DNA from: Bacillota bacterium
GTDB taxonomy: Bacteria > Bacillota > Thermincolia > Thermincolales > UBA2595
Assembly: GCA_021847735.1 (NCBI GenBank)
Contig: JAJZQD010000001.1
Coordinates: 1-64,000, forward strand
Direction: 5' to 3'
Length of the DNA: 64,000 bases
The translations under genes and the position numbers were made by a program. Position 1 is the stretch's first letter; the number at the start of each line of letters is the position of its first letter. Shown here piece after piece: positions 1 to 64,000 of this stretch. Under the pieces are notes generated by a model, which had not been told where the DNA came from, searched no databases, and was given only the letters and a program-made list of their open reading frames with translations.

Positions 1-482
1 ATTAGATCTTTTAAATCCTTTTCGTTTATCTCCACAATCTGCAATTTCTCTAATACTAAGTCTGCCAAAGATATTGTGGGGGAATCAGTATCCATACGTT
101 TCCTGAAGTCAACCTTATGGCAAAAATTTAACTCATCGAAGAACACGTCTACATGCGGTAGAGTTGGATGATCAAAAATCCTCCGGCCTGACCAAATTTC
201 CATAGTAACGCCACGTCCACCTTTAACCACATAGCCTAGATCTCTGAACAAATCCTCGATTTCTCGTTCTTGATGGGACAACGCTACAAAGTCAATGTCC
301 GTTAGATGCCTTTTAAGAGCTTGCAACAATTTGACTTGATTAGGACAATGTATAATTACACAAATTGCCCCTAATACCCGCAGCTTAATATTCCTTTTGT
401 TTGCTTCATTCACAAAGTGTTTAGCATGATTAACGTATTCTATTTGCATTTGTTTGAGAGCTTCTTCTTCCGTTAAGGACAT
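1..482 (-). CDS. Nucleotidyltransferase-like protein, partial (3' end beyond the left edge)
   Basis: An open frame runs from an ATG at 482 off the left edge, giving about 160 residues without a stop. A GGGGTG ribosome site lies about 10 bases upstream. Visible motifs are LRVLGAICVIIH near residue 35, LTDIDFVAL near 60, and TISLADLVLEKLQIV near 140. The T-D-I-D-F segment and the late L-x-x-L-L-x-K-L-Q helix resemble the widespread nucleotidyltransferase-fold proteins related to AbiEii. I infer the fold only. Substrate and role are unknown. The gene follows the metallophosphoesterase by 31 bases and may be co-transcribed with it. Confidence 0.55.
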   Translation of the reverse strand, partial: MSLTEEEALKQMQIEYVNHAKHFVNEANKRNIKLRVLGAICVIIHCPNQVKLLQALKRHLTDIDFVALSHQEREIEDLFRDLGYVVKGGRGVTMEIWSGRRIFDHPTLPHVDVFFDELNFCHKVDFRKRMDTDSPTISLADLVLEKLQIVEINEKDLKDL

Positions 483-513
483 TATAATTCACCCCATTTT
501 TTTTAAATGCCTA

Positions 514-1449
514 TTAACCAGCCGTAAGGGTCCAATTGATCTTACCATGTTTATTCAAATCTATCACAACGCCTCGAAGTTGATTTTGCTGATAATCACT
601 GCCAGGGTTAATAGCCAGTGTTTTCCCAATTTTCGTAACACCCTTACTTTCATGAATATGGCCATGCAAACCCAACAACGGTTGGTATTTTTCAATAGCT
701 TTACGCACAGCGGTACTCCCAACAGGTATCATCTTTAACTCCCCGCCCTGAAGTTTAGGCTTAAAATTTTGATCCAATTCCGGTGCAAAATCAATTTCAC
801 TGTCGTAAGGGGGACAATGGATATTGAAAATACAGCGGTCAATATTCTCTACCCGAGATGCTAGTTCATCAATCTTTTGAGTGAATTCTTCCTCACTAAT
901 ATCTCTTACACATTTCCATGGTGTCATGTTTGAATATCCTAGAGTCATAATTTCAAATTGATCAAATTTAAGTACTTTTCCATCGGCGCATTGGACATAA
1001 TCAGAACTTGCTAACACTTCATCAACCTCAAAAATATCGTCGTTACCTGGCATCATGAGACATTTAATTCCTGTAGATTTAAGCCTTTCTTCCGCCAATT
1101 GGACCCACTGTCTAAGAATTCTCAACATTTCACTCTCAAAGATTTCGTTGACCTTTTTCTGATCAAATGATGAAAATTCTTCTACATTCGTCATGGTATA
1201 ATAGAAACCTGCATTCCTAACGTTTTTCTGCAGTTGCTGGAGTTCCTCGTCATTTTTCGCGCTCACTTTTTGACCAAATAATGTTGCATTAAAAGTGCCA
1301 TCTGGTTGTTTTACAATTGGCACCAACATCTTTCCCGTAATGTCCCCGCCGCAGATTATCATATCTGCCTCATAATGCTTACCGGCATTCACAAATTTAC
1401 GGAAACAAACCTCTGATCCATGAAGATCTGTTGCATAAAATATCCGCAT
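514..1449 (-). CDS. Calcineurin-like metallophosphoesterase
   Basis: The 311-residue protein carries the metal-ligand pattern of the calcineurin-like phosphoesterases: D8-L-H10 at the start, GGD with D36, GNDD at 135-138 (replacing the common GNHD), H211 in IHCPP, and G-H264-I-H266 near residue 264. The long gap between GGD and GNDD is unusual and suggests an inserted region of about 70 residues. It probably hydrolyses a phosphomonoester or phosphodiester with two metal ions in the cytoplasm; no signal peptide is visible. It lies 100 bases downstream of the permease gene, with a hairpin between them. The substrate cannot be told from the sequence. Confidence 0.85.
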   Translation of the reverse strand: MRIFYATDLHGSEVCFRKFVNAGKHYEADMIICGGDITGKMLVPIVKQPDGTFNATLFGQKVSAKNDEELQQLQKNVRNAGFYYTMTNVEEFSSFDQKKVNEIFESEMLRILRQWVQLAEERLKSTGIKCLMMPGNDDIFEVDEVLASSDYVQCADGKVLKFDQFEIMTLGYSNMTPWKCVRDISEEEFTQKIDELASRVENIDRCIFNIHCPPYDSEIDFAPELDQNFKPKLQGGELKMIPVGSTAVRKAIEKYQPLLGLHGHIHESKGVTKIGKTLAINPGSDYQQNQLRGVVIDLNKHGKINWTLTAG

Positions 1450-1485
1450 CTCATCACCTCTTTAATTCAATTTATCGCCCGCTGC

Positions 1486-1516
1486 AGGCAGCCCAGCTAG
1501 ATAGGGCTGCCTTTTT
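1486..1516. other. Intergenic hairpin
   Basis: A 9-bp perfect stem (AGGCAGCCC with GGGCTGCCT) is followed on the plus strand by five T. Both flanking genes read on the minus strand, where no T-run follows the stem, so it is not a clear terminator for the permease gene. It may stop antisense transcription or stabilise the permease mRNA. Confidence 0.45.
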
Positions 1517-1549
1517 CAGCGAGCCTGATTACAAAATCACCTTTTTAGA

Positions 1550-3133
1550 TTATTCCGGAGGAAGTTCTCCAAACTGTTTTTCGAAGCTTACTCCGCTGGT
1601 GGACTGAACTGCTTTAGAGATATAGTAAATCATGATAGGGATTACCAAGAAGGCAATAGTCATTACCCACACAGTGGATGACAGAGAGCCGTTGAAATAC
1701 GGAATTAACATATAAACCAAAACAAACAAACTTATTAATGTTGTCAGAAAACCGAGAATGGATACGACCGGAATCCCTAAGAACCTGGATTTAACCAATG
1801 GAGGGCAATTCTCGAACATTTCTTTGCGCCGATAGGGGAATATCATTCCGGCAATTCCCAAGAATATCCAAGCTGCAAACCAAGCCGTGATTGTGTAAGC
1901 AATATTTGCAACCAAACTTGGTGCCCAAATATCAGCTATCATGAACAGCCACCCTACAAAGATGCTGATCCATACAACCCACAAAGGTGAACGCCAACGC
2001 CTATTGATTTCTGTAAACTTTACGGGAAGAATGCGGTCAAATGACCATGCAAAAATGTTACGTGTTGGTCCAAACCCCAACCCTGCCGCGGAACCGAAAG
2101 TCCCCATAAAGAAAGCTACAGCCATTAAAATCACTAGGATGGGACTTTTGGCCATAAACGCGATCAGCAATGTTGGCATTGGCTCGCCTTGGAACGGATA
2201 GGCGCTGTTGCCAGAGTTAAACAGATATGTGAGGGCGTTAGTCCACTGCGGACCCCAGGCCACATACATCATCTTATAAAAAGCATACCATAGGACCATT
2301 TGGATAACCAACGATCCAAATAGGGCCAACAGCTGGGTCTTTTGTACCCCACGAATTTCGCCTGCCATATTGGAAGAAAAAGTGGAGCCTAAAGTATTCA
2401 TCATTACGTAAGTAGATCCCGCCATGAGGGTAGCCATAAAGGTAAACTTGAGAGAATACCCCCCCTCGGTAGCCAGTTTCATTACATCATCGTATTTCAG
2501 GCTGCTCCAGGCATTCCAATTGGTAATGAATTCTTGCCGACCGTGAGTCATAGCGATGGCAAAAACAACCAACCCCAATACGCAAAAACCGATAGTAACA
2601 TATGAGAGCTTCATCATCCACTTGGCACCTTTCATGAAACCCCAACCCACAAAGACCAAGGACAGAGTTCCAATTATCGTCCTCACCCAGGCTCCCCCAA
2701 AGAAATCGCCCATTGACGTAAGGGATGCACTGTTATAAACAATACCTAAAGCCTTAAATCCATCGGATAGTGCCCATTTCATCCACCAGTCTTGGAGGAT
2801 ACCCAACCAAGACAGGGCTGTTAAGGAAAGTACGAAACTTACCATCAAGCCAATTGCCGGATGGATGATCCGGCTGACGTATACGTACTCACCACCGGAA
2901 CGCGGCATAGCAACTGAAAACAACCAGTACAACCCAGCAATAGGAAACATCTGGACGACCGCTAAAACTGCTAAGGGCATATTAGCTCCCGGGTACAGAA
3001 ACGGTGCCCACATTAAATAAACCGCACTAAACAACAGCCCTGGATTCATAGCAGAGTACATAAGAGCGTCCAATGCACTGATCTGTCTGGTTAACCCAGA
3101 AGAGTTTCTTATAAAAACATCCTGACTCGACAT
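1550..3133 (-). CDS. APC superfamily amino acid permease
   Basis: The 527-residue protein is strongly hydrophobic, with about 12 predicted membrane segments. Near the N-terminus (residues 15-35) it has the small-residue helix typical of APC-superfamily amino acid/polyamine/organocation permeases. It sits in the membrane and should take up or exchange an amino acid. It follows gcvPA, gcvPB and the NAD kinase-like gene on the same strand, so glycine or another C1-linked amino acid is a reasonable guess for the substrate; the sequence alone does not prove this. The 160-bp gap upstream holds a short CTCTTT/AAAGAG inverted repeat and an A/T-rich stretch, so it may have its own promoter. Confidence 0.85.
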   Translation of the reverse strand: MSSQDVFIRNSSGLTRQISALDALMYSAMNPGLLFSAVYLMWAPFLYPGANMPLAVLAVVQMFPIAGLYWLFSVAMPRSGGEYVYVSRIIHPAIGLMVSFVLSLTALSWLGILQDWWMKWALSDGFKALGIVYNSASLTSMGDFFGGAWVRTIIGTLSLVFVGWGFMKGAKWMMKLSYVTIGFCVLGLVVFAIAMTHGRQEFITNWNAWSSLKYDDVMKLATEGGYSLKFTFMATLMAGSTYVMMNTLGSTFSSNMAGEIRGVQKTQLLALFGSLVIQMVLWYAFYKMMYVAWGPQWTNALTYLFNSGNSAYPFQGEPMPTLLIAFMAKSPILVILMAVAFFMGTFGSAAGLGFGPTRNIFAWSFDRILPVKFTEINRRWRSPLWVVWISIFVGWLFMIADIWAPSLVANIAYTITAWFAAWIFLGIAGMIFPYRRKEMFENCPPLVKSRFLGIPVVSILGFLTTLISLFVLVYMLIPYFNGSLSSTVWVMTIAFLVIPIMIYYISKAVQSTSGVSFEKQFGELPPE

Positions 3134-3293
3134 AAAGTTTACACCTCCATTTTTGATCTACTAAGGTGAAATCTAATAATGATAGCAATGGATAAATTAT
3201 TAAGTTTTAATACTCTTTTGCATTAAAGAGCAAAATCGTTTCACCTCCCTTTTATCTCATCAATAAGGTTTGTTTAAAAATATGATCTATAAA

Positions 3294-4412
3294 CTACTCG
3301 GCCTTGCGCATGACAGTTCTTTGATAGCCGGTTACCACTTTATAGTAACCGCTTAACATGCTATTGGCTTCGTAATCTCCGGTGTCAATCAGCAAAGGAT
3401 TGTTCCCTATGGCGGAAAGTTTGTTTTGCGGGGTTATTACTGTGATGTTTTGTTTGCCTATTGCTCTGAGGACCTTGGGGCTAAGCTGTTGGTTGCCCCG
3501 GCCGAATATGTAGCCCTGACCGCCTATAATTGTTACAACAATCTTCGCTTTTTTGCCTTTAATCAAGTCTAAGAGTTGTGATTCAATGACATCACTGGCC
3601 ACTAACTGTTTGTTTAAAACTACATCAACACCCAGCAAAGTGTTTTTCAGACCTAGTTTTTCCATCACTGCCCTGGTAGTTGTACCTGGGCCGATTATGT
3701 AAAGAACATCATCTTCCATAGACTCTGTGATGTCATCAGCAATAGAATTCAAGGCAGCCACTTCACCTTCGGTCCTTCCGGATTTCAGGTGCTGCACCAG
3801 CCTTTCTTCGTGAGGCACCTTTAGATACCCGTACAGCTTAGCTGTGACTCTTCCCTCTCGGAAGGCATCCTCGTCTATGTCCATGACCTCCGAGTCCTGG
3901 ACCTTTTTTATTTTCTCCTGCAGGTACATTAGTGCCACTTCACCGGCATTCCTTGAATTGGTCGCGTAAACAGCAGAGTGGATTTTTACCCCGGCGGGTA
4001 TACCAATCACCGGTACACCGTTATCGCCAAGGGCATCATAAAGGTTTCTGGCAGTGCCGTCACCACCGGCAAACAATATCAGATCTACTTTTTGTTCTGC
4101 CATCTCCCGGGCTGCTTTTATGGTGTCTTTAGCGGAAGTCTTGCCCGGCTCCACAGACCCGATAACCACAGGTTCAAAACCGCATTCCCTGGCTTCCTTT
4201 TCCCCCATTTCGTCGGGATAAGTAATTATTTCAATATCATCTTTAATTGTAGCCAGTCTTTCCAGGGCGTCCATGGCCCGTCTGGGAGATTCCGGGTGAG
4301 CGCCGAGCTCTCTGGCTCTTTTTTGGATTTCTTCACCATCACTGCCTTTAAGTCCGACTCTTCCTCCCATGCCGGCAACCGGATTTACGATTAACCCCAA
4401 TTTCTTTTTCAA
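3294..4412 (-). CDS. ATP-NAD kinase family protein (AcoX-like)
   Basis: The 372-residue protein begins with LIVNPVAGMGG and carries FAGGDGTARN near residue 117, the glycine-rich GGDG signature of the NAD kinase / diacylglycerol kinase superfamily. It is longer than housekeeping NAD kinase (about 280-300 residues) and matches the AcoX-type branch found beside catabolic operons. By family it would phosphorylate NAD or a related substrate with ATP. It follows gcvPB by 109 bp that contain a 15-bp perfect hairpin. Its place between the glycine dehydrogenase and permease genes suggests a link to glycine catabolism, which is inference. Confidence 0.8.
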   Translation of the reverse strand: MKKKLGLIVNPVAGMGGRVGLKGSDGEEIQKRARELGAHPESPRRAMDALERLATIKDDIEIITYPDEMGEKEARECGFEPVVIGSVEPGKTSAKDTIKAAREMAEQKVDLILFAGGDGTARNLYDALGDNGVPVIGIPAGVKIHSAVYATNSRNAGEVALMYLQEKIKKVQDSEVMDIDEDAFREGRVTAKLYGYLKVPHEERLVQHLKSGRTEGEVAALNSIADDITESMEDDVLYIIGPGTTTRAVMEKLGLKNTLLGVDVVLNKQLVASDVIESQLLDLIKGKKAKIVVTIIGGQGYIFGRGNQQLSPKVLRAIGKQNITVITPQNKLSAIGNNPLLIDTGDYEANSMLSGYYKVVTGYQRTVMRKAE

Positions 4413-4469
4413 TCTTCAATCCCACCACCCTTGCTGTGGAACACTTATTTTATTTCAATAACGACATTA

Positions 4470-4504
4470 CTGTGTTCCGCATTCCGCGTGAATGCGGAAC
4501 ACAG
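4470..4504 (-). other. Perfect 15-bp intergenic hairpin between gcvPB and the kinase gene
   Basis: CTGTGTTCCGCATTC at 4470-4484 pairs perfectly with 4490-4504 around a five-base loop. No T-run follows in the direction of transcription. It could be an mRNA processing or stabilising hairpin that sets the gcvPB to kinase expression ratio, or a small mobile repeat. Confidence 0.6.
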
Positions 4505-4521
4505 TTTATTACAGCCCTTTT

Positions 4522-6078
4522 TTACTTTCTGTGCTTTCTCACGTAAGCTTTCCAGGTTGTTGCCCATTTTGCGGGATCATCTAAAGCTGCATCATCATTT
4601 CTCTTATGAGCAGAAGCTTTATGAGGTGCAGTCATAACAATCTCGGGATTTTCGTAAGCCTCTTTACTTACCGTTCTAAGGACTTCGGCATACTCATCCA
4701 GATCATCCTTGGAGTAAGATTCGCAAGGCTCCAGGGTCATTGGCTCGGGAACTTCCCACGGATGGTGGCTGAACCAGTAGTGAGGGATACCATAATCGAC
4801 TACCCGGTTGCAAACCTCGACTGTTCCAACACCGGTGTCTTCCTTCAGTTTTTCCCAGGAATACCGGACCTGCTCCTGCCTGCGGTGACCGTTGCCGGCA
4901 TAGCACTCAGATAATCCGGGGATCTCCAGTAACTTTTTCTCAAAGTAGTTGTTATTGATTACAGATATGTCAGCACATTCTCTTAGGCCGTCAGCACCCA
5001 AATTCATGGTCCAGGCGTAAGCCCTTAAAACAACTCCGGCTGTACCGTAGAAATCCCTGACTTTGCCAAAACTTGCCGGATGATCGTAATCCAGATAGTA
5101 CTTCTTACCATCAAATCCTACCGTGGGCACAGGCAAAAACTTGGCAAATTCTTCTTTACAGCAGAAGGCACCGTTAGCCGGTCCACTGGAGCCGTGAGGT
5201 GTGCCAAAGGTTTTGTGTACGTTAAAGTGGCACATATCAAAACCGGCTTCTATTGCTCTGGCCACACCCAGGAAGGCATTGGCATTGGCCTGGTCATAGA
5301 AGCATAGGCCGCCTACCGAGTGGACAATTTTTACAAACTCATCAACTCTGGGGTTATAGAGGCCGATATCCTCAGGGTTGGTCATAAATATAGCGGCGGT
5401 GCGTTCCGAAACAGCTGCTTTCAACGCTTCGATGTCGGGGAAACCGTCCTTATCGGGATAAAGTGTGATAACTTTAAATCCGGCAGTGGCCGGGGTAGCG
5501 GCGTCACATGGATGGGAGAAGATAGTGGTAATTACCTCATCTCTCTTGCCCAATTCGCCTTTGGATTCCCAATAGGCCCTGACAATACTGGCTGCAGTAT
5601 ATACGGCGTGGTTACCACCGCCAGGCTGGAAGGTAACTCTATCCATACCGGATATTTGTTTGATGATTTGTTCAAACTTGTAATAAATCTCCAGGATGCC
5701 CTGGACAGTGTCTTCGTCCTGGCAGGGATGGAGTTCTGCGAAATTCGGGTGGGCAGCCAGGTCTTCGTTAACCCTCGGGTTATACTTCATGGTGCAGGTA
5801 CCTTCGCTGATATCATTGGTAAGGTTTGCGCCCAGGGTTTCCTGGGAGAGGCGGACATAGTGCTGTAAGACGTGCTTTTGGTCCATTTCGGGAAGGTTCA
5901 GTTCTTTTCTGCGAAGTTTGGCCGGAATAGCAGCTAAAACATCACCGGCAGCTGCTTTAATTTCATCATCGGGCATCGGGACCAGAATCCCTCTCTGTCC
6001 GGGAGTTGACATTTCATAAATAATGGGTTCGCACCAACGGGCTTCATGAAAATCTTTTTTAATTTTAACAATACCCAT
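4522..6078 (-). CDS. gcvPB: Glycine dehydrogenase (decarboxylating) subunit 2, P-protein beta
   Basis: This 518-residue protein is the PLP-bearing half of the two-subunit glycine decarboxylase. It removes CO2 from glycine and passes the aminomethyl group to lipoylated GcvH. The PLP lysine is K289 in HFNVHKTFGTPHG. QPGGGNHAVY at 151-160 and the glycine-rich loop after K289 are typical of subunit 2. The length fits the family (about 480-520). It starts 26 bp after gcvPA stops, in one operon behind the glycine riboswitches. No gcvT, gcvH or lipoamide dehydrogenase is in the window, so the rest of the cleavage system must be elsewhere. Confidence 0.97.
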   Translation of the reverse strand: MGIVKIKKDFHEARWCEPIIYEMSTPGQRGILVPMPDDEIKAAAGDVLAAIPAKLRRKELNLPEMDQKHVLQHYVRLSQETLGANLTNDISEGTCTMKYNPRVNEDLAAHPNFAELHPCQDEDTVQGILEIYYKFEQIIKQISGMDRVTFQPGGGNHAVYTAASIVRAYWESKGELGKRDEVITTIFSHPCDAATPATAGFKVITLYPDKDGFPDIEALKAAVSERTAAIFMTNPEDIGLYNPRVDEFVKIVHSVGGLCFYDQANANAFLGVARAIEAGFDMCHFNVHKTFGTPHGSSGPANGAFCCKEEFAKFLPVPTVGFDGKKYYLDYDHPASFGKVRDFYGTAGVVLRAYAWTMNLGADGLRECADISVINNNYFEKKLLEIPGLSECYAGNGHRRQEQVRYSWEKLKEDTGVGTVEVCNRVVDYGIPHYWFSHHPWEVPEPMTLEPCESYSKDDLDEYAEVLRTVSKEAYENPEIVMTAPHKASAHKRNDDAALDDPAKWATTWKAYVRKHRK

Positions 6079-6104
6079 ATTCTTTCACCCTTTCAGTTTT
6101 AAAA

Positions 6105-7502
6105 TTATAGTCCCTTGATAACCTGTTCTAAAGCCAAGGCCAGCTTCTTGATGTCTTCCTTGGTATGGACTTCAGTTATACAATACAGTGCGCTGTTGCC
6201 ATATTCGGGGAATTCCTGGCTGATATCTTTGCCACCGAAGATTTTATGCTCCAGTAAACCTTTATTGATTTCAGATACTGTTTTGCCTGTGCCGTCAAAG
6301 TTAACCACAAACTCTTTAAAGCAGGGTGACTTAATGACGGGAACCTTGACGCCTTTGATATTGGAAAGCAGGCCTTGGGCATACTGCACCCGCTGCATGA
6401 TTCCTTCGCCCAGCTCCCTGAAGCCCTGGGGACCCATTAGGGCCATGTAGACTCCCGCGCCGATACCCCATAAGGCAGTGGTTGTGCCGATAAAGTCTTT
6501 GCCTTTTTCCCTTGACGCGTAAGAAGTCCTTTCAAAGAAGACTTCACCAAAGCAGTACTCCCCTTCTTGCACTGAAGTTGTGATACCATACAGCAAGCCG
6601 GGGTATTCCGCCACATACCTCTTGTCGTCCCGGGTACAAACAAACCCTGCGAGTCCACCGCCCCACTGCATATGGAGCCCCAGGGGCTGGTAGTCACCCA
6701 CAGCAAAGTCTGCACCGTAGTCGGCAGGAGCAGCCAGGACACCCAAGGAACTGGGGTCAACACCTACGATTACTTCAGTTCCATTGTCATGGGCTATCTT
6801 AGCAATAGCTTCACCCTGGGTTTCAATAAAGCCCAGATAAGACGGGTTTTCAAAGTAAACAGCAGCAGTATTAGGCGAAATTCTGGCTTTTAAATCGTTA
6901 AGGTCCAGGAGACCAGTCTCACTGTCATATTTCACTAACTCAATTTTAATTTCCGGCTTGCAGTAGTTCTTCACCACAGACAGCCTGCTGGGGCTGATAG
7001 TTCCGGCGACGAGAATTTCCCGGCGTCCGGTCATCCTCGCGGCCATCCGGCAAGCAATTGCAATGGCATTGGCCCAGTCATAGGTTGGCTTGTTAACAGC
7101 TTCCATGCCGACCATTTCACCAATCATACTGGCACTTTCGAAAAGCGCCTGCCACTTCCCATGGTCCCCTTGGGCGTCACCCACAACGTAAGCGGTCAGG
7201 AACTCATCACGGGAAATAATTTCGTCCACGACAGAAGGGACATAGTGCTGCCAGGTGCCTGCGCCCAGGAAGTTTATGTAATCTTTGCATGACTTGTTTT
7301 TTGCCAGTAATCCTTCGACGTGCCTTCTCAATTCATACTCGGAAAGAAAAGGCTCGGGAATATTCATTTTTCCTTTAAACCGAAGGTGGTCGGGAATTTC
7401 TTTGAAAATATCCTCAACGCTGTTGATACCGATTTCTTTCAATAATTTTGCTTTTTCTTCTGGTACCGAGTTGGGTATGTAAGGATAGACGGGTTTGCTC
7501 AC
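6105..7502 (-). CDS. gcvPA: Glycine dehydrogenase (decarboxylating) subunit 1, P-protein alpha
   Basis: The 465-residue protein matches the non-PLP subunit of the two-subunit P-protein. It opens with YIPNSVPEEKAKLLKEIGI, has NFLGAGTWQHYVPSVVDEI near residue 78 and GAGVYMALMGPQGFRELGE near 350, all characteristic of GcvPA. It forms the heterotetramer with GcvPB. It is the first gene of the operon. The leader of about 900 bp upstream holds two tandem glycine riboswitches, so synthesis should rise when glycine is abundant. The start at 7502 is preceded by an AGGAGG-like site in the A-rich leader. Confidence 0.97.
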   Translation of the reverse strand: MSKPVYPYIPNSVPEEKAKLLKEIGINSVEDIFKEIPDHLRFKGKMNIPEPFLSEYELRRHVEGLLAKNKSCKDYINFLGAGTWQHYVPSVVDEIISRDEFLTAYVVGDAQGDHGKWQALFESASMIGEMVGMEAVNKPTYDWANAIAIACRMAARMTGRREILVAGTISPSRLSVVKNYCKPEIKIELVKYDSETGLLDLNDLKARISPNTAAVYFENPSYLGFIETQGEAIAKIAHDNGTEVIVGVDPSSLGVLAAPADYGADFAVGDYQPLGLHMQWGGGLAGFVCTRDDKRYVAEYPGLLYGITTSVQEGEYCFGEVFFERTSYASREKGKDFIGTTTALWGIGAGVYMALMGPQGFRELGEGIMQRVQYAQGLLSNIKGVKVPVIKSPCFKEFVVNFDGTGKTVSEINKGLLEHKIFGGKDISQEFPEYGNSALYCITEVHTKEDIKKLALALEQVIKGL

Positions 7503-7813
7503 TTATCATTCCTCCTTTTTTTTTAACTAAAATGAGCGGGACAAAACAAAAATACACATCTTGTCCAAAGCTTTTTCGGACGTTTCTCCAATCAGAATAG
7601 GTACCTTCTTAGATTAACTACTGTCAACGGCAATATTTGTAGTTAAACAGTAAATTTAAGGTATTTCCACCTCCTCATCCAAAGTATTATAAGTGGGTGT
7701 CTCCTACCTTTACAATACAGCAGCAAAGGCCAATCAAAACAGAACAGATGGTTAAAACTGGTAGAACAAAGCGAAATAGCAAAGGACAGGAGCAAACAGA
7801 ATTGATAGGCTGT

Positions 7814-8010
7814 TCACTCTGTCCTTGGTACCTGAGAGATTACTCCATTACAGGAGCTTCCCCTTTGGTGTTCTAAGCAATCCAGACAATCACTTAGAAA
7901 CTCTCCAGAGTTCCGTCGGGTTAAAGTACTTTTGCCTGAGAGTTTCAAAGGCAACCCCAGCAAACTACCTTTTTACTCCTTCGGCGCCTTAATTAAAAGG
8001 TCTCTCCTAT
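7814..8010 (-). promoter_or_regulatory. Tandem glycine riboswitch, gene-proximal copy
   Basis: Read on the minus strand, aptamer 1 runs from GGAGAG near 8008 through GCGCCGAAGGAGTAAA, CTCTCAGGCAAAAG and ACTCTGGAGAG. Aptamer 2 follows with ACCAAAGGGGAAGC, CTCTCAGGTACCAAGGACAGAG, ending near 7814. This is the two-aptamer architecture of glycine riboswitches, here preceding gcvPA by about 310 bp. By family, glycine binding turns on glycine catabolism. Confidence 0.93.
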
Positions 8011-8172
8011 AACCGTCATCCGGTTATTTAATTATTATTATTACTATTATTTTATTTTCTTAATTTTAACTTAACGCTTGTGAAAAGTCCATAACTATAG
8101 TCGTAATTTGACGTAATTTGTCAGCAAGATCGTTCTGGGTTGAACAGTAACGATATACAAAAGTATATAAAA

Positions 8173-8217
8173 AATAGAAAAGACAGCAGAAAACAGGGCT
8201 TATGCCAGCTGTCTTCT
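8173..8217 (-). terminator. Terminator-like hairpin after the distal glycine riboswitch
   Basis: On the minus strand AAGACAGC pairs with GCTGTCTT across a 20-base loop and is followed by a T-rich tract (TTCTATTTTTTATAT). It stands directly after the last aptamer helix of the distal riboswitch, where an expression platform would be expected. It would stop transcription before the second riboswitch and gcvPA unless glycine is bound. Confidence 0.6.
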
Positions 8218-8402
8218 CTGTCCTTTTACCTGAGAGATTCGCCTCTTAATCAAGGCTCCCCTTTGGTGTTCCAGGGTTGTACCCGGAAACTCTCCAGAGT
8301 CCCGTCCGATTACAGTATGTTTGCCTGAGAGTTTCAAAACCGATCCAGCTGAACCGCTCTTTTACTCCTTCGGCGCCTTACTTAAAAGGTCTCTCCTATA
8401 AC
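8213..8402 (-). promoter_or_regulatory. Tandem glycine riboswitch, gene-distal copy
   Basis: A second full two-aptamer glycine riboswitch lies about 200 bp upstream of the first. It has the same landmarks: GGAGAGACC, GCGCCGAAGGAGTAAA, CTCTCAGGCAAAC, ACTCTGGAGAG, ACCAAAGGGGAGCC and CTCTCAGGTAAAAGGACAGAG. The 5' flanks of both copies are nearly identical (CCGGATGACGGTTATAGGAG), which points to a local duplication. Only this copy is followed by an obvious terminator hairpin. Confidence 0.92.
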
Positions 8403-8413
8403 CGTCATCCGGC

Positions 8414-8443
8414 ATTATGTAATTGTTATTCTCAAACGTGCAA
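8414..8443 (-). promoter_or_regulatory. Predicted promoter of the glycine riboswitch / gcvP operon
   Basis: On the minus strand TTGCAC (8443-8438) and CATAAT (8419-8414) are separated by 18 bp, a fair sigma-A match, ending about 12 bp before the distal riboswitch begins. Confidence 0.5.
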
Positions 8444-8672
8444 CCATTTATTGGTTATTCTTATTGTTAACATTTAATATTTAGCTTAATTATATAACTA
8501 TATGATTTAAAAATTAAAGCATTAAATCGCCAAAAGCCGTTTTTTGCATCCCAACAGTCACAGATATAGTTTAATGGTTTAAAGAAATGTCCGGCTATAC
8601 TATTAATTTATAGCAGCACCATTTTTTATCTGCAAAATGAAACAGTGCTTAAAGGAGTTTAATTCTTTAACG

Positions 8673-8678
8673 TATAAT
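8673..8678 (+). promoter_or_regulatory. Possible -10 box upstream of the acetamidase gene
   Basis: A perfect TATAAT lies 12 bp before the 117-bp repeat that precedes the acetamidase gene. No good -35 is visible. If it is used, the repeat would be transcribed as the leader of that gene. Confidence 0.3.
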
Positions 8679-8689
8679 AGACATAAGCA

Positions 8690-8806
8690 GTGAACTCGTT
8701 CAGCTAAAGCTGAACATCGAAACTTCAGTGGGGGACTCTACCCCCACTGAAGCAGAAAAGTGGAAACTCCACCTAATAGAAGGTGGAGTCTTGGAATTGG
8801 GATAAA
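8690..8806 (+). repeat. 117-bp three-hairpin interspersed element, copy 1
   Basis: The element begins GTGAACTCGTTCAGC and ends GGAATTGGGATAAA. It folds into three successive hairpins: GTTCAGCTAAAGCTGAAC, CTTCAGTGGGGG with CCCCCACTGAAG, and CTCCACCT with AGGTGGAG. Three further near-identical copies are in the window (10634, 44584 reverse, 55073). There is no open frame inside. It resembles non-autonomous IS200/IS605-type palindromic elements. This copy ends 23 bp before the TTG start of the acetamidase gene. Confidence 0.9.
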
Positions 8807-8829
8807 TTTCATCAAAGGGGGAGCTTAAC

Positions 8830-9729
8830 TTGGTACGAATCTCGAGTAGTAATTCAATCTTTAAAATGTCTCCAAGCAATAACCCAGTAGCAAATGTCGA
8901 TACAGAAGAAATTATTGTTTTTGAAACACTAGATTGCTTTAGCAACTATATTCAACGCGAGGAACAGTTATTTAGTTCTGTTGGGTGGGATTTGATTAAT
9001 CCTGCCACCGGACCCATTTATATAAATGGGGCTGAACCTAATGATACTCTCAAGGTAGAAATACTGGATATTAAAATAGCAGATCAAGGGGTAATCTGCG
9101 CGGCTCCGAATTTTGGTGTTTTGGGTGAAATTATAACAAAAGAAGTTACCAAAGTTATTCCTGTCCGGGAAGGAAAAGCAATTTTTAACGACAAAATTCA
9201 TCTTTCTATTAAACCTATGATAGGGGTCATCGGGACATCCCCTGCCAGAGAGGAAATTCCCACCGGCACACCGGGGAATCATGGCAGTAATATGGATTGT
9301 AAGAGAATAGTTAAGGGCGCCGTTTTGTACCTGCCGGTAAATGTTCCTGGGGGCCTTTTGGCCATGGGAGATCTCCATGCGGTGATGGGAGACGGTGAAA
9401 TAGTTGTGTGTGGACTTGAAATATCAGGAGAAGTAACAGTAAGAGTAACGGTTTTAAAGGAATTGTCACTTCCCCTCCCTATGCTGCAGGAAGGAGATTC
9501 CATTATGACATTAGCCTCTTCGGCAACACTAGATGAAGCAGCGAAATTAGCCACAATGAACATGCATTCTTTTTTAATCAAACAGTTGAATATGGACTTT
9601 GTTGAAGCCGGAATGCTTTTGTCGCTGGCAGGTGACCTTAGAATCTGCCAAGTTGTGGATCCTCTGATGACGGCAAGAATGGAGCTGCCGCTGTGGATTT
9701 TGGGGAAATACGATTATCGAATGCCGTAA
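8830..9729 (+). CDS. Acetamidase/formamidase family protein
   Basis: The 299-residue protein matches the FmdA/AmdA family, which hydrolyses short amides such as formamide or acetamide to the acid and ammonia. Landmarks are GPIYINGAEPNDTLKV near 58-73, GTPGNHGSNMDC near 150, NVPGGLLAMGDLHAVMGDGE near 170-190 and a C-terminal D-L-R-I-C-Q-V-V-D-P segment. The start is TTG at 8830, supported by AAAGGGGGA eight bases upstream. It is the only gene of the left half on the plus strand and stands right behind repeat copy 1. An AmiS/UreI-type channel gene 1 kb away suggests uptake of a small amide or urea. Confidence 0.9.
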   Translation: MVRISSSNSIFKMSPSNNPVANVDTEEIIVFETLDCFSNYIQREEQLFSSVGWDLINPATGPIYINGAEPNDTLKVEILDIKIADQGVICAAPNFGVLGEIITKEVTKVIPVREGKAIFNDKIHLSIKPMIGVIGTSPAREEIPTGTPGNHGSNMDCKRIVKGAVLYLPVNVPGGLLAMGDLHAVMGDGEIVVCGLEISGEVTVRVTVLKELSLPLPMLQEGDSIMTLASSATLDEAAKLATMNMHSFLIKQLNMDFVEAGMLLSLAGDLRICQVVDPLMTARMELPLWILGKYDYRMP

Positions 9730-9735
9730 AAAGTT

Positions 9736-9916
9736 CGACAGGGCAGGTGTGTTTCCCAGAGCGAGGCTGACCCCCCGCCGGCCCCACATTGGAAGTTTGA
9801 GGTTGGAGGTTGGAGGTTGGACAATTGGTTTACATTCGCCCACAGCGAATTCCTCCTTAACAGTCTCATGTAAGTTGGACCGAGTAAACCTGTAAGCCGA
9901 GTTCTGTTTCAGTCTT
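9736..9916. repeat. Degenerate partial duplication of the rnpB 3' end and its flank
   Basis: Bases 9859-9910 match the 3' end of rnpB and its downstream flank at 39424-39471 with few differences, including GCCGAGTTCTGT and the CCGAGTAAA strand of helix P1. Bases 9741-9775 match the start of the hairpin repeat at 39262, and 9787-9825 carry the same TTGGAGG heptamer repeats that are inserted in rnpB. No rnpB 5' half or catalytic core is present, so this is a fragment and not a gene. Confidence 0.75.
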
Positions 9917-9930
9917 GCATCCTATTTAAG

Positions 9931-9957
9931 GAGCTGGGATAAATCCCAGCTTTTTTT
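9931..9957 (+). terminator. Rho-independent terminator
   Basis: GCTGGGA and TCCCAGC form a 7-bp stem around TAAA, followed by seven T. It is the first strong terminator downstream of the acetamidase gene. Confidence 0.85.
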
Positions 9958-9988
9958 ACGCAAACTTGTTCCCAAGGAATTCCTTGAT

Positions 9989-10631
9989 CTAACTCTGACC
10001 TTGTCTATACGGTCTGTTGATTCCACTCAGTTTATCTTTGATGCCCCGTGGTAACAGCAAACATACTCCCGACAGCCTGCTAACAGCCACCAGAACTGCT
10101 AATTTGCCCAGATAGCTATCCAGTATCTTGCTTGAATGCAAGTCACCATAAAGGATTTTCAGCCCCCATTCAACGGCTTCCGGCATTTCGTTAACATGAC
10201 ACGTGTAATAATCAAGCAGTTTTGGTACAAAGTATCCCGGCAGTTCCCGGTTTTGCCAAAAACCAATGTCACGAAACAACCCGGCTATCGATTCAATTTC
10301 GGTAATATCCGTAAACCTGGGGAAATAAGCATAACAACACTGCCTTGTTTCGCCATTCAAAAAGTAAATTGCATACTGATGCAAGAATGTTTACCAGGGA
10401 GCCCACGGTAGCATAAAGAACATCGGGCTTTGACGGGAATTCGGACGGCCTGCCGTTAATAATCAGGTTTTCATCCGGCAGTTCTCTCATCACTTCCACA
10501 AAACCGGCAAATTCGGAAGCAGGCCCTTCCCCCACTGCCCCTGCAATACAGGGATAAGCCTCCCGGACATGTCCTTCGAAGGCCTCGAGAACTTTGTGTA
10601 CCATTTCCCATGACCGCGGGGTGGCATAGGC
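9989..10631 (-). pseudogene. C-terminal remnant of a MoxR/dynein-related AAA+ ATPase
   Basis: Reading from 10631, the frame begins in mid-gene with AYATPRSWEMVHKVLEAF and continues through LYATVGSLVNIL, a pattern seen near the C-terminus of MoxR-like / dynein-related AAA+ ATPases. Around 10384 the likely coding frame shifts, and a second frame (LHQYAIYFLNGE onward) continues to 9989. The upstream part, including Walker motifs, is missing: the frame is cut exactly at the edge of repeat copy 2. Truncation plus frameshift make this a decayed gene. The family call is moderate because only the tail is left. Confidence 0.6.
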
Positions 10632-10633
10632 AA

Positions 10634-10750
10634 GTGAACTCGTTCAGCTAAAGCTGAACATCGAAACTTCAGTGGGGGACTCTACCCCCACTGAAGCAGA
10701 AAAGTGGAAACTCCACCTAATAGAAGGTGGAGTCTTGGAATTGGGATAAA
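10634..10750 (+). repeat. 117-bp three-hairpin interspersed element, copy 2
   Basis: It matches copy 1 over its full length with the same end bases. It abuts the truncated AAA ATPase remnant on the left and lies 38 bp from the stop codon of the AmiS/UreI gene on the right. Confidence 0.9.
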
Positions 10751-10788
10751 AAGTGGAGAGAGGGAAAGTTAAAGTTCTGTTTAGTTTT

Positions 10789-11304
10789 TTAGAGGGGTAG
10801 GATCCCTTTAGTCATCAATGAGAAAGTGGGCACCCATAAGCCCACCACCACCCATAAAATGAGAGACCAGGCCAACCCCTTAGCCGAAAACTTTCCATAA
10901 GCATTAAGCCACACCTCAAAGGTCAGGACCGCGTAGCCAGCGCTTGCTATGCCCAGATAGAGACTCCGGGGAACCAGCGCAGTACCGGTCAGGAAGATGA
11001 CAGCATAAATACTTGAAATGATGGCAACAGTTAAACTGACATTGCCAACTGACCGCATATCCTCTAATCCTGTCAAAAGCGCATAAGAAACACATAAATA
11101 AAGGATTCCGTGGGCAAAGAGTAATCCACCCGTAAAAGCATCTTTAAACACTGCAGTCTGCAGGATAGCTCCGAGAACCGTAACAAGTCCGACGAAACCG
11201 GTAGCAGCACCTGTTCCTTTAGCCTCCCCGTATCCTAAAAAAAATAGGGCCACAGGTAACCACATGACTGCTATAGCCACCAGAATAGCAGTAGTCATTG
11301 ACAT
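10789..11304 (-). CDS. AmiS/UreI family transporter
   Basis: The 171-residue protein has six to seven hydrophobic segments and the small size of the AmiS/UreI family, whose members pass urea or short-chain amides through the membrane. GLVTVLGAILQTAVFKDAF near 40 and the conserved early W-x-P-V segment fit. It is the last gene before repeat copy 2 and may be the distal end of the mycofactocin operon, but a 226-bp gap separates it from the MoaD-like gene upstream, so it may have its own promoter. A functional pairing with the acetamidase/formamidase at 8830 is plausible. Confidence 0.82.
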   Translation of the reverse strand: MSMTTAILVAIAVMWLPVALFFLGYGEAKGTGAATGFVGLVTVLGAILQTAVFKDAFTGGLLFAHGILYLCVSYALLTGLEDMRSVGNVSLTVAIISSIYAVIFLTGTALVPRSLYLGIASAGYAVLTFEVWLNAYGKFSAKGLAWSLILWVVVGLWVPTFSLMTKGILPL

Positions 11305-11530
11305 CGCTCTCCTTTTGTCTATGATTTGGAACCGTCCCTTTCCCTCTCCGGCACCTGTTTAAATAACAATGCAACAATTATGCCAAATAACGGGCAAAAC
11401 CCGGCACTGCCTTGTTACCGCTGCTACTGGTGAAAAACAGGAGTTTCGGGCTATACTGCCAGGTCACAATGGAACATTCTGCTGCTGTTTCAGACACACT
11501 CCTGTCTTAATCAGACATTTTTTTGTTTTG

Positions 11531-11776
11531 TTATCCCCCTCCCAGCGGAGGAAATACTGCAATCTCGTCCCCGTCTTTTACTACATATGTTAAGGGTTTA
11601 AACAAGCCGTTAACCAGTACGATTTTGGCCAATTGCACAGATATACCTATATGGTTTAAAAACTCTTTCAGATTCATCGCATGTTTCAACATGAGTCTAA
11701 AATCGTTTTTCCCGTAGCATTCTAACCCTTCGTTTTCACAATGAAGTCCGGCAAACAACCTAACTGTTATCTTCAC
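11531..11776 (-). CDS. MoaD/ThiS family sulfur carrier, ending in GGG
   Basis: The 81-residue protein has the beta-grasp pattern of MoaD: MKITVRLFAGL at the start, LKEFLNHIGI in the middle and DGDEIAVFPPLGGG at the C-terminus. The terminal glycines are the site where an E1-like enzyme makes the thiocarboxylate in molybdopterin or tungstopterin synthesis. It follows mftE by 11 bp. With an AOR gene in the same operon, supplying the tungstopterin cofactor is the obvious guess. No MoaE or MoeB partner is in the window. Confidence 0.85.
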   Translation of the reverse strand: MKITVRLFAGLHCENEGLECYGKNDFRLMLKHAMNLKEFLNHIGISVQLAKIVLVNGLFKPLTYVVKDGDEIAVFPPLGGG

Positions 11777-11787
11777 TTAGGCCCACC

Positions 11788-12597
11788 TCACCAGTTTTTA
11801 GATACCCGCTTGACGGCCAAATCCTCGTTTTGCGAGTCTAATTCATGTGCCAGGTAATTGTTCAAAGACAATTCTATAGTACCCAGAAAAGACCTGCCTT
11901 TTTTAATGGACGCCCGGCCGGGGTCGCCCCAAACACCGTTTGAGCCTTTGATCAGGTCTCTGAAGACCTTCTCGTTTAGTTCCTGGTCATTTAATGATGA
12001 CAGGTCAGGATAATTTCTTATGTCTCTGAGTTTTTTCACCATACTGGGAAAAATGCATGAGATTAACGAGGTCTCATACTCGTTAGCATGAAACCCCCAC
12101 TCAAGGCTGCTGAGCATCATTTTTCCTCTTTCAGAAAGCTTGTCCCAATATGAAATTACTGACAGGAACACATCCTGTCCAACCCTCTGCCTTACTTTTT
12201 CTTTCACCGAACCTAAATACGGCACATTACCACCATGACCGTTAAGCACCAGAATTTTATTAAACCCCGCTGCCCGCAAAGAAACAACAATATCAGTTAT
12301 CAAATTGCACAGAGTATCAGGAGCCACCGTAACTGTTCCGGCAAAATCCATATGTTCATCAGAGATGCCGAACCAGACCGGAGGGAGCGCCACGCCGCCC
12401 AGTTTCCTGGCCAGGCGGCGGCTTACTTCCATACAGATAAAGGTATCTGTCCCCAGGGGTGCATGCGGGCCGTGCTGTTCGAACGAACCAACGGGAATGA
12501 TGCCAAAACTGTTATCTTTTTGAATATAACGTTGAACTTCGGGACTACTCCAAGTCTCCAACTGCAGAGACTTCTCTGAACGTTTCCTGTATGTCAT
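11788..12597 (-). CDS. mftE: Creatininase-family peptidase, mycofactocin MftE
   Basis: The protein (about 270 residues) has the creatininase signature: GSFEQHGPHAPLGTDT near residue 35, SDEHMDFAGT, LNGHGGN near 115, and a conserved H-A-N-E-Y-E-T segment. These carry the metal ligands. In the mycofactocin pathway MftE cuts the modified C-terminal Val-Tyr dipeptide from MftA. The creatininase family also has other roles, so the name rests on the mft genes in the same operon. The start is uncertain: an ATG at 12597 overlaps larB by 53 bp, and a TTG near 12558 would reduce the overlap. Confidence 0.82.
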   Translation of the reverse strand: MTYRKRSEKSLQLETWSSPEVQRYIQKDNSFGIIPVGSFEQHGPHAPLGTDTFICMEVSRRLARKLGGVALPPVWFGISDEHMDFAGTVTVAPDTLCNLITDIVVSLRAAGFNKILVLNGHGGNVPYLGSVKEKVRQRVGQDVFLSVISYWDKLSERGKMMLSSLEWGFHANEYETSLISCIFPSMVKKLRDIRNYPDLSSLNDQELNEKVFRDLIKGSNGVWGDPGRASIKKGRSFLGTIELSLNNYLAHELDSQNEDLAVKRVSKNW

Positions 12598-13417
12598 TGT
12601 CTTCCGCTCCCACAGCAATTTTATTAATCAGACCCGCGATATAACCTCCGCCAAAACCGTTGTCTATATTAACCACACTGACGTTAGAAGAGCAACTGTT
12701 GAGCATACTTAAGAGTGCGGCCACCCCGCCAAAACTAGCCCCGTAACCGACACTGGTCGGGACAGCGATTACCGGCTTGTCCACCATACCACCCACTACA
12801 CTGGCCAGGGCCCCTTCCATACCTGCCGTAACAACAATGGCATTGGCCCGGTACAACATGTGGCGCTGGCTTAAAAACCGGTGTAAACCTGCCACACCTA
12901 CATCGTAAAGTCTCTCAACTTTGTTACCCATCATTTCGCAGGTGATACATGCTTCCTCTGCCACCGTCAGGTCGGCTGTCCCGGCGCTGATCACCAGTAC
13001 ATTGCCCCGTGAATACTGAGGCCCCCGGCGAACCGAAATGATCCTGGCCAAAGCATGGTAAACGGCTTCGGGCAGAACTTTTACAACTTCATCGTAGACC
13101 TCTTGGCAAGCCCTGGTAGCAAGGATATTTGCCTGGCTGGTGGCTGCCAGCTTTTCGGTGATGGCTACTACCTGTTCGGTTGTCTTCCCCTGACAAAACA
13201 CAACTTCCGGGAACCCCTGGCGCAAATGTCTGTGATGATCCACCTTAGCGAAACCCATGTCTTCATATGGCAAAAACTTAAATTCTCCAAGGGCATCGTC
13301 AACGCTTATTTCACCGTGGCGAACCATTTCAAAAAGCTTTTTTATCTTCTTTTCCCCGAAGCAGGATACGTCTTTATGCTCGTCATTTCCACCCGTGTTA
13401 TTGACAGTACCGCTCAT
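12545..13417 (-). CDS. larB: Nickel-pincer cofactor biosynthesis protein LarB
   Basis: The 290-residue protein matches LarB, a homologue of AIR carboxylase (PurE-like) in its C-terminal half. LarB carboxylates nicotinic acid adenine dinucleotide and splits the product to start the nickel-pincer nucleotide. Visible are the N-terminal region with VDHHRHLRQGFPEVVFCQGK near 58-77 and the PurE-like core ISAGTADLTVAEEA, DVGVAGLHR, TAGMEGALASVVGG and TSVGYGASFGG. It lies between the MoaD-like gene at 13441 and mftE. larE is in the same operon and larC in the next one upstream; larA is absent from the window. Confidence 0.93.
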   Translation of the reverse strand: MSGTVNNTGGNDEHKDVSCFGEKKIKKLFEMVRHGEISVDDALGEFKFLPYEDMGFAKVDHHRHLRQGFPEVVFCQGKTTEQVVAITEKLAATSQANILATRACQEVYDEVVKVLPEAVYHALARIISVRRGPQYSRGNVLVISAGTADLTVAEEACITCEMMGNKVERLYDVGVAGLHRFLSQRHMLYRANAIVVTAGMEGALASVVGGMVDKPVIAVPTSVGYGASFGGVAALLSMLNSCSSNVSVVNIDNGFGGGYIAGLINKIAVGAEDNDIQETFREVSAVGDLE

Positions 13418-13440
13418 TTGCTGACCCCCCTAAAGTTTGT

Positions 13441-13716
13441 TTAGTCGTTATACTTAACGAAATACTGCCTGTATAAAACCGACATCTCAATAGGAAAAAT
13501 AGCCAAACGATCACCGTGGTGTAACTTTCTATTGGCCGTGGAATACTGGTAATTCAAAAAAATGTGAGCAACATCGTCTGGTGCAATATCTAACCTCTCC
13601 ATGACCGAAGCGATGGTATCCCCCTCGTTAATTTCCATTTCCAGGAAACATTCCTTGCCTACAGCTGACCCAGCCACTTTATCACGAAACTTTCCGTAAA
13701 GAAACACCGTAATCAA
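13441..13716 (-). CDS. MoaD/ThiS-like protein without the C-terminal Gly-Gly
   Basis: The 91-residue protein has a MoaD-like beta-grasp layout: ITVFLYGKFRDKV at the start, a central EGDTIASVMERLDI and HHGDRLAIFPI near 75. It then continues with about 14 residues (EMSVLYRQYFVKYND) and lacks the terminal Gly-Gly needed for sulfur transfer. AOR genes of this class are often followed by such MoaD-like genes. Either the protein acts without thiocarboxylation or the tail is removed. A 168-bp gap with a 9-bp hairpin separates it from the AOR gene; larB follows 23 bp later. Confidence 0.7.
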   Translation of the reverse strand: MITVFLYGKFRDKVAGSAVGKECFLEMEINEGDTIASVMERLDIAPDDVAHIFLNYQYSTANRKLHHGDRLAIFPIEMSVLYRQYFVKYND

Positions 13717-13842
13717 CTAAATACCTCCCTACTTTAGAAACAGGGATTTTGATTCCCCGGCAGGTTCATCTCACCAGGTCAAACCTTGGTTTCTGTCAAC
13801 AGATTCCTGTCACTTTTTCTCTCGCGTTTTGGAGGAAAGACG

Positions 13843-13876
13843 ACGGGGTTATGGTAATTACGATAACCCCGCCGGA
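13843..13876. other. Intergenic hairpin downstream of the AOR gene
   Basis: CGGGGTTAT and ATAACCCCG form a 9-bp stem around a short palindromic loop. There is no T-run on either side, so it is more likely an mRNA stabilising or processing structure between the AOR and MoaD-like genes than a terminator. Confidence 0.45.
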
Positions 13877-13884
13877 CTTTGTTT

Positions 13885-15621
13885 TCAGGAAGAGTGTACA
13901 CTGTCCAGGACTTCGTCTGGTACGTCGTAAACATGGTTGTGAGGGGGCAACTTTTCGTAGTACATGAATTCGGGCAGGCGGTCATCCGCTTTGGTAAAAC
14001 CTGCCGCCTCATTGAATTTTCGCTCCAGGGTAAGCCATTCGGCGCCTAAACAGTTAAAGTCTTCCGCGGTATAACCGGTGCCCAGCACCCCGTTGACAGT
14101 ATCCAACATGCCCTGAAATGCGTCGGGTAAATCAAGCACCGCAAAAGCTATAAAGAGGCAGTATCCGGTCGAGTCGATAAATATGGTAGCTGTCTGGAAA
14201 CCCCGGGCCAGGGCGCCCTTTTCGGCTGCTGCCAGGGGATCAGCCTTGCCGCCGACGCTGAGAATCTCAGTAGCAATAGTATAGCCCGCGGTATGGTCGG
14301 CACCCATAGTTGCAGTTGCAAAGGTGACACCTATCCCTTTGACTGCCCTTGGTTCATAAGCCGGTATAGACTGCCCCTTCACCACCGGTACCCGAACCAC
14401 GCCAAAAGCCTTACCGGTAAAGGCGGTACCGTTGCCGATGATTCTTCCGATAGGGCTTCCCTTTCCGACTTCATTGAGAAGTTCGATAGCCTTCTTGCCA
14501 TCGCCAAAGGGGATAATGCCTGCCTCCATGGCTACGCCAATGGTGCCGCCGGAGTCAATAGTATCAAGTCCGACATCGTTGCAAATGCGGTTCAGTTCGG
14601 CGATATCGTCAAGGTTATCTATTTCGCAGTTGGCTCCAAAAGCCCACGCGGTTTCATATTCCAAAGGGGATACATGATATGTCCCATCCGGATGGTTAAC
14701 CACGTTGGAGCATTTGATCACACACCCGTGGTGGCAAGCGTGTCCCACTTTGCCACCTCTCGTTTTAGCCCATTCATTAATGACCTCGCCACCGGTTTTG
14801 CTGGCGCCTTCAAATTTTCCTGCACTGAAGTTACGGGTAGGCAGTCCCCCGGCTTCGTTAAGAATATTTACCAACACGGCAGTCCCGTAGGTAGGCAGGG
14901 CTTGGCTGGTTACAGCATGGTCCGCTAAGCCCTTGGCCAGCTTCTGCTGTCCTTGTTTAAACAGGTCGGGGTTGGCGATGGCCACATCTCCAGGACCTTT
15001 TTGTTCAACAATAATAGCCTTTAACCCTTTGGACCCCATTACAGCGCCAAGACCGCCCCTGCCCGCATAACGGCCGGGGCCGTTTTCCGGGTCGTTACAA
15101 GACACCCCTGCATTAAGCATCTTCATCTCACCGGCAGGGCCGATGCCAATAATACCTATATCTTCACCGTATTTTTGCCAAATCAGTTTATTTGTTTCAT
15201 ACATTCCCTTGCCTGTCAGTTGCCCGGCTTCTTCCAGAACTGCCGTGCCTTGAGCCAGTTTTAAAATATAAAATTTACCTTTTTCTTTCTGCAGTCCTTC
15301 CACGATAATGGCATGAATGCCCAGGCGGGCAATCTTCTGAGCCGGGATTCCACCGGCATTTGCCTCCTTAATTGTGCCGGTGAGCGGGCTCTTCGCGCCT
15401 ACCGAAAGACGACCGGAACTGGGGGCGGTCGTCCCGGTTACAATGCCGGGAGCAAAAACCAGTTTGTTGTGGGGACCGAGAGGGTGACAGGTTGGCTTGA
15501 CTTCAGCGGCCACTATCGTGGAAGTCAAAGCTCGCCCACCCAACACACGATACTTCTCAGAAACATCCTCCTTTTTGACGGAAAGGTCACTCATGTTCAC
15601 CCGTAGAATAAATTTACCCAT
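13885..15621 (-). CDS. Tungsten-containing aldehyde ferredoxin oxidoreductase
   Basis: The 578-residue protein matches the AOR family, which oxidises aldehydes to acids (or the reverse) with a bis-tungstopterin and a 4Fe-4S cluster, using ferredoxin. The N-terminal domain has YRVLGGRALTSTI, APSSGRLSVGAKSPLTG and GGIPAQKIARLGI. The cluster cysteines appear in CHHGCVIKC near residue 300, and a late cysteine in STGYCLFIAF near 510. It lies between mftF and the MoaD-like gene in the mycofactocin operon. I infer that it consumes aldehydes made by the mycofactocin-linked dehydrogenases. Confidence 0.93.
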   Translation of the reverse strand: MGKFILRVNMSDLSVKKEDVSEKYRVLGGRALTSTIVAAEVKPTCHPLGPHNKLVFAPGIVTGTTAPSSGRLSVGAKSPLTGTIKEANAGGIPAQKIARLGIHAIIVEGLQKEKGKFYILKLAQGTAVLEEAGQLTGKGMYETNKLIWQKYGEDIGIIGIGPAGEMKMLNAGVSCNDPENGPGRYAGRGGLGAVMGSKGLKAIIVEQKGPGDVAIANPDLFKQGQQKLAKGLADHAVTSQALPTYGTAVLVNILNEAGGLPTRNFSAGKFEGASKTGGEVINEWAKTRGGKVGHACHHGCVIKCSNVVNHPDGTYHVSPLEYETAWAFGANCEIDNLDDIAELNRICNDVGLDTIDSGGTIGVAMEAGIIPFGDGKKAIELLNEVGKGSPIGRIIGNGTAFTGKAFGVVRVPVVKGQSIPAYEPRAVKGIGVTFATATMGADHTAGYTIATEILSVGGKADPLAAAEKGALARGFQTATIFIDSTGYCLFIAFAVLDLPDAFQGMLDTVNGVLGTGYTAEDFNCLGAEWLTLERKFNEAAGFTKADDRLPEFMYYEKLPPHNHVYDVPDEVLDSVHSS

Positions 15622-15643
15622 TCAAGACACTTCCTTTCTTTAG

Positions 15644-17140
15644 TTAGTTATTTATTTGGTTTTTTGCTGCCAATCTTTGGAGTAAATTAGCATCCGCTCT
15701 GATAAAATCCATAGCCATGGGACGCCAGTTATGTTCACTGAGGCAGCCACTAATTACACCGGCCTGGTAAAAAGCGTTTTCCAGGAAATGATAGAAACAG
15801 AAGCGGGCAACTCGCATAGCGGGCTTTTTCAGTTTATAATCAACTATCCCGGGTAGGGCGTGTAGTCCAAACAGTAACAAGGCTAACCCGGGGGACACGA
15901 AAAGGGCAAGAAAGGTAAGAATGCCGGAATAGTAGTGGGAATAATGCTGGCCGTAAATGTAAAAAGCCGCGCCCTGGGACCTGGCTGTGGCAAGAAAGAC
16001 CTGCCGGAATTTTGGTTTACACTCCCCGGCCTTGATACCGTGGAGTTTACTTAAAGACTGCCATACCAGGTTAGCTAATACCAAGGCCACACAGGCTGCC
16101 AGGCCCGCACCGGCACCGGCTGTCAGAGATATCAGGGCTGTTATTCCAAAAACAGCATGATTCCCGGGAAAAAAAACCAGCCTCCGTTTCTCTGTGGGAT
16201 ATCTAACCTGCAGCTTGGCCTCAGATTGTCCGTAATTGTATCTTCTTTTTAAAAACGGGGACAATGTTGAGCGATGGTGATGAAAAACCAATCCCTCAGG
16301 CACATAGTAAATATGCTCACCTTTCTCAAGTATCTGCCAGCACAGGTCAACATCTTCCCCCACCCTCATCAAGGGGTCAAAGGCGCCGGCGGCCAGCACA
16401 GACCTTTTCCTGACCAGCAAATTACAGGTTGGCAGGTAAGACACAGAACTTCCTTTGCGGACTTTGCGCAGGGTGTTCCCCATCAACAGGGGCGACTGCA
16501 CCTGTTCGTACTTTTCCAGCGGTCTTATTAAACCGGCTGACTCTACCCGCCCCCCGGCAGCCGCCACATCAGTGTACTGAAAACATGGCGCCAGACTTCT
16601 TAACCAGTTTTTTTCTGCCAGGCAGTCATCATCCAAAAAAGCGATAATCTCTCCCTTAGCCTGCCTCACTGCTTCGTTTCTGGCCGCTCCGGGGCCGCCG
16701 TTACGGGCTAGCCGGATTAATCTGACCGACCGGCTGTAACGCCCCAAATCCACGGGGACCGGTGATGCATCATCAACTACGATTATCTCGTATTTTTCTC
16801 TGGGATAATCCAGCGCGATCAGGGACTCAATACACTTATCCAACATTTGCGGACGGTTGTAAGTGGGTATTATAATACTGACCCACGGTAGCCGATCATC
16901 GGAAAGCGTTGGAAAAGACCTTGTCAAAATACCCTGGTCCTCCAAGCCGGCAGCAAATGCCGCCAGCTTTTCGTCCCAGGTGAATTTAGTGTCACCCGGT
17001 CCACACAGTAGTTGAATGGCTTTGGCCCCGGCCCTGCTCAACCTGATAATTCTATACGGGTATCGAACAGTTAACGTCCCACCCCCATTTCCCAAGCTTT
17101 CCCGGAAGGTAACACCATCTGCAAGCAAATACATGCTCAT
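15644..17140 (-). CDS. mftF: Mycofactocin glycosyltransferase MftF
   Basis: The 498-residue protein has an N-terminal region of about 100 residues before a GT2 domain: SIIIPTYNRPQMLDKC near 108, VDDASPVPVD, FLDDDCLAEKNWL (the DDD metal site) and VGEDVDLCWQI. Two to three hydrophobic segments follow between residues 325 and 440, indicating membrane attachment. MftF adds glucose units to mycofactocin in mycobacteria, and the N-terminal extension before the GT2 domain is typical. It overlaps the ETF beta stop by 4 bp, so translation is coupled. Confidence 0.88.
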   Translation of the reverse strand: MSMYLLADGVTFRESLGNGGGTLTVRYPYRIIRLSRAGAKAIQLLCGPGDTKFTWDEKLAAFAAGLEDQGILTRSFPTLSDDRLPWVSIIIPTYNRPQMLDKCIESLIALDYPREKYEIIVVDDASPVPVDLGRYSRSVRLIRLARNGGPGAARNEAVRQAKGEIIAFLDDDCLAEKNWLRSLAPCFQYTDVAAAGGRVESAGLIRPLEKYEQVQSPLLMGNTLRKVRKGSSVSYLPTCNLLVRKRSVLAAGAFDPLMRVGEDVDLCWQILEKGEHIYYVPEGLVFHHHRSTLSPFLKRRYNYGQSEAKLQVRYPTEKRRLVFFPGNHAVFGITALISLTAGAGAGLAACVALVLANLVWQSLSKLHGIKAGECKPKFRQVFLATARSQGAAFYIYGQHYSHYYSGILTFLALFVSPGLALLLFGLHALPGIVDYKLKKPAMRVARFCFYHFLENAFYQAGVISGCLSEHNWRPMAMDFIRADANLLQRLAAKNQINN

Positions 17141-18027
17141 AACATCACTACAGGTTCACTGCGGAAAAATTCAATTATTCTGTCTGCCAGTTGTTCCGGC
17201 GTGCCTGTAATTACCTCCCCTTGTTTTCTGACTACGCCTCCGGCCAGAATTTTTCTCAAACGCTGTTCGGCCGGCAGCCGGTGGTCAGGTGTGACGGGTC
17301 GTGCAGTGATAGGTCTGGAAACCCGGGTCATGACATTGTTAACCTTAGCGCCCCGGCTTCCGGCCCGTTCCGGGGACAGGCCCAAACATGATAGACCTTT
17401 ACACGGCATCGGCTGTGTAAAAGCCGCTATTAAACCGGGGAGGTCAGCGTCACAGGACGGCACTCCACCTGCTTCTTCTATCGCAATCAACGCCGGCAGC
17501 TTTACCATTACCCGTTCCCGTTTCCCCTTCTCCAGTTTCCTGACTACAACAGCCATTCCATGTTCCACTTTTTCAATCCGGGCAACCCCGGGCACGTAGG
17601 ACAGGCCCGCTGCCGAAGCGGCCACACCGGGTAATAAACTGTTAATCTGGTCCAAGCACCCGTCACCACAGAGAATCAGGTCCGGCTTCGACCTGGTCAA
17701 GACCGCCGCAACAGCCTTGCCCCGGCCCAACTGGTCCGCCTCAACCAGGGACCGGTCCCAAATCCTCAAAGCCCGCTCTGCCCCTGCCGCCAGACACCAA
17801 CGCAGGGATTCCTCTGCCTCTTCGCCCCCCAGGGCAATTGCCACTATCTGGCTCCGGTTCATTTGGTTCCTAAGATTTAAAGCACATTCAAGGGCAAACC
17901 AATCGGCAGGATTTACAATGCTTATCATTCCTTCCGGCAGTGGTTTTTCGCCATAGACATCCGGCGGCAGGGGCACCCGGCTATCCACCACGGACCTGAT
18001 TAAGACTGCAATGTTCAGCTTTCTCAA
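17137..18027 (-). CDS. fixA: Electron transfer flavoprotein beta subunit (FixA-like)
   Basis: The protein matches ETF beta/FixA: NIAVLIRSVVDSRVPL at the start, NPADWFALECALNLR near 45 and ALGGEEAEESLRWCLAAGAERAL near 70-92, then a long C-terminal region. Together with ETF alpha it carries FAD (and possibly AMP or a second FAD) and moves electrons from dehydrogenases to FixC. An upstream extension of the frame would overlap fixX, so I place the start at TTG 18027, after a GGAAAG site; CTG at 18018 is an alternative with better spacing. It belongs to a fixB-fixC-fixX-fixA block inside the mycofactocin operon. Confidence 0.83.
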   Translation of the reverse strand: MRKLNIAVLIRSVVDSRVPLPPDVYGEKPLPEGMISIVNPADWFALECALNLRNQMNRSQIVAIALGGEEAEESLRWCLAAGAERALRIWDRSLVEADQLGRGKAVAAVLTRSKPDLILCGDGCLDQINSLLPGVAASAAGLSYVPGVARIEKVEHGMAVVVRKLEKGKRERVMVKLPALIAIEEAGGVPSCDADLPGLIAAFTQPMPCKGLSCLGLSPERAGSRGAKVNNVMTRVSRPITARPVTPDHRLPAEQRLRKILAGGVVRKQGEVITGTPEQLADRIIEFFRSEPVVML

Positions 18028-18047
18028 CCTTCTTTCCGGGAATTTTA

Positions 18048-18323
18048 TTATGCGAACCGATAATTGACGCCACATCCCCCCTTGGGGTAATTCCACTTTA
18101 AGGCGCCCAGGTCACAGATCACGTAACAGGTACCGCATTCGAGACAGCCTTCGTAATTAAAGAGCACCCCATTTTCGGCATGGGCTAAGTAACATTGGGC
18201 CGGGCAGGCTGTAAGGCAGGCACGATGCGTGCACCTGCGGCATTTCACATAATCCACTTCGATATGTGCTTGCCTGTCCAACCTGTAACGGCTGAATTTT
18301 AAGCGTTGGGAAATATCTACCAT
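18048..18323 (-). CDS. fixX: Ferredoxin-like protein FixX
   Basis: The 91-residue protein has one full cluster set, CLECGTCYVICDLGAL near 60-75, and an earlier degenerate set, CRRCTHRACLTACPAQCY near 28-45. This is the layout of FixX ferredoxins, which pair with FixC in ETF:quinone or bifurcating complexes. It overlaps the fixC stop by 7 bp. Gene order and overlap indicate that it forms a complex with FixC. Confidence 0.88.
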   Translation of the reverse strand: MVDISQRLKFSRYRLDRQAHIEVDYVKCRRCTHRACLTACPAQCYLAHAENGVLFNYEGCLECGTCYVICDLGALKWNYPKGGCGVNYRFA

Positions 18324-19621
18324 AGCATTGCCCTCCCAAATTGGTACCCGTCCTTAGTCATCTGCCAGAGACCCATATCCTCACCCAACAGGCGTTTAAC
18401 CATGCCGGCCAGTTTGGGATGGCCGGTGCCGTCTACCATAAACCAGTTTTCCAAGGTCCGGCACACAAAGGATGGGTAAACTTCGTACAGTCTTTCATTC
18501 AGCAGCATGGGAATCGCGGTCTTAAACCTGTCGATGTCCTGAAGCACAAAACTTTCTTTAAGCCTGACCTCATATTCCGCCATGGCTGCCTGGTCAAAAC
18601 TGCCCTTTTCAAAGGCCTGGATGGCTGTTTCGGCGGCTGCCTTACCGGCAGCAATGGCAAAGTTTACGCCTTCCAGGAAAACCCCACCGGCCAGAACAAG
18701 GCCGGCCGCATCCCCAGCAACCATCATTCCCCCGGTAAACAGCTGGGGAACCATGTTGATACCCGCTTCCGGGATCAGGTGTGCCGAATATTCAAGGAAC
18801 CGGCCGCCCTCTAACAGAGGAGCGACGGCAGGGTGGCGCTTGAATTGATCTAACGCATCATAAATAGTGGCTTTTCTCGCTTTCAGCGAATGGGCCTGAG
18901 CTACTACCCCTAAAGACAGGCAATCCCTGTTAGTGTAAATAAAAGCTCCTCCGTGCAGGCCGCCGCCCATTCGCCCCAAGAATTCATTGGACATCCCTTC
19001 GTCCCCGGTCAAACCGAGACGTTCCTCTAATGCGCCGGCAGGTAATTGGACCACCTCTTTAACTCCCAAAGAGAACTGGTTAGGGGTAAACTCCCTGCGC
19101 AGTCCTGCTTTTTTTGCCAGTAGTGACACAGCCCCGTCAGCAGCAATCACAACCTTGGCCCTTAGTTCACCTTGCGGCCGGCGGGCCATCACGCCCACTA
19201 CCTGGCTGCCCTCCCGGATAATGTCGTCTGCCACGGTCTGTGTCAGCAGCACCGCGCCGGCTTTCACAGCTTCCTGGGCATACCACCTGTCAAAAGAGGT
19301 TCTCTGCACCACAAACCCGTTGTAAGGTGGTTTTTTGAAGGCCGCACTGTGAAAATCAAGGGAGACTGCAGAATCTTCAGCCAGCATGGTAATCATTTTG
19401 CGACTGATGAACCTTTCAAAAGGCGCTTTGGTCCAGTACTCCGGAATGATGTCATGAAGTACCCTACCGAAAACCGCCCCGCCAAACATGTTTTTGGAAC
19501 CCGGAAATTCACCCCGCTCCAGGAGGGTCACTTTTAAGCCTTTACGGGCTAACAGCAGGGCGGCGGTTATCCCTGCCGGACCTGCACCGACCACAATCAC
19601 GTCAAAATTGTTGCTGTTCAC
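18317..19621 (-). CDS. fixC: FAD-dependent oxidoreductase FixC (ETF-quinone oxidoreductase-like)
   Basis: The 434-residue protein begins with an FAD-binding Rossmann motif, VVGAGPAGITAALLLARKG at 11-29, and has GDAAGLVLAGGVFLEGVN near 300, typical of the FixC / ETF-QO / geranylgeranyl reductase group. It should accept electrons from ETF and pass them, with FixX, to quinone or ferredoxin. It overlaps fixB by 4 bp. In mycobacteria the GMC enzyme MftG links mycofactocin to respiration; no such gene is here, so FixC/ETF is the best candidate for that role. This is inference. Confidence 0.88.
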   Translation of the reverse strand: MNSNNFDVIVVGAGPAGITAALLLARKGLKVTLLERGEFPGSKNMFGGAVFGRVLHDIIPEYWTKAPFERFISRKMITMLAEDSAVSLDFHSAAFKKPPYNGFVVQRTSFDRWYAQEAVKAGAVLLTQTVADDIIREGSQVVGVMARRPQGELRAKVVIAADGAVSLLAKKAGLRREFTPNQFSLGVKEVVQLPAGALEERLGLTGDEGMSNEFLGRMGGGLHGGAFIYTNRDCLSLGVVAQAHSLKARKATIYDALDQFKRHPAVAPLLEGGRFLEYSAHLIPEAGINMVPQLFTGGMMVAGDAAGLVLAGGVFLEGVNFAIAAGKAAAETAIQAFEKGSFDQAAMAEYEVRLKESFVLQDIDRFKTAIPMLLNERLYEVYPSFVCRTLENWFMVDGTGHPKLAGMVKRLLGEDMGLWQMTKDGYQFGRAMLW

Positions 19622-20607
19622 TGGCGGCCCTCCTTTCCAAGCGCCTGGAGTTTACGGACTAACAAAGGTACTATGATCCTAAAATCGCCTATTACTCCAA
19701 GGTCGGCCAATCTCAGTATCGGTGCCTGGGGGTCATTGTTGATAGCAACAATTTTGGCTTTTTCAACACCGGTGATATGCTGAACCGCCCCGGAAATTCC
19801 GGCCGCCACATACAACTCCGGAGCAATGATCCGACCTGTCTGACCGATTTGCTTCTCAAAGGGAATCCACCCTGCGTCAACAGCAGGCCTCGTTCCCCCG
19901 ATGGGTGCTCCGATTGCTCCACCCAGCTCCTGCATCATCCTGTAGTCTTCCCCGGTCTCAATCCCGCGGCCTATACCGACCACGATGTCAGCTTCACCAA
20001 TCTCCAATTCAGTCGCAGGTAAGCGGAAGGTTTCCAGCAATCGCAGGGCAGGTTCACCTGTGCGTTTGGCAACTGGTACTGTGTTTATCGACACTTCACC
20101 CGTTTCGGGCAGTTCCAGTACACCATAGTTGATGTCAGCCATCAACAGTACATTGTAGTATCCCGAGAGTTCGCACACCATCTGATATTGCCCGCCATAA
20201 ATGTTAATAACAGCTTCCGTTCTTCCGGCCCGCCGGCTAAACCCCACGCAATCGGAAACCAGCCCCGCATCCAGTCTGGCAGCCAGCACAGGCGCCATTT
20301 CCCGGCCCTGCAAAGTACCAGGCATGATCACGGAAGTATAACCGCCGGAAGATATCAGCTCAATTAATTTGCTTACCCGTACTTCGGGGGAATAAAAGTC
20401 GTCAGGAGTGCCGGTAATCTGATGAACCGTCTTAATGTCATATCTTCCCAGGGGTTTTAAAACGTCTGCCGGGCAGTCGCCAAAAACAACCGAATCGACC
20501 TTACTGCCTGCCTGCACAACTGACCTCCAGAGGTTTGCACACAGTCGCTGTGACGATTCTTCAATGGCTTCCCCGTTATGCTGGAGTATAATCAAACAAT
20601 TTTGCAC
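19618..20607 (-). CDS. fixB: Electron transfer flavoprotein alpha subunit (FixB-like)
   Basis: The 329-residue protein matches ETF alpha. The C-terminal FAD-binding half shows VGIGRGIETGEDYRMMQELG near 210-230, GTRPAVDAGWIPFEKQIGQT near 238-257, LYVAAGISGAVQHITG near 267 and AINNDPQAPILRLADLGVIG near 289. It binds FAD and pairs with the FixA-like beta subunit. It lies 17 bp after the second FadH/OYE gene. Confidence 0.92.
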   Translation of the reverse strand: MQNCLIILQHNGEAIEESSQRLCANLWRSVVQAGSKVDSVVFGDCPADVLKPLGRYDIKTVHQITGTPDDFYSPEVRVSKLIELISSGGYTSVIMPGTLQGREMAPVLAARLDAGLVSDCVGFSRRAGRTEAVINIYGGQYQMVCELSGYYNVLLMADINYGVLELPETGEVSINTVPVAKRTGEPALRLLETFRLPATELEIGEADIVVGIGRGIETGEDYRMMQELGGAIGAPIGGTRPAVDAGWIPFEKQIGQTGRIIAPELYVAAGISGAVQHITGVEKAKIVAINNDPQAPILRLADLGVIGDFRIIVPLLVRKLQALGKEGRQ

Positions 20608-20624
20608 TGGAATTTCTCCCCCCT

Positions 20625-22613
20625 TTATATACTCCGCCCTGTTTTGAATCCATCCATGATTGCATGTTCAATCTTGCGGGGAGCGAGAGAGTCGCCGATA
20701 CGATATATTTCCGGCGCCATCCCCTTGATTTGGTGATAGAGTTCCTCCCTTGATTTGGGGTTACCTACCAGGACAACGGCAGTAATCCCCTCCAACACTG
20801 TATCCTGGCCGTTATAGTGATTGAAGATGGTCACCGAGGTTTTATCGATAGACCTGACAATACTATTGGTAATCATCTCTATCTCCTGGTCCAGCGCCCG
20901 CCTGTACCACAACTGGATATCCATTGTCGTCATCAGGTCCGGCGCAGCGTACAGACCGGCAGTGAGGATAAACACTTTCTTGTTCAGGTAGCTTAGATAT
21001 TCAGCCGTACTGCTTGCCTGGTGAAAACCAATGTCATCAATAATCAGCACTTTGTCTCCGGGTACTTCCCGTCCCAATAGGACTTCGTAAAAAGTCATCA
21101 CATGCGGCTGGTCGGCCCCCTGGATGTAACAGGGGCCGGCTTCGGAACCGGTCGCCACAATAACCGCATCCGGTCTCTCCTTTTGCACCAGCTCCGGTGT
21201 TGCCTCTGTTCCCAGCCGGATGTCCACCGGAAAATCTTTCATTTCGATGGTCTGGTTGCGGATGACATCAGAAAATTCCTCACGATTAGGCACTTTGGTT
21301 AATAAATTTATCTGTCCACCCAAGTGGTTTTCCCGTTCACAGAGGGTAACCCTGTGCCCCCTGCGGGCAGCCTCTTTGGCTGCTTCCAGCCCCGCGGGTC
21401 CTCCTCCGATAACCATTATCTTTTTGCTTTTGGCCGGCCTGGCGACCGTATGATAGCCAAATATTTCTTCTCTGCCGGAAGCCGGGTTCTGCAAGCAGCC
21501 CAGATCCCTGTTGAGACCGGTTCTGGCAGCGCAGCACTGGTTGCAGGCTATACACTGCCTGATCTCCTCATGGCGCCCCTCCATGGCTTTTTTGGCAAAC
21601 TCGGCATCACAAATCTGCCCCCTGGCGATGCAAACCAGATCCGCCTGGCCGGCTGCCAGGATCCGTTCCGCCTGTGCCGGCGCATTAATCCGGCCGGCTG
21701 CAAAAACCGGAACATTGGCAACTTCCTTTAGCCCGGCCGAAATGAAGGTACCATAACCTAGCGGCACATGCATTGATCCTTCAACCATATATAAATTGGA
21801 AAAATTCGCAATACTGGTGTTAATGAAGTCAACCAGTTTTAACTCACAAAGGTATGCAGCCACTTTTTTCATGTCTGCCAGGGTCAGACCGCCGTCCACC
21901 AGTTCATCGCCGCTGAGCCTTATCCCCAGCGCCACATGCCTGCCGGTGACCCTGCGCAGGGCGCTCATTACCTCCACCGTAAAACGCAGCCTGTTTTCAA
22001 AACTGCCGCCGTATTCATCAACACGCTCATTGGTTAGCGGGGACATAAACTGCCGCAGTAACGAAGCATGTGAACTTTGCACTTCGCACCCGTCAAACCC
22101 ACCCTTCATGGCATGTTCGGCTACCAGGGCAAACCCCCTGATAACTTCCCGAATGTCTTCTTTCTCCATGGCTTTTGGAATTTCCCTAAACAGCGGGTCA
22201 GGGATGCTGGACGGGCCCCATATCGGTATCCTGGAATAAGCACTGGATGCCTGCTGTCCATTGTGATTGAGTTGCGCAAATATTTTCCCGCCATGACGAT
22301 GAACCTCGTAGGTTATTTTCCGGTACCCCGGAATTACTCTGGGATCAAAGGCGTCAATCAGCTTTTCGTAAGCCAGGTCGGTCTGATGAACCGACTGTTC
22401 CTCAGTAATTATTAATCCAGTTCCTCCCCGGGCTCTTTCCCCGTAGTAGTATGCGTGGCGAGGCGAAGGAAGGTGGTTTTCGGCGTAATTGGTGAGATGG
22501 GCCGGGAACACAATCCTGTTCTTGATTGTTACCGGTCCGATACGCACCGGGGAGAAAAGATTTGGGAATTCCGCATTCAATTCCTCCACTCCTTTGCTAA
22601 ATACTTTTACCAA
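20625..22613 (-). CDS. FadH/OYE family NADH:flavin oxidoreductase, mycofactocin-type (second copy)
   Basis: The 662-residue protein has the three-part 2,4-dienoyl-CoA reductase layout: an FMN-binding TIM barrel (1-350), a 4Fe-4S site with CIACNQCCAARTG near 357 and a later Cys in LGCLQNP, and a C-terminal FAD/NAD domain with IMVIGGGPAGLEAAKEAAR near 395. The pair of such genes beside mftC matches the mycofactocin-associated FadH/OYE oxidoreductases known from mft loci. It probably moves electrons between NAD(P)H, mycofactocin or an enoyl-type substrate; the true substrate is unknown. It overlaps the upstream paralogue by 17 bp. Confidence 0.88.
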   Translation of the reverse strand: MVKVFSKGVEELNAEFPNLFSPVRIGPVTIKNRIVFPAHLTNYAENHLPSPRHAYYYGERARGGTGLIITEEQSVHQTDLAYEKLIDAFDPRVIPGYRKITYEVHRHGGKIFAQLNHNGQQASSAYSRIPIWGPSSIPDPLFREIPKAMEKEDIREVIRGFALVAEHAMKGGFDGCEVQSSHASLLRQFMSPLTNERVDEYGGSFENRLRFTVEVMSALRRVTGRHVALGIRLSGDELVDGGLTLADMKKVAAYLCELKLVDFINTSIANFSNLYMVEGSMHVPLGYGTFISAGLKEVANVPVFAAGRINAPAQAERILAAGQADLVCIARGQICDAEFAKKAMEGRHEEIRQCIACNQCCAARTGLNRDLGCLQNPASGREEIFGYHTVARPAKSKKIMVIGGGPAGLEAAKEAARRGHRVTLCERENHLGGQINLLTKVPNREEFSDVIRNQTIEMKDFPVDIRLGTEATPELVQKERPDAVIVATGSEAGPCYIQGADQPHVMTFYEVLLGREVPGDKVLIIDDIGFHQASSTAEYLSYLNKKVFILTAGLYAAPDLMTTMDIQLWYRRALDQEIEMITNSIVRSIDKTSVTIFNHYNGQDTVLEGITAVVLVGNPKSREELYHQIKGMAPEIYRIGDSLAPRKIEHAIMDGFKTGRSI

Positions 22614-24546
22614 CCATATACCCCTGCTTAACTGCAGGCCCTATTCCTGCAGGTGCCAAACAGTCGCCTACCCGGTAAATTTCTTTGACCCGGTCTTTTA
22701 AGGACAGGTACAGACCTTCATCAGGCTTAGGCCAGGCGTTGAAGACAAACAACTCAATGCCGGTCAGGGTTAGGGGTTTGCCGCTAAACTTGTTTTCGAT
22801 TAATGCTTGATCCCCGTCAATTTCCCTCAACACAGAAATGGTGAAAATCTCTGCCGGTCCTGACATCAATCGCTGGTTCCATGAGGATAGTTCCATAGTG
22901 TCGGCCAGTTTACTCCCGGCAAACCAATCCGGGGTAACCAGATATATTTTGTTACCGGCTGAAAGCAGCTTTTCCACGGCCCTGGCCATCAGCCGATCAC
23001 CAATTACATCCCAGAAAAGAACTTTTTTGTCACTGTCAACCGGATTGCTTATAACCTTTTTGGCTGACATTTTCTTGCATCCCTTCACGGGGATACCGGA
23101 GTCCATGGTTTTTGCACCCGTTGCCACTACCAGGGTGTCAGGTTGTATAGCCAGTATGTCCTCGGTTTTGCCGCGCTTCCCGGTAACTACCTTGACCCCG
23201 CAGACTGCCAGTTCCCGTTTCCATCCCTCCAGCACTCTTGATACTTCGCCGATGGAAGCACTGGCAGACATTGCCCCGCCTAAATCGGACTGGGACTCCC
23301 ACAGGGTAACCCGATGACCGCGAATAGCCGCAGTCTTTGCAGTTTCAATTCCCGCCGGACCGCCGCCTATTACCAGCACATCTTTGGGTGCAGCAATGCG
23401 GTTTGCCTTATGTTTCTCTTCCCTTGCCTCCACTCCCACCATCGGGTTGATAATACATGAAAGGGGTTTTCCCATACTGCGGCGAACCTGGCAGCCCTGG
23501 TTACAGGCCAAACATTCCCTAATCCTGCTGTCCTCGTTACGCGCCAGTTTTACCGGAAGTTCCGGGTCACATATCAGCGCCCGGTTCATATAAACCCCGT
23601 CTACCTGTCCTTCGTTGATAATCCTAGCCGCATATTCCGGGCGGTGAATCCGCCCTTCGGCAAACACCGGGAGTTTCACGGCCTGTCTTACCTTAGCGGC
23701 AACATCCACTGCCAGGCCCGGTTCGCTGTAATAGGTGGCCCAGGAAAGATGCAGTGAAAAAAGGCTGCCCATCGCCAGGGTGATATAGTCAAGGACATTC
23801 AACTTTTCCAGTTCCTGAGCGATTACCACGGCATCCTCCGGAGTAAGACCGCCCCAGGGCGCATATTCATCTCCGCAGAGCCTGATTCCCACCAGTTTGT
23901 CTTTGCCCAGCACCTTTCTGACTGCCTGCAGTATTTCCTTACAAAAACGCAGGCGGTTTGTCAGGTCCCCACCGTAAAGGTCCCCGCGTTGGTTTGTCAG
24001 AGGTGACATGAATTGCCTGACCAGAGAGAATTGGGCCGCATTTATTTCAATCCCGTCCAACCCTCCTCCAGCTGTATGAACAGCCGCTTTGGCATACCCG
24101 TCAACTATTTCCCGGATATCATTTTCCTCCATCGCCTTTGGCACTTCCCGGGATACAACATCAGGGACAGCACTGGATGCCCACAGCTCCCGCATAGAGG
24201 TACTGCCCTCGGACTGCATTCCGCTATGGTTAAGCTGCGCAACCACCACTGTCCCATACTTGTGAACACCCTGGCTGACCAGGCGATATCCGGGTATTGC
24301 GGCACTGATATATCCAAACGGTGCTTTCTCATATGGCAAGTCAGACGGGTGAACAAGCTGTTCTTCCAAAACGATCATCCCGACCCCGCCTTTGGCCCTT
24401 TCGCGATAATATGCTGCATGCTGTTCGGTAAGTACATTCTCCCTGGCAAAATTAGTTGGATGAGCGCCAAAAACTATCCGGTTCCGCAATTCGAAAGCCC
24501 CGACAGTTATATGGGATAAGAGTTGTTTATATTGAGATTTTGTCAT
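22597..24546 (-). CDS. FadH/OYE family NADH:flavin oxidoreductase, mycofactocin-type (first copy)
   Basis: The 649-residue protein has the same TIM barrel, iron-sulfur and FAD/NAD layout as its neighbour. Cluster residues are in CLACNQGCQVRR near 346 and a Cys in LSCIINP; the dinucleotide site is VLVIGGGPAGIETAKTA near 393. The two paralogues are clearly diverged, so both have been kept for different uses. It overlaps the mftC stop by 20 bp, indicating coupled translation. Confidence 0.88.
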   Translation of the reverse strand: MTKSQYKQLLSHITVGAFELRNRIVFGAHPTNFARENVLTEQHAAYYRERAKGGVGMIVLEEQLVHPSDLPYEKAPFGYISAAIPGYRLVSQGVHKYGTVVVAQLNHSGMQSEGSTSMRELWASSAVPDVVSREVPKAMEENDIREIVDGYAKAAVHTAGGGLDGIEINAAQFSLVRQFMSPLTNQRGDLYGGDLTNRLRFCKEILQAVRKVLGKDKLVGIRLCGDEYAPWGGLTPEDAVVIAQELEKLNVLDYITLAMGSLFSLHLSWATYYSEPGLAVDVAAKVRQAVKLPVFAEGRIHRPEYAARIINEGQVDGVYMNRALICDPELPVKLARNEDSRIRECLACNQGCQVRRSMGKPLSCIINPMVGVEAREEKHKANRIAAPKDVLVIGGGPAGIETAKTAAIRGHRVTLWESQSDLGGAMSASASIGEVSRVLEGWKRELAVCGVKVVTGKRGKTEDILAIQPDTLVVATGAKTMDSGIPVKGCKKMSAKKVISNPVDSDKKVLFWDVIGDRLMARAVEKLLSAGNKIYLVTPDWFAGSKLADTMELSSWNQRLMSGPAEIFTISVLREIDGDQALIENKFSGKPLTLTGIELFVFNAWPKPDEGLYLSLKDRVKEIYRVGDCLAPAGIGPAVKQGYMVGKSI

Positions 24547-25546
24547 TAACTTCCCCCCTTACACATTCAGGATCGGGCATATTCCAGTTTCCGTAAACCA
24601 GATATGATGCGCCCCGACACCCGCCGCGACATTTGCTGTAGCTGTGACATCCCACACAGGCTCTGGGTTCCTCAGTCCGCATCCGGCTAAATAATTCAGC
24701 CTCCACCCAAAGCTCTGACAAGGGTTTCGTTTTGACATTGCCGATAACCGTGGCGGGGTCCATCATAAAAGGGCAGGGGTAGACAAAACCTTGCGGGTCG
24801 ACTGAACAGGTCAGTTTGCCGGCTCCGCAGAAACTTAATCCAGGCAGTAGCTCTCCCAAAGAAGAGAGAAAAAAGAAGGAATCCCCGGTATTAACCTCTG
24901 GGTGCCGCATTAACCACTGGTATAACCGGACGTACTGTTCACGGGAGGGAACCAATTCCCACCATTGGTTGAGAGCCCGCCCGGCCGGCCTCAACCTTGA
25001 AAGTCTTAGTTTCGCCCCATATGAAACTGCCAGCTGAAGCATTGCATCAAGTCCGGCTATTGATGCTCCGGTAACCACACAGTTAATTGCTACAGTTACA
25101 TTTTTCTCCCGGAGCAAGCGAATCGCTGCTACCGCTTTTTGAAAAGTTCCCACTCCCCGAATGGGGTTATTGACCGACGGCTGCCAGCCATCCAGACTAA
25201 CCTGAACCCGCAGTCCTCTCTTGGTAATCTCTGCCGCAACAGTACTATTGATAAGAGTTCCATTAGTACTGAACTGGACATACACGTCTTTGTGCACCGC
25301 GTAGTCCATAATCTCAAAAAAGTTTTGGTGGAGAAGGGGTTCACCCCCTCCTATATTGATATAAAAAACCTTCATTTTAGCCAGGTCATCCAGGAAATTC
25401 CTTATCTGGCTCATATCAAGCTCTTCTCTGCAATCATCGGTACTGTCGGCCAGACAGTGCACACATCGTAAATTACATTTGCCGGTTATCTGCCAGGTCA
25501 GGCAAATCGGGGCCCGCAGCCTGGTTGTTTGAAGGCTCCAATTCAT
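24527..25546 (-). CDS. mftC: Mycofactocin radical SAM maturase MftC
   Basis: The 339-residue protein has the radical SAM motif CNLRCVHC (C24, C28, C31), the GGGEPLLH SAM-binding motif near 76 and a SPASM-type C-terminal cysteine-rich domain with CSVDPQGFVYPCPF and CVGCHSYSKCRGGCRG. MftC decarboxylates the C-terminal tyrosine of MftA and then forms a Val-Tyr cross-link. Identification is supported by mftB directly upstream (74-bp overlap) and the mftA precursor 1.1 kb upstream. Confidence 0.95.
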   Translation of the reverse strand: MNWSLQTTRLRAPICLTWQITGKCNLRCVHCLADSTDDCREELDMSQIRNFLDDLAKMKVFYINIGGGEPLLHQNFFEIMDYAVHKDVYVQFSTNGTLINSTVAAEITKRGLRVQVSLDGWQPSVNNPIRGVGTFQKAVAAIRLLREKNVTVAINCVVTGASIAGLDAMLQLAVSYGAKLRLSRLRPAGRALNQWWELVPSREQYVRLYQWLMRHPEVNTGDSFFFLSSLGELLPGLSFCGAGKLTCSVDPQGFVYPCPFMMDPATVIGNVKTKPLSELWVEAELFSRMRTEEPRACVGCHSYSKCRGGCRGASYLVYGNWNMPDPECVRGEVNDKISI

Positions 25547-25850
25547 GAACTAAATTCAACTCCTCAAGAAGGTACAGGATTTTTAACACAAATTCCTCCG
25601 CATCGCGCCCACGCAAGGAAGCTTGACTGATTTTTGCCGCTATTTCCCGCACTGTTCCTCTTTCGGCCAGTTCCAGGAGATTAATAACCAGTTGGGAGTT
25701 AAAAAAATGCAGACTGTCATCCACGCGCCGGTAAATCACCCCACCGGATTGTTCATAACGGTATTTTATTCCCGGTTGTACCGTGTAACGGCTGTCCAAG
25801 TTCAAAGCCTTATCCCCATTTCTGTCAATTCTTTTTAGGTGGCTGACCAT
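25473..25850 (-). CDS. mftB: Mycofactocin precursor chaperone MftB (PqqD-like)
   Basis: The 125-residue protein has the winged-helix PqqD-type peptide-recognition layout: YTVQPGIKYRYEQSGGVIYR near residue 22, then FFNSQLVINLLELAERGTV and an EEFVLKILYLLEELNLV C-terminal helix. MftB binds the MftA leader and delivers it to MftC. The predicted C-terminus overlaps mftC by 74 bp in another frame, an unusually long overlap; the mftC start could lie later, but its N-terminal residues look native. It also overlaps the SDR stop by 16 bp. Confidence 0.9.
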   Translation of the reverse strand: MVSHLKRIDRNGDKALNLDSRYTVQPGIKYRYEQSGGVIYRRVDDSLHFFNSQLVINLLELAERGTVREIAAKISQASLRGRDAEEFVLKILYLLEELNLVHELEPSNNQAAGPDLPDLADNRQM

Positions 25851-26638
25851 CCGCTGTCTACCATTAAATTGTGGCCGGTGACATATTGGGAATCATCGGA
25901 TGCCAGCCACAAAGCAGCTGCAGCGGTAGCTTCCGGCGGGATAATTTTACTGATCAGATGCCCGGAACTGAGTTCATCGGCAGCTTCTGCATGGTCTACG
26001 CCCATGATTTCCGCCAGCCCCCCTACCATCCCGGTGTCACAGGTACCCGGGCCAATGCAGTTAACCCTGATTTTATAGGGCGCCAGTTCCTGAGCCAGTG
26101 TTTTGGTCAGCGCAATGACACCCCATTTGGCGCAGCTGTAATGAACGGCAAAAGGCAACCCTTTTACACCGGCCACAGAGGCGTAACTGATGATATTTCC
26201 GCTCTGCCTGCCGATCATATGCGGGAGAACGGCTTTACATCCCAGCCAGACTCCCTTTAGGTTAATATCCAGCATGACATCCCACTCTTCTTCCGGGAGT
26301 TCATGAGCGGCGCCAAGTCCGGCGATACCGGCATCATTAACCATTATATCAATCTTGCCCAGAGCGCCGATAGTCTCATCAACAGCAGTCTTGATTTCCG
26401 CATAATTACGCACATCACCGTAAAAAGCCAGGGCCTTCCTGCCCAGAGCTGTTATTTCCGCTAAAGTTTTTTCCATATCTTCCTTAGTCGACAGATCATA
26501 AAGAACCCCATCCAGGTTATGACAGATGTCCAAGCATGCTATATCCGCACCTTCCCTGGCCATCGCCAGGGCCGCGGCCCGTCCTTGGCCCCTGGCCGCC
26601 CCGGTTATAAAGGCCACTTTTCCGTCAAGCTTTCCCAT
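25835..26638 (-). CDS. Mycofactocin-type SDR family oxidoreductase
   Basis: The 267-residue protein is a short-chain dehydrogenase with the cofactor motif TGAARGQG at 12-19, NDAGIAG near 101, and catalytic S154, Y167 and K171 (YSCAK). Between the first strand-helix unit and the D-V motif it has a DICHNLDGVLYDLSTKEDM insert near 37-55, the kind of insertion used to recognise SDRs with non-exchangeable NAD that depend on mycofactocin. Its place directly after mftA supports that. It should oxidise an alcohol with mycofactocin re-oxidising the bound NADH. Confidence 0.88.
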   Translation of the reverse strand: MGKLDGKVAFITGAARGQGRAAALAMAREGADIACLDICHNLDGVLYDLSTKEDMEKTLAEITALGRKALAFYGDVRNYAEIKTAVDETIGALGKIDIMVNDAGIAGLGAAHELPEEEWDVMLDINLKGVWLGCKAVLPHMIGRQSGNIISYASVAGVKGLPFAVHYSCAKWGVIALTKTLAQELAPYKIRVNCIGPGTCDTGMVGGLAEIMGVDHAEAADELSSGHLISKIIPPEATAAAALWLASDDSQYVTGHNLMVDSGWSAT

Positions 26639-26657
26639 TCACAGTTCCCCCTCTTGT

Positions 26658-26768
26658 TTAATAAACGCCGCAGATCCCGTCAATAGCCAGGGTTTCAATT
26701 ACTACATCCTCCAGTATCATTGGTTCATCAAAACTGATTTCATGCTCCGTATTAATTTGCTGTTCCAT
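26658..26768 (-). CDS. mftA: Mycofactocin precursor peptide MftA
   Basis: A 36-residue frame from ATG 26768 to TAA ends in IDGICGVY, the diagnostic C-terminus of mycofactocin precursors. The last Val-Tyr is the part that MftC decarboxylates and cross-links. The leader is acidic (SFDEPMILEDVVIE). It is too short for ordinary gene finders. The start lies inside the 3' end of larE, with a 17-bp overlap, and an AGAGG site about 7 bases upstream that is within larE. The SDR gene begins 19 bp after the stop. Confidence 0.96.
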   Translation of the reverse strand: MEQQINTEHEISFDEPMILEDVVIETLAIDGICGVY

Positions 26769-27603
26769 ATTTATAACCTCTTTCATCATTGTTTTTTGTT
26801 TCCAGGCGCAGCATCTCATTGGCACTGCCCATACGGTATCCGGCCAAGTCCAGCGTTACATAAGTGAATCCGATACTTTTCATATAGGCTACCACTTTTT
26901 CCGCAAGTTCGATAATTCTGGGCATACTGTCCCTATCCACCTCAATCCGCAAGACGTTTTCATGATACCTGGCACGAACCTGCGGAAAGCTGAGGGTTTT
27001 CAGATATTTCTCGGCTTTTTCCACCTTTGTCAAACCTTCAATGGTGATTCTTGTACCGTACTGGAAACGGGAAGAAAGGCAGGGAGATGAAGGTTTGTCC
27101 CATGTAGGCAGGCCCAGTTGTCTGGATTTCATACGAATATCTTCTTTTGTCAGACCGGCCTCCAGCAGTGGGCTGCGCACTTTCAGAGCCTGTCCGGCTT
27201 CCATACCGGGCCTGTAGTCGCCAGCGTCATCAGCATTGCATCCATCCACTAAGTAAGGGATGTTTCTCTCCCTGGCTACCTGCCAGAGCTTGCCAAACAG
27301 CTCACTTTTACAGTGGAAACACCGGTTTTTGGAATTACTGACAAACTCGTCCTTGTGAAACTCCTCCGTATTCACGGTAAGAAACGGGACCCCCATATCT
27401 TCGGCCATTCGGGTGGCCTCAACTATTTGATCGCAGGGTACGGTTTCAGAAATGCCCATTACACCAATCGCTTTTGGTCCAAGGACATCCCAGGCCACTT
27501 TTAGGAGAAAAGTACTATCGACACCTCCCGAATAAGCTACCACGACATTCCCCATCTCGTGCAGGATTTCCCTTAATCGGGCATATTTTGAAACGAGTTC
27601 CAT
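26752..27603 (-). CDS. larE: ATP-dependent sacrificial sulfur transferase LarE
   Basis: The 283-residue protein has the PP-loop SGGVDS at 25-30 and C175 in PSSPCLSSR, the position of the sacrificial cysteine whose sulfur is given to the nickel-pincer precursor. RCFHCKSELF near 94-103 adds two further cysteines. LarE turns the two carboxylates of the LarB product into thiocarboxylates. Its end overlaps mftA by 17 bp, so the two genes are translationally tied. larB is 13 kb downstream in the same gene run. Confidence 0.95.
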   Translation of the reverse strand: MELVSKYARLREILHEMGNVVVAYSGGVDSTFLLKVAWDVLGPKAIGVMGISETVPCDQIVEATRMAEDMGVPFLTVNTEEFHKDEFVSNSKNRCFHCKSELFGKLWQVARERNIPYLVDGCNADDAGDYRPGMEAGQALKVRSPLLEAGLTKEDIRMKSRQLGLPTWDKPSSPCLSSRFQYGTRITIEGLTKVEKAEKYLKTLSFPQVRARYHENVLRIEVDRDSMPRIIELAEKVVAYMKSIGFTYVTLDLAGYRMGSANEMLRLETKNNDERGYKYGTAN

Positions 27604-27618
27604 CGATATCCCCCCTTC

Positions 27619-27936
27619 TCAGGTCATTCTGATTACCCAATTGGAAGTTGTGGTGATAAGGTTATTGGCAGGTCCCTCTAAAGCCTCGAATCTTTCCTTG
27701 GCTGCACCGGCATTGCCATCGAGTGCCGCAACCAGCTCGTCTATCAGTTTATCGGTAACGGTGGCCATGTCTGTGCCCCCTTGTGTCTTAAGAAAAAATT
27801 TCTTTTGAATCATTTTCAAACCCTCGATTATCTGATCCATTGAACCTTTACTCTCCGGCAGGTTTTCGGAAAATTTACCGTAACTTTTGTCCAGCTTTTC
27901 GATCATACCTGCAACTACGTCTCTACCGTCTGACAT
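27619..27936 (-). CDS. Hypothetical protein, about 105 residues
   Basis: I do not recognise a family. The start at ATG 27936 is chosen because GGAGGG stands eight bases upstream; the longer frame from 27981 would overlap the previous gene and lacks such a site. The product is mostly helical and acidic, with no membrane segment or cysteine motif (SDGRDVVAGMIEKLDKSYGK at the start). It is packed between the next hypothetical gene and larE (15-bp gap), so it is part of the operon and may act with the Lar or Mft proteins. Confidence 0.7.
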   Translation of the reverse strand: MSDGRDVVAGMIEKLDKSYGKFSENLPESKGSMDQIIEGLKMIQKKFFLKTQGGTDMATVTDKLIDELVAALDGNAGAAKERFEALEGPANNLITTTSNWVIRMT

Positions 27937-27965
27937 CGTTTGATCCCTCCATAAAGAATGTTTTC

Positions 27966-28352
27966 TTAATGACATTTGCAAGCCTTACTACTCAGATTAA
28001 GGTTGCTTTCCTGTCCCAGGTAACGCTTAAGAATCTTGATAGACATATCCAGCTGCTTGATGTCTTCCCGCAGGGAATCTAACCCATAGTAGCGTATTTG
28101 GTAATCGACATCCTCGGCAATGGAGTAGATTACCTGGAAAATCTCCAGGCAAGGGTAAATAGCCTCATTGTGCTGGAAATCGTCCCAGTTATCAAAAATA
28201 ATTCTTTTAGCGTGGACGTCTTCCAACTCCTGCACAAATTCGGCTTGATTTATCTGAAGCGTAGTGAATTTCCAGATAAGTTCCCTCGCTTGAATGGCTG
28301 CTTCCATACCTTCCTTCACTAAGTCGTCTATACCGGTGTTCCGGCTTTTCAT
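27966..28352 (-). CDS. Hypothetical protein ending in CKCH
   Basis: The 128-residue protein has no family I recognise. It looks fully helical and acidic and carries a C-terminal CKCH tail that could bind a metal. It begins one base after the Mrp ATPase gene stops. Given the nickel-related neighbours, a metal-handling role is possible, but this is only inference. Confidence 0.7.
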   Translation of the reverse strand: MKSRNTGIDDLVKEGMEAAIQARELIWKFTTLQINQAEFVQELEDVHAKRIIFDNWDDFQHNEAIYPCLEIFQVIYSIAEDVDYQIRYYGLDSLREDIKQLDMSIKILKRYLGQESNLNLSSKACKCH

Positions 28353-28353
28353 G

Positions 28354-29364
28354 CTAGTCTTCCCCCTTACCGGCGTTTGCCACTTTGGACACCAGGTAAT
28401 CCGCGATTTTACTGATTTCCCGCGCTACCAGGGAATCAGGGTGGTTTATGACCACCGGAATACCCGCATCTGAACTTTCATTTACTTCAACCATGAACGG
28501 AATACTGCCAAGGAAATCCACTTCCATCATTTTAGCCAGGCGTTCAGCAGACCGCTGGCCAAATAGTTTGATGGGCTTTTCACAGTGCGGGCAGCAAAGA
28601 ATACTCATATTCTCCAGTACGCCAAGTATTGGAATGTTCATCTCCTTGGCGGTGTTGATGGCCTTGGTGCAAACAATGGTGGAAACGTCCTGGGGAGTGC
28701 TGACTACTATCATCCCGTCTAAGCCCGGGATGGAACTCATGACGGTGAGGACCTCATCCCCGGTCCCGGGCGGCAGGTCAACCAGCAGGTAATCCAATTC
28801 ACCCCAGTTTATCGTGCTTAAGAACTGCCGGATTATTCTCATCTTGAAAGGGCCCCGCCACATAACCGGGCTCTCCCGGCTGGGCCAAATCGAGTCAACG
28901 GAAACCATGTCGACACCATATGGTGTTCTTATCGGTTCGAAACGTAAATTATGGGTGTCCCCGCCGAACTGCTCTTCCTGATGTCCATGGCCGTGATGGT
29001 GATCGTGGTCGTGATGGTGATCATGGCCGCAGCAGTTGTCGTCATGATGATGGTGCCCCTCATGATTCGCTTGACTATTATGTCCCCCAGGCATTCGGTG
29101 AGAGGCCACATCCAGCTTTCCGGCAGCGCCCAGTATTTTGGGCACTGCCGGCCCGTGCACATCGGCATCGAGAATAGCGACTTTACACCCTTGTTGGGCT
29201 AAAGTCACTGCCAAATTGACAGTGGCAGTGGTTTTACCCACTCCGCCTTTTCCGCTGAATACAGCAATTTTGTGCTTCACCCGGCTCAATGACTGGGCAA
29301 TAGGACTGTGCTGAGCCTGCCATTGTTCCCGGGCCTGCTGTTTTAAGTCATAAAAACTATCCAT
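28354..29364 (-). CDS. Mrp/NBP35 family P-loop ATPase with a histidine-rich insert
   Basis: The 336-residue protein is a Mrp/ApbC-type iron-sulfur carrier. It has the deviant Walker A GKGGVGKTT at 38-46, DADVHGPAVPKILG near 72, LLVDLPPGTGDE near 194 and CCPHC in the C-terminal third. Between residues 92 and 130 a His/Asp-rich insert replaces the usual loop; it has about 20 histidines and two adjacent cysteines. Such inserts bind nickel or other divalent ions in other metallochaperones. It may load iron-sulfur clusters into the DUF362 proteins or store nickel for the lar pathway. Confidence 0.9.
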   Translation of the reverse strand: MDSFYDLKQQAREQWQAQHSPIAQSLSRVKHKIAVFSGKGGVGKTTATVNLAVTLAQQGCKVAILDADVHGPAVPKILGAAGKLDVASHRMPGGHNSQANHEGHHHHDDNCCGHDHHHDHDHHHGHGHQEEQFGGDTHNLRFEPIRTPYGVDMVSVDSIWPSRESPVMWRGPFKMRIIRQFLSTINWGELDYLLVDLPPGTGDEVLTVMSSIPGLDGMIVVSTPQDVSTIVCTKAINTAKEMNIPILGVLENMSILCCPHCEKPIKLFGQRSAERLAKMMEVDFLGSIPFMVEVNESSDAGIPVVINHPDSLVAREISKIADYLVSKVANAGKGED

Positions 29365-29369
29365 TTTAT

Positions 29370-30509
29370 TTAGCCCCCTATCATTTCCAGGTGATATTTG
29401 CGCAACCCCAACCCAAAGTCTTCGGCATACTGTAAAGGATATGAGGTGTCAACCCCGTGGATTTCTTCAAATTTCAGGCTGTCGGGCGCCAGAGTGCTAT
29501 ATCCCTGTGACTTTTGGAATACCAGTCCGGGGGCTTTATTAATCAGGTCTAAGGAAGCCTGATCAATCGCCACAGGATCACGAGAAGCCAGGATACCCAG
29601 ATCAGGGGTGATGCTCTGGTCGTTTACCGTGTAGTAATCTGGATACTTGCCCACATCCAGAAGGAAGTTCAGGTAGAACAGTTTTCCCATGGTAGCGACG
29701 TTCACCGCTGTAGCGGCTTCCACAACCCGTTTCTGGAATCTGGGATAAGACTCTTTATTAACCTTCAGAGCGCCCTGGGCACAAAAACCGAGGCAATAAT
29801 GATTACATCCTTTGCAACGGCCATGATCTACTTTTACCACTCCATTATTGGCAGTGATAGCCTGGGTCGGGCATAGCGCTACACAATCCTCGCAATTAGT
29901 GCACCTGGCTGTGTCAACTACCGGTTTCAGCGGGTCAAATATCCGCCATTTCCCTTTTTGCGAGGAGCAACCGACACCTTTGTTAAACAGAGCGCCGTTT
30001 AAACCGAAAAACGGGTGGCCGGTAACATGGGAAACGACAACCATAGCGGCAACCTCAACAACACCCCTGGCAACTTCGATACCGCCCAGCTCGTCACCGT
30101 CAATCGGCAGCAGTTCATCTTCCGCGCCTGTATACCCGTCCGCCGGAAGAATGTCTTTACCCAGTAATGCACCGGGATAACCGTTGACAGAAGTTGTATA
30201 AAACCAGTCACTGGGCCCCCTCAGGGTGTTGCCAATCATGCCCACAGTGTCCATAATAACAGGGATACCCTTCAGCTCCGTTATCTTTTCCACGATGGCC
30301 CTTACCATGACAGGGCGTAAATATCTGATATTACCAAGCTCACCGATATTTATTTTGACGCCCACATAGTCGCCGGGTTTAAAAAGGTCTTTAAGACCGC
30401 TGATATCCAGGAGTCCATCAAGGGCTCTGACCATTCCGCCGCTCATACAGTAGCTCCCCGAGTCCACTCCCCAAACTATACTGCTGTTGGATTCCGGCAA
30501 AAGTACCAC
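29370..30509 (-). CDS. DUF362 iron-sulfur protein
   Basis: The 379-residue protein has a DUF362 domain in the first 190 residues and at its end, split by a two-cluster ferredoxin module: CTNCEDCVALCPTQAI near 196 and CKGCNHYCLGFCAQGAL near 226. Function of DUF362 proteins is not established; they are common in anaerobes near redox operons. It has a paralogue 1.1 kb upstream. It ends 5 bp before the Mrp-type ATPase gene, which could insert its clusters. Confidence 0.85.
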   Translation of the reverse strand: MVLLPESNSSIVWGVDSGSYCMSGGMVRALDGLLDISGLKDLFKPGDYVGVKINIGELGNIRYLRPVMVRAIVEKITELKGIPVIMDTVGMIGNTLRGPSDWFYTTSVNGYPGALLGKDILPADGYTGAEDELLPIDGDELGGIEVARGVVEVAAMVVVSHVTGHPFFGLNGALFNKGVGCSSQKGKWRIFDPLKPVVDTARCTNCEDCVALCPTQAITANNGVVKVDHGRCKGCNHYCLGFCAQGALKVNKESYPRFQKRVVEAATAVNVATMGKLFYLNFLLDVGKYPDYYTVNDQSITPDLGILASRDPVAIDQASLDLINKAPGLVFQKSQGYSTLAPDSLKFEEIHGVDTSYPLQYAEDFGLGLRKYHLEMIGG

Positions 30510-30565
30510 CTACTTTTTTGTAATTGATTTTATTGCCCAAAATATAATTGCCAAAACAGGACCTC

Positions 30566-30835
30566 TTAAGCAGTCGTAGGGTCAATTATTGTTACGACCT
30601 TTGAAACACTGTTAGCCGGAAAACCCCCTCGTTTTGCGTGTTCACGAACCATTTCTTCGTTGGGAGCGATATAGATACAGTAAATCTTGTCACTGGTAAC
30701 ATAACTTTGCACCCACTGGATTTGCGGCCCAAGCTGGTTTAGGATTCCACAGGACTTCTGTGAAATACCCTGCAGGTCTTGGGGAGTCAGATTTCCAGCA
30801 CCGGGAATTTCTCGTTCAATTACGTATTTTGGCAT
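30566..30835 (-). CDS. DUF4242 (SCO4226-type nickel-binding) protein
   Basis: The 89-residue protein matches DUF4242: PKYVIEREIPGAGNLTPQDL at the start, then WVQSYVTSDKIYCIYIAPNE and EHAKRGGFPANSV. The characterised member, SCO4226 of Streptomyces, is a nickel-binding ferredoxin-like-fold protein. That family link, together with lar genes on both sides, suggests a nickel-handling role; metal binding here is inferred. It lies between the two DUF362 genes. Confidence 0.85.
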   Translation of the reverse strand: MPKYVIEREIPGAGNLTPQDLQGISQKSCGILNQLGPQIQWVQSYVTSDKIYCIYIAPNEEMVREHAKRGGFPANSVSKVVTIIDPTTA

Positions 30836-30880
30836 TTGGGATCCTCCTTACTTTTATTTGGCACTGCGTCCTGTTAGTTG

Positions 30881-30907
30881 GGACGCTCCCCGCTGACGGG
30901 GAGCGTC
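30881..30907. other. Strong intergenic hairpin between DUF362 and DUF4242 genes
   Basis: GACGCTCCCCG and CGGGGAGCGTC form an 11-bp perfect stem with a CTGA/TCAG loop. No T-run follows on the minus strand, so it looks like an mRNA processing or stability element. Confidence 0.55.
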
Positions 30908-30938
30908 AAATCCCTATACAACGTGACAAGAAACAATC

Positions 30939-32300
30939 TTACTTTTTCCCCAGGTCTGGACCGTAATCTTTGTAAATGTCGATATTAAACGGCTTCCGAT
31001 TATATGGTTGAATCTCCTTGACATAATCGTGCTTCTTCCAGATTTCACGCAACAGAAGCGCAGTCGGCTCCTGGCGAATCTGCCACTTGGCGATATGCTC
31101 CCTGGTCATAGGAGGCTCGTAGGTGATTAATTCGTAATCCATTGTTCCCATTCCAAGTTTTACGCCGGCATTCAATTGATACCTGGGCGGTACGCTCTGG
31201 GTAACTTTGAACTTGTCATCACCCGGCTTAACTCCGGCGTCTTCCAGCATGTTGTTGGCTGCGCCCGGGGGAATTGGGGCGGCATCGATTTTATCTAATA
31301 TTGCTGTGTCCATTGCCACGATGTCCTTGGATGCAAACACTCCGATGTCAGGGCTTACAGGAAGGGTTGCCCACGGGATGCAGTCACAGTTCGGGTCAGT
31401 ATCAATTGCATAGGCCATGTGGCCTACTTTGCCTTCCCCAAAGGTCTTCAACACAGCCTTGGCTGCATCAGACATACCAATCTGGGCATATGCGAAATAC
31501 TCCGGCCGGAATCCCTGAGATGTGTGTCCGGTAAAAATACAGGTTACCTGGCAGCCATAGCACAACTGGCATTTATCGGTATTCCTGCGGAACCCTTTCT
31601 CATCAATTGTGATAGCCCCGGCATGGCAACCATCCATGCACTGCTCGTGGAACTCACATTTTAAACCGGCACAGGCGCTGGGATCGCTTAAAGGCCAGCC
31701 GATAGCATCGCCGGGCTCGCCCCAGTGAGCCAAGTGCTCAACAAATTTTCCACGCTTGGATTGTCCCCCGATACCAATGTTCTTAATGGCCCCGCCGTAG
31801 CTGGTGATGGGATGCCCTTTAGCGTGTGCCAGGTTAATCATGGCATCAGCCATGGCAATCCCAGAAGCAACATAAGCCTCTTTCAAGACAATACCTTCCG
31901 GTAAGTCTACCCTTACATCATCGCAACCCGACCAACCGTCGGCTATTACCAGCGGGCAACCGAGTGCATCAGGCGTAAAGCCGTGCCGGTAAGCGGTTTC
32001 TAACTCCAGGGTGGCAGTGATCCTGGAGTTGAAAGCGTGATAGGGTAAGGTGGTGGTGTCAGTCACAAACGGGCGGCCGCCCACAGCTTTAACTTCTTCC
32101 ACGATAGCGGCCACCAATTCAGGTCTCAGGCACCTAGTCCGGTTATATTCGCCTACGTGAATCTTCACTGCTACCGAGTCACCTTTTGCTATACACTTGT
32201 CAAGCCCCGCTTCGTAGAATAGATCCTTTGCCTTACAGACCAGACTTTCTGTCCAGTTAGTGGCATTTGCATCAGAAAACCAAACCTTAGATTTTGCCAT
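30939..32300 (-). CDS. DUF362 iron-sulfur protein, first gene of the sigma-54 operon
   Basis: The protein (about 453 residues) has DUF362 regions flanking a cysteine-rich segment: CAGLKCEFHEQCMDGCHAGA near 210 and CQLCYGCQVTCIFTG near 245. It has KIHVGEYNRTRCLRPELV near 45-62, matching its paralogue at 29370. I choose ATG 32300 over the upstream GTG because AGGAGGG stands seven bases before it. It is the first gene after the sigma-54 promoter, so it is probably tied to the main function of the operon. Its biochemical role is unknown. Confidence 0.85.
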   Translation of the reverse strand: MAKSKVWFSDANATNWTESLVCKAKDLFYEAGLDKCIAKGDSVAVKIHVGEYNRTRCLRPELVAAIVEEVKAVGGRPFVTDTTTLPYHAFNSRITATLELETAYRHGFTPDALGCPLVIADGWSGCDDVRVDLPEGIVLKEAYVASGIAMADAMINLAHAKGHPITSYGGAIKNIGIGGQSKRGKFVEHLAHWGEPGDAIGWPLSDPSACAGLKCEFHEQCMDGCHAGAITIDEKGFRRNTDKCQLCYGCQVTCIFTGHTSQGFRPEYFAYAQIGMSDAAKAVLKTFGEGKVGHMAYAIDTDPNCDCIPWATLPVSPDIGVFASKDIVAMDTAILDKIDAAPIPPGAANNMLEDAGVKPGDDKFKVTQSVPPRYQLNAGVKLGMGTMDYELITYEPPMTREHIAKWQIRQEPTALLLREIWKKHDYVKEIQPYNRKPFNIDIYKDYGPDLGKK

Positions 32301-32424
32301 TTTTACCCTCCTCTTTTCCACAAAATACGTCTAAATGTCGACCTCTTGCATGTAACCTCCTAGACACCCCTCCCTCAGTAAGAAATAGCGCCATATACCG
32401 TTTGACACCTGTCTTTAATATTAT

Positions 32425-32441
32425 TGCAATTATCATGCCAG
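32425..32441 (-). promoter_or_regulatory. Sigma-54 promoter of the mycofactocin operon
   Basis: On the minus strand CTGGCATGATAATTGCA fits the sigma-54 consensus TGGCACG-N4-TTGCA with one change. The GG and GC pairs are exactly 12 bp apart. It lies about 125 bp before the start of the first operon gene and 100-150 bp downstream of a pair of palindromes. A sigma-54 activator gene is directly upstream. Confidence 0.88.
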
Positions 32442-32483
32442 GGTTAAAACAAATGCCCTGATTAAAGGAAAACCGTTAAAATA

Positions 32484-32517
32484 CAAAAAAAAAAGCATAT
32501 GCTGAAGCATATGCTTT
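32484..32517 (-). terminator. Terminator of the larC / kinase / activator operon
   Basis: AAAGCATATGC and GCATATGCTTT form an 11-bp stem with a four-base loop, followed on the minus strand by about ten T. It stands 70 bp after the activator stop codon and isolates the next operon. Confidence 0.9.
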
Positions 32518-32537
32518 AGATGCAACCGTTGTTTTTC

Positions 32538-32573
32538 TGTCCTAACAGGACATTAAGTTGTTCCTGTGGGACA
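32538..32573. promoter_or_regulatory. Paired palindromic activator sites (upstream activating sequence)
   Basis: TGTCCTAACAGGACA (32538-32552) and TGTTCCTGTGGGACA (32559-32573) share the consensus TGTYCY-N3-RGGACA. Their centres are 21 bp apart, two helical turns, and they lie about 130-155 bp upstream of the expected sigma-54 start site. This is the usual arrangement for binding NtrC-type activator dimers, here most likely the response regulator encoded next to them. Confidence 0.75.
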
Positions 32574-32585
32574 ATACTTTGTCCG

Positions 32586-34055
32586 CTACTTGCCCAGGTA
32601 TATATATTTCAAAGTCCTGGGCGAGATGCCCAGTAAATTAGCAGCAGCTTTCCTGTCCCCCAGTGTTTCGGCCAGGGCTTTCTTGACCAGGCTTTTAGCC
32701 ACCGAATTTCTTAAATTATTTATATTATCCAAGACGCCGGTTAAATCCAAGGTTTTTCTCTCCCGCAGCCGGTGTTCCAATCTCTCCACCAGCAGGTTGG
32801 CATCCCTGCCAAGCACATCAAACATTTCCCCCCCGGTTTCATCGATTCTGTCGCCGCCACCACCGGCGGCCCTGGTTTTAAGGCGGCAGGTTAATAACTT
32901 TTCCGGCAGGTGGCGTGGCTTGATAACAGGCTCGTCTACCACCGCTACCAGTCGTTGAATAAGGTTACCCAGTTCCCGGACATTACCGGGCCAATTATAT
33001 TCACACAATATCTCAACTGTTTCCGCAGCTAACTTTTGCACTCCACCGTCCTTCCCCTCGGCAAACCGTCTTAGATAGTAATCCAGGAAACATGGTATGT
33101 CTTCTTTACGTTCACGCAGGGGAGGTATTTTCATAGTCAAGACGTCCAACCGATAAAACAGGTCCTGGCGAAAAATTCTGTTATCAACGGCTTCATCCAA
33201 AATTACGTTAGTAGCCGCAATGATTCTGGAATCAGTTTTCAGGCTGGTTTCCCCGCCAACCCGCATAAATTCCCCTGACTCCAAAACTCGCAAAAGCTTG
33301 GCCTGGGTAGACAGGGATGCTTCACTGATTTCATCAAGAAACAGGGAGCCATTGCTGGCTATTTCAAAATAACCTTTCCTTGTTTTATTGGCGCCTGTAA
33401 AAGCACCCTTTTCATAACCGAAAAGTTCACTTTCCAGCAAGGTTTCGGAAATAGCAGCACAGTTAATCGGAACAAAGGGTTTTTCTGCCCTTTTACTGAA
33501 ATTATGTATCAACCTGGCAATAACTTCTTTTCCTGTCCCCGTTTCCCCCTGAATCAGGACCGTTACGTTTTTGACCGCAATCCTCCGGGCCAGGTCAACG
33601 ACCTGTAACATTTGCTCGTTTTTTCCGAACACCAGACCGGATTCCTCCACCATTTCCTGCAGGTTTATGTTCTGGTCATGGGAAACCGTGTTTAGGGCAC
33701 TGTCGATCAGCCTTTCTAACTCATTCAAGTCATCAAAAGGTTTTTCAATATAATCAAGTGCCCCTATCTGCATCGCAGCGATAGCCGATTTTACGGTGCT
33801 GTACCCGGTCATAATGATTACCTGGCAACCGTAGGCCTTGGACTTAATCTGTTTTAACAGCGTTAGTCCTTCAATATCCGGAAGTTTCAGGTCTAACAAT
33901 GCAAGATGAAACTTTTCTCTCTCAATTGTCTCTTGGGCTTCCCGTCCAGATTGAATAGCGGTAACCTCATATCCCTTGTTTCTTAAAAGGTAGGAGAAGA
34001 AGGTGCAAATTTCTTTCTCGTCATCCACAACCAGTATCCTTTGCAGTTGGCCCAC
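32586..34055 (-). CDS. Sigma-54-dependent response regulator, NtrC family
   Basis: The 489-residue protein has a receiver domain (LLDLKLPDIEGLTLLKQI, phosphoacceptor Asp near 54), an AAA+ domain with GETGTGKEVIARLIH and the sigma-54 contact motif GAFTGA in ELFGYEKGAFTGANK, and a C-terminal Fis-type helix-turn-helix (DRKAAANLLGISPRTLKYI). A longer than usual linker precedes the helix-turn-helix. It follows the kinase gene by 17 bp. It should bind the two palindromes just beyond its own stop codon and switch on the operon at 32.3 kb. Confidence 0.95.
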   Translation of the reverse strand: MGQLQRILVVDDEKEICTFFSYLLRNKGYEVTAIQSGREAQETIEREKFHLALLDLKLPDIEGLTLLKQIKSKAYGCQVIIMTGYSTVKSAIAAMQIGALDYIEKPFDDLNELERLIDSALNTVSHDQNINLQEMVEESGLVFGKNEQMLQVVDLARRIAVKNVTVLIQGETGTGKEVIARLIHNFSKRAEKPFVPINCAAISETLLESELFGYEKGAFTGANKTRKGYFEIASNGSLFLDEISEASLSTQAKLLRVLESGEFMRVGGETSLKTDSRIIAATNVILDEAVDNRIFRQDLFYRLDVLTMKIPPLRERKEDIPCFLDYYLRRFAEGKDGGVQKLAAETVEILCEYNWPGNVRELGNLIQRLVAVVDEPVIKPRHLPEKLLTCRLKTRAAGGGGDRIDETGGEMFDVLGRDANLLVERLEHRLRERKTLDLTGVLDNINNLRNSVAKSLVKKALAETLGDRKAAANLLGISPRTLKYIYLGK

Positions 34056-34072
34056 CCCCTGTCAGCATTCTG

Positions 34073-35716
34073 TCAGTTGCTTGACGGCAATAACACCGTG
34101 AACTTACTCCCCATGCCGGGTGTACTCTCACACTCTATGTTTCCCCCGTGATTCTGAATAATCCCCATACTCACTGCCAAGCCCAATCCTGTTCCCTTAC
34201 CAACGTCTTTGGTAGTATAAAAAGGGGTAAATATTTCGGATAACTGTTCTTTTTGCATACCGCAGCCATTATCTTCAATAGAGATAGACAGGTGGTCTTT
34301 TCCACTTCTTGTACACCGGCCGCTGGAAATAAAAATCATTCTGTTGTCTTCCCTGCTATCCAAAGCGTCTTTGGCATTAATGAGAAGATTGACGATGACC
34401 TGTTCTAACTGCTGGCTGCTGCCGAAAATCTCAGGTAACTCCGGTTCCAGTTCGCATTTTATTTCCATCCGGTCTTGGCGAATTTGGTGACCGACTAAAC
34501 CAATCGCCCTGTTAACTACCTCATTGATTGAAACTATCTCACCGTCCAATTGCTGTTTTCTGGCAAAAGACAGTAAATTTTGAACAATGGTCTTGCACCT
34601 CACCCCACATTGATTAATATCTTCCATCAATACATAACTCTCATTTTCCCGGGGCAGCTCCCTCATTAAAAGTTGGGCGTTGCCCAGTATCGCTGTCAAT
34701 GGGCTGTTAAGCTCATGAGCAACTCCTGCAGCCAGCTTGCCGATAGCGGCCAGTTTTTCTGACTGGATTAACTGTGACTCTACAGCCATCTGCTGGGTAA
34801 CATCCTTAAATGTCTCAACAACCCCCTTTATCCGGTCGTTGCTCCTAAACATCGGATATGTGTAAACATCGTAAACGTTTTTATCAAACCTTTCAACAAA
34901 CTCGTAGGACCTTGCAGCGGAAGACGCTCTCTCCTCAAACATATGGCACCGTTTACAAGGTTCTGTTCTTTGGTAGATTACTTCATAACACTTTTTCCCT
35001 TTGTGAGCACCCAACTGAAAAATCTTTCTGGCTGCTTCATTGTACCTGATTATTTCAAATTTGGTATTAATTATTACGATGGCGTCAGTGATTGCCAGAA
35101 AGGTGTCTTCCCATTCCCGTTCCCTTGAACTGATTTCAGAAAAAAGTTTCATATTGTTTAAACCTACGGAAAAGTGGGCAGCCAGCTGGTTCAGAAATGC
35201 CACATCCTGCAAAGAGTAAGCATTTTTTTTCATGCTCTTGACAGCAAGAATGCCGATCACAGTGTTTTTTACCATCAGAGGAACAAAAACCGCGGAGCCC
35301 CAATGTTTATCATTGCTTACTGTCAATCCGAAATCTTGGGTTTCATCAGGGAGGATCAGACTTTTTTTGTTACTGATTATAAAGCGGCAAATCTTGTTGG
35401 GATTACATGAGGTCCGGCAACATCCCGGCTCGGAATCACCCATAAAACACTTGCATTCACCATCAACAAAGGTAGATAAATTAAAATCGTCAACAGGCAG
35501 AACGGTGGTCAATTTTCCAACCAAGCAGCTGATTATCCGTTCAATAGGTAAATCCACGGTGAAAGACTTGGCAACCCGGTTGATGATTTCCAATTGCTTG
35601 TTCCGCAGTGTAACTTCTTCAATTTTTTGCTGTAATTCAACATAATAGTTTTTCTTGGAGGATCCTATACCCGTTAGCGTCTCTAATATTTTCAGTTTTT
35701 CCGCTTCCATGGCCAA
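34073..35716 (-). CDS. Sensor histidine kinase with GAF and PAS domains
   Basis: The 547-residue protein has an N-terminal coiled region, a GAF domain (about 45-200) with several cysteines (CKCFMGDSEPGCCRTSC) that might hold a metal or act as a redox switch, a PAS domain (about 210-310) with a CKRC pair, the H-box GVAHELNSPLTAILGNAQLL near 335, and HATPase motifs DNGCGM and GTGLGLAVS. It has no membrane segments, so it senses a cytoplasmic signal, possibly redox state or a substrate. It pairs with the response regulator gene 17 bp downstream. Confidence 0.93.
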   Translation of the reverse strand: MAMEAEKLKILETLTGIGSSKKNYYVELQQKIEEVTLRNKQLEIINRVAKSFTVDLPIERIISCLVGKLTTVLPVDDFNLSTFVDGECKCFMGDSEPGCCRTSCNPNKICRFIISNKKSLILPDETQDFGLTVSNDKHWGSAVFVPLMVKNTVIGILAVKSMKKNAYSLQDVAFLNQLAAHFSVGLNNMKLFSEISSREREWEDTFLAITDAIVIINTKFEIIRYNEAARKIFQLGAHKGKKCYEVIYQRTEPCKRCHMFEERASSAARSYEFVERFDKNVYDVYTYPMFRSNDRIKGVVETFKDVTQQMAVESQLIQSEKLAAIGKLAAGVAHELNSPLTAILGNAQLLMRELPRENESYVLMEDINQCGVRCKTIVQNLLSFARKQQLDGEIVSINEVVNRAIGLVGHQIRQDRMEIKCELEPELPEIFGSSQQLEQVIVNLLINAKDALDSREDNRMIFISSGRCTRSGKDHLSISIEDNGCGMQKEQLSEIFTPFYTTKDVGKGTGLGLAVSMGIIQNHGGNIECESTPGMGSKFTVLLPSSN

Positions 35717-35732
35717 CCCCTCTTCAAGCTAT

Positions 35733-36890
35733 TTACAGGACTGCCGTAAAAAGCTTTAATATGTCGTCAACTTGGACTTCCTTAGGGTTTGTTATGATAC
35801 AAACATCTACCATGGCGTTTTCACTCAATTTGATTAAAAGTTCATCGGTAAGCCCCACTTCTGGCAGCTTTTCAAGTATTCCTATATCTTTTGCCAGCCT
35901 GCGGACAGCCTCTATAGCCTTTTGAGCCGCATCTCTCCGGCTCAGACCGAATACTCTCTGGTCCATAGCTTCGGCAATGGAACCAAATCTCTCAATAGCA
36001 GATGACAGGTTATACTCCATTACAGAAGGCAGCAATATAGCGTTGGCTTCACCGTGAGGCATGTCCAGGAGTCCTCCTAATTGGTGACTCATGGCGTGCA
36101 CCAGTCCCAGTATGGCATTGGAAAGGGCTAGTCCTGCCTGTAAACTGGCCATGGCCATAGCGTCTTTAGCTTCTAAATTGGTGCGGTTAGATACGGAAAC
36201 CGGTAAATACCTTGTAGCAAGCTTAATGGCGTTCAAAGCCTGTATATCTGTTAACGGCGTTGCCGCCAGGGAAACATAAGCTTCAATGGCATGGGTTAAG
36301 GCATCCATACCGGTATTCGCGGTCAATTGTTTGTCCTTAGTGGTAAGTGTCCTGGGATCTATCAATGAAATATCAGGTACTAAAGATTTCGAACCGATAA
36401 CCATTTTCATTTGTCTTTTGGTATTGGTAACCACAGCAAGCTGGGTGACTTCAGCCCCTGAGCCTGCCGTTGTGGGAACAGCCACTATAGGCGGCAGCGC
36501 TTGCTGGACTTTATCCGCTCCCTCGAAGTCACTAATATGCCCACCGTTTGTGCTGAGCAGGGCAATAGCTTTAGCAGTGTCAATAGAACTGCCACCGCCT
36601 ATCCCGAGGACAGCGTTACAGCCTGTTTCAAGATATTTCTCCAGCCCCTTATGAACTTCATGGTCTTTGGGGTTGCTGGTAATGTCGTGCCAGATGATGT
36701 AATCCAAGCCCGCTTCCTTAATAGGCGGTACTGCCTTGTCGACCCATCCGGCTTCCATGACCCCAGGGTCGCTAACTATGAAAACTTTCTTGACCCCCAG
36801 CCTAACTAGGCTTTCCCCCACTTGTTCAAGAGCTCCCCGCCCAAAAATAATTTCCGGGGAAACAAATTTGTACAATTCCATTTTTCTCAC
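35733..36890 (-). CDS. Iron-containing alcohol dehydrogenase
   Basis: The 385-residue protein is a group III alcohol dehydrogenase: GIGGGSSIDTAKAIALL near 97, PTTAGSGAEVTQLAVV near 138, and the metal ligands D and H in TGMDALTHAIEAYVS near 193-207 and H in LVHAMSHQLGG and MPHGEANAILLP near 265-282. It oxidises alcohols with NAD. Some members of this family use mycofactocin as electron acceptor, which would explain its place here. It overlaps larC by 4 bp, and the kinase gene follows 16 bp later. Confidence 0.93.
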   Translation of the reverse strand: MRKMELYKFVSPEIIFGRGALEQVGESLVRLGVKKVFIVSDPGVMEAGWVDKAVPPIKEAGLDYIIWHDITSNPKDHEVHKGLEKYLETGCNAVLGIGGGSSIDTAKAIALLSTNGGHISDFEGADKVQQALPPIVAVPTTAGSGAEVTQLAVVTNTKRQMKMVIGSKSLVPDISLIDPRTLTTKDKQLTANTGMDALTHAIEAYVSLAATPLTDIQALNAIKLATRYLPVSVSNRTNLEAKDAMAMASLQAGLALSNAILGLVHAMSHQLGGLLDMPHGEANAILLPSVMEYNLSSAIERFGSIAEAMDQRVFGLSRRDAAQKAIEAVRRLAKDIGILEKLPEVGLTDELLIKLSENAMVDVCIITNPKEVQVDDILKLFTAVL

Positions 36891-38281
36891 CTGCTTTTAT
36901 CCCGGATTCGCAATCCCTTGATCGCAGCATTATATACTTGTTTTAGCGGGACATTAAATTCTTTTGCTTTTTTCTTACAGTCCTCATATTCGGGAGCATG
37001 GTTTACCACTGTCCCGTCCAAAATCGCCTGTTTCACACGGATTTCACCGTATTCCGTTTCAACTGTTACAATTTCTCTATGTAAACACAATCTCTGATAC
37101 GTGCTTATCCTTAGCCCAATTGTCGATGTTTCGCGAAATAAAACGCCCGCAAGTTCTGTACAGTTTGGTTCCCTGCACAGGACCTTAATCATATTGGCAG
37201 GCCGGTTCTTTTTCATCTGGATGGGGATAAGAAACACGTCCAACGCACCCTTGCTAAACAACTCCTCAAACACATAGTCAAAGAACTCCGGATTCATATC
37301 GTCAATATTGGCTTCTAATTCCATTACCGTTTCATTATCACAATTGAGGACAGATGCATTGTCTGTTATTTCATGACCAAGTATCACGCGGAGCAGGTTG
37401 GGAACTGTAAATTCACGGGTTCCGGCCCCGTATCCCACCTTAATAACATTCAGCGTCGGCATCGGCCCGCATGTCTCGGCAAGAGTTGATAAAATTGCCG
37501 CCCCGGTAGGGGTGACTGTTTCACCATTATGTTCGGAACCAAAAGTGTGCATTCCGGTGAGTAATTCCATAGCTGCGGGGGCCGGCACCGGAATAGTGCC
37601 ATGTTGGCATTTAACAAATCCGTGGCCAAGCGGCAATGGGGATACCACAATTTTATCAATCTGCAACAGGTGTAAAGCGATAGCCGCCCCAACAATATCA
37701 ACAATTGCGTCAACCGCGCCTACTTCATGAAAGTGAATCTTCTCAGGAACGGTTCCGTGTATTTTCGCTTCAGCTGCGGCCAACCTGCGAAAAATCCGGA
37801 TGCTTTTCTCTTTCACAGAACCGGCAAGCTGGCTTTTTTCAATCATGCTAACAATATCATTAAGATTTCTTTGCTCGTGGCAGGACCCGTGAGCGTGACG
37901 GTGATGCTCTTCTCCGTGATGGTGATGGTCATGCCCGTGAGCGTGTTGGTCATTACTATGGCCGTGATGACTATGTCCTTGATCGCAGGTATTGTCGTGA
38001 TGAGCATGTGCATGGTCAAAAAGCTGTCCGTTGGTTTCATCTATGACGTCAAATTTTGTTGCGCTAAAACCCGACTTCGTTACTTTTCGCGCCTGTATCC
38101 GGTACCCTTTAAAGAGCAGTTTTGCCAGCTCTGCCTGCAAAGCCTCGATATCTAAACCTAAATCTATCAGCGCTCCCAAAATCATATCCCCACTGGCCCC
38201 AGCAAAACAATCAAAGAAAAGCACTTTGCGGGTATTAACCATACTGTCCCTCCTAAAACTTTGGCTTTTGCTACGAAACAT
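36887..38281 (-). CDS. larC: Nickel insertion protein LarC, full length with histidine-rich region
   Basis: The 464-residue protein matches LarC, which inserts nickel into the pincer nucleotide using CTP. The start has FFDCFAGASGDMILGALIDLG, the middle IHFHEVGAVDAIVDIVGAA, the C-terminal half ETVMELEANIDDMNPEFFDY. A region with about 25 histidines at residues 85-140 probably collects nickel. In some bacteria larC is split and needs a frameshift; here it is one open frame. The predicted start may be at MVNTRKVLFF (15 residues in). It is the first gene of the operon with the alcohol dehydrogenase and two-component genes. Confidence 0.94.
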   Translation of the reverse strand: MFRSKSQSFRRDSMVNTRKVLFFDCFAGASGDMILGALIDLGLDIEALQAELAKLLFKGYRIQARKVTKSGFSATKFDVIDETNGQLFDHAHAHHDNTCDQGHSHHGHSNDQHAHGHDHHHHGEEHHRHAHGSCHEQRNLNDIVSMIEKSQLAGSVKEKSIRIFRRLAAAEAKIHGTVPEKIHFHEVGAVDAIVDIVGAAIALHLLQIDKIVVSPLPLGHGFVKCQHGTIPVPAPAAMELLTGMHTFGSEHNGETVTPTGAAILSTLAETCGPMPTLNVIKVGYGAGTREFTVPNLLRVILGHEITDNASVLNCDNETVMELEANIDDMNPEFFDYVFEELFSKGALDVFLIPIQMKKNRPANMIKVLCREPNCTELAGVLFRETSTIGLRISTYQRLCLHREIVTVETEYGEIRVKQAILDGTVVNHAPEYEDCKKKAKEFNVPLKQVYNAAIKGLRIRDKSR

Positions 38282-38546
38282 AGTAATTACCCTTCCATAT
38301 TAACATAATGAACATAAATAGTTAACTTGTAAAATGTTTCCTCCTGTCCATTAGTTACGTTTTTGGTTATGCTATTTATAATTTTACCTTGGGTTTTCGG
38401 TAAATGGCAAGTTATTGGCGGTGATTGGGTAAAAAACTACCGTTAAAAGCGTTCCGCTTATTTGAGCGGTCAAACATTTGGACGTTTACAATCATAAAAT
38501 ACATGAAAACCTGCAACAAACGAGAGCAGGTAACCAACGGCTTTAG

Positions 38547-38702
38547 AACGAGAAGCAAATTAACCAACCTTGCCATTCGGACACTCGGCAAATCTTAAAC
38601 AAATATGGAAGGATTCCCTGTTTTAGCGAACTAGCAGTAAACAGTATGGCCAGCCTGCGGGAGTGGGCAGAGGTGCAGGGTAAATCCTTTTGGTGCCTGT
38701 GA
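38547..38702 (+). other. Intergenic region with a short open frame of unknown status
   Basis: The 466-bp gap at 38282-38747 has no recognised gene. A 51-codon plus-strand frame without a good start (RQILNKYGRIPCFSELAVN, then SLREWAEVQGKSFWCL) looks protein-like and could be the tail of a lost gene. I do not recognise it. Confidence 0.25.
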
Positions 38703-38747
38703 CACAACGGTCAAGCTGTTTTCGCATTTCACAGCCTTTTTATATCA

Positions 38748-39071
38748 TTACCAATCAAGTGGATTACCAATCGATGCAGCACTATATATCTCTAGCCCTG
38801 GCATGCCCACTTCCTTTTTAATTTTCCGAATGTATTTTTCCATGTGAGTCTCGCTTTTTTCAACTTTATCAACAGCAATTACAACATCTGTTTCCTTTAG
38901 TCCACTGTGCTTTAACAGTTCCACCACCGTGGGAACATAGTGCTGTTTATGGTTGCCATTATAGCCTGGTTTTATAATAGCCCAGAACTTAACATCTTCC
39001 GGAGTATTATCATTTGAGTGGCGAATGATAACATTCTTGACAATCCAGAACGATTTGTGAGTGATTAACAT
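38748..39071 (-). CDS. Hypothetical protein
   Basis: I do not recognise a family. The frame can start at ATG 39071 (MLITHKSFWIVKNVIIRH), giving 107 residues, or further upstream at 39155; neither has a strong ribosome site. The product is basic with a KSETHMEKYIRKIKKEVGM helix. It stands alone between a region without genes and the hairpin repeat upstream of rnpB. It could be a remnant. Confidence 0.4.
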   Translation of the reverse strand: MLITHKSFWIVKNVIIRHSNDNTPEDVKFWAIIKPGYNGNHKQHYVPTVVELLKHSGLKETDVVIAVDKVEKSETHMEKYIRKIKKEVGMPGLEIYSAASIGNPLDW

Positions 39072-39259
39072 GATGATTTTTCGAAATGACAAACTGCATA
39101 CAATGGGCGTTCCGCTGAACCTCGTGCATCTAATTGCCGAAACAAACGAATACAAAGGGAACTACCCTCTTTTCAGGCTGCGAGGCGCAATCGTTTTACG
39201 TCATTTCTCCTTACACTGCCCCCAAAGAGGCAGTACTTGAGAGTGCCATTAGACGTTAA

Positions 39260-39386
39260 GGACAGGGCAGGTGTGTTCCGCAGAGCGAGGCTGACCCCCA
39301 TCGGCCCACGATCCGCGCAGCGGGAGTGGTCTTTTGCCGATGGAGGTTGTTGCTCGCTCGGCGGAATATTCCTGCCCTGTCCTTCC
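39260..39386. repeat. Long hairpin repeat with conserved loop, copy A
   Basis: The arms GGACAGGGCAGG and CCTGCCCTGTCC pair, as do GTTCCGC and GCGGAA. The inner part has GAGCGAGG and GTTGTTGCTCGCTC. A shorter copy with changed but still pairing arms is at 60640-60718, and a left arm fragment is at 9741. No open frame is inside. Confidence 0.75.
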
Positions 39387-39397
39387 CAAAACACGCC

Positions 39398-39428
39398 AAA
39401 AAAAGAAACTGCCCCATCTGGGACAGTC
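39398..39428 (-). terminator. Terminator of rnpB
   Basis: On the minus strand ACTGTCCC and GGGGCAGT form a stem with one mismatch around AGAT, followed by TTCTTTTTTT. It lies 13 bp after the 3' end of rnpB. Confidence 0.8.
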
Positions 39429-39440
39429 TCATGTAAGTTG

Positions 39441-39903
39441 AACCGAGTAAATCGATAAGCCGAGTTCTGTCGTTGGATGATCATCTATCTGGGACGGCTG
39501 TTACCAGCACGCCTCAAGCGACCTTACCCGGGAGCGGAACGGGCCGTTCCATTGCCCCTCTATTCGGTCTTGCTCCAGGTGGGGTTTACCTAGCCGACCA
39601 GTCACCTGGCCGCTGGTGAGCTCTTACCTCACCGTTCCACCCTTACCCCACACTGGAAGTTAGAGGTTAGAGGTTGGAGATTGGATTATGAAGGAATTTG
39701 GCTTTGCCAAATTCCAACGATTCTAACATCCAACATCCAACTTCCAACATCCAACTTCCAATGTGCAGGCGGTTTATTTCTGTGGCACTTTCCTTAGAGT
39801 CGCCCCCACTGGGTATTACCCAGCACCCTGCCCTGTGGAGCTCGGACTTTCCTCGAGTACCGCCTTTCGGCCTGATACCCGCGATCACCTGATTTACTCG
39901 GTT
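39441..39903 (-). ncRNA. rnpB: RNase P RNA, bacterial class A, with an enlarged helix
   Basis: Helix P1 is formed by CCGAGTAAATC at the 5' end (39901-39891) and GATTTACTCGG at the 3' end. The 5' domain contains GAGGAAAGTCCGAGCTCC and CACAGGGCAGGGTGCTGG, the 3' part GGTAAACCCCACCTGGAGC, AGAGGGGCAATGGAACGG and ACAGAACTCGGCTTAT, all hallmarks of the catalytic RNA of RNase P, which trims tRNA 5' leaders. Between about 39652 and 39769 lies an extra 118-nt inverted block of TTGGAAG/TTGGATG heptamers, which extends a peripheral helix (probably P12). This is longer than the usual size of about 350-400 nt. Confidence 0.95.
39652..39769. repeat. Heptamer inverted repeat inserted in rnpB
   Basis: The left arm repeats TTAGAGG/TTGGAGA and the right arm repeats CCAACAT/CCAACTT, so the block folds back on itself. 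Related heptamer runs are at 9787-9825 and 48550-48580 (GCAGTTGACAGTTGACAG). Placed in rnpB it should form a long stem that the RNA tolerates. Confidence 0.8.
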
Positions 39904-39966
39904 TCTATTCAACTTTGGATTTCAATCTTAACATTTTTGATGCTATAAGTCAAATGTCAGGTTGTG

Positions 39967-40722
39967 TTAACTTATCTTCAATAAGTCAGCCCTCATTGGG
40001 GAATAGGTGACTATCTCCGTTGTGTCTTCCAATGCCTCTATTTGGTGCACCGAATTACTGCTGACGACCAAACCGGCGCCTTTTTTCATAATAATGTCCT
40101 GGTCGGCAACAACGTATTTTAGGGTGCCCCTAAGCAAGTAACTTGCCTGTTCGTGTATGTGTTGGTGTGAAGCGATTTTCGATCCTTTTCTATATTTGAA
40201 CTGGACTATCATCAGTTTTGGCGTAAAAGCCAAAATTAAGCCGGTTATCCCCGATTGGATTTCAAACTGCAGGGCCTGGGCCGTTATTGTCTCAGGCGAT
40301 GCAATAGCTGCAGCCCTCGCTAATTCCTTTGACCGCCGGTTGTTCCCAGGCAGGACAAAATTTACCTGACATCTTTCAAAATTACTCGCGATTTTTTTCA
40401 CTTCATCATGCAGGGGTACTATATTCTGGGCCCTGGCAGACATATTGTCAACCAATTGACCGACAACCAGCCTGTTATCAGTATATATAGTCACGTTTTT
40501 CATCCGCCACCCGGAAGCCTTAGCCAATGCCTTTAGTATAGCGCGGTACACCGCGGAATTCTGAGTCTCTATCCCTATGTATTCGCCTTCTTCATAGAAG
40601 GGCTGGTTATCCGGGTCTGTATAAAAGCATAGACCAATACCGGCATGACCGTTGTTTTGCCTCGCATGCCCGCCTACAAAAATATGAATATTGTCCATTA
40701 TTTCACTCCCCGTCTTTCCCAT
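39967..40722 (-). CDS. RNase H-like domain fused to a cupin, catalytic residues changed
   Basis: Residues 10-150 follow the RNase HI pattern (NGHAGIGL, then TQNSAVYRAILKALAKA, then TIYTDNRLVVGQLV), and residues 160-251 form a small cupin (KYRKGSKIASHQHIHEQASY, then GAGLVVSSNSVHQIEAL). The usual first Asp is Val in FVGGHARQ and the usual helix Glu is Val in NSAVYRA; only the Asp in YTDNRLV is kept. So it is probably not a nuclease; it may bind nucleic acid and sense a ligand or metal through the cupin (HQH and a late H). It lies between rnpB and the zinc-ribbon gene. The true start may be at MDNIHIF. Confidence 0.75.
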   Translation of the reverse strand: MGKTGSEIMDNIHIFVGGHARQNNGHAGIGLCFYTDPDNQPFYEEGEYIGIETQNSAVYRAILKALAKASGWRMKNVTIYTDNRLVVGQLVDNMSARAQNIVPLHDEVKKIASNFERCQVNFVLPGNNRRSKELARAAAIASPETITAQALQFEIQSGITGLILAFTPKLMIVQFKYRKGSKIASHQHIHEQASYLLRGTLKYVVADQDIIMKKGAGLVVSSNSVHQIEALEDTTEIVTYSPMRADLLKIS

Positions 40723-40794
40723 TTATTGTTCCGTAACCATTATATGTAGAGAAACATTGATTTGATTTCGGGACAGACAAGGAGTGTCATAAAT

Positions 40795-41526
40795 TTATTC
40801 TACCAGAAGAAGCCGGCCGCAATTATCACACATTAATTCCTTGGGCTTGTTTTTTGACTGTTTAAGTAAGTCAAAGGAAACACTCATATGGCAGCCGGAA
40901 CATACGCCGTTTTCCAGCAAAGCGACACCCTTTTTATCATCGAATCTCCCACATAGCTTGAAAAACTTTTGCATTAGTTGAGGGTCAATCTTTTCTACCA
41001 GTTTTTTATTCCTGGCCTCATGTTCTTCCAAAGCCCGGGCCAGCCCTGCTTTTCTCTCAGTATAGCTTTTATTAAGCTCACGGAACTGCCCCTTCTTCGT
41101 ATCAAGGTCCTTTAATAGTTGTTTAATCTGCTCCTCAGCCTTTTCGGCTTGTTCCATCAAAACCAGCGCCCGGTCTTCAGCCTCCTCCACCTTTTCCTTG
41201 TTTATCTCCATATTTTTTTCCGCTGTCTCTAGCTCCTTGGCATTCGTAATCTCACCGCTATACAACTGGGTACTGGCCTTTTCCATTTTTTCTTTCAATA
41301 ACATTATGCCTGACTCTTCCTGTTTCAGGTTCCTTTTAATTTGGACCAGTTCATCTTTCATAACCTGAATTTTCGCCTGGTTCTCTTCTATATCTGCTTT
41401 AAGCATCTTTAATTCCCTTACCTCCGGAAACGTCCTGGCCTTCCTCTCCAGGTCTAATTTCTCTTCCTCAAGGGTTTGCAGTTCCCATAAGTGTTTAATT
41501 CCCGTCAAACCTACCACACCTTTCAA
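40795..41526 (-). CDS. Coiled-coil protein with C4 zinc ribbon
   Basis: The 243-residue protein is a long coiled coil (about 15-180) followed by a zinc ribbon with CSGCHMS near 206 and CDNCGRLL near 233. This is the conserved zf-RING_7 / C4-type protein usually found beside the Nif3-like gene, as here. Family work links such proteins to RNA or membrane roles, but the function is not settled. The start may be TTG at LTGIKHLWELQ, a few codons inside. Confidence 0.88.
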   Translation of the reverse strand: MKGVVGLTGIKHLWELQTLEEEKLDLERKARTFPEVRELKMLKADIEENQAKIQVMKDELVQIKRNLKQEESGIMLLKEKMEKASTQLYSGEITNAKELETAEKNMEINKEKVEEAEDRALVLMEQAEKAEEQIKQLLKDLDTKKGQFRELNKSYTERKAGLARALEEHEARNKKLVEKIDPQLMQKFFKLCGRFDDKKGVALLENGVCSGCHMSVSFDLLKQSKNKPKELMCDNCGRLLLVE

Positions 41527-41571
41527 TATTTTTAATAAAAAACAAAAATAGAAGGCAGTATGCCTTCTACC

Positions 41572-42690
41572 TTAATAATACCTTACAACATCGTAATTTG
41601 ACTTGGAAATATATACAGGTACGGAGAAGTCTTCAACGGCAAAAGCACTTTCCAGGTACTGGGCCAGTTTTTCAACTACGGGATTCTCGGTGGCGAAATG
41701 CCCCGCATCCACCAGATTTAATCCCAGGGCAGCGGCCTCCTGGGCCTCATGATATTTAATGTCCCCGGTTAAGAACACATCGGCCCCCGCAAAAGACGCT
41801 TTATGGATGAGGCTGGCCCCGCTTCCGCCGCATACGGCAATTTTCCGCACTTCTGCCTCTAAGTCGCCGCAGTATCGGACCTCCGCAACCTTTAGCAGTT
41901 TTTTGGCTAAATCCATAAACTGACTTAGCTTAATCACCTGCTTCAGCCTGCCAACCCGGCCCAGGCCGAGTTCTCCCGCCTTGTTGGCAAGGGGATACAA
42001 ATCATAAGCCACTTCTTCATATGGATGGGCATTAACCATTGCCTTTATCACCCTGTTAACCTGATTTTCTTTAACCACCGTCTCCAAACGTATTTCGGGA
42101 GTTTCTTCGAGGATACCGACCTGCCCGATAAATGGGCTGCACCCCTCAGTCGCTTTAAAGGTACCCTTTCCCTTCACGGAAAATGTACAGTCAGAATAAT
42201 TGCCTATCCAGCCTGCCCCGGCTTTGGTCATTGCCTGGCCGACATCATTGGCATGGCTGTCAGGGATAAATACAACTATCTTGTAAAGTTTTTCGGATTT
42301 TTCGGGATTGAGAACCTGGATTTCTTCCAGTTCCAGAAGCTCGGCCAATACCTGATTGACGCCTTCACCGGCGCTGTCCAGGTTAGTGTGGGCAGAGTAA
42401 ACTACAATATCATTCTTAATTATATCGGTTAACATTCGGCCCATGGGCAAGTCCGCCCGAATGTTTTTTAAAGGCTTAAAAATAACCGGGTGGTGGGTAA
42501 CCACCAAATTAGCGCCCAATGACAAGGCCTCGCTAACCACCTGGGGATTCAAATCCAGGCTTACCAGCACCGCACCGGTTTCAAGGGTTTGGTCACCCAC
42601 CTGAATCCCCACGTTATCCCAGTCTTCAGCTAAACTTTTTGGGGCAAGTCGCTCGATCAGGCTTATTATCGTTTGGCACTTGACAGGCAT
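41572..42690 (-). CDS. Nif3-like dinuclear metal centre protein
   Basis: The 372-residue protein has LAEDWDNVGIQVG near 17, VVTHHPVIFKPLKNI near 60, SAHTNLDSAGEGVN near 100, and GDIKYHEAQEAAALGLNLVDAGHFATE near 310-335. These give the His/Asp/Glu ligands of the two-metal site of NIF3/DUF34 proteins. The central insertion of about 100 residues is the YbgI/CutA-like domain seen in the longer Firmicute form. It overlaps trmK by 25 bp. It is often proposed to be a GTP cyclohydrolase-like or metal-handling protein. Confidence 0.93.
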   Translation of the reverse strand: MPVKCQTIISLIERLAPKSLAEDWDNVGIQVGDQTLETGAVLVSLDLNPQVVSEALSLGANLVVTHHPVIFKPLKNIRADLPMGRMLTDIIKNDIVVYSAHTNLDSAGEGVNQVLAELLELEEIQVLNPEKSEKLYKIVVFIPDSHANDVGQAMTKAGAGWIGNYSDCTFSVKGKGTFKATEGCSPFIGQVGILEETPEIRLETVVKENQVNRVIKAMVNAHPYEEVAYDLYPLANKAGELGLGRVGRLKQVIKLSQFMDLAKKLLKVAEVRYCGDLEAEVRKIAVCGGSGASLIHKASFAGADVFLTGDIKYHEAQEAAALGLNLVDAGHFATENPVVEKLAQYLESAFAVEDFSVPVYISKSNYDVVRYY

Positions 42691-43370
42691 TCAACAATCC
42701 ACTCCAAATTTTTGTTTCTTTCCTGCAGGGTCTGGCATTTCACGGCTGTATCAACGACACTGCTTTGCCGCATATCATCAAGAATCTTTCGGTTATGATT
42801 TATTTCCCGGGTCAACACTTCAGACAACAGCGGATGTCTCTTCTCAAACAACCTGGGGCCAATGGAATTAAGCGTCCTGTCTGAGGTGCTCTCCTGCCCC
42901 GGAACTGCTAAAATCACCTCATAAATATGGTCATCTTCCGAAACCAAATCCTCGTCGGCAATCCGCCATCCGTTATCTGTTAACCATTCCCTTAGTTGGC
43001 CTGAGCCACCCATGGGCTGTAAGATAAACCGTTTGATTTGCATTGCCTTTGGCCCGGCATCCTTGATTACCTGTCTGATAGTAGGTCCACCCAGGCCGGC
43101 AATCACACAAACTTCTGCCTCACCGGGTTCTAATATCTCCAGGCCGTTGCCCTGTCTTAAGGTAATCCGTTCATTTAACCCGGTCTCAATAACCTTTTTC
43201 CTGGCAGCTTGCAATGGTCCCATATTCAAATCCCCGGCAACAATCCTTTGAGCAATGCCTTCCTCAACCAAATACACCGGCAATAGTGCGTGGTCTGTCC
43301 CAATGTCGGCGACAGTGCTGCCGCGGGGTATAAATTGAATTATACTTATTAATCTAGCTGACAATTTCAA
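42666..43370 (-). CDS. trmK: tRNA (adenine(22)-N1)-methyltransferase TrmK
   Basis: The 234-residue protein has the class I methyltransferase motif VADIGTDHALLPVYLVEEG near 20-38, IVAGDLNMGPLQAA and VCVIAGLGGPTIRQVI, with the LQPMGGSGQLREWL segment near 116. It methylates A22 of tRNA with SAM. Gene order (sigA, trmK, Nif3) matches other Firmicutes, with the accessory island at 43.4-48.9 kb wedged between sigA and trmK. Confidence 0.93.
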   Translation of the reverse strand: MKLSARLISIIQFIPRGSTVADIGTDHALLPVYLVEEGIAQRIVAGDLNMGPLQAARKKVIETGLNERITLRQGNGLEILEPGEAEVCVIAGLGGPTIRQVIKDAGPKAMQIKRFILQPMGGSGQLREWLTDNGWRIADEDLVSEDDHIYEVILAVPGQESTSDRTLNSIGPRLFEKRHPLLSEVLTREINHNRKILDDMRQSSVVDTAVKCQTLQERNKNLEWIVECLSSAKR

Positions 43371-43529
43371 AACAACCCAACTACCTCATTAAACCGTATC
43401 TTGTTTTAGTATCTTCAACATTAATCAATTAAAACCTTTTTAAACCAAAGATTTTATAAAATGAGGATAACTTTTCCATAATCTTTCTTGTTTTATGATG
43501 TATGAGAAACCTATTTGAGGATAAAATAA

Positions 43530-43975
43530 TGAACGTAAAGGGTTCATAACAGCCGAGCGAAGATCGTTACAGGCTCTTAAAAGGGTCTGTGACGGTCGAG
43601 CAAAGGTTATTGCAGGGTCAAGCAGGTATTCCCTTCAAGGCTCTGCAATAGCCGGAGCGCAGATTGTTACTGGCTCTGAATGGGTCTGTAGTGGTCCGAA
43701 CGATCATTATGGGCTCAGTAGGGGTCCGTAACAGTCGAGCCACGATCATAATGGGTTCTGGAAGGTTTTCCCCAGACTATGTTTCTGGATGTATAGCCTA
43801 AGGGTCTGTAATGGCCGAAAGGTCATTGCAGGCTCGGTAAGGATTCATTATGGTCAGTCAAAGGTTGTCATAGGTTCCGTAAGGTTCCGTAGTAGCCGAA
43901 AGGTTGCTGCGGGGTCTGTAGGGATCTATGGTAGCCGGCGGTAGGTTGTTATGGGCTCTTTTCCTATTTTTCGTT
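43530..43975. repeat. Degenerate tandem array of about nine covarying hairpins
   Basis: About 45-bp units follow each other, each built as GGGTCTGTAATGGCC-GAAA-GGTCATTGC-like hairpins joined by GGCTCGGTAAGG-like linkers. Stems change together: GTAATGGCC/GGTCATTGC near 43810 becomes GTAGTAGCC/GGTTGCTGC near 43890, and GCAATAGCC/GATTGTTAC near 43650. There is no open frame. The rest of 43371-44280 holds no gene I can support. Confidence 0.7.
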
Positions 43976-44280
43976 GTGAGGCAATTATGTGCCTGCCCAT
44001 CTAGTAGGTTGGTTTGCATTCGCAAACCTTCCAATTATAAATTCAAGCAGGATGTCTTTTCCCGACCCGGGGGTAGAAAAAAGCCCTCTGACCAGATGCA
44101 CGCCACGCCCCAACCGGAGGCGTTCCGGCCCGTACTTCAAAATGGCTTTGCTAATTGATTTCAATCCGTTAATATTGAATTTTGACCTCATAAAACTTTT
44201 ACCAAATAAGATATACTAATTGTTCAATTTACCGTAGACTATAAGTGGCAATAAAAAATGACCGTTATTAACGATCATTT

Positions 44281-44505
44281 TTACTTTTGATAATTCTCCA
44301 CGAACTTAAATAATTCAGATGACTTTACTTTTAACGCTTTGCAGATTTTTTCGATATTAACTAAAGAAATATTTCTTTCCCCTCGCTCCACATCGCTGAT
44401 GTAAGTGCGATGCAGATCACTCAGTTCGGCCAACTTCTCCTGAGATATTTGCCGCTTGTTTCGATATTCTTTTACGGCTAAACCAAACAAAATTTTAATA
44501 TCCAT
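44281..44505 (-). CDS. XRE-family helix-turn-helix regulator
   Basis: The 74-residue protein is a single Cro/C1-type helix-turn-helix: VKEYRNKRQISQEKLAELSD, then HRTYISDVERGERNIS and a closing hydrophobic helix. Small regulators like this control restriction-modification or toxin loci. No restriction genes are near, but ToxIN lies 1.9 kb away. Repeat copy 4 lies 78 bp upstream in the same orientation and would be in its leader. Confidence 0.9.
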   Translation of the reverse strand: MDIKILFGLAVKEYRNKRQISQEKLAELSDLHRTYISDVERGERNISLVNIEKICKALKVKSSELFKFVENYQK

Positions 44506-44583
44506 AAGAAAAATTTACCCTTTTGAAGACGATAAGTCTACATACTATAAGTTACACTTTAGTTCTTCCATTTTGGGTAATAT

Positions 44584-44701
44584 TTTATCCCAATTCCAAG
44601 ACTCCACCTTCTATAAGGTGGAGTTTCCACTTTTCTGCTTCAGTGGGGGTAGAGTCCCCCCACTGAAGTTTCGATGTTCAGCTTTAGCTGAACGAGTTCA
44701 C
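44584..44701 (-). repeat. 117-bp three-hairpin interspersed element, copy 4 (reverse)
   Basis: It is the reverse complement of the other copies with one extra C in the loop arm and one T-to-A change in the last hairpin loop. Its downstream end points to the XRE regulator gene. Confidence 0.9.
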
Positions 44702-44819
44702 TCTATGGCATAAAAAAGTAAAAATCTTTGCTGCCACTTTCCTGCAAAGATTTTATATGCAAATATTGCCCGTCATAACCCCAGTAGCAGCCTTGTCGGC
44801 TCAGCCGACAAGCTCCCCC

Positions 44820-45350
44820 CATCACATCCCTCCCCCGCCCCACCGTCCGACCCAGAGGTAGAAAAACGGCTCTGGCAACACATACGTCACGCCTCAACCG
44901 GAGGCGAAGCCTCCTAGCAAAATCGCGCCAGCTGATTTTGCCCCCCACAACCAGTGCTATCACTGGTCCCTAGCTCCGACCCGGGGGTAGAAAAAAGCCA
45001 CCCTCACCGCCACCCCGATGGTGAACCAACGGTACACCGAGGACCACAAATGGACGCCCAAACCGCTCCTGCGGCCCACCTTCCGACCCAGGGGTAGAAA
45101 GAACCTGCCCTCACACGTCTCCCCGATGGTGTACCAGCGGTACACCGAGGCCCACAATAGGACGCCCAAACCGTTACTGCAGCCCACCTTCTGACCCAGG
45201 GGTAGAAAAAAGACATTTGGCAAGGCGTACGTGGAGCCGCAACCACAGGCGTACTGCTGTACTCCGCGGATTGCGGTTCCGCGCACAACGCAGCCAAATG
45301 CCTTTTTTCTCCGCATGCACCGCCCACCTGCAAAATAAAAAAACCACTGG
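44820..45350. repeat. Cluster of modular repeats (GACCCAGGGGTAGAAAAA family)
   Basis: The module GACCCAGGGGTAGAAAAA recurs near 44829, 44977, 45078 and 45192. Between some copies stands a block with CGATGGTGTACCA, CGGTACACCGAGGCCCACAA and GACGCCCAAACCG. Single modules are also at 44063, and a second cluster is at 48425-48830. Bases 45203-45309 form one long hairpin: AAAAAAGACATTTGGC pairs with GCCAAATGCCTTTTTT. I see no coding capacity I can support in 44506-45542. Confidence 0.75.
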
Positions 45351-45361
45351 ATTTATCCACC

Positions 45362-45385
45362 CGGTTCGGTTTTGAATCGCAAAAA
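45362..45385 (+). repeat. 24-bp direct repeat, left copy
   Basis: The sequence beginning CGGTTCGGTTTTGAATCG and ending CAAAAA occurs here and again at 46952-46975 in the same orientation. The two copies bracket the 92-residue gene and the ToxIN system. Confidence 0.7.
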
Positions 45386-45542
45386 TGGTTTTAGCACACA
45401 AAAAATCAATTGAAATAACATCAGATTTGGTGGTACTCCGGTGTCACCAAATTTTCTTTCAATTCATTAAAAGAATACCTATTAAAGGAATTATTAGCAA
45501 TTGGTGGAATAGTTTTACTATTATGGTTCAGGGGGGATCCAT

Positions 45543-45821
45543 GTGTTAAAAGAACAAACTTATCAGCCGGATGCCAATATTCCTTCTCTTTTTATCTTCT
45601 CCTCTAAGGGAATTCCATACTTCAACCTTGACCTGAGAAAACTTAAATATGGTAAGAAAAACGCCCTTGAACTGCCTCAAGACTTTTACCGTTTGGTGTT
45701 TAATTGTGACGACATTTTTAACGAGATGAGCCCGGATCGGGCGGGTTTAAATGAATCTGCTAGGGCAAACGATTTTTATGCCGCAGCAAAAAAATGTCTT
45801 AAGAAATTTATCGAATTATGA
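45543..45821 (+). CDS. Hypothetical protein, 92 residues
   Basis: A GTG start at 45543 is backed by GGGGGG eight bases upstream. The product (YFNLDLRKLKYGKKNALELP in the middle) has no family I recognise and no membrane segment or cysteine motif. After its stop, a 37-codon frame in another register (MISRRQNKLRHPDQKFVWLR) continues to 45981, so a short second gene or a frameshifted tail is possible. It shares the segment between the 24-bp repeats with the ToxIN system. Confidence 0.6.
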   Translation: MLKEQTYQPDANIPSLFIFSSKGIPYFNLDLRKLKYGKKNALELPQDFYRLVFNCDDIFNEMSPDRAGLNESARANDFYAAAKKCLKKFIEL

Positions 45822-46087
45822 CGCATACAAAAATCTCTGCAGAAAACGCAGAGATGATTATTCCGATATGATTTCCCGCCGGCAGAATAAACTTAGGCAT
45901 CCTGATCAGAAATTTGTGTGGCTTAGGCAGTTATCAGAGTTGTCTGGAATCAAAATTGCCACCATTAGTGAAATTAATTAAAAAAGGAAATTTTGTTTTG
46001 TTGTCTAATCAATAAATTTATTGACAATAATTTAATGTATGGTTCCAACGATCAGTAGTGCGCAATGACATAGTGCGCAATGAGATA

Positions 46088-46116
46088 TTGACTTTTATTA
46101 ACTCTTGCCTTACAAT
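46088..46116 (+). promoter_or_regulatory. Promoter of the ToxI antitoxin RNA
   Basis: TTGACT (46088-46093) and TACAAT (46111-46116) are 17 bp apart, a strong sigma-A match, about 45 bp before the first antitoxin repeat. Confidence 0.82.
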
Positions 46117-46160
46117 AATCTTAAAGAGGAAATCCCCTGCCAGATAGTGGGGAACTTTAC

Positions 46161-46335
46161 GAGCGGAAATAATGCAGGGTAATTCGCCACCCTTAAAAGT
46201 GCGAGGTTTGATGCAGGGTGATTCGCTACCTTACCCAAATGCGAGGTTTGATGCAGGGTGATTCGCTACCTTACCCAAATGCGAGGTTTAATGCAGGGTG
46301 ATTCGCTACCCTCCCAAAATGCGAGGTTTAATGCG
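46161..46335 (+). ncRNA. toxI: ToxI-type antitoxin RNA, four 40-nt tandem repeats
   Basis: Exact 40-bp units start at 46201, 46241 and 46281 (GCGAGGTTTGATGCAGGGTG, then ATTCGCTACC), with a diverged unit at 46161 and a 15-base partial at 46321. Inside a unit GCGA (1-4) can pair with TCGC (23-26) and GGGT (16-19) with ACCC (33-36); the two stems interleave, giving the H-type pseudoknot of type III antitoxins. A strong promoter lies upstream, and a terminator and the toxin gene directly downstream. The RNA should be cut into single units by ToxN and hold it inactive. Confidence 0.9.
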
Positions 46336-46366
46336 AATAGGGTTAGAGCATTGCTCTAGCCCTATT
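46336..46366 (+). terminator. Terminator between ToxI and ToxN
   Basis: AATAGGGTTAGAGCA and TGCTCTAGCCCTATT form a 15-bp stem with one G-T pair, followed by TTATAT. Type III systems have such a partial terminator so that antitoxin RNA exceeds toxin mRNA. Confidence 0.85.
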
Positions 46367-46369
46367 TAT

Positions 46370-46924
46370 ATGTTTGAGAGGTGGAAAATTATATTAAAAT
46401 TTTATGAGGTTGATAATAATTACATCATCTATATAAAAAATTTCGAGAGACAAATACCAGATTTTAATTATGATAGATTTAACAAATTTGTTTGCGGAAT
46501 CGTGTTAAATATTAATGATAATGATTATTTTGCACCAGTTTCATCGTTCAAGCAGCAACAGCGAACAAATTTTGTAATATTAGACAGAGGCAGACCTGTT
46601 AGTTCAATTCGTTTTTCCTTTATGTTTCCGGCACCAAATGAGGTAATAAGGCTTAAAGATTTTAGCAATGAGCCTCAAACATATAAGGATTTGATTAATG
46701 CAGAGTTAAGATACTGCAATAACAATAGAGATGAAATACTTAGAAGGGCAAGACAAGTTTACAGAATAGGATGTAATAGAAATCATCCATTGGCTAATTG
46801 CTGTTGCGATTTTACGTTATTGGAATCGAAATGCAATGAATTTATTCGACGTTTCGAGAGCAACCCCATAGTATTTGAGCAAACGGCGGCTACCAGCAGA
46901 ACAAATCCCCCTCCTGAAGAATAG
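46370..46924 (+). CDS. toxN: ToxN/AbiQ family type III toxin endoribonuclease
   Basis: The product matches the ToxN/AbiQ family: KFYEVDNNYIIYIKNFERQI at the start, then VCGIVLNINDNDYFAPVSS, IRFSFMFPAPNEV, LINAELRYCNNNRDEILRRA and DFTLLESKCNEF at the end. The fold is a sequence-loose RNase that cuts mRNA and its own antitoxin. The only ATG is at 46370, giving 184 residues, but the ribosome site GAGAGGTGG lies just inside (46376-46384), and family members start right before KFY. Initiation at a non-standard codon (ATT 46388, ATA 46391) is therefore likely. Such systems act in plasmid maintenance and phage abortive infection. Confidence 0.92.
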   Translation: MFERWKIILKFYEVDNNYIIYIKNFERQIPDFNYDRFNKFVCGIVLNINDNDYFAPVSSFKQQQRTNFVILDRGRPVSSIRFSFMFPAPNEVIRLKDFSNEPQTYKDLINAELRYCNNNRDEILRRARQVYRIGCNRNHPLANCCCDFTLLESKCNEFIRRFESNPIVFEQTAATSRTNPPPEE

Positions 46925-46951
46925 GCCCGCAATTCTTAGGGCTTTGGTGCT

Positions 46952-46975
46952 CGGTTCGGTTTTGAATCGCAAAAA
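46952..46975 (+). repeat. 24-bp direct repeat, right copy
   Basis: It repeats the sequence at 45362-45385 in the same orientation. It lies 28 bp after the toxN stop. Confidence 0.7.
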
Positions 46976-46984
46976 ATAACATCC

Positions 46985-47014
46985 AAAATAGCAGTCGTTT
47001 TCGGCTGCTATTTT
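46985..47014 (+). terminator. Terminator downstream of toxN
   Basis: AAAATAGCAG and CTGCTATTTT form a 10-bp stem closing with a T-run on the plus strand; the A-run on the other side allows it to work in both directions. Confidence 0.85.
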
Positions 47015-47307
47015 TCATACCCCGATACATAAAGAAAAAGGACAGGTTACATACCTGCCCAAAGCGACGGTGAATCCAATATGTCACGTCCTCGCAGCCG
47101 ATGTATACGCCAGGAACCGGCCTGGTTAATCCAGATTTGCCCCCGGTTCCTTGGTCTGTACCAGCCCCATCCACCGAGGCTTCGGCAACCCCGGATCTGA
47201 TAATAAAGTCAATGTGTTTCCCGCACAGCGGGCTTACTGCGAACCTTGTGGCCCGTTATGTAGCGCTTGTCACTAGTATAGCAAAAAGCGTATAAAAGGG
47301 GTATTTG

Positions 47308-48046
47308 ACTCCGGTAATCGAATAGGAGGCGGGGTCTCCCCGCCGTCCTTTCACACCACCGTACGTACCGTTCGGTATACGGCGGTTCACCAAGTGCTAC
47401 GAATTTCAGAATATCGGTCCGTGAGGCTGATAAGTCCGAGCTTTTGCCAGTATTCCTTCGTTAAGATGGAGTTTAGGAGTGAGGACGCGGCCCACGGGCC
47501 TTTTCTTGTATTGGAGTACCTAAGGCCATCCAATCCGGAGCGCCATGCGCCCGGAACTTTCGGATTCGCGTCTTTACCTTCTTCCATTGCTTCCACACAC
47601 ACATTCTCAACCGGTGGCGTACCCATTGGTCAATCTCTGTTAGTATCTTTCTGGCATCTGCCAGGGCAAAGTACCCCATCCAGCCCATTAAATACTGAGA
47701 GAGTTTCTTGATGCGCTGCTCCATGGGGATTGTATCCCTTCTCTGAGTAAGTTCCCGAACCTTGTCCTTGAGCCGCTCAATGGTCTTTGGTGCTAACCGG
47801 ATGCCTATCTGCTTTCCCGTGTAGAAGCTAAACCCTAGAAACTTACGCCTCCAAGGTCGGTTTACTGTGCTTTTGTCCTGGTTCACTTTCAGCTTCAGCT
47901 TGCTTTCCAAGTATTTAGTAATGCTTGCAAATACTCTTTGTCCTGCCCGGAAGCTCTTGACGTAGATGTTACAATCGTCCGCGTAGCGGACGATTGTAAC
48001 ATCTACGTGTAAGTTCTTTGTCGAAATCATCCAACATGATGTTGGC
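47308..48046 (-). pseudogene. Group II intron remnant with 3' half of the reverse transcriptase/maturase
   Basis: The catalytic RYADDCNIYVKS is followed by WRRKFLGFSFYTGK, QRIKKLSQYLMGWMGYFAL and, after a frameshift near 47480, NTRKGPWAASSLLNSILT and a final SLTDRYSEI, the normal C-terminus of bacterial group II intron proteins. Further on, 47315-47395 has the intron 3' end with the domain V-like CCGTATACCGAACGGTACG. The 5' half of the protein and intron is missing. Before the YADD box, IMLDDFDKELTR is in another frame, and a perfect 23-bp inverted repeat (47960-48008) has replaced the bases between. It cannot splice or move by itself. Confidence 0.88.
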
Positions 48047-48147
48047 CAGATTCTATAGACTTTGTATCTGTATAATCCCATCTGAGAAAGTTGGCTATTA
48101 CCAGCATCATTAACAGTATCCCGCACACTACAATGACTTTTTTCATA
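48047..48147 (-). pseudogene. N-terminal fragment of a small membrane-anchored protein, cut by the intron remnant
   Basis: From ATG 48147 the frame gives a basic start and one hydrophobic segment (KKVIVVCGILLMMLVIANF, then LRWDYTDTKSIESG) before running into intron sequence. This looks like a signal-anchor protein of unknown function. A matching C-terminal piece (GQIWINQAGSW) can be read on the same strand near 47110-47170, beyond the intron 3' end, so the intron remnant seems to split one gene. That link is tentative. Confidence 0.5.
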
Positions 48148-48424
48148 AACACCGTCCCTGTCTATTTGTTTTCCTGTGGATATATTTTTTAAAGATAGAA
48201 GATTCTACAAGTGCATTGATTATCCTTTTTCATATGTTATTCGGTTTTATATAGATAAAGCACAAGACAAAAGCAGTCCATTCCGGCTGCTTTTATGATA
48301 CTTTACTTAAATTTGCAATTTCTTCCGACTCCAAGGGACACTGGACGGTTATAAAGTTGTCATCGAAGGCTGCCAACCAAACTGCCGACATCCAATCGTT
48401 GCCGCTTACAAGCAGGATGTCTTT

Positions 48425-48830
48425 TTCTGACCCAGGGGTAGAAAAAAGGCAGCCTGCAAGGCCCCCCCGATGGTGTACCAACGGTACACCGAGGCCCACA
48501 ATAGGACGCTCTCAGCCCACCTTCCAACCTGGGGGTAGATAAAAGGCAGTAGGCAGTTGACAGTTGACAGTTGGCAGTAGTACGAGATCTATTTTAAACA
48601 GATTCCACGATGGTGTTCCAACGGTACACCGAGGCCCACAAATGGACGCCCAAACCGCTCCTGCGGCCCACCTTCCGACCCAGGGGTAGAAAAAAGGCAT
48701 TTGGCAAGGCGCCCGTCACGGCGCAACCGGAGGCGTACTGCTGTACTCCGAGGATTGCGCCGTGACGGGCAACACAGCCAAATGCCTTTTTTCTCAGCAT
48801 GCACCGCCCACCTGCAAAATAGAAAAACCA
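48425..48830. repeat. Second cluster of modular repeats with long hairpin
   Basis: The GACCCAGGGGTAGAAAAA module recurs at 48430, 48525 (variant) and 48676, with the CGGTACACCGAGGCCCACAA block twice. Bases 48690-48791 form a long hairpin: AAAAAAGGCATTTGGC with GCCAAATGCCTTTTTT outside, and GCCCGTCACGGCGCAA perfectly paired inside. The hairpin loop GGCGTACTGCTGTACTCC is the same as in the copy at 45203. I see no gene in 48148-48857. Confidence 0.75.
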
Positions 48831-48849
48831 CGGGGTTACCCGTGGTTCT
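48821..48849 (-). terminator. Terminator of the tRNA cluster
   Basis: On the minus strand AACCACGGG and CCCGTGGTT form a 9-bp stem with TTTTTC after it, 9 bp beyond the last tRNA. Confidence 0.82.
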
Positions 48850-48857
48850 ATTTTGCA

Positions 48858-48933
<76 letters not shown>

Positions 48934-48972
48934 GTGATCGCTTTATATTTTAGTTAAAAGGTAATATCTAAA

Positions 48973-49048
48973 TGGTGACCCCTACGGGATTCGAACCCGT
49001 GTTACCGCCGTGAAAGGGCGGTGTCTTAAACCGCTTGACCAAGGGGCC
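48973..49048 (-). tRNA. tRNA-Glu (TTC)
   Basis: It starts GGCCCCTTGGTCAAGCGG, the anticodon stem CCGCC/GGCGG encloses CTTTCAC with anticodon TTC, T-loop GTTCGAATC, and encoded CCA. Confidence 0.94.
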
Positions 49049-49063
49049 AGGTTGTACATAATT

Positions 49064-49138
49064 TGGTGGGCCCACCAGGGATCGAACCTGGGACCAACCG
49101 GTTATGAGCCGGTCGCTCTACCGCTGAGCTATAGGCCC
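49064..49138 (-). tRNA. tRNA with CAT anticodon (Met, or Ile2 after lysidine modification)
   Basis: It starts GGGCCTATAGCTCAGCGG, the anticodon stem ACCGG/CCGGT encloses CTCATAA, the T-loop is GTTCGATCC, and CCA is encoded. It lacks the initiator features (three G-C pairs in the anticodon stem with a C1 mismatch). Elongator Met and Ile2 cannot be told apart safely by eye. Confidence 0.88.
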
Positions 49139-49185
49139 AACTTCATCACCAGCAGCTTATGGCCACTGACCAATGTTTTTAAATA

Positions 49186-49260
49186 TGGCTCCCCGGGCAA
49201 GACTCGAACTTGCAACCTACCGGTTAACAGCCGGGTGCTCCACCATTGAGCTACCGAGGA
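49186..49260 (-). tRNA. tRNA-Asn (GTT)
   Basis: It starts TCCTCGGTAGCTCAATGG, the anticodon stem CCGG/CCGG encloses CTGTTAA with GTT, the T-loop is GTTCGAGTC, and CCA is encoded. It is the first tRNA of the cluster, about 125 bp after the sigA stop. Confidence 0.94.
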
Positions 49261-49385
49261 ACGCTTCAAGTGACAAAATACATTATACGATAGATTCGGG
49301 GCTTGGTCAAGGTTATTCATTATGGTTTAAAAGATTTAACAACCGATTATCGTGACATTGCCCCTGCTATCTGTTTAATGCTTAG

Positions 49386-50486
49386 CTATTCTAAAAAGTC
49401 CTTCAGTTTTTTGCTTCTGCTCGGATGTCGTAATTTGCGAAGGGCTTTCGCTTCAATCTGTCTAATTCGTTCCCTTGTTACGCCAAATTCCTGGCCAACC
49501 TCTTCAAGGGTTCTTGACCTGCCGTCATCAAGTCCAAACCTCAGCCGTAGTACCTTCTCTTCCCGTGGGGTGAGTGTCTCTAAAACCTCTTCTAACTGTT
49601 CCCTTAACAGGATAAAAGACGCTGCTTCTGCCGGTGCGGGAGCATCCTGATCTTCTATAAAATCGCCCAGATGAGAATCTTCTTCCTCACCAATCGGCGT
49701 TTCCAGAGAAACAGGTTCTTGAGCAATTTTCATTATCTCCCTAACCCGCTCCACCGGAATATCCATTTCATTGGCAATTTCCTCAGGACTTGGCTCTCTG
49801 CCAAACTCCTGGAGTAACTGACGGGACACCCTAATAAGCTTGTTTATTGTTTCCACCATGTGGACCGGAATACGAATTGTCCTGGCCTGGTCGGCAATGG
49901 CCCTGGTTATGGCCTGCCTAATCCACCACGTAGCATAGGTACTAAACTTGTAACCTTTTCTGTAATCAAACTTCTCAACGGCCTTTATTAAACCAAGGTT
50001 CCCTTCCTGAATTAAGTCCAGGAACAGCAGCCCGCGTCCTACGTAACGTTTAGCGATGCTTACCACCAATCTGAGGTTGGCTTCAGCCAGACGGCGTTTC
50101 GCCTCCTCATCACCGGTTTCCATCCTCTTAGCCAGTTCTACCTCTTCTACGGCAGTTAAGAGGGGGACTCTGCCTATCTCTTTAAGGTACATGCGTACAG
50201 GATCATCTATGCCTATGCCGTCGGGAACGGTGAGGTCGACTTCTATATCGTCCTCCTCTACCTCGGCCTCAATAACCCCACTGTCCAGAGGTTCAAGTTC
50301 TGGAACTTCCGGGACCACATCAATACCGACGCTGGCAAGTTTCTCGTATATATCATCAATCTGCTCAGGATTCAGTTCAACACCTTGCAGTGCATTCATA
50401 ATTTCAGTATAAGTGAGAATCCCGCGCTTCTTGCCTTTCTCAATTAGTTCCTGTACCCCTTCAATGTGAGTTATATCCTTTGACAT
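49386..50486 (-). CDS. sigA: RNA polymerase primary sigma factor SigA/RpoD
   Basis: The 366-residue protein has region 1.1, then [20 protein letters not shown] (1.2), region 2 with [20 protein letters not shown] and [20 protein letters not shown], region 3 and region 4 with [20 protein letters not shown]. It directs RNA polymerase to housekeeping promoters. The start at ATG 50486 has AGGGGGGAA six bases upstream; a TTG eight codons earlier is unlikely because it lies across that site. It follows dnaG by 25-50 bp, the classic macromolecular synthesis operon order. Confidence 0.97.
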
Positions 50487-50535
50487 GTACTTCCCCCCTT
50501 TCCTAAACAAATATTTTTTAAATCGTAAATATATT

Positions 50536-52359
50536 TCAAATCAGCTTGGAATACTCCAAAAGAAGTTTGTTCCTTAAATCCTGATCCCGCATCTTGTCGG
50601 CTTCTTCCATCTTGCTCAGCAGGTCTTCCCGTTTTTTTCTCAACTCGTCTTCCTTTATTGTCTTAATGCAATCTTGAATAAACCTGGTTTTATTTTCCGA
50701 GGGCACATCCCGGGCCATCAGCGAACCTAACAATTCTGCTGCCGGTTCATCGCGGATACCGTCAAAAAGTGCCGACGGTTGATAATCTAACTCCTTTTCC
50801 AACATTTCATTCAATAAGTTTATAATATAAAGATATTCCTGACGTGAACTAAAATTAACCCCAATTGCATTTTTTACCGTCAGTAAAACATCCCTGTCTT
50901 CCAACATCATAATCAATAACGATTCCTCGGCCCTGGACCGAGCGTCCTGTTCTCCTTTGGGAGCTTTACCGGGCACAGCAAATTTATTGTTATTATCCCT
51001 TAAACCAGTAATTTTATCCCGATTTCCCCAGTTATTTCTTGAATCTCGGGCATTTTTATCAACCTCTGCCTTAATTGCTCCGGGACTCAGATGGAGCCTT
51101 TTCGCCAGCTTCATTATCGCTTCGTCTTTTTCAATTTCGTTTGAAAGATTTCTGATACTAGGTATTACTTCGCTGGCAATCTTGAATTTTCCTTCTAAAG
51201 TATAAATATCAAATTTTTCCATTGCCCTGTCTGTTTTATAATCACAGAGAGACAAGGTTTTTTCATTGACAAGTTCCAGAAACTTGTCCGGCCCCTGTCT
51301 CCTGATGAACTCATCGGGGTCCTTCCCGTTTGGGATACTGACCACCTTTACCCGGCAGCCTACATCATCAAGCAGCTGCCAACCCTTCATGGTAGCTTTG
51401 ACGCCGGCGGCATCCGCATCATACGCCATAACTGCCTCCCGGGTATACCGCAACAGCAGCTTGCCCTGTTCTTTCGTAAAGGCCGTACCAAGGGAGGCAA
51501 CTACATTGGTAATCCCGGCCTGGTGGCACGTGATGACATCCAGGTACCCTTCGACAATAATAACGCGGTCAAGCTGCCGGATGCTGTCTGCCGCCTTGTC
51601 CATACCGTAAAGCAGGTGGCTTTTATTAAAAAGCAACGTTTCAGGTGAATTAAGGTATTTCGGTAGGCTGTCATCCAAAACCCGGCCTCCGAAACCTACA
51701 ATTTTCCCCTTGACGTTCCCTACAGGAAATATCACCCTGTTGCGAAATCTGTCATAATAACCCGGGGTTCCTTTTGTCCTGGGCAGTACTAACCCCAGTT
51801 CTTCAAGTTTGGCCGCAGAAAAGCCTTTTTTGTTTAAGAACTGCAAAAGACCGTCCCAGGAAGGTGGGGCAAATCCGATTTGGAATTTGTCTATCGTCTC
51901 AAGGGCAATTCCCCTGTTTTCCAGGTAACTCCTGGCATCTTTGGCCACGTCGTGTTTTTTGAGCACATACTGGAAAAAATCCTTGGCCAGCTCGTTGACC
52001 TTATAGGCCTGCTCAACTTCTTTCAACCTGGCGCTTTCTTCAGGGTTGTCTTCTTCCGGTATTGTAATTCCCGCTCTTTGGGCCAAAACCCTGGCTGCTT
52101 CCGGAAAATTCAGATTTTCCCTTTTCATGATGAAAGAGAATACATTGCCTCCTTCACCACAACCAAAACAGCGAAAAATTTGTTTTTCCTGGCTAACCAT
52201 AAAGGAAGGTGTCTTTTCATTATGAAAAGGGCACAGCCCAACAAAATTCCTACCCTGTTTATTTAACCTTACATAATCCGAGATAACGCCAACTATTTCA
52301 TTGGAGATCCGGATTTCATCAATAATTTCATCCGGAAGATATCCGCCCAAGCCCATCAC
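50536..52359 (-). CDS. dnaG: DNA primase DnaG
   Basis: The 607-residue protein has the zinc ribbon [11 protein letters not shown] and [13 protein letters not shown] near 42-68, the RNA polymerase core ([19 protein letters not shown] near 210), the TOPRIM motif [14 protein letters not shown] near 265 and DADAAGVKA near 310, plus a helicase-binding C-terminal domain. It makes RNA primers at the replication fork. It precedes sigA and follows the YaiI-type gene, with a 96-bp gap. Confidence 0.97.
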
Positions 52360-52455
52360 CCTTTACTCCGGAACATATGATAAGACTTTCGCCAAAATTC
52401 CTTGTTATCCTTCCACGGGCTCTAACCCTTTTTGGACAATCCCGGACCGACCTGA

Positions 52456-52923
52456 TTAATTACCGCCAACTAATTTTCTCAAGGCCTTCTCAAACCTTTG
52501 CCTGTCAGCCAAACTCAATGCTTTAGGCCCCTTGGTTCTACCCCCTCCTCTGCGGATTTTGGCATCAATGTGCCTCTGCAGCAGTAACCTGTCTATATTC
52601 TTAACTGTAAAAACAAACCCCCTCGGTGATAAAGGTATGGCATTTTTGGCCAACACCAGCGAAGCGAGCCCATAATCACCGGTAATCACAATATCACCTG
52701 CTGTTAAATTATTTAAGACGGCAATATCAGCCGCCTGGGGTACGTTATCCACTGCAATGACTCTTATCCCGGCCCCCTCACAGTTCATCTGGTGGGAAAT
52801 ACTGGCTACCAGTACAACTTCAGCTGCAGTATCATCAGCCACTTCAAAAATTATGTCTTTGACTGGGCAAGAATCAGCATCAACTAATATTTTAAAAGTT
52901 GTTCTACTACTATTCGATGTCAC
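52456..52923 (-). CDS. YaiI/YqxD family protein (UPF0178)
   Basis: The 155-residue protein matches the family: ILVDADSCPVKDIIFEVA at the start, NNLTAGDIVITGDYGLASLV near 90, and GGGRTKGPKALSLADRQRFE near the end. The acidic residues and fold resemble PIN-like nucleases. Its role is not known. The gene commonly stands before dnaG in Firmicutes, as here. Confidence 0.93.
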   Translation of the reverse strand: MTSNSSRTTFKILVDADSCPVKDIIFEVADDTAAEVVLVASISHQMNCEGAGIRVIAVDNVPQAADIAVLNNLTAGDIVITGDYGLASLVLAKNAIPLSPRGFVFTVKNIDRLLLQRHIDAKIRRGGGRTKGPKALSLADRQRFEKALRKLVGGN

Positions 52924-53064
52924 AAAATATTTTCCTTCCCTCTGACGACAATTTTTTTAATATTTTGGAAAATATCGGCCTATAGCTATTAATTGGCGTC
53001 AACCCACCTGTTTTTAAGGTCAAAACAAGTTATATTATATCCAAATCTTAACAATTTATGCCAA

Positions 53065-54069
53065 TTAATCTAACCACGGTTTTGGCAGGAAGTTTTCGGA
53101 GTAAACTTGGAGCGCATACCGGTCAGTCATCCCCGCGACGTAATCGCACACTGCTCTGGCCAGTTCACCTTCAGATTCCCTGGCCACAAGTTCGTGGGGA
53201 AGCAATTGAGGATTTTCCATAAAATAATTGAACAGCCTCTGTAAGGCGTTCTTGGCCTTTAACTCTTCTGTTTTGGCTTCCGAACCTATATAAACGTTAG
53301 CAAAAAGAAACTTCCTCATTTGATTCATAGCTTCCCAGACTTCCTGACTCATCCGAATGTCGGGGCTGTCCCAACTTGAACTGATCATGTCCATAACCAT
53401 GGTATTAATTCTGACCTTGTGCCGGTCCCCCAGGACATTAGTGCATTCCGCGGGCAGGTCTTCCTCCCTGAGGATTCCCCCACGCATGGCGTCATCAATA
53501 TCGTGGTTAATGTAGGCTATCCGGTCCGCAATCTTTACAATGCGGCCTTCCAGAGATTCAGGATCCAGCTTGCCGGTGTGGTTAAGTATTCCGTCTCTTA
53601 CCTCCCAGGTAAGGTTCATGGGTTCAAGTATTTCTACCACTCGAAGGCTCTGCTCATTATGTTTAAAAGTCAGGTTATATTTACTTAGGATTTCGTTTAA
53701 AACTTCCTCTCCGGCATGTCCGAAGGGTGTGTGGCCGAGATCATGGCCAAGCGCTATAGCCTCTGTCAAATCCTCGTTCAGGCGTAAAGCCTTGGCAATC
53801 GTGCGGGCTATTTGGGCTACTTCCAGGGTATGGGTGAGCCTTGTCCGGTAATGATCACCCGATGGTGCGATAAAAACCTGAGTCTTTTGCTTAAGCCGGC
53901 GAAAGCTCTTGGAATGAATAATTCTGTCTCGGTCACGCTGAAAAGCCGTCCTTACCAGGCACGGTTCTTCAAAAAACTCCCGCCCCTTCGACTTGGAACT
54001 TAGAGTAGCAAACGGCGATAATTGCTCTTCCTCAAGCTTTTCTGTTCTTAATCTAATTTGCATAGACAC
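53065..54069 (-). CDS. dgt: Deoxyguanosinetriphosphate triphosphohydrolase-like protein
   Basis: The 334-residue protein has the HD metal site: RTRLTHTLEVAQIARTIAKA near 75, LGHDLGHTPFGHAGEEVL near 108, and D in ADRIAYINHDIDDAM near 185. Such enzymes remove triphosphate from dGTP or other dNTPs and help balance nucleotide pools. The N-terminal CLVRTAFQRDRDRIIHSKSF is typical. It ends about 140 bp before the YaiI-type gene and begins 3 bp after the flavoprotein gene. Confidence 0.93.
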   Translation of the reverse strand: MSMQIRLRTEKLEEEQLSPFATLSSKSKGREFFEEPCLVRTAFQRDRDRIIHSKSFRRLKQKTQVFIAPSGDHYRTRLTHTLEVAQIARTIAKALRLNEDLTEAIALGHDLGHTPFGHAGEEVLNEILSKYNLTFKHNEQSLRVVEILEPMNLTWEVRDGILNHTGKLDPESLEGRIVKIADRIAYINHDIDDAMRGGILREEDLPAECTNVLGDRHKVRINTMVMDMISSSWDSPDIRMSQEVWEAMNQMRKFLFANVYIGSEAKTEELKAKNALQRLFNYFMENPQLLPHELVARESEGELARAVCDYVAGMTDRYALQVYSENFLPKPWLD

Positions 54070-54072
54070 TAC

Positions 54073-54672
54073 CTACCTTCTGCGCAGTTCCATCGTTCCC
54101 CCGGCCAATTCCGCTACCCGGCGCCCCATCACAGCAGCCCTAAATAAACCTGACTTGTCATCCGAGGCAGGTTTTTGGGCACAGGCTCCCTGGTGCCCTG
54201 CATCGTCGGCAATGTACCCGTCACCTATTACAGTCATCCCGTGGACAAGCATTATGTCATGAATAGCCTTAACTGTGGTCTCCTGTCCCCCGTAACGGGA
54301 TGACCCCACTGATACGGCTCCGCCGACCACGTTGATAAGAGCCTTTTCTTTACGGAGCACCCTTGATTTATCCCAGAAAGCCTTTAGTTGGGCGGAAACT
54401 GTACCGAAATACACCGGACTCCCCATAATAATGCCATCAGCCTTCCTTAAGAGGTCAAATGCTTCCCCAAGGTTGTTCCCTTTGGCACAGGCCCCTTCAC
54501 AAACAGGTGAACAGTTAGTGCAAAAAGGATGAGCCAGACCTTTCAGGGCATCGGCAACATGCAATAACCTGGTTTCCGCTCCTGCTTCAGTGCATGACTG
54601 AAGCGCAGTATGCAAAAGATTTACAGTATTTCCTTCTCTTTGGGGACTGCCGTTCAAACCCAGTATAAACAC
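54073..54672 (-). CDS. Flavodoxin/NADPH-dependent FMN reductase family protein
   Basis: The protein (about 199 residues) starts FILGLNGSPQREGNTVNLL, the FMN phosphate-binding loop of iron-sulfur flavoproteins, has CTNCSPVCEGACAKGN near 55 with four cysteines that may hold a cluster, and GIIMGSPVYFGTVSAQLKAF near 85. It probably shuttles electrons with FMN. I choose GTG 54672, since GAGGTGG stands five bases upstream. Confidence 0.85.
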   Translation of the reverse strand: MFILGLNGSPQREGNTVNLLHTALQSCTEAGAETRLLHVADALKGLAHPFCTNCSPVCEGACAKGNNLGEAFDLLRKADGIIMGSPVYFGTVSAQLKAFWDKSRVLRKEKALINVVGGAVSVGSSRYGGQETTVKAIHDIMLVHGMTVIGDGYIADDAGHQGACAQKPASDDKSGLFRAAVMGRRVAELAGGTMELRRR

Positions 54673-54722
54673 GATTACCACCTCACACAATAAACAGATA
54701 GTTTATATATTATTCTCGTTTG

Positions 54723-54899
54723 TTAAAAATGTTCCTGCAAAATAAAAGAACCCAAGCAGCTATATTCCGGACCGCTGCCGGTTAACCGGCTCCACTTGAC
54801 CCTAACAGGCCATGAAACAAATTCTTTTTGAATATCAGACAGGTCCCTCTTTACGTGTTCAGGCAGGTCCAGTGCTATAAAACAACGATAGGTATCCAT
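54723..54899 (-). pseudogene. Truncated RNA 2',3'-cyclic phosphodiesterase (ThpR) fragment
   Basis: The frame from ATG 54899 (GGAGG upstream) gives YRCFIALDLPEHVKRDLSDI and PVRVKW, the N-terminus of ThpR/LigT proteins, then turns into unrelated sequence and stops. The first H-x-T/S-x motif and everything after it (about 130 residues) is missing. It is likely a decayed gene. Confidence 0.7.
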
Positions 54900-55072
54900 C
54901 TTCGTCCTCCCAAACATAGATATAATTTAACAGGCAAATGTTTCAAAAATTTTGACAAATATAGAGGAAAAACACTAGTAATGTCGAAGAATTATTTAAA
55001 ACTATAAGAATCTATATTCACGTCCCAGGTTATCGCCGTTAAGAATGATTCTATTGGGCTTTGACAGACATT

Positions 55073-55189
55073 GTGAACTCGTTCAGCTAAAGCTGAACAT
55101 CGAAACTTCAGTGGGGGACTCTACCCCCACTGAAGCAGAAAAGTGGAAACTCCACCTAATAGAAGGTGGAGTCTTGGAATTGGGATAAA
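55073..55189 (+). repeat. 117-bp three-hairpin interspersed element, copy 3
   Basis: It is identical in layout to copy 1. It ends one base before the AGGAGGT site of the 57-residue gene. Confidence 0.92.
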
Positions 55190-55205
55190 CAGGAGGTATA
55201 TTGTT

Positions 55206-55379
55206 ATGAACAATGCCGGTATCGTTCTGAAAGTATCCCCGGAGGAATACCGCTTTCTTCTGTCCATGCGCAACGCTTTTATATCTGTTCATTCCCTCAG
55301 AGAAGCCCTTAAAAACGCCTTTAGCGGAAACGTCAGCTACGGCGCAGTGGTAGAAGATTTGTTGGAACAAACATGGTAG
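55206..55379 (+). CDS. Small hypothetical protein, 57 residues
   Basis: The ATG at 55206 follows a consensus AGGAGGT by eight bases, so translation is likely. The product (NNAGIVLKVSPEEYRFLLSM at the start, YGAVVEDLLEQTW at the end) has no family I recognise and looks like a small helical cytoplasmic protein. It is one of few plus-strand genes, stands directly behind repeat copy 3 and ends at a strong terminator. Confidence 0.65.
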   Translation: MNNAGIVLKVSPEEYRFLLSMRNAFISVHSLREALKNAFSGNVSYGAVVEDLLEQTW

Positions 55380-55389
55380 ATAACTTACG

Positions 55390-55436
55390 CCAAATAGTCC
55401 CCCCCTTTGACCAGGGGGGGACTATTATTTTACCGT
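55390..55436. terminator. Bidirectional terminator
   Basis: AATAGTCCCCCCCT pairs with AGGGGGGGACTATT around a six-base loop, with T-rich sequence on the plus side. It separates the 57-residue gene from the convergent cooT gene. Confidence 0.88.
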
Positions 55437-55437
55437 A

Positions 55438-55629
55438 TTATTCAATTTTTTCAAGGATAATTCTATGGCTAACCAGAGCCATTTCCTTTATTCTTGCTTT
55501 AACTATTTTTTGTTGCCCAAAGATGTTTTCCAACAAAACAGTGTCTTCATTGGGGACTATTTTGTCTACACTCTCCAGGAGCAGTTCCTCAGCTCCGTTT
55601 TTAAAAATATACACATTTGCCTCACACAT
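55438..55629 (-). CDS. cooT: CooT-type nickel-binding protein
   Basis: The 63-residue protein reads CEANVYIFKNGAEELLLESV, then DKIVPNEDTVLLENIFGQQK and ARIKEMALVSHRIILEK, matching CooT. CooT binds one nickel through Cys2 as a dimer and helps mature carbon monoxide dehydrogenase. Cys2 is kept. ATG 55629 has GGAGGTG upstream; the longer frame is spurious. It is the last gene of the CbiMQO operon, which suggests that this transporter also serves nickel. Confidence 0.9.
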   Translation of the reverse strand: MCEANVYIFKNGAEELLLESVDKIVPNEDTVLLENIFGQQKIVKARIKEMALVSHRIILEKIE

Positions 55630-55678
55630 TTTAGTCACCTCCTGCTGCCCGCCTGAAAATTTCCAATCTGGGCTAAAA

Positions 55679-56521
55679 TTAGTGTTTATGATGGTGGTAA
55701 TGGCTGTGCCCATGACCGTCTTCCCCGGTATGGCGGTGTTCATGATAATGTTCTCCGATAAGGTTCACCCTGATCAGTAACTCCCTGTCGCGCAATATTG
55801 TTTCCGAGTTACCCTCAGCTGCAATGACATGTTCCTCGTTTAACACTATTACCCGGTCTGCAATATCCTTTACAATATCTAAATTATGGGTAGCTGTTAT
55901 GATAGTCTTGCCGGCCTGATGCAGCTTAATAAGAACTTCTACCAGCCACATCTGGGTTCTGGGGTCAAGACCGTTGGTGGGTTCATCTAAAACGAGCACT
56001 TCCGGGTTGATGGCTAAAACCGAGGCAATAGCAACCTTCTTCTTCTCCCCGCCGCTAAGTTTATAGGGTGGGCGATCCTTCAATGACTGCAGGCCAAGGG
56101 CTTCAATGATACTGTTTACCCTCGCCTCTACCCCACCCTTAGGTAAATCGAGCTGTAGAGGTCCAAAGGCAATCTCCTCCCATACATTGGGGGAAAATAG
56201 CTGGGCATCAGAGTTTTGGAAAATAAAGCCCACCCTTTGCCTGAAATCCCTGGAAAACTGCCGGTCGTTGAGGTTCTCTTCGGAAAGGTCACATCCGAAG
56301 GCCTTTACTGTCCCGGCAGTGGGAAAAATTAACCCGTCCAGGATTTTCTGCAGGGTTGATTTCCCGGAACCGTTGGCCCCAAGAATAACGATCTGTTCAC
56401 CCCGGTGCACTTTAAGGTTTATGTTTTTTAATACCGGCGGTTCATTCAGGTAACTGTAACTCACATCATTCAATTCAAAAACAATTTCTGTGGGTTCTAA
56501 AACCCCGGTGTTATCTGCCAA
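55679..56521 (-). CDS. cbiO: ECF cobalt/nickel transporter ATPase CbiO
   Basis: The 280-residue protein has Walker A GANGSGKST near 48, the signature KLSGGEKKKVAIA near 150, Walker B VLVLDEPTNGLDP near 168 and a switch His in TATHNLDI. The C-terminus carries a tail with about 12 histidines (HYHEHRHTGEDGHGH and more), likely to bind the metal. It powers the CbiM-CbiQ transporter. It overlaps cbiQ by 11 bp. Confidence 0.95.
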   Translation of the reverse strand: MADNTGVLEPTEIVFELNDVSYSYLNEPPVLKNINLKVHRGEQIVILGANGSGKSTLQKILDGLIFPTAGTVKAFGCDLSEENLNDRQFSRDFRQRVGFIFQNSDAQLFSPNVWEEIAFGPLQLDLPKGGVEARVNSIIEALGLQSLKDRPPYKLSGGEKKKVAIASVLAINPEVLVLDEPTNGLDPRTQMWLVEVLIKLHQAGKTIITATHNLDIVKDIADRVIVLNEEHVIAAEGNSETILRDRELLIRVNLIGEHYHEHRHTGEDGHGHSHYHHHKH

Positions 56522-57467
56522 GTATCAGGTCACCTCCCAGGAAGATAATGCCTATTATTAGTATCATTATTGCCCAGACAATATCCTGAACCGCAATCCT
56601 GAATCTGTCCGTCACCTTTGCCTCTCCTGTATAACCCCTGGAAATCATAGCTTCATGTATCTCTTCACTAAGGAAATAAGCTTTACCGAAAACATTGCCT
56701 ATCCCAACAGATACAAATCTTCTACTCTCCTTCCCGGTACCTTCACCAATGCTTCGGCTCTTACGGGCAGTAAACATATCTGTTATAACAGTAAGCAATA
56801 AAAAAATGTAGCGGTAAGTCATTTCCAAAACCATCACAAAGATCTTCGGGATGAAAAACACCCGCAAAGCCTTTAATAATTCCCCCCACCTGCTCGTGAT
56901 AGTCAATAAAACCGCAAGGGACACGGAAACTCCCACTCTAAGAATAATCAGCCCAGCCCCGGCTAAACCCTGTTTGGTGACAGAAATGACCTCTGGTAGA
57001 CGGATAAAACCCAGTTTTACCGGGTGACTGAAACTTATAATATTTATTAGCGGGTCACCGGGACGAATAAAATTGAAAATAGATGGCAGCACTACAATAC
57101 CGGTAAAAAAGGGGATGAAAAGCCAAACCCTTTTAATAAAAAACATCAGCGGTACCCGGGAAAAATGAGCAAGCATCAGGATAAACAAATATAGTCCCAC
57201 TAGAGTAGGAATGTGTCTAACCAAGGCGGTAACAGCCAAAAGATATGCAACGGTGACAAGCTTAAACCGCGGGTCAACATTCTGCAGCATCCCCCGGGAG
57301 GTGGCTAACTGCTCTGAGAAAACTGATTCTTTGAGCACTTCAGCCACATCGTTAATGGTTTTTTCAAGAAAACCCGTCTTTTTCCTTATCCCAATACACC
57401 CGCACCGGCAAAGGCCCGCTTGTTTGTTTTCCAAGAGCCAGCCAGGAATGTTTTTATCGTATCCCAC
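56511..57467 (-). CDS. cbiQ: ECF transporter transmembrane protein CbiQ
   Basis: The 318-residue protein has five hydrophobic segments and the CbiQ coupling motifs SRGYTGE near 285 and ARKSRS near 230. An N-terminal extension with a C-R-C-G-C pattern (LCRCGCIGIRKK, residues 18-29) is unusual; the start may be inside at the KTINDVAEVLKE segment. It couples CbiO to CbiM. It overlaps cbiM by 14 bp. Confidence 0.92.
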   Translation of the reverse strand: MGYDKNIPGWLLENKQAGLCRCGCIGIRKKTGFLEKTINDVAEVLKESVFSEQLATSRGMLQNVDPRFKLVTVAYLLAVTALVRHIPTLVGLYLFILMLAHFSRVPLMFFIKRVWLFIPFFTGIVVLPSIFNFIRPGDPLINIISFSHPVKLGFIRLPEVISVTKQGLAGAGLIILRVGVSVSLAVLLTITSRWGELLKALRVFFIPKIFVMVLEMTYRYIFLLLTVITDMFTARKSRSIGEGTGKESRRFVSVGIGNVFGKAYFLSEEIHEAMISRGYTGEAKVTDRFRIAVQDIVWAIMILIIGIIFLGGDLILGR

Positions 57468-58500
57468 TGGTTTTTTCCCCTTTAGCCTGGAATTTATTGA
57501 AAAGGTAAACCGTAATGAATATCAAGCCTAGCCCGGCGACAGCGGACACAATATAACCTGCAGCAGAGTGAAATAATGTCTTATCCCAACCGGAAATACT
57601 ATACCCCGGCAAGACATTAAATCTTGAACCGGTTGCTTCGGAAATTCCCTTGGGAATATATCCAATAAGTTTTTTAAGTTCCCCCGGTGACCATTCTCCC
57701 CAAGCTGTCCCGGAGGCCAACAGGCCAAGGGGTGACAAAATCACCAGGGCGATAACACCGGCCCAAATTTTTTTCAGACGAATTTGGGCCCGGTCAATCG
57801 GTCCTCCTGCCAGCCCTTTACCTGGCGGGTACAGGGACAGCATAGGTTGGTTGGCCCTTTGGAAATACATTATTACCATTGCCGTCACAATAGCCTCCAC
57901 CGGGCCGCCCACCAGAAGATGGGCAAACGACACGGCAGGCACGGTTTGGGCCAGGGAATAAGGGAAAAATAGGGCTTTCCCATCTGCGGTGTGAAAGAGC
58001 AAAGGCTGGATCCCCAATTCCACTGCTGTCAGCAGGGCTGCAATGTTCAACCCGACAAATCCGGCAAGAGCGCCTCCGATCCACCTGCGGGGAGAGGTCA
58101 ATGCCGACCGGCCGCTAATCAACTTATACAAATAGTACGAGACAAAAGGCATGGCAAAAGCCATATTAAAACTGTTGGCCCCAATTGCCGTTAACCCGCC
58201 GTCCCCAAAGAAAAGAGCCTGGAGGACAAGGGCAATGGTTATACCGATCGCCGCTGCCCACGGCCCCAAAATAATCGCTATTAATGCACCGCCAACCGGG
58301 TGAAGGGTAGTACCGTTAGGCAGGGGTATATTAAACATCATAATAACAAAGGCAAAGGCAGCTCCTAAAGACAGCAGGGGAACCTGCCTGATTTTTAAAC
58401 TTCGGGATGTCTTCAAAGCAGAGGCTATCCAAACCGGGACCATACTAAGCCCTAAGGTTCCTACTGTTTGGGGGCTTAAGAAACCGTCAGGTATATGCAT
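57454..58500 (-). CDS. cbiM: Cobalt/nickel ECF substrate-binding protein CbiM with fused PDGLE-type domain
   Basis: I place the start at ATG 58500, preceded by GGAGGTG, so that the protein begins MHIPDGFLSPQ; the N-terminal Met-His of CbiM/NikM binds the metal directly. Segments LHPVGGALIAIILGPWAAAI and GANSFNMAFAMPFVSYY fit CbiM. After residue 230 it continues with a PDGLE/CbiN-like part (IPKGISEATG, LPGYSISGWD and a last membrane helix), which replaces a separate cbiN. The operon is led by a cobalamin riboswitch, which favours cobalt. Confidence 0.94.
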   Translation of the reverse strand: MHIPDGFLSPQTVGTLGLSMVPVWIASALKTSRSLKIRQVPLLSLGAAFAFVIMMFNIPLPNGTTLHPVGGALIAIILGPWAAAIGITIALVLQALFFGDGGLTAIGANSFNMAFAMPFVSYYLYKLISGRSALTSPRRWIGGALAGFVGLNIAALLTAVELGIQPLLFHTADGKALFFPYSLAQTVPAVSFAHLLVGGPVEAIVTAMVIMYFQRANQPMLSLYPPGKGLAGGPIDRAQIRLKKIWAGVIALVILSPLGLLASGTAWGEWSPGELKKLIGYIPKGISEATGSRFNVLPGYSISGWDKTLFHSAAGYIVSAVAGLGLIFITVYLFNKFQAKGEKTSGIR

Positions 58501-58783
58501 CACTACACCTCCAATGAGTATAAGGCAACTTTTTTCCATAAAAAACAAAAAACCACAATACGGGAATGCTTCAGCAAACCTCCCGACCTTCGTGGCCATG
58601 GTTAATTGTTTTTAATTTGTTATGAGAAAGGATTTCGCCGCCAGGGCACCGCAGCTCATGTCTTCGGCATGACTAAAATGGCTTCTGCCATCGATATTAT
58701 TATTATACTAGACAGACTGCTCCATATCAACAACAAAAAACATGTATTTTGTTCCGGGCGCGATATTATTTCAGGTAAACCTC

Positions 58784-58815
58784 AAAAAAAGGTCTGGTAG
58801 AAAGGTTCTACCAGA
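58784..58815 (-). terminator. Terminator of the cobalamin riboswitch (expression platform)
   Basis: On the minus strand TCTGGTAGAA and TTCTACCAGA form a 10-bp stem with a CCT loop, then CCTTTTTTT. It lies between the riboswitch and cbiM and should form when cobalamin is bound. Confidence 0.82.
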
Positions 58816-58867
58816 TTAGAGAATGGGTTTAACTGGAAACCTTCCCTTTCAGGAAGGAGATTGGCAA

Positions 58868-58892
58868 CAAATAACCCCCACTACGACAGTGG
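58868..58892. other. GC-rich hairpin in the cbiM leader
   Basis: ACCCCCACT and AGTGGGGGT pair around ACGAC, followed by ATAGTTCACTC. The arms and the GTTCACTC end resemble part of the 117-bp element in reverse, so it may be a relic. It may also take part in the riboswitch platform. Confidence 0.4.
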
Positions 58893-58937
58893 GGGTATAG
58901 TTCACTCATACACCGCACCTTTCCTCCGAAGGCCGTA

Positions 58938-59096
58938 ATGTGGTCATACAGGCAGGTCTCCTGACTCGTGTAACATCATGCTCTACACCTTCCCCGGGTG
59001 TTGCCGAGTAGCCTAAGTAAAGCACTCACACTTACAGTGGCGGGACCGTCCAGGTTTTACACCTGATTCCCTATTATCCCAAAAGGGGCACCTGTA
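58938..59096 (-). promoter_or_regulatory. Cobalamin riboswitch
   Basis: On the minus strand the leader has AGGTGCC at its start, GGGAATCAGGTG, CGGTCCCGCCACTGTAAGTG, the GCTTTACTTAGG region and GAGTCAGGAGACCTGCCTG, the conserved core and B12 box of adenosylcobalamin riboswitches. It controls the CbiMQO-CooT operon, lowering metal uptake when B12 is plentiful. Confidence 0.96.
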
Positions 59097-59122
59097 TTAG
59101 TTGTTCAGTTTTAATTAAATTT

Positions 59123-59151
59123 ATTTTAACACATTGTATCCGGCATGTCCA
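59123..59151 (-). promoter_or_regulatory. Promoter of the riboswitch / cbiM operon
   Basis: On the minus strand TGGACA (59151-59146) and TAAAAT (59128-59123) are 17 bp apart, about 25 bp before the riboswitch. Confidence 0.75.
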
Positions 59152-59174
59152 GACAGTAATTGGTCCATTTTACC

Positions 59175-60152
59175 CTACTCTTTGGCAGAAGAAATGTTGT
59201 CGCAATAGGTCGCCCAGTTGTCAACAGAATCGGTTTCTATCATCGTGACATGGGTATAACGTATCTCCGGGAACCTCTTCTCTATTTCCAGCTTAATGTT
59301 CAGGTTGATATCGTCTACCTCTGCCAGAGTAAGGTCCTTGTTTCCCTCCACAATAATATTTAATAGGTAGGCGGAGGGGCCGACCCGCATGGACTTAATC
59401 CTGTGGACATCCCTTACTTCGGGGAGGGTTTTCACAAAATCGCCCACTTCACACACCAGTTTAGGGTCAGCAGCCTCACCGGTGATGCTGTCCATGTTTT
59501 CTTTAGCCGTATAAAACCCAATCACCAGCAGCATTATACCGATAATTATGGAAGCTATCCCGTCATACAGGCTGTTTTCCGTGGCTGACGATATCAACAA
59601 GGCCGAGCCTGCTACGACCAAACCAAACAAAGCGGCAGAGTCTTCGAAAAAAATAAATCTCGTTGTAGGGGCGGCTGTTGCCAACCGTTTTAAGGATTCC
59701 GGCAAAACCCGGAAACCGCTAACCTGATGCCCACAATCATGACATATGCCAACTAAAGCGGAATATAAGCTGAACATTTCAAACACAATGCTGGCTGCAA
59801 TAATGGCGATGTTTAGGGGTATATGTTCCAGATGTTCTGGATGTAGAATTTTGTTTATTCCACCGTATATTGAAAAAGCTCCTCCTATTGACAGCATAGC
59901 CAGGGCAGCAACAAATGACCAGAAGAAGGATGTCTTTCCATAACCAAACTGAAACCTGGCGTCTGGGGCTTTATCAGACTGCCTGACGCCGGCCAATAAA
60001 AAAAGACCGTTAGAAGCGTCGGCCAATGAATGTTTAAACTCCGCCAGCATTGAAGCGGAACCGCTAAGCAGTGCCCCCGCCAGCTTCATGGCTGCAATCG
60101 CCGCGTTTGCCACCAACGCCGTTTTTATAGCTCTTTCTCCACCCTTGGACAT
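59175..60152 (-). CDS. Cation diffusion facilitator family transporter
   Basis: The 325-residue protein has six membrane segments in the first 210 residues and a cytoplasmic C-terminal domain with the CDF fold. It starts AIKTALVANAAIAAMKLAGA; the metal-site helix 2 carries EFKHSLADASNGLF and helix 5 has a DGIASIIIGIML segment. CDF pumps export Zn, Fe, Co, Ni or Mn in exchange for protons. The SLADASN pattern differs from the usual HxxxD zinc site, so selectivity is unclear. It ends just before the cobalamin riboswitch promoter, and may protect the cell from metal overload. Confidence 0.88.
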   Translation of the reverse strand: MSKGGERAIKTALVANAAIAAMKLAGALLSGSASMLAEFKHSLADASNGLFLLAGVRQSDKAPDARFQFGYGKTSFFWSFVAALAMLSIGGAFSIYGGINKILHPEHLEHIPLNIAIIAASIVFEMFSLYSALVGICHDCGHQVSGFRVLPESLKRLATAAPTTRFIFFEDSAALFGLVVAGSALLISSATENSLYDGIASIIIGIMLLVIGFYTAKENMDSITGEAADPKLVCEVGDFVKTLPEVRDVHRIKSMRVGPSAYLLNIIVEGNKDLTLAEVDDINLNIKLEIEKRFPEIRYTHVTMIETDSVDNWATYCDNISSAKE

Positions 60153-60324
60153 TCTCCCAAAACTCCCTTAATAGTTTTAAAATACTTAGTTAATTATAAT
60201 CATTTACGTTATTTTTAGCAAGTTCAATACCCCAATTAATACGGCATTATATTAAAACTAGCCTTTTTATAAAGAATCAGCCAAATAGTGAATAAAAGGA
60301 TTTTGTTGGTCGGAGAAATCATTC

Positions 60325-60543
60325 ATGATAACTTCATCTCAAATGACTGAAAGAAGTAAAATTGTCCTAAAGGAAATTAACTCCTTGGCTGCCATTTTCC
60401 AACAGAATGCCGCAGCAACGGAGGAAGTGGCTGCTTCCACGCAGGAAATGAATGCTGCAACAGAGGAAGTGTTAGCTTCCACAGACGCCATGGCAGGGAT
60501 GGCCGAAGAGCTGAAATCCCTGGTAAACCAGTTTAGACTATAA
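60325..60543 (+). pseudogene. C-terminal remnant of a methyl-accepting chemotaxis protein
   Basis: The 72-residue frame (FQQNAAATEEVAASTQEMNA, then LKSLVNQFRL at the end) equals the last 60-70 residues of MCP signalling domains. The hairpin tip, membrane segments and sensor are missing. A GGAG and an ATG precede it, so a short peptide could still be made, but loss of the rest indicates a gene remnant. Confidence 0.75.
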
Positions 60544-60639
60544 TTCCCCTTCACCACCCTCGGAAGCAAAAGATTGCAGGTGAACCTCAAGAATACATGC
60601 CAGGTTTTTCAGGCCTGGCATGTCGGTGGTCTGTTTGAT

Positions 60640-60718
60640 GGCAAAGGAAGAGGCAGGTGTGTTCCTCCAAAACGGCGTTGTTGCTCGCTCGGAGGAATAC
60701 CCCTGCCTTCTTCCGTCC
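60640..60718. repeat. Long hairpin repeat with conserved loop, copy B
   Basis: GGAAGAGGCAGG pairs with CCTGCCTTCTTCC and GTTCCTCC with GGAGGAA. The inner GTTGTTGCTCGCTC equals copy A at 39260. It directly abuts the ppdK stop codon and may act as its terminator or stabilising hairpin. Confidence 0.72.
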
Positions 60719-63378
60719 TATTTTGTGCTGACGCTGCTTTCTCCCCCGGCAGCAGCCTGAGCTGCAGCCAGCCGGGCAATGGGTACGCGGTATGGTGAAC
60801 AGCTTACATAGTCCATACCTATCTTATGGCAGAAGCCAATGGAAGTCGGCTCCCCACCATGCTCCCCGCAGATACCTACCGACAGCTTGGGATTTGCCTG
60901 ACGGCCTAAATCGGAACCCATCTTTACCAGTTTACCTACACCGCCCTGGTCAAGAACCACAAAGGGGTTGTCAGCCAGAATCTTTTTATTAATATAGTCT
61001 TGCAGGAACTTTCCTTCCGCATCGTCCCGGCTGAAGCCAAGGGTCGTCTGAGTCAGGTCATTGGTTCCAAAGGAGAAGAAGTCGGCATGAGCGGCGATTT
61101 CGTCTGCAGTAACGCAGGCCCTTGGAAGTTCTATCATAGTACCTACGTGGATGTCATATTTGACGTTCTGCTCTGTCTGAACGGTCTTGGCAATTTCAAC
61201 GGCCTGGTCACGCAGCATTTTAAGTTCTTTTTCATGGATAACCAGGGGAATCATGACCTCCGGCTGGGCATCCACACCTTCTTTAATAAGCTGGGCCGTA
61301 GCCTGGTAAATAGCCCTCACCTGCATAGCGTAAATCTCCGGCCAGGTTACAGCCAACCGGCACCCCCTGTGCCCAAGCATGGGGTTGAACTCGTGAAGCT
61401 GCCTGACCTTGCGAAGGAGTTCTTCTTTTTCCTTTAATATATTCTTGTCGCCTTTGGTGCATTTAAGCTCCGTTATTTCTACCACCAGTTCTTCCTGGTT
61501 TGGCAGGAACTCGTGCAGCGGGGGGTCGAGAAGGCGAATATATACCGGGAACCCTTCCATTGCCTTCAAAATACCATAGAAATCACTTTGCTGCATCGGC
61601 AGCAGCTTATCCAGTGCTGCTTCCCTGTCTTCGGTGGTCTCAGCCAGAATCATTTCCTGTACGATGGGAAGCCTCTCCTGGGCCATAAACATGTGCTCTG
61701 TGCGGCATAGTCCGATGCCGGCGGCCCCGAATTCGCGGGCTTTCACGGCATCGGCTGGAGTATCTGCATTGGCCCTTACGGCCATCGTCCGAATTTCGTC
61801 AGCCAACCCAAGCAGGCTCTGGAATTCAGCCGAAAGCTTGGGGTCAATCATCGACACCTGACCCAAGATTACCTGCCCTGTGGCACCGTCAACGGAGACT
61901 ATGTCCCCTTCTTTAACAACAAGGTTATCAACTGCGAAAATCTTTGCTTCGTAATCAATTTTTATGGCTTCACAGCCGCAGACACAAGGCTTGCCCATGC
62001 CCCTCGCAACTACCGCGGCGTGACTGGTCATGCCTCCACGGCTTGTCAGAATGCCCTGGGCGGCCACAATACCGTGAATATCATCCGGAGTGGTCTCAGT
62101 TCTGACAAGAAGCACCTTTTCCCCGGCCTGACCAAGCTTCTCGGCTTCGTCAGCATTGAAAACAACTCTGCCGCTGGCAGCACCCGGCGATGCCGGAAGT
62201 CCCTTGGCAATGACGTTAAATTTGGCTGATGGGTCGATTCTTCGGTGTAATAACTGGTCAAGGGTACCTGCTTCCACGCGGAGGATAGCCTCTTTCTTGT
62301 CAATCAGGCCCTCTCCGACCATGTCTACGGCAATCTTGATAGCGGCACTGGCAGTCCTTTTTCCGTGGCGGGTCTGGAGTATGTAAAGTTTGCCTTTTTC
62401 TACGGTAAACTCGATATCCTGCATGTTTTTATAGTGCTGCTCCAAAAGGTTGCAGATATCAGCAAACTGGCGGTAAATAGCGGGCATTTCTTCCTGAAGC
62501 TTGGCAATAGGCTGGGGTGTCCTGATACCGGCCACAACATCCTCACCCTGGGCATTTATCAGGTACTCGCCGTAAAGCACGTTTTCCCCGGTGGACGGGT
62601 TGCGCGTGAAGGCAACCCCTGTGCCACAGTCGTCGCCCATATTACCGAATACCATGGACTGGATGTTAACAGCAGTCCCCAGGTCGTCAGGAATCTGGTT
62701 CAGGCGGCGGTATACGATAGCCCTCTGGTTGTTCCAGGAACCGAATACAGCCTGCACTGCCAGAAGCAGCTGCTCCATGGGGTCGGTGGGAAAGCCCATG
62801 CCGGTTTCGCGCTTGACCACGTTTTTGAAGGCTTCTACAACTTCCTTCAGGTCTCCGGCATCAAGCTCGGTATCATAGTGAACACCGCGTTTGGCCTTCT
62901 GGGCGTCCAAAACGCTTTCAAATTTATGGTGCTCCAGGCTGAGCACTACCCCGCTAAACATTTGAATAAAGCGGCGGTAGCAATCTAAAACGAACCGTTC
63001 GTTATTCGTGGCTTTAATTACAGCTTGGCAGGTCTGGTCATTAAGACCCAGGTTGAGGATAGTATCCATCATACCTGGCATGGAAAACTTGGCACCGGAA
63101 CGGATGGAAAGCAGCAGCGGGTTTTCCGTGTCACCGAATTTCTTCCCTATTTTCTTTTCCAGGATAGCCATCTTTTCCTTGATTTCTTCGGTTAAACCTT
63201 CTGGCATCTTACTCCCTTGGGCATAGAAATCATTACATGCCTCGGTGGTTATTGTGACGCCCTGGGGTACGGGTAGACCAATATTGGTCATTTCGGCCAG
63301 GTTTGCCCCTTTACCCCCTAATAATCCTTTCATCTCCGCATTGCCTTCTTCGAACAGGTACACATATTTCTTTGCCAT
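60718..63378 (-). CDS. ppdK: Pyruvate, phosphate dikinase
   Basis: The 886-residue protein converts pyruvate, ATP and phosphate to phosphoenolpyruvate, AMP and pyrophosphate, or the reverse. It has the N-terminal ATP-grasp (LLGGKGANLAEMTNIGLPVP near 19), the swivelling domain with the catalytic His in GGMTSHAAVVARGMGKPCVC near 450, and the C-terminal PEP/pyruvate barrel with GIGLCRTEHMF and a catalytic Cys in SVGICGEHGGEP near 833. The length is that of the bacterial enzyme. Its regulator gene lies 31 bp upstream, so both are expressed together. Confidence 0.97.
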   Translation of the reverse strand: MAKKYVYLFEEGNAEMKGLLGGKGANLAEMTNIGLPVPQGVTITTEACNDFYAQGSKMPEGLTEEIKEKMAILEKKIGKKFGDTENPLLLSIRSGAKFSMPGMMDTILNLGLNDQTCQAVIKATNNERFVLDCYRRFIQMFSGVVLSLEHHKFESVLDAQKAKRGVHYDTELDAGDLKEVVEAFKNVVKRETGMGFPTDPMEQLLLAVQAVFGSWNNQRAIVYRRLNQIPDDLGTAVNIQSMVFGNMGDDCGTGVAFTRNPSTGENVLYGEYLINAQGEDVVAGIRTPQPIAKLQEEMPAIYRQFADICNLLEQHYKNMQDIEFTVEKGKLYILQTRHGKRTASAAIKIAVDMVGEGLIDKKEAILRVEAGTLDQLLHRRIDPSAKFNVIAKGLPASPGAASGRVVFNADEAEKLGQAGEKVLLVRTETTPDDIHGIVAAQGILTSRGGMTSHAAVVARGMGKPCVCGCEAIKIDYEAKIFAVDNLVVKEGDIVSVDGATGQVILGQVSMIDPKLSAEFQSLLGLADEIRTMAVRANADTPADAVKAREFGAAGIGLCRTEHMFMAQERLPIVQEMILAETTEDREAALDKLLPMQQSDFYGILKAMEGFPVYIRLLDPPLHEFLPNQEELVVEITELKCTKGDKNILKEKEELLRKVRQLHEFNPMLGHRGCRLAVTWPEIYAMQVRAIYQATAQLIKEGVDAQPEVMIPLVIHEKELKMLRDQAVEIAKTVQTEQNVKYDIHVGTMIELPRACVTADEIAAHADFFSFGTNDLTQTTLGFSRDDAEGKFLQDYINKKILADNPFVVLDQGGVGKLVKMGSDLGRQANPKLSVGICGEHGGEPTSIGFCHKIGMDYVSCSPYRVPIARLAAAQAAAGGESSVSTK

Positions 63379-63409
63379 TATCCATCCCCTCCATATAATG
63401 AAAAATATT

Positions 63410-64000
63410 TTATTGTAAATTGTGTCTTATGATTTCCAGAACCTTGCTAGCTGTTTCTTCGACAGCCTTATTAGACACATCGATAATTGGGCAACCAACT
63501 TTCCGCATTATCCCCTCTGCGTAATCCAACTCAATGAGGATACGCTCAAGGCTAGCGTAATCGGCGCCTGATTTAAGACCAAGCGTCCTCAACCGCTCCT
63601 GTCTGATTTCATTAAGCAGTTCGGGTTTAATGGTTAACCCAATGACTCTGTTCTTAGATAGATTAAAAACCTCTTCGGGAGGCGCTACTTCGGGCACCAG
63701 CGGAACATTGGCCGCTTTTATACTCTTATGGGCCAGATACATGCAAAGAGGAGTTTTGGAAGTTCGCGAAACCCCTATTATGACCACATCGGCCCTGATA
63801 ATACCCCGGGGGTCTTTGCCGTCATCGAATTTAACGGCAAAATCGATGGCTTCCACTTTTCTGAAATAATTCTTATCCAGCTTGTGCAGTAAACCGGCCT
63901 TCATTTTCGGAATCTTGCCCGATACATTAGCAAGGGCATTCATCATCGGCCCCAAAATGTCCACGATGGGGACGCCGTGAGTCTTCGCTTCCTTGACCAA
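63410..64000 (-). CDS. PPDK/PEP synthase regulatory kinase-phosphorylase (DUF299), partial
   Basis: The 196 visible residues are the C-terminal part; the N-terminus lies beyond the right edge. It has the P-loop-like GVSRTSKTPLCMYLAHKSI, VPEVAPPEEVF and GLTIKPELLNEIRQERLRTL, typical of YqfL/PpsR proteins. These bifunctional enzymes phosphorylate PPDK with ADP to switch it off and remove the phosphate again. It directly precedes ppdK, its target. Confidence 0.95.
   Translation of the reverse strand: MVKEAKTHGVPIVDILGPMMNALANVSGKIPKMKAGLLHKLDKNYFRKVEAIDFAVKFDDGKDPRGIIRADVVIIGVSRTSKTPLCMYLAHKSIKAANVPLVPEVAPPEEVFNLSKNRVIGLTIKPELLNEIRQERLRTLGLKSGADYASLERILIELDYAEGIMRKVGCPIIDVSNKAVEETASKVLEIIRHNLQ

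Follow-up and report, generated by a model that had tools for sequence, protein, structure and literature searches.

How does a mycofactocin producer re-oxidize its cofactor when it lacks MftG? Approximately 25% of the genomes that encode MftC have no MftG, and whether other enzymes take over its role has been left open (PMC11778925). We analyzed a locus of a Bacillota bacterium that raises this question for MftG and MftD together. Within the window, by which we mean the whole stretch of 64,000 nucleotides that was analyzed, 20-odd genes of a putative operon combine mycofactocin synthesis with an ETF relay and interspersed nickel-pincer genes. One tight minus-strand run holds mftA, an SDR gene, mftB, mftC, two FadH/OYE genes, etfA, fixC, fixX, etfB, mftF, an aldehyde:ferredoxin oxidoreductase (AOR) gene and mftE. 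We assigned gene identities using curated NCBIfam cut-offs and Pfam profiles, and we ran genome-wide searches family by family. Profile and sequence checks found every gene that the initial annotation had named, in place and on the correct strand. Inside its range it had missed LarE, LarB, two DUF362 iron-sulfur proteins and a His-rich ATPase, and just upstream of that range it had missed LarC, an iron-containing alcohol dehydrogenase, a sigma-54 two-component pair and a sigma-54-like promoter. The mycofactocin synthesis genes and the dehydrogenases are as follows:

26658..26768, minus strand: MftA precursor peptide, 36 aa (NCBIfam MftA 35.9, cut-off 25; variant MftA 41.5, cut-off 30)
25835..26638, minus strand: mycofactocin-coupled SDR dehydrogenase (TIGR03971, 300.0 bits, cut-off 300)
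25473..25850, minus strand: MftB chaperone, divergent (TIGR03967, 23.7 bits, cut-off 33)
24527..25546, minus strand: MftC radical SAM maturase (TIGR03962, 371.6 bits, cut-off 265)
15644..17140, minus strand: MftF glycosyltransferase (TIGR03965, 360.6 bits, cut-off 280)
11788..12618, minus strand: MftE creatininase-family peptidase, divergent (Pfam creatininase, 197.7 bits; TIGR03964, 109.8, cut-off 172)
35733..36890, minus strand: iron-containing alcohol dehydrogenase (Pfam Fe-ADH; sequence motif TSNPKDHEVH)

The MftA peptide ends in IDGICGVY, and MftA with this C-terminal VY core, MftC and MftF, each above its curated cut-off, together mark a mycofactocin biosynthetic locus. MftB and MftE belong to the expected families and occupy the expected places with scores under their cut-offs; since MftB, MftE and the two ETF subunits listed below are all recognizable yet below cut-off, we regard them as divergent. 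The first ATG of mftE lies near position 12597. The TSNPKDHEVH motif of the iron-containing alcohol dehydrogenase resembles TSNPKDYEVH, which Haft 2011 (PMC3023750) describes as a mycofactocin-associated hotspot in such enzymes.

The window encodes neither MftD nor MftG, as the initial annotation had stated: tblastn with four bona fide MftD proteins and two bona fide MftG proteins as queries gave no match there. A mftD/mftG pair was likewise not found elsewhere in the genome, which is 62% complete. Here the MftD model (TIGR03966, cut-off 470.85) gives matches of 20-25 bits only, compared with 697-715 bits for true MftD proteins, and the MftG model (TIGR03970) gives none. In all 18 genomes examined, MftD and MftG are under cut-off. 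The cassette-bearing genomes of Thermogemmatispora and Dormibacteraeota contain lactate-oxidase-like relatives of MftD (250-270 bits), which could perform the MftD step in those organisms.

Adjoining mftC are the genes that we propose as substitutes:

22597..24546, minus strand: OYE-A, FadH/OYE flavoprotein (TIGR03997, 805.3 bits, cut-off 793.15; lacks the NAD(P)H-site GxGxxG in the alignment)
20625..22613, minus strand: OYE-B, FadH/OYE flavoprotein (TIGR03997, 959.7 bits, cut-off 793.15; lacks the NAD(P)H-site GxGxxG in the alignment)
19618..20607, minus strand: EtfA (FixB) (mft_etfA, 139 bits, cut-off 240, best among its matches)
18317..19621, minus strand: FixC, ETF:quinone oxidoreductase type (NCBIfam FixC family)
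18048..18323, minus strand: FixX ferredoxin-like protein (NCBIfam FixX, 53 bits)
17137..18096, minus strand: EtfB (FixA) (mft_etfB, 94 bits, cut-off 200, best among its matches)

Both OYEs score as type 2 of the two NCBIfam mycofactocin FadH/OYE families, and the ETF subunits do not reach the curated cut-offs, though the mft models score best. The two FadH/OYE genes and the ETF alpha and beta genes adjoin mftC in the order seen in Streptomyces, which makes them the cassette that NCBIfam already names; it is not unique to this genome. The top PDB match of EtfB is the ETF of entry 1o94, deposited together with trimethylamine dehydrogenase, and that of FixC is the FixC chain 7koe_C (315.9 bits). 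The second GxGxxG is absent from every mft OYE aligned, and the four 4Fe-4S cysteines are retained in nearly all of them, a pattern similar to that of histamine dehydrogenase. This loss of the NAD(P)H GxGxxG with retention of the cluster cysteines is what would be expected of an ETF donor like trimethylamine or histamine dehydrogenase. OYE-B retains a His at the histamine dehydrogenase His position. The FadH Tyr is missing from the active sites of the OYEs, and OYE-A additionally lacks the amine-dehydrogenase His, so the reaction is not readable from these residues. In the trimethylamine/histamine dehydrogenase family, the Cys of the N-terminal PHC stretch binds FMN covalently; this Cys is not present in OYE-B, which aligns PAHLTN with VPHCNG of 3k30.

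From these features we consider it rather likely that the operon makes mycofactocin for alcohol oxidation and that a path from OYE dehydrogenases through ETF and FixCX to menaquinone replaces MftD and MftG. The SDR and the iron-containing alcohol dehydrogenase would oxidize alcohols and reduce mycofactocin. The OYE flavoproteins would be dehydrogenases rather than reductases driven by NAD(P)H, and would pass electrons from FMN to the 4Fe-4S cluster, then to EtfAB, FixC/FixX and menaquinone. One OYE would re-oxidize mycofactocinol, the role of MftG, and one OYE, perhaps that same one, would carry out the amine oxidation done elsewhere by MftD.

The distribution of the cassette bears on this proposal. 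Bacillota, Chloroflexi, Dormibacteraeota and Streptomyces share the conserved order mftC-OYE-A-OYE-B-etfA-fixC-fixX-etfB-(mftF), the Streptomyces copies lying on plasmids together with mycofactocin genes, and the cassette is also present in Aneurinibacillus and Thermogemmatispora. MftC is encoded in 11 of the 11 tested genomes in which OYE-B was found and which have two OYEs, or OYE-B and ETF genes; it is missing from all four genomes that have only a distant OYE relative. The MftC of Thermogemmatispora lies outside the 10-kb flanks of the cassette, still in the genome. Six plasmids carry the cassette and four carry mftD, with none carrying both (Fisher p 0.005). Searches for mftC across the class and the family yielded one further genome only (G006, UBA2595). 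Since the cassette occurs with MftC in every tested genome, MftD and MftG are absent, and the cassette and mftD exclude one another on plasmids, the replacement of MftD and MftG by the OYE and ETF proteins is supported at the level of gene content. The initial annotation had proposed this replacement and had proposed that ETF/FixC carries electrons from mycofactocin; FixABCX does co-occur with mft genes in relatives, and cassette-MftC co-occurrence across phyla, in genomes without MftD and MftG, favors both ideas. Its description of the locus as unusual is right only in part, as NCBIfam already lists the OYE and ETF families under mycofactocin-associated names. Its view of the locus as an anaerobic version of the pathway is not borne out, as the cassette is found on Streptomyces plasmids, in Aneurinibacillus and in Thermogemmatispora; because Streptomyces and other aerobes have it, we reject anaerobic adaptation. 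A Dehalococcoidia locus (L015) in which a single OYE was found makes the proposed division of labor between two OYEs less clear.

A different role for the OYEs is suggested by their closest solved relatives, which include the reductases 6qkg (NCR) and 1ps9 (dienoyl-CoA reductase): they might reduce an enone or other substrate in a catabolic pathway that uses mycofactocin, with the MftD step left to an unrecognized enzyme or to non-enzymatic chemistry. We consider this unlikely, given that the cassette keeps with MftC across phyla and lifestyles, adjacent to it or not, and occupies the place of mftD beside mftC. Less likely still is a bifurcating complex of the FixABCX/EtfABCX type that would power reactions of low-potential ferredoxin or of NADH, with mycofactocin as just one partner. 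In its favor, the genes present and the FixC sequence are similar to those of the EtfABCX complex 7koe. Against it, the DGDTxQVG motif, found in both bifurcating ETFs of the comparison (GRQAIDGDTAQVG in 6fah, GKQAVDGDTGQVG in 7koe), is missing from EtfB of all mft cassettes aligned (CGDGCLDQINSLLPG in the window), and the OYEs that would feed the ETF lack the NAD(P)H-site GxGxxG; a second FAD is compatible with both observations.

Downstream of the cassette lie an AOR gene and two MoaD/ThiS-like genes:

13885..15621, minus strand: aldehyde:ferredoxin oxidoreductase family enzyme (Pfam AFOR_N 206, AFOR_C 266 bits)
13441..13716, minus strand: MoaD/ThiS-like protein adjoining the AOR (Pfam ThiS, 24.5 bits)
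11531..11776, minus strand: second MoaD/ThiS-like protein (Pfam ThiS, 35.6 bits)

Within the proposed path, the AOR would convert the aldehyde formed by the dehydrogenases to the acid, and aldehyde removal is a plausible predicted role for it. In Desulfosporosinus sp. BRH_c37 and SKS3.bin89, too, mft genes are followed by an AOR gene. A text search of a paper on methanol use by D. kuznetsovii, a possible parallel for the pairing of alcohol dehydrogenase and AOR, found no term for radical SAM or for electron transfer.

Three features upstream point to how the operon is regulated:

34073..35716, minus strand: sensor histidine kinase (NCBIfam AtoS-like; 72% identity in G410, 58% in G400)
32586..34055, minus strand: NtrC-type sigma-54 response regulator (NCBIfam NtrC family, 404 bits)
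32425..32440, minus strand: sigma-54-like -24/-12 promoter TGGCATGATAATTGCA, upstream of the gene for DUF362a (pattern match)

A strict sigma-54 pattern, picked after the sites were seen, occurs twice in the window against 0.09 expected, and a looser pattern is at chance level (34 observed, 36 expected). Because the strict pattern was chosen post hoc, the better support is conservation of the element, which has similar counterparts at the same place in G400 and in G410 (TGGCGAGATTATTGCT). As to a repressor such as MftR, the locus genes that were scanned include none of the TetR type. The operon is probably under sigma-54 control, to judge from this regulator and promoter.

The remaining genes are largely those for the nickel-pincer cofactor and for proteins that may use it:

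36887..38281, minus strand: LarC, nickel-pincer nucleotide (NPN) nickel insertion protein (Pfam Ni_insertion, 503.7 bits; NCBIfam LarC1 and LarC2 above cut-off)
26752..27603, minus strand: LarE, NPN-pathway sulfur transferase (NCBIfam, 325.8 bits, cut-off 150)
12545..13417, minus strand: LarB, mft-linked copy (NCBIfam LarB, 288 bits, cut-off 175)
30939..32321, minus strand: DUF362a, iron-sulfur protein of the LarA clan (Pfam DUF362, 129.5 bits; alignments; hhalign of the family to LarA)
29370..30509, minus strand: DUF362b, second DUF362 protein, with 4Fe-4S sites (Pfam; alignment)
30566..30835, minus strand: SCO4226-like small protein, nickel responsive according to Pfam (PF14026, 103 bits)
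28354..29364, minus strand: Mrp/MinD-type ATPase (NCBIfam MrpORP/ApbC family; His-rich insert GHHHHDDNCCGHDHHHDHDHHHGHGH)
27966..28352, minus strand: 128-aa protein of unknown function (matches no family; 56% identity to its G410 counterpart)
27619..27981, minus strand: 120-aa protein of unknown function (matches no family; 55% identity to its G410 counterpart)

The 3' end of larE overlaps mftA, larB overlaps mftE, and in a tree LarE groups with the mft-linked LarE of G410. It is a serious possibility, a little short of even, that LarC, LarE and LarB serve an ordinary LarA-type racemase elsewhere and that they sit in the mft operon because alcohol use and hydroxy-acid use are regulated together, as LarA genes are present in the window genome (C29), G400 and G401. 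Against this, a second LarE-LarB set stands by itself in the window genome, in G400 and in G410, the mft-linked LarBs of these three genomes form a clade distinct from the stand-alone copies, and no LarA was found in G410, an incomplete genome. We favor a lineage-specific addition that would provide the nickel-pincer cofactor, perhaps for a protein of the same operon; the His-rich ATPase would be a possible metal chaperone.

DUF362 and LarA share one Pfam clan (PMC11770544). In hhalign, the DUF362 family matches LarA (probability 81%, E 1.3e-5) with His/Lys/His in register, so that the NPN lysine and the nickel-ligand histidine are found at the level of the family profile; the three DUF362a sequences alone give no significant match (E 0.11). 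DUF362a itself carries LarA-like His/Lys/His residues in alignments, with no His opposite LarA His108, the first catalytic His, where the stretch reads DTTT. Given these residues, DUF362a may be a nickel-pincer oxidoreductase. DUF362b lacks the LarA-type Lys and second His. An AlphaFold2 model of DUF362a from four sequences had a pLDDT of 31 and was discarded before any fold search. LarB is present in 145 of 182 DUF362 genomes (odds ratio 7.9, among relatives that are not independent), and its absence from the other 37 weakens NPN use as a rule for DUF362 proteins; in one genus, five species have no LarB, and their DUF362 proteins still carry His/Lys/His. Mycofactocinol is an alpha-hydroxy amide, chemically similar to the alpha-hydroxy acid substrates of LarA, so a LarA-clan enzyme using 4Fe-4S clusters to carry away the electrons of the hydride would amount to an NPN-dependent dehydrogenase. 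That DUF362a is such an enzyme, with built-in iron-sulfur clusters and mycofactocin itself as substrate, is improbable in our estimation; if true, it would unite two rare cofactor systems. Nickel-pincer genes and a LarA-clan DUF362 protein in a mft operon point to possible NPN redox enzymes, beyond the racemases and epimerases of the literature covered.

For mycofactocin producers without MftG, the OYE dehydrogenases, ETF and FixCX provide a concrete, testable candidate for the electron outlet, one that also sits at the position of MftD, and the Streptomyces carriers bring it within reach of tests in aerobes.

Compared with the canonical mycobacterial mftABCDEF(G)R locus, the window locus shares MftA, MftB, MftC, MftE, MftF and the mycofactocin-coupled SDR; MftD and MftG were not found, and it has an OYE pair, ETF and FixCX instead, a sigma-54 two-component pair in the place of MftR, and extra Lar and DUF362 genes. 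With the LarA/LarBCE system it shares LarB, LarE and LarC, all above cut-offs, and a DUF362 protein from the Pfam clan of LarA, whereas the locus has no LarA, and DUF362a has extra Fe-S sites and lacks LarA His108. The mycofactocin loci of Pelotomaculum thermopropionicum and Desulfotomaculum acetoxidans, also Bacillota, have a mycofactocin-linked SDR and an iron-containing alcohol dehydrogenase with a near-identical TSNPKD motif (Haft 2011, PMC3023750); the available text of that paper names no ETF, OYE or Lar genes for them. Electron-bifurcating FixABCX/EtfABCX complexes have FixC and FixX with an ETF in common with the window and differ in the DGDTxQVG of EtfB. The NCBIfam families "mycofactocin system FadH/OYE family oxidoreductase 1/2" and "mycofactocin-associated ETF alpha/beta" define a known cassette type, and a plasmid of Streptomyces sp. 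NBC_00564 (L107) has the same order, mftA-mftB-mftC-OYE-OYE-etfA-FAD oxidoreductase-ferredoxin-etfB; the window differs from the Streptomyces cassettes in that its ETF subunits are under the curated cut-offs and both its OYEs are type 2, and the Streptomyces loci that were inspected showed no AOR, Lar or DUF362 genes. Trimethylamine and histamine dehydrogenases with their partner ETF (1o94, 3k30) share with the window OYEs an FMN barrel, a 4Fe-4S cluster, a degenerate NAD(P)H site and an ETF partner. The window OYEs have no Cys opposite the "HC" close to the beginning of the barrel and do not keep the active-site Tyr, and, unlike those enzymes, they presumably act on mycofactocin or its precursor.

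The tight, one-strand run of mft, FadH/OYE flavoprotein, ETF and AOR genes described in the initial annotation is confirmed: it lies on the minus strand, with intergenic gaps of at most approximately 170 bases from DUF362a (the first of two DUF362 proteins, an iron-sulfur protein) to the last moaD-like gene, and overlaps are common, including larE/mftA and larB/mftE. Read 5' to 3', an upstream block of larC, iron alcohol dehydrogenase (Fe-ADH), histidine kinase and NtrC-type regulator genes is separated by 264 bases from DUF362a, which is followed by genes for a SCO4226-like protein, DUF362b, an Mrp-type ATPase with a His-rich insert and two unknown proteins, then larE, mftA, an SDR gene, mftB, mftC, OYE-A, OYE-B, etfA, fixC, fixX, etfB, mftF, the AOR gene, a moaD-like gene, larB, mftE and a second moaD-like gene. 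MftA, MftC, MftF, OYE-A and OYE-B pass curated cut-offs, as do LarC, LarE and LarB; MftB, MftE, EtfA and EtfB fall below theirs and are divergent family members. One neighboring gene encodes two joined domains:

39967-40722, minus strand, fusion of a cupin domain with a reverse-transcriptase-like/RNase H domain

With four MftD and two MftG proteins, all true members of their families, as queries, we found neither protein in the window, as first reported. An mftD/mftG pair elsewhere, named at that stage as contrary evidence, was not found in the window's 62% complete genome, where MftD matches reach only 20-25 bits (true MftDs score 697-715 bits) and MftG has none. Because of this incompleteness, relatives weigh more: MftD or MftG is above cut-off in 0 of 18 genomes with an OYE-B relative. 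No MftD match exceeds ~32 bits in Aneurinibacillus danicus or Desulfosporosinus sp. BRH_c37, and lactate-oxidase-like MftD relatives score 250-270 bits in some others.

Relatives of the cassette (both OYEs plus etfA-fixC-fixX-etfB) were gathered from the whole genome collection with OYE-B as the query. The same cassette occurs in mft loci of Bacillota (L008-L010 and L016; partly covered on short contigs in L007 and L019) and Dormibacteraeota (L023). OYE-B is the sole OYE seen in a Dehalococcoidia mft locus (L015), which also holds three tandem Fe-ADH genes and ETF/FixCX genes. The Thermogemmatispora cassette has no mftC within 10 kb. MftC is present in all 11 genomes tested from this set, including Thermogemmatispora (four, counted as one lineage), in 0 of 4 genomes whose only OYE match is a distant relative, and in 3 of 399 genomes of the phylum background; the FixABCX-mft co-occurrence, whose absence in relatives was likewise named as contrary evidence, is found. 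Among ten plasmid mftC records, four carry mftD (Thermomicrobium, M. chubuense, Streptomyces NBC_00080 and Tsukamurella), six, all Streptomyces, carry the cassette and none carries both (p 0.005, with limited independence, as two cassette plasmids look identical). Given the MftC co-occurrence and this plasmid split, the cassette appears to take the place of MftD and MftG, in support of the replacement originally suggested. The pathway was also cast as an anaerobic version, but the cassette occurs beyond anaerobes, since Streptomyces, Aneurinibacillus and Thermogemmatispora, which also have it, are aerobes. Polyketide synthase genes adjoin the cassette-type mft loci of three Streptomyces plasmids (L111, L125 and L126), hinting at a natural-product redox role.

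The window's genome and those of two relatives, G400 and G410 (SKS3.bin89), each contain a further LarE-LarB set that stands alone. The mft-linked LarBs of all three form a separate clade (support 99/100), as do the mft-linked LarEs of the window and G410 (100/99). In G410 the order is preserved from DUF362a to OYE-B on one contig and from OYE-B to mftE on a second; in G400, mftF-larB-mftE is retained on one contig and DUF362a-SCO4226-DUF362b on another. The latter group (L071, G400:C101) is separated from the stand-alone larE-larB pair upstream of it by ~3.4 kb, a stretch that carries LysM and bactofilin-like genes. In a family-level profile alignment, conserved DUF362 His, Lys and His residues align with His174, Lys184 and His200 of LarA, the lactate racemase type enzyme. 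LarA and DUF362 belong to the same Pfam clan (PMC11770544). Together, these similarities suggest that DUF362a could hold the nickel-pincer cofactor, although generic DUF362 proteins with these residues are also encoded in genomes that lack LarB.

DUF362a is preceded, at a distance of 104 bases, by a sigma-54-like site, TGGCATGATAATTGCA, which adjoins a sigma-54 activator gene; G400 and G410 have similar elements ahead of their DUF362a genes. The whole operon is probably a single sigma-54 transcript. The two-component pair thus occupies the position of MftR, the mycobacterial repressor. Other features are:

32322-32585, TGTCC/GGACA inverted repeats that precede the promoter here and in G410; possible binding sites for the NtrC-type regulator
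11370-11385, minus strand, second sigma-54-like site, TGGCATAATTGTTGCA, upstream of the next gene
10789-11304, unknown 171-aa gene, after the operon

The cassette is a known annotation, because NCBIfam already labels its OYE and ETF families mycofactocin-associated. A literature search with most subscription journals outside its scope found nothing joining mycofactocin with electron transfer flavoprotein, AOR or lactate racemase, one paper that has it alongside old yellow enzyme but mentions mycofactocin a single time, and no account of the cassette's role or of the Lar/DUF362 extension.

Electrons from an alcohol would likely flow through the SDR or Fe-ADH to mycofactocin, then through OYE, ETF and FixC/FixX to menaquinone, and the AOR would oxidize the aldehyde made from the alcohol. 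An OYE may also perform the MftD step, for which amine oxidation by histamine dehydrogenase provides a precedent. OYE-A and OYE-B belong to the same family as dienoyl-CoA reductase, histamine dehydrogenase and trimethylamine dehydrogenase. Nearly all mft OYEs in the alignment retain the four 4Fe-4S cysteines, and the FadH Tyr is missing from OYE-A and OYE-B. Where dienoyl-CoA reductase has its second dinucleotide motif (GCGGIG), the mft OYEs, like histamine dehydrogenase, instead have an Asp-containing stretch. The closest solved ETF beta to EtfB comes from entry 1o94, where trimethylamine dehydrogenase is also present. EtfB has no counterpart of the DGDTxQVG stretch found in 6fah and 7koe, both bifurcating ETFs. 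The closest match to the window's FixC is the FixC of 7koe.

Follow-up and report, generated by a model that had tools for sequence, protein, structure and literature searches.

A putative sigma-54 promoter with a phased palindrome pair in front of a mycofactocin and probable nickel-pincer operon of a Bacillota bacterium

Little is known about the signals that prompt mycofactocin production outside the mycobacteria. The window analysed here, a stretch of 64,000 bp from a Bacillota bacterium, raises the question of whether a mycofactocin operon may be switched on by an alcohol-responsive two-component system acting through sigma-54, and it offers a testable circuit that runs from a candidate alcohol sensor through a kinase and an activator to a defined enhancer and promoter. 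Along the minus strand, genes for LarC (38281-36887), an ErcA-type alcohol dehydrogenase (ADH; 36890-35733), a histidine kinase (35716-34073) and an NtrC-type regulator (34055-32586) precede a DUF362 gene (DUF362a). This is followed by genes for an SCO4226-like nickel protein, a second DUF362 protein (DUF362b), an NBP35-type NTPase, two small proteins, LarE, MftA, an SDR, MftB and MftC, and further by those for two OYE-type flavoproteins, EtfA, a FixC-like protein, EtfB, MftF, an aldehyde:ferredoxin oxidoreductase (AOR), LarB and an MftE-like protein (Table 1). We consider it likely that the ErcA-kinase pair responds to an alcohol and phosphorylates the regulator, which would activate the mycofactocin/nickel-pincer operon via sigma-54.

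Table 1. Coordinates of the features discussed, given as positions in the window.
Feature	Position	Strand	Basis
LarC, nickel pincer cofactor biosynthesis, upstream of the ErcA-like gene	36887..38281	-	TIGR00299 and NF052512 over cut-off
ErcA-type iron ADH, TSNPKDHEVH loop, proposed sensor partner	35733..36890	-	NF041833 487.9 bits; NPKD class
Histidine kinase: N-terminal LTGIGSSKKNYYVEL motif, GAF, PAS, HisKA, HATPase	34073..35716	-	Pfam and motif comparison
NtrC-type response regulator, predicted activator	32586..34055	-	Pfam Response_reg, Sigma54_activat, HTH_8 over cut-off
Extra half-site GGACA directly 3' of regulator stop	32580..32584	-	sequence
Palindrome 1, TGTCC-CACAG-GAACA	32559..32573	-	sequence; L006 counterpart TGTCC-CTGCC-GGACA
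Palindrome 2, TGTCC-TGTTA-GGACA	32538..32552	-	sequence; L006 counterpart TGTCC-AAAGC-GGACA
Intrinsic terminator between palindromes and promoter, closing the sensor/regulator unit	32484..32517	-	-13.8 kcal/mol, z -5.75 (hairpin 32517-32492)
Putative sigma-54 -24/-12 promoter TGGCATGATAATTGCA (TGGCATG-ATAA-TTGCA)	32425..32440	-	consensus match; predicted +1 near 32414
DUF362a, first operon gene, ferredoxin-like insert, Pfam clan of LarA	30939..32300	-	Pfam; Foldseek best matches Mar2, LarA
SCO4226-like nickel-responsive small protein (coding part scanned)	30590..30835	-	PF14026 103.4 bits
DUF362b, second DUF362 protein, Fer4 domain	29370..30509	-	Pfam
NBP35/Mrp-type P-loop NTPase, His-rich	28354..29364	-	PF10609
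LarE	26752..27603	-	TIGR00268 325.8 bits, cut-off 150
MftA precursor, ends IDGICGVY	26658..26768	-	NF040489 variant MftA 41.5 bits, cut-off 30
Mycofactocin-coupled SDR dehydrogenase	25835..26638	-	TIGR03971 300.0 bits at cut-off 300
MftB-like chaperone	25473..25850	-	TIGR03967 23.7 bits, below cut-off 33
MftC radical SAM maturase	24527..25546	-	TIGR03962 371.6 bits, cut-off 265
MftF glycosyltransferase	15644..17140	-	TIGR03965 360.6 bits, cut-off 280
AOR; relatives beside many ErcA-kinase-regulator trios	13885..15621	-	Pfam AFOR_N, AFOR_C
LarB	12545..13417	-	NF033503 288 bits, cut-off 175
Creatininase-family protein, MftE-like	11788..12618	-	TIGR03964 109.8 bits, below cut-off 172

Sequence elements upstream of DUF362a

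The gap from the regulator stop codon (32588-32586) to the DUF362a ATG at 32300 comprises 285 bp. This ATG is preceded by GGAGG, an arrangement shared by a second locus described below (L006), and the GTG at 32321 given as the start by the ORF caller is probably wrong. Read on the minus strand, the gap contains the regulator stop, two palindromes, an intrinsic terminator, the sigma-54 site and the ATG of the first gene, with 125 bp between the last two. The original prediction had proposed a sigma-54 promoter at this place, insulated by a terminator, preceded by two palindromes exactly two helical turns apart and adjoined by a sigma-54 activator gene, and each of these elements was found.

The sigma-54 site TGGCATGATAATTGCA has GG at -24 and GC at -12 in the correct spacing and deviates from TGGCACG-N4-TTGCW at one position. 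Taken alone, this match is weak evidence and near chance: 0.4 sites with at most one mismatch are expected per 64 kb, and one was observed. A second sigma-54-like site with two mismatches, TGGCATAATTGTTGCA, lies at 11385 on the minus strand, downstream of the MftE-like gene; sites of this kind occur in about the number expected by chance.

The two palindromes lie exactly 21 bp apart, with their centres at about -152 and -131. Their sharper consensus is TGTCC-N5-GGACA, from which palindrome 1 deviates at one position. A scan of 399 phylum genomes for the tandem pair (at most one mismatch over the 20 fixed positions, 21-bp phase) found it in two, namely in the window with one mismatch and in the same gap of genome G132, on L006, with none; the reversed control gave no match among the genomes listed. 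The single palindrome showed no genome-wide enrichment (134 matches versus 220 for the reversed control). The phased pair significantly exceeds chance, whereas single palindromes do not. The tandem palindromes were not found at other ErcA-kinase-NtrC loci, where the sites differ and the HTH is mostly of another type, and only two loci with this putative enhancer are known.

The regulator combines a receiver, an AAA+ domain with GAFTGA and a C-terminal Fis-type HTH, and it is a complete activator of the NtrC family. From their conservation and position, the palindromes are a candidate upstream activator site for such a protein. Regulator dimers would bind to both palindromes on the same side of the helix, form an AAA+ ring, loop over about 100 bp and convert the closed complex of sigma-54 polymerase at 32440-32425 into the open one. 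Because the terminator between palindromes and promoter would halt read-through from the sensor genes, the operon would be off without a signal.

L006 is a contig of a Bacillota MAG (JAJZTU010000072.1), the same contig on which the match of G132 lies. It encodes the kinase, regulator, DUF362a, DUF362b, NBP35, the two small proteins, LarE, SDR, MftB, MftC and OYE in the same order as the window, with protein identities of 54-87%, and also carries MftA. Absence of the palindromes from related genomes that share this gene order had been named as refuting the original prediction; L006 retains them, likewise 21 bp apart, and in the alignment 19 of 20 bases of the arms match, while the spacers differ. 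The C-termini of the two regulators, which contain the HTH, are nearly identical and differ at few positions. A fifth half-site of L006 is located on the opposite side of its palindrome pair from the extra half-site of the window. The terminator is of unrelated sequence, occupies the same place and is stronger (-34.6 kcal/mol, z -7.97), and the sigma-54 site TGGCGAGATTATTGCT at 2460 has two mismatches to the consensus.

L069, a short contig of G132 distinct from L006, encodes LarC, an ErcA-like protein and the first part of a kinase at 67-77% identity, and it appears to fit upstream of L006, the two contigs not being joined. Conservation is thereby seen at two loci, and L006 may have been transferred or misbinned, given that the window and G132 belong to different classes of the phylum. 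A search for more operon orthologs with DUF362a in the family, the class and the 399 phylum genomes yielded G132 only, on the contig that is L006. Within the window's family, G006 possesses SDR-MftB-MftC-OYE on a contig that stops before the promoter region. This contig, L032 (G006:C15), is 6 kb long and partly masked, and its MftB/MftC reading frame appears to be fused. G132 also has a second, paralogous ErcA-kinase-NtrC trio (L068, G132:C169), which is without palindromes.

One may read the gap differently, with the palindromes binding another factor or serving only the 3' end of the sensor operon, sigma-70 driving the DUF362 and mft genes, and the sigma-54 match arising by chance. Such a reading can draw on the chance frequency given above, on weak sigma-70-like sites and on the failure to find rpoN in the genome of the window, which is 62% complete, but the sigma-54 site is correctly oriented in a short gap, an intact sigma-54 activator adjoins, L006 keeps the order of the elements, and rpoN is present in seven of nine genomes of the family as well as in G132. 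We regard it as very unlikely.

The candidate alcohol sensor

In the sigma-54 circuit that we favour, the ErcA-type ADH would dock on the soluble kinase encoded next to it, at the N-terminal segment of the kinase, and would signal either alcohol or the NAD/NADH state of the ADH itself; the kinase would in turn phosphorylate the NtrC-type regulator. The ADH of the window misses the NF041833 (ErcA) cut-off of 550 and is therefore labelled ErcA-type, not ErcA. It is directly followed by the kinase with its N-terminal segment, and LTGIGSSKKNYYVEL lies 58 bp after the ADH match.

An ErcA-type search was positive in 47 of the 399 phylum genomes. At many of the phylum loci fetched, the ADH gene has genes for a kinase and an NtrC-type regulator beside it, and in many cases a second iron-ADH and an AOR are encoded there as well; sigma-54 sites are found in front of the iron-ADH/AOR genes beside such trios in many members of the phylum. 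Of 39 ADHs with an NPKD/NPRD loop, 25 were immediately followed by a gene with the N-terminal kinase motif, LTG[VI]..SK..YY.EL, as opposed to none of the 21 iron-ADHs without such a loop (Fisher p 3e-7); the loci had been picked by ErcA similarity, and these 21 served as an internal control. A few more kinases have related N-terminal segments (IGLGE..RKSYYPEL). The motif, seen only beside ErcA-type ADHs, recurs across kinases with differing sensor domains and regulator types, including one from Chloroflexi that is paired with a NarL-type regulator (L009) and one on a Tsukamurella plasmid, encoded between an ErcA-like ADH and mftM and near mdo (L108). On this plasmid (NZ_LR134451.1), a single locus (L108 2965-10937) carries mdo, MoxR, VWA, the ErcA-like ADH, a MadS-family kinase, a NarL-type regulator and mftM. 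A plasmid search with the kinase gave generic kinases only.

It had originally been suggested that a cysteine-rich GAF/PAS kinase perhaps senses the alcohol or the redox state. The PAS cysteines C243, C254 and C257 are widespread among related kinases, but the relatives do not share the GAF cysteines of the window, and we rejected the cysteine-rich GAF domain as the sensor. A GAF cysteine redox sensor is therefore unlikely, and the idea is weak. Judged by gene order and the conserved N-terminal motif, the adjacent ErcA-type ADH appears to be the better candidate.

The kinase could nevertheless sense a redox, metal or ligand signal through its own GAF and PAS domains, in which case the sigma-54-activated operon would be real and the ErcA-like ADH just a co-regulated enzyme. 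The presence of both domains, the widespread PAS cysteines and the retention of the GGGS motif in the ErcA-like protein, which judged by its sequence looks catalytically intact, would agree with this; the lack of conservation of the GAF cysteines and the way in which the N-terminal motif tracks ErcA-type ADHs across different kinases and regulators make it, in our view, unlikely.

In 2011, the TSNPKDYEVH loop of iron-ADHs was read as a signature of mycofactocin dependence (PMC3023750). We found it to be the common loop of ErcA-type ADHs beside kinases (L068-L108, window 35733-36890), also without MftC. MftC was detected in three of the 399 phylum genomes, NPKD-type ADHs in many.

Content and extent of the operon

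The operon makes mycofactocin and probably also a nickel cofactor, and it could with equal right be called a nickel-pincer/DUF362 operon. MftA, MftC and MftF pass the curated cut-offs; the scores of MftB and MftE are below theirs, and these two seem to be of a divergent or variant type. MftD (TIGR03966) was not recognised among the window proteins scanned. LarB, LarC and LarE all score over their cut-offs, and no ordinary LarA was recognised among the genes scanned.

DUF362 belongs to the same Pfam clan as the LarA family (PMC11770544). The best PDB matches of the DUF362a model, which is of modest confidence (pLDDT 65), were malate and lactate racemases (Mar2, LarA) with a low TM of about 0.3, and Lar_N matched weakly in six of 12 DUF362a homologs (best E 6e-4); a PDB sequence search with DUF362 gave ferredoxin domains only. 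We hypothesise that DUF362 proteins may be nickel-pincer enzymes, and the locus, where they accompany LarB, LarC, LarE and an SCO4226-like nickel protein, points to them as candidates. L007 from Actinomycetota has genes for DUF362, LarE, LarC, an MftA-like peptide and an SDR, and a NarL-type regulator gene adjoins its ErcA-like gene.

According to the original prediction, the promoter controls the whole mycofactocin operon. This is upheld in so far as MftA, SDR, MftB, MftC and MftF lie downstream and no clear terminator was found in between, and it is weakened by a 430-bp gap 3' of DUF362a, which could hold another promoter. Sigma-70-like sites in this gap are weak and occur at chance level. 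Directly 3' of DUF362a (30510-30938) there is a GC-rich hairpin, GCTCCCCGTCAGCGGGGAGCG, without a T run, and a similar hairpin is found in L006 (3961-4110); it is possibly an element of mRNA processing or stability.

The same gap would suit an arrangement in which the sigma-54 promoter governs mainly the DUF362/nickel-pincer genes and the mycofactocin genes are neighbours with a promoter of their own. We assign this arrangement a small probability: DUF362a, DUF362b and NBP35 do stay grouped without nearby mycofactocin genes in L008, L009, L011 and L012, but from DUF362b to MftC nearly all genes of the window overlap or abut, and the mft genes of L006 follow in the same order. No good sigma-54 site was found upstream of DUF362a in L007, L008, L009 and L011; L012 has one with two mismatches. 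With one sigma-54 promoter for the whole operon, as we propose, transcription would run from DUF362a into the mycofactocin genes.

Comparison with known regulatory systems

The proposed circuit resembles YiaY/ErcA, PP_2683/ErcS and AgmR/ErbR of Pseudomonas, where an iron-ADH-like protein, a kinase and a regulator activate genes for alcohol oxidation and for a peptide-derived cofactor, PQQ (PMC12997753). YiaY, PP_2683 and AgmR are all required for full ped activation, and models predict a contact of YiaY with the N-terminus of the kinase PP_2683 (PMC12997753). Unlike this trio with its LuxR-type regulator, hybrid kinase and PQQ, the window has an NtrC-type regulator, sigma-54 and mycofactocin (PMC12997753).

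In Mycobacterium smegmatis, the two-component system MnoSR is encoded with a putative propanediol dehydrogenase, MSMEG_6239, and controls the alcohol dehydrogenase Mno, with a binding palindrome 137 bp upstream of the target (PMC11303327). The window shares the two-component system encoded with a dehydrogenase and the upstream palindrome, a likeness by gene order; whereas the target of MnoSR is the enzyme Mno, the cofactor genes themselves lie downstream in the window (PMC11303327). From gene order, the Tsukamurella locus may be the MnoSR counterpart, its regulator being NarL-type as opposed to the NtrC-type protein of the window.

MftR, a TetR family protein, controls the mycofactocin biosynthesis genes and responds to acyl-CoA (PMC8728441). 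The window's regulator, which would likewise control mycofactocin biosynthesis genes, is a predicted sigma-54 activator and not TetR-type, and no TetR-like gene was found among the operon and flanking genes scanned. The earlier statement that mycofactocin loci studied so far use TetR-type repressors holds for MftR (PMC8728441) and overlooks that the two-component system MnoSR already controls Mno (PMC11303327).

In the parts of the literature on AdhR and AorR of Clostridiales considered here, these are sigma-54 activators of ADH or AOR genes with several upstream sites, as proposed for the window, and AdhR, unlike the window's regulator, is an activator of the one-component type with GAF/PAS domains; the regulons described in those parts do not include mycofactocin (PMC6615313, PMC7017808). 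In the literature searched, we found no description of sigma-54 control of mycofactocin.

As a tentative joint reading, which we hold to be plausible though rather short of probable, docking of an iron-ADH on the N-terminal motif of a kinase could be a portable, cross-phylum alcohol sensor for the control of PQQ and mycofactocin. The TSNPKDYEVH loop would then mark sensor ADHs and not mycofactocin dependence, and the operon would combine two rare cofactors, mycofactocin and nickel-pincer, under one regulatory unit. This suggests that PQQ and mycofactocin control may share one sensor type, which the N-terminal motif allows to be found elsewhere. Two-component control of an ADH by MnoSR and TetR-type control of mft genes by MftR were known; what the window adds is a predicted two-component alcohol regulator of the ErcA type that acts through sigma-54 and fronts a mycofactocin operon.
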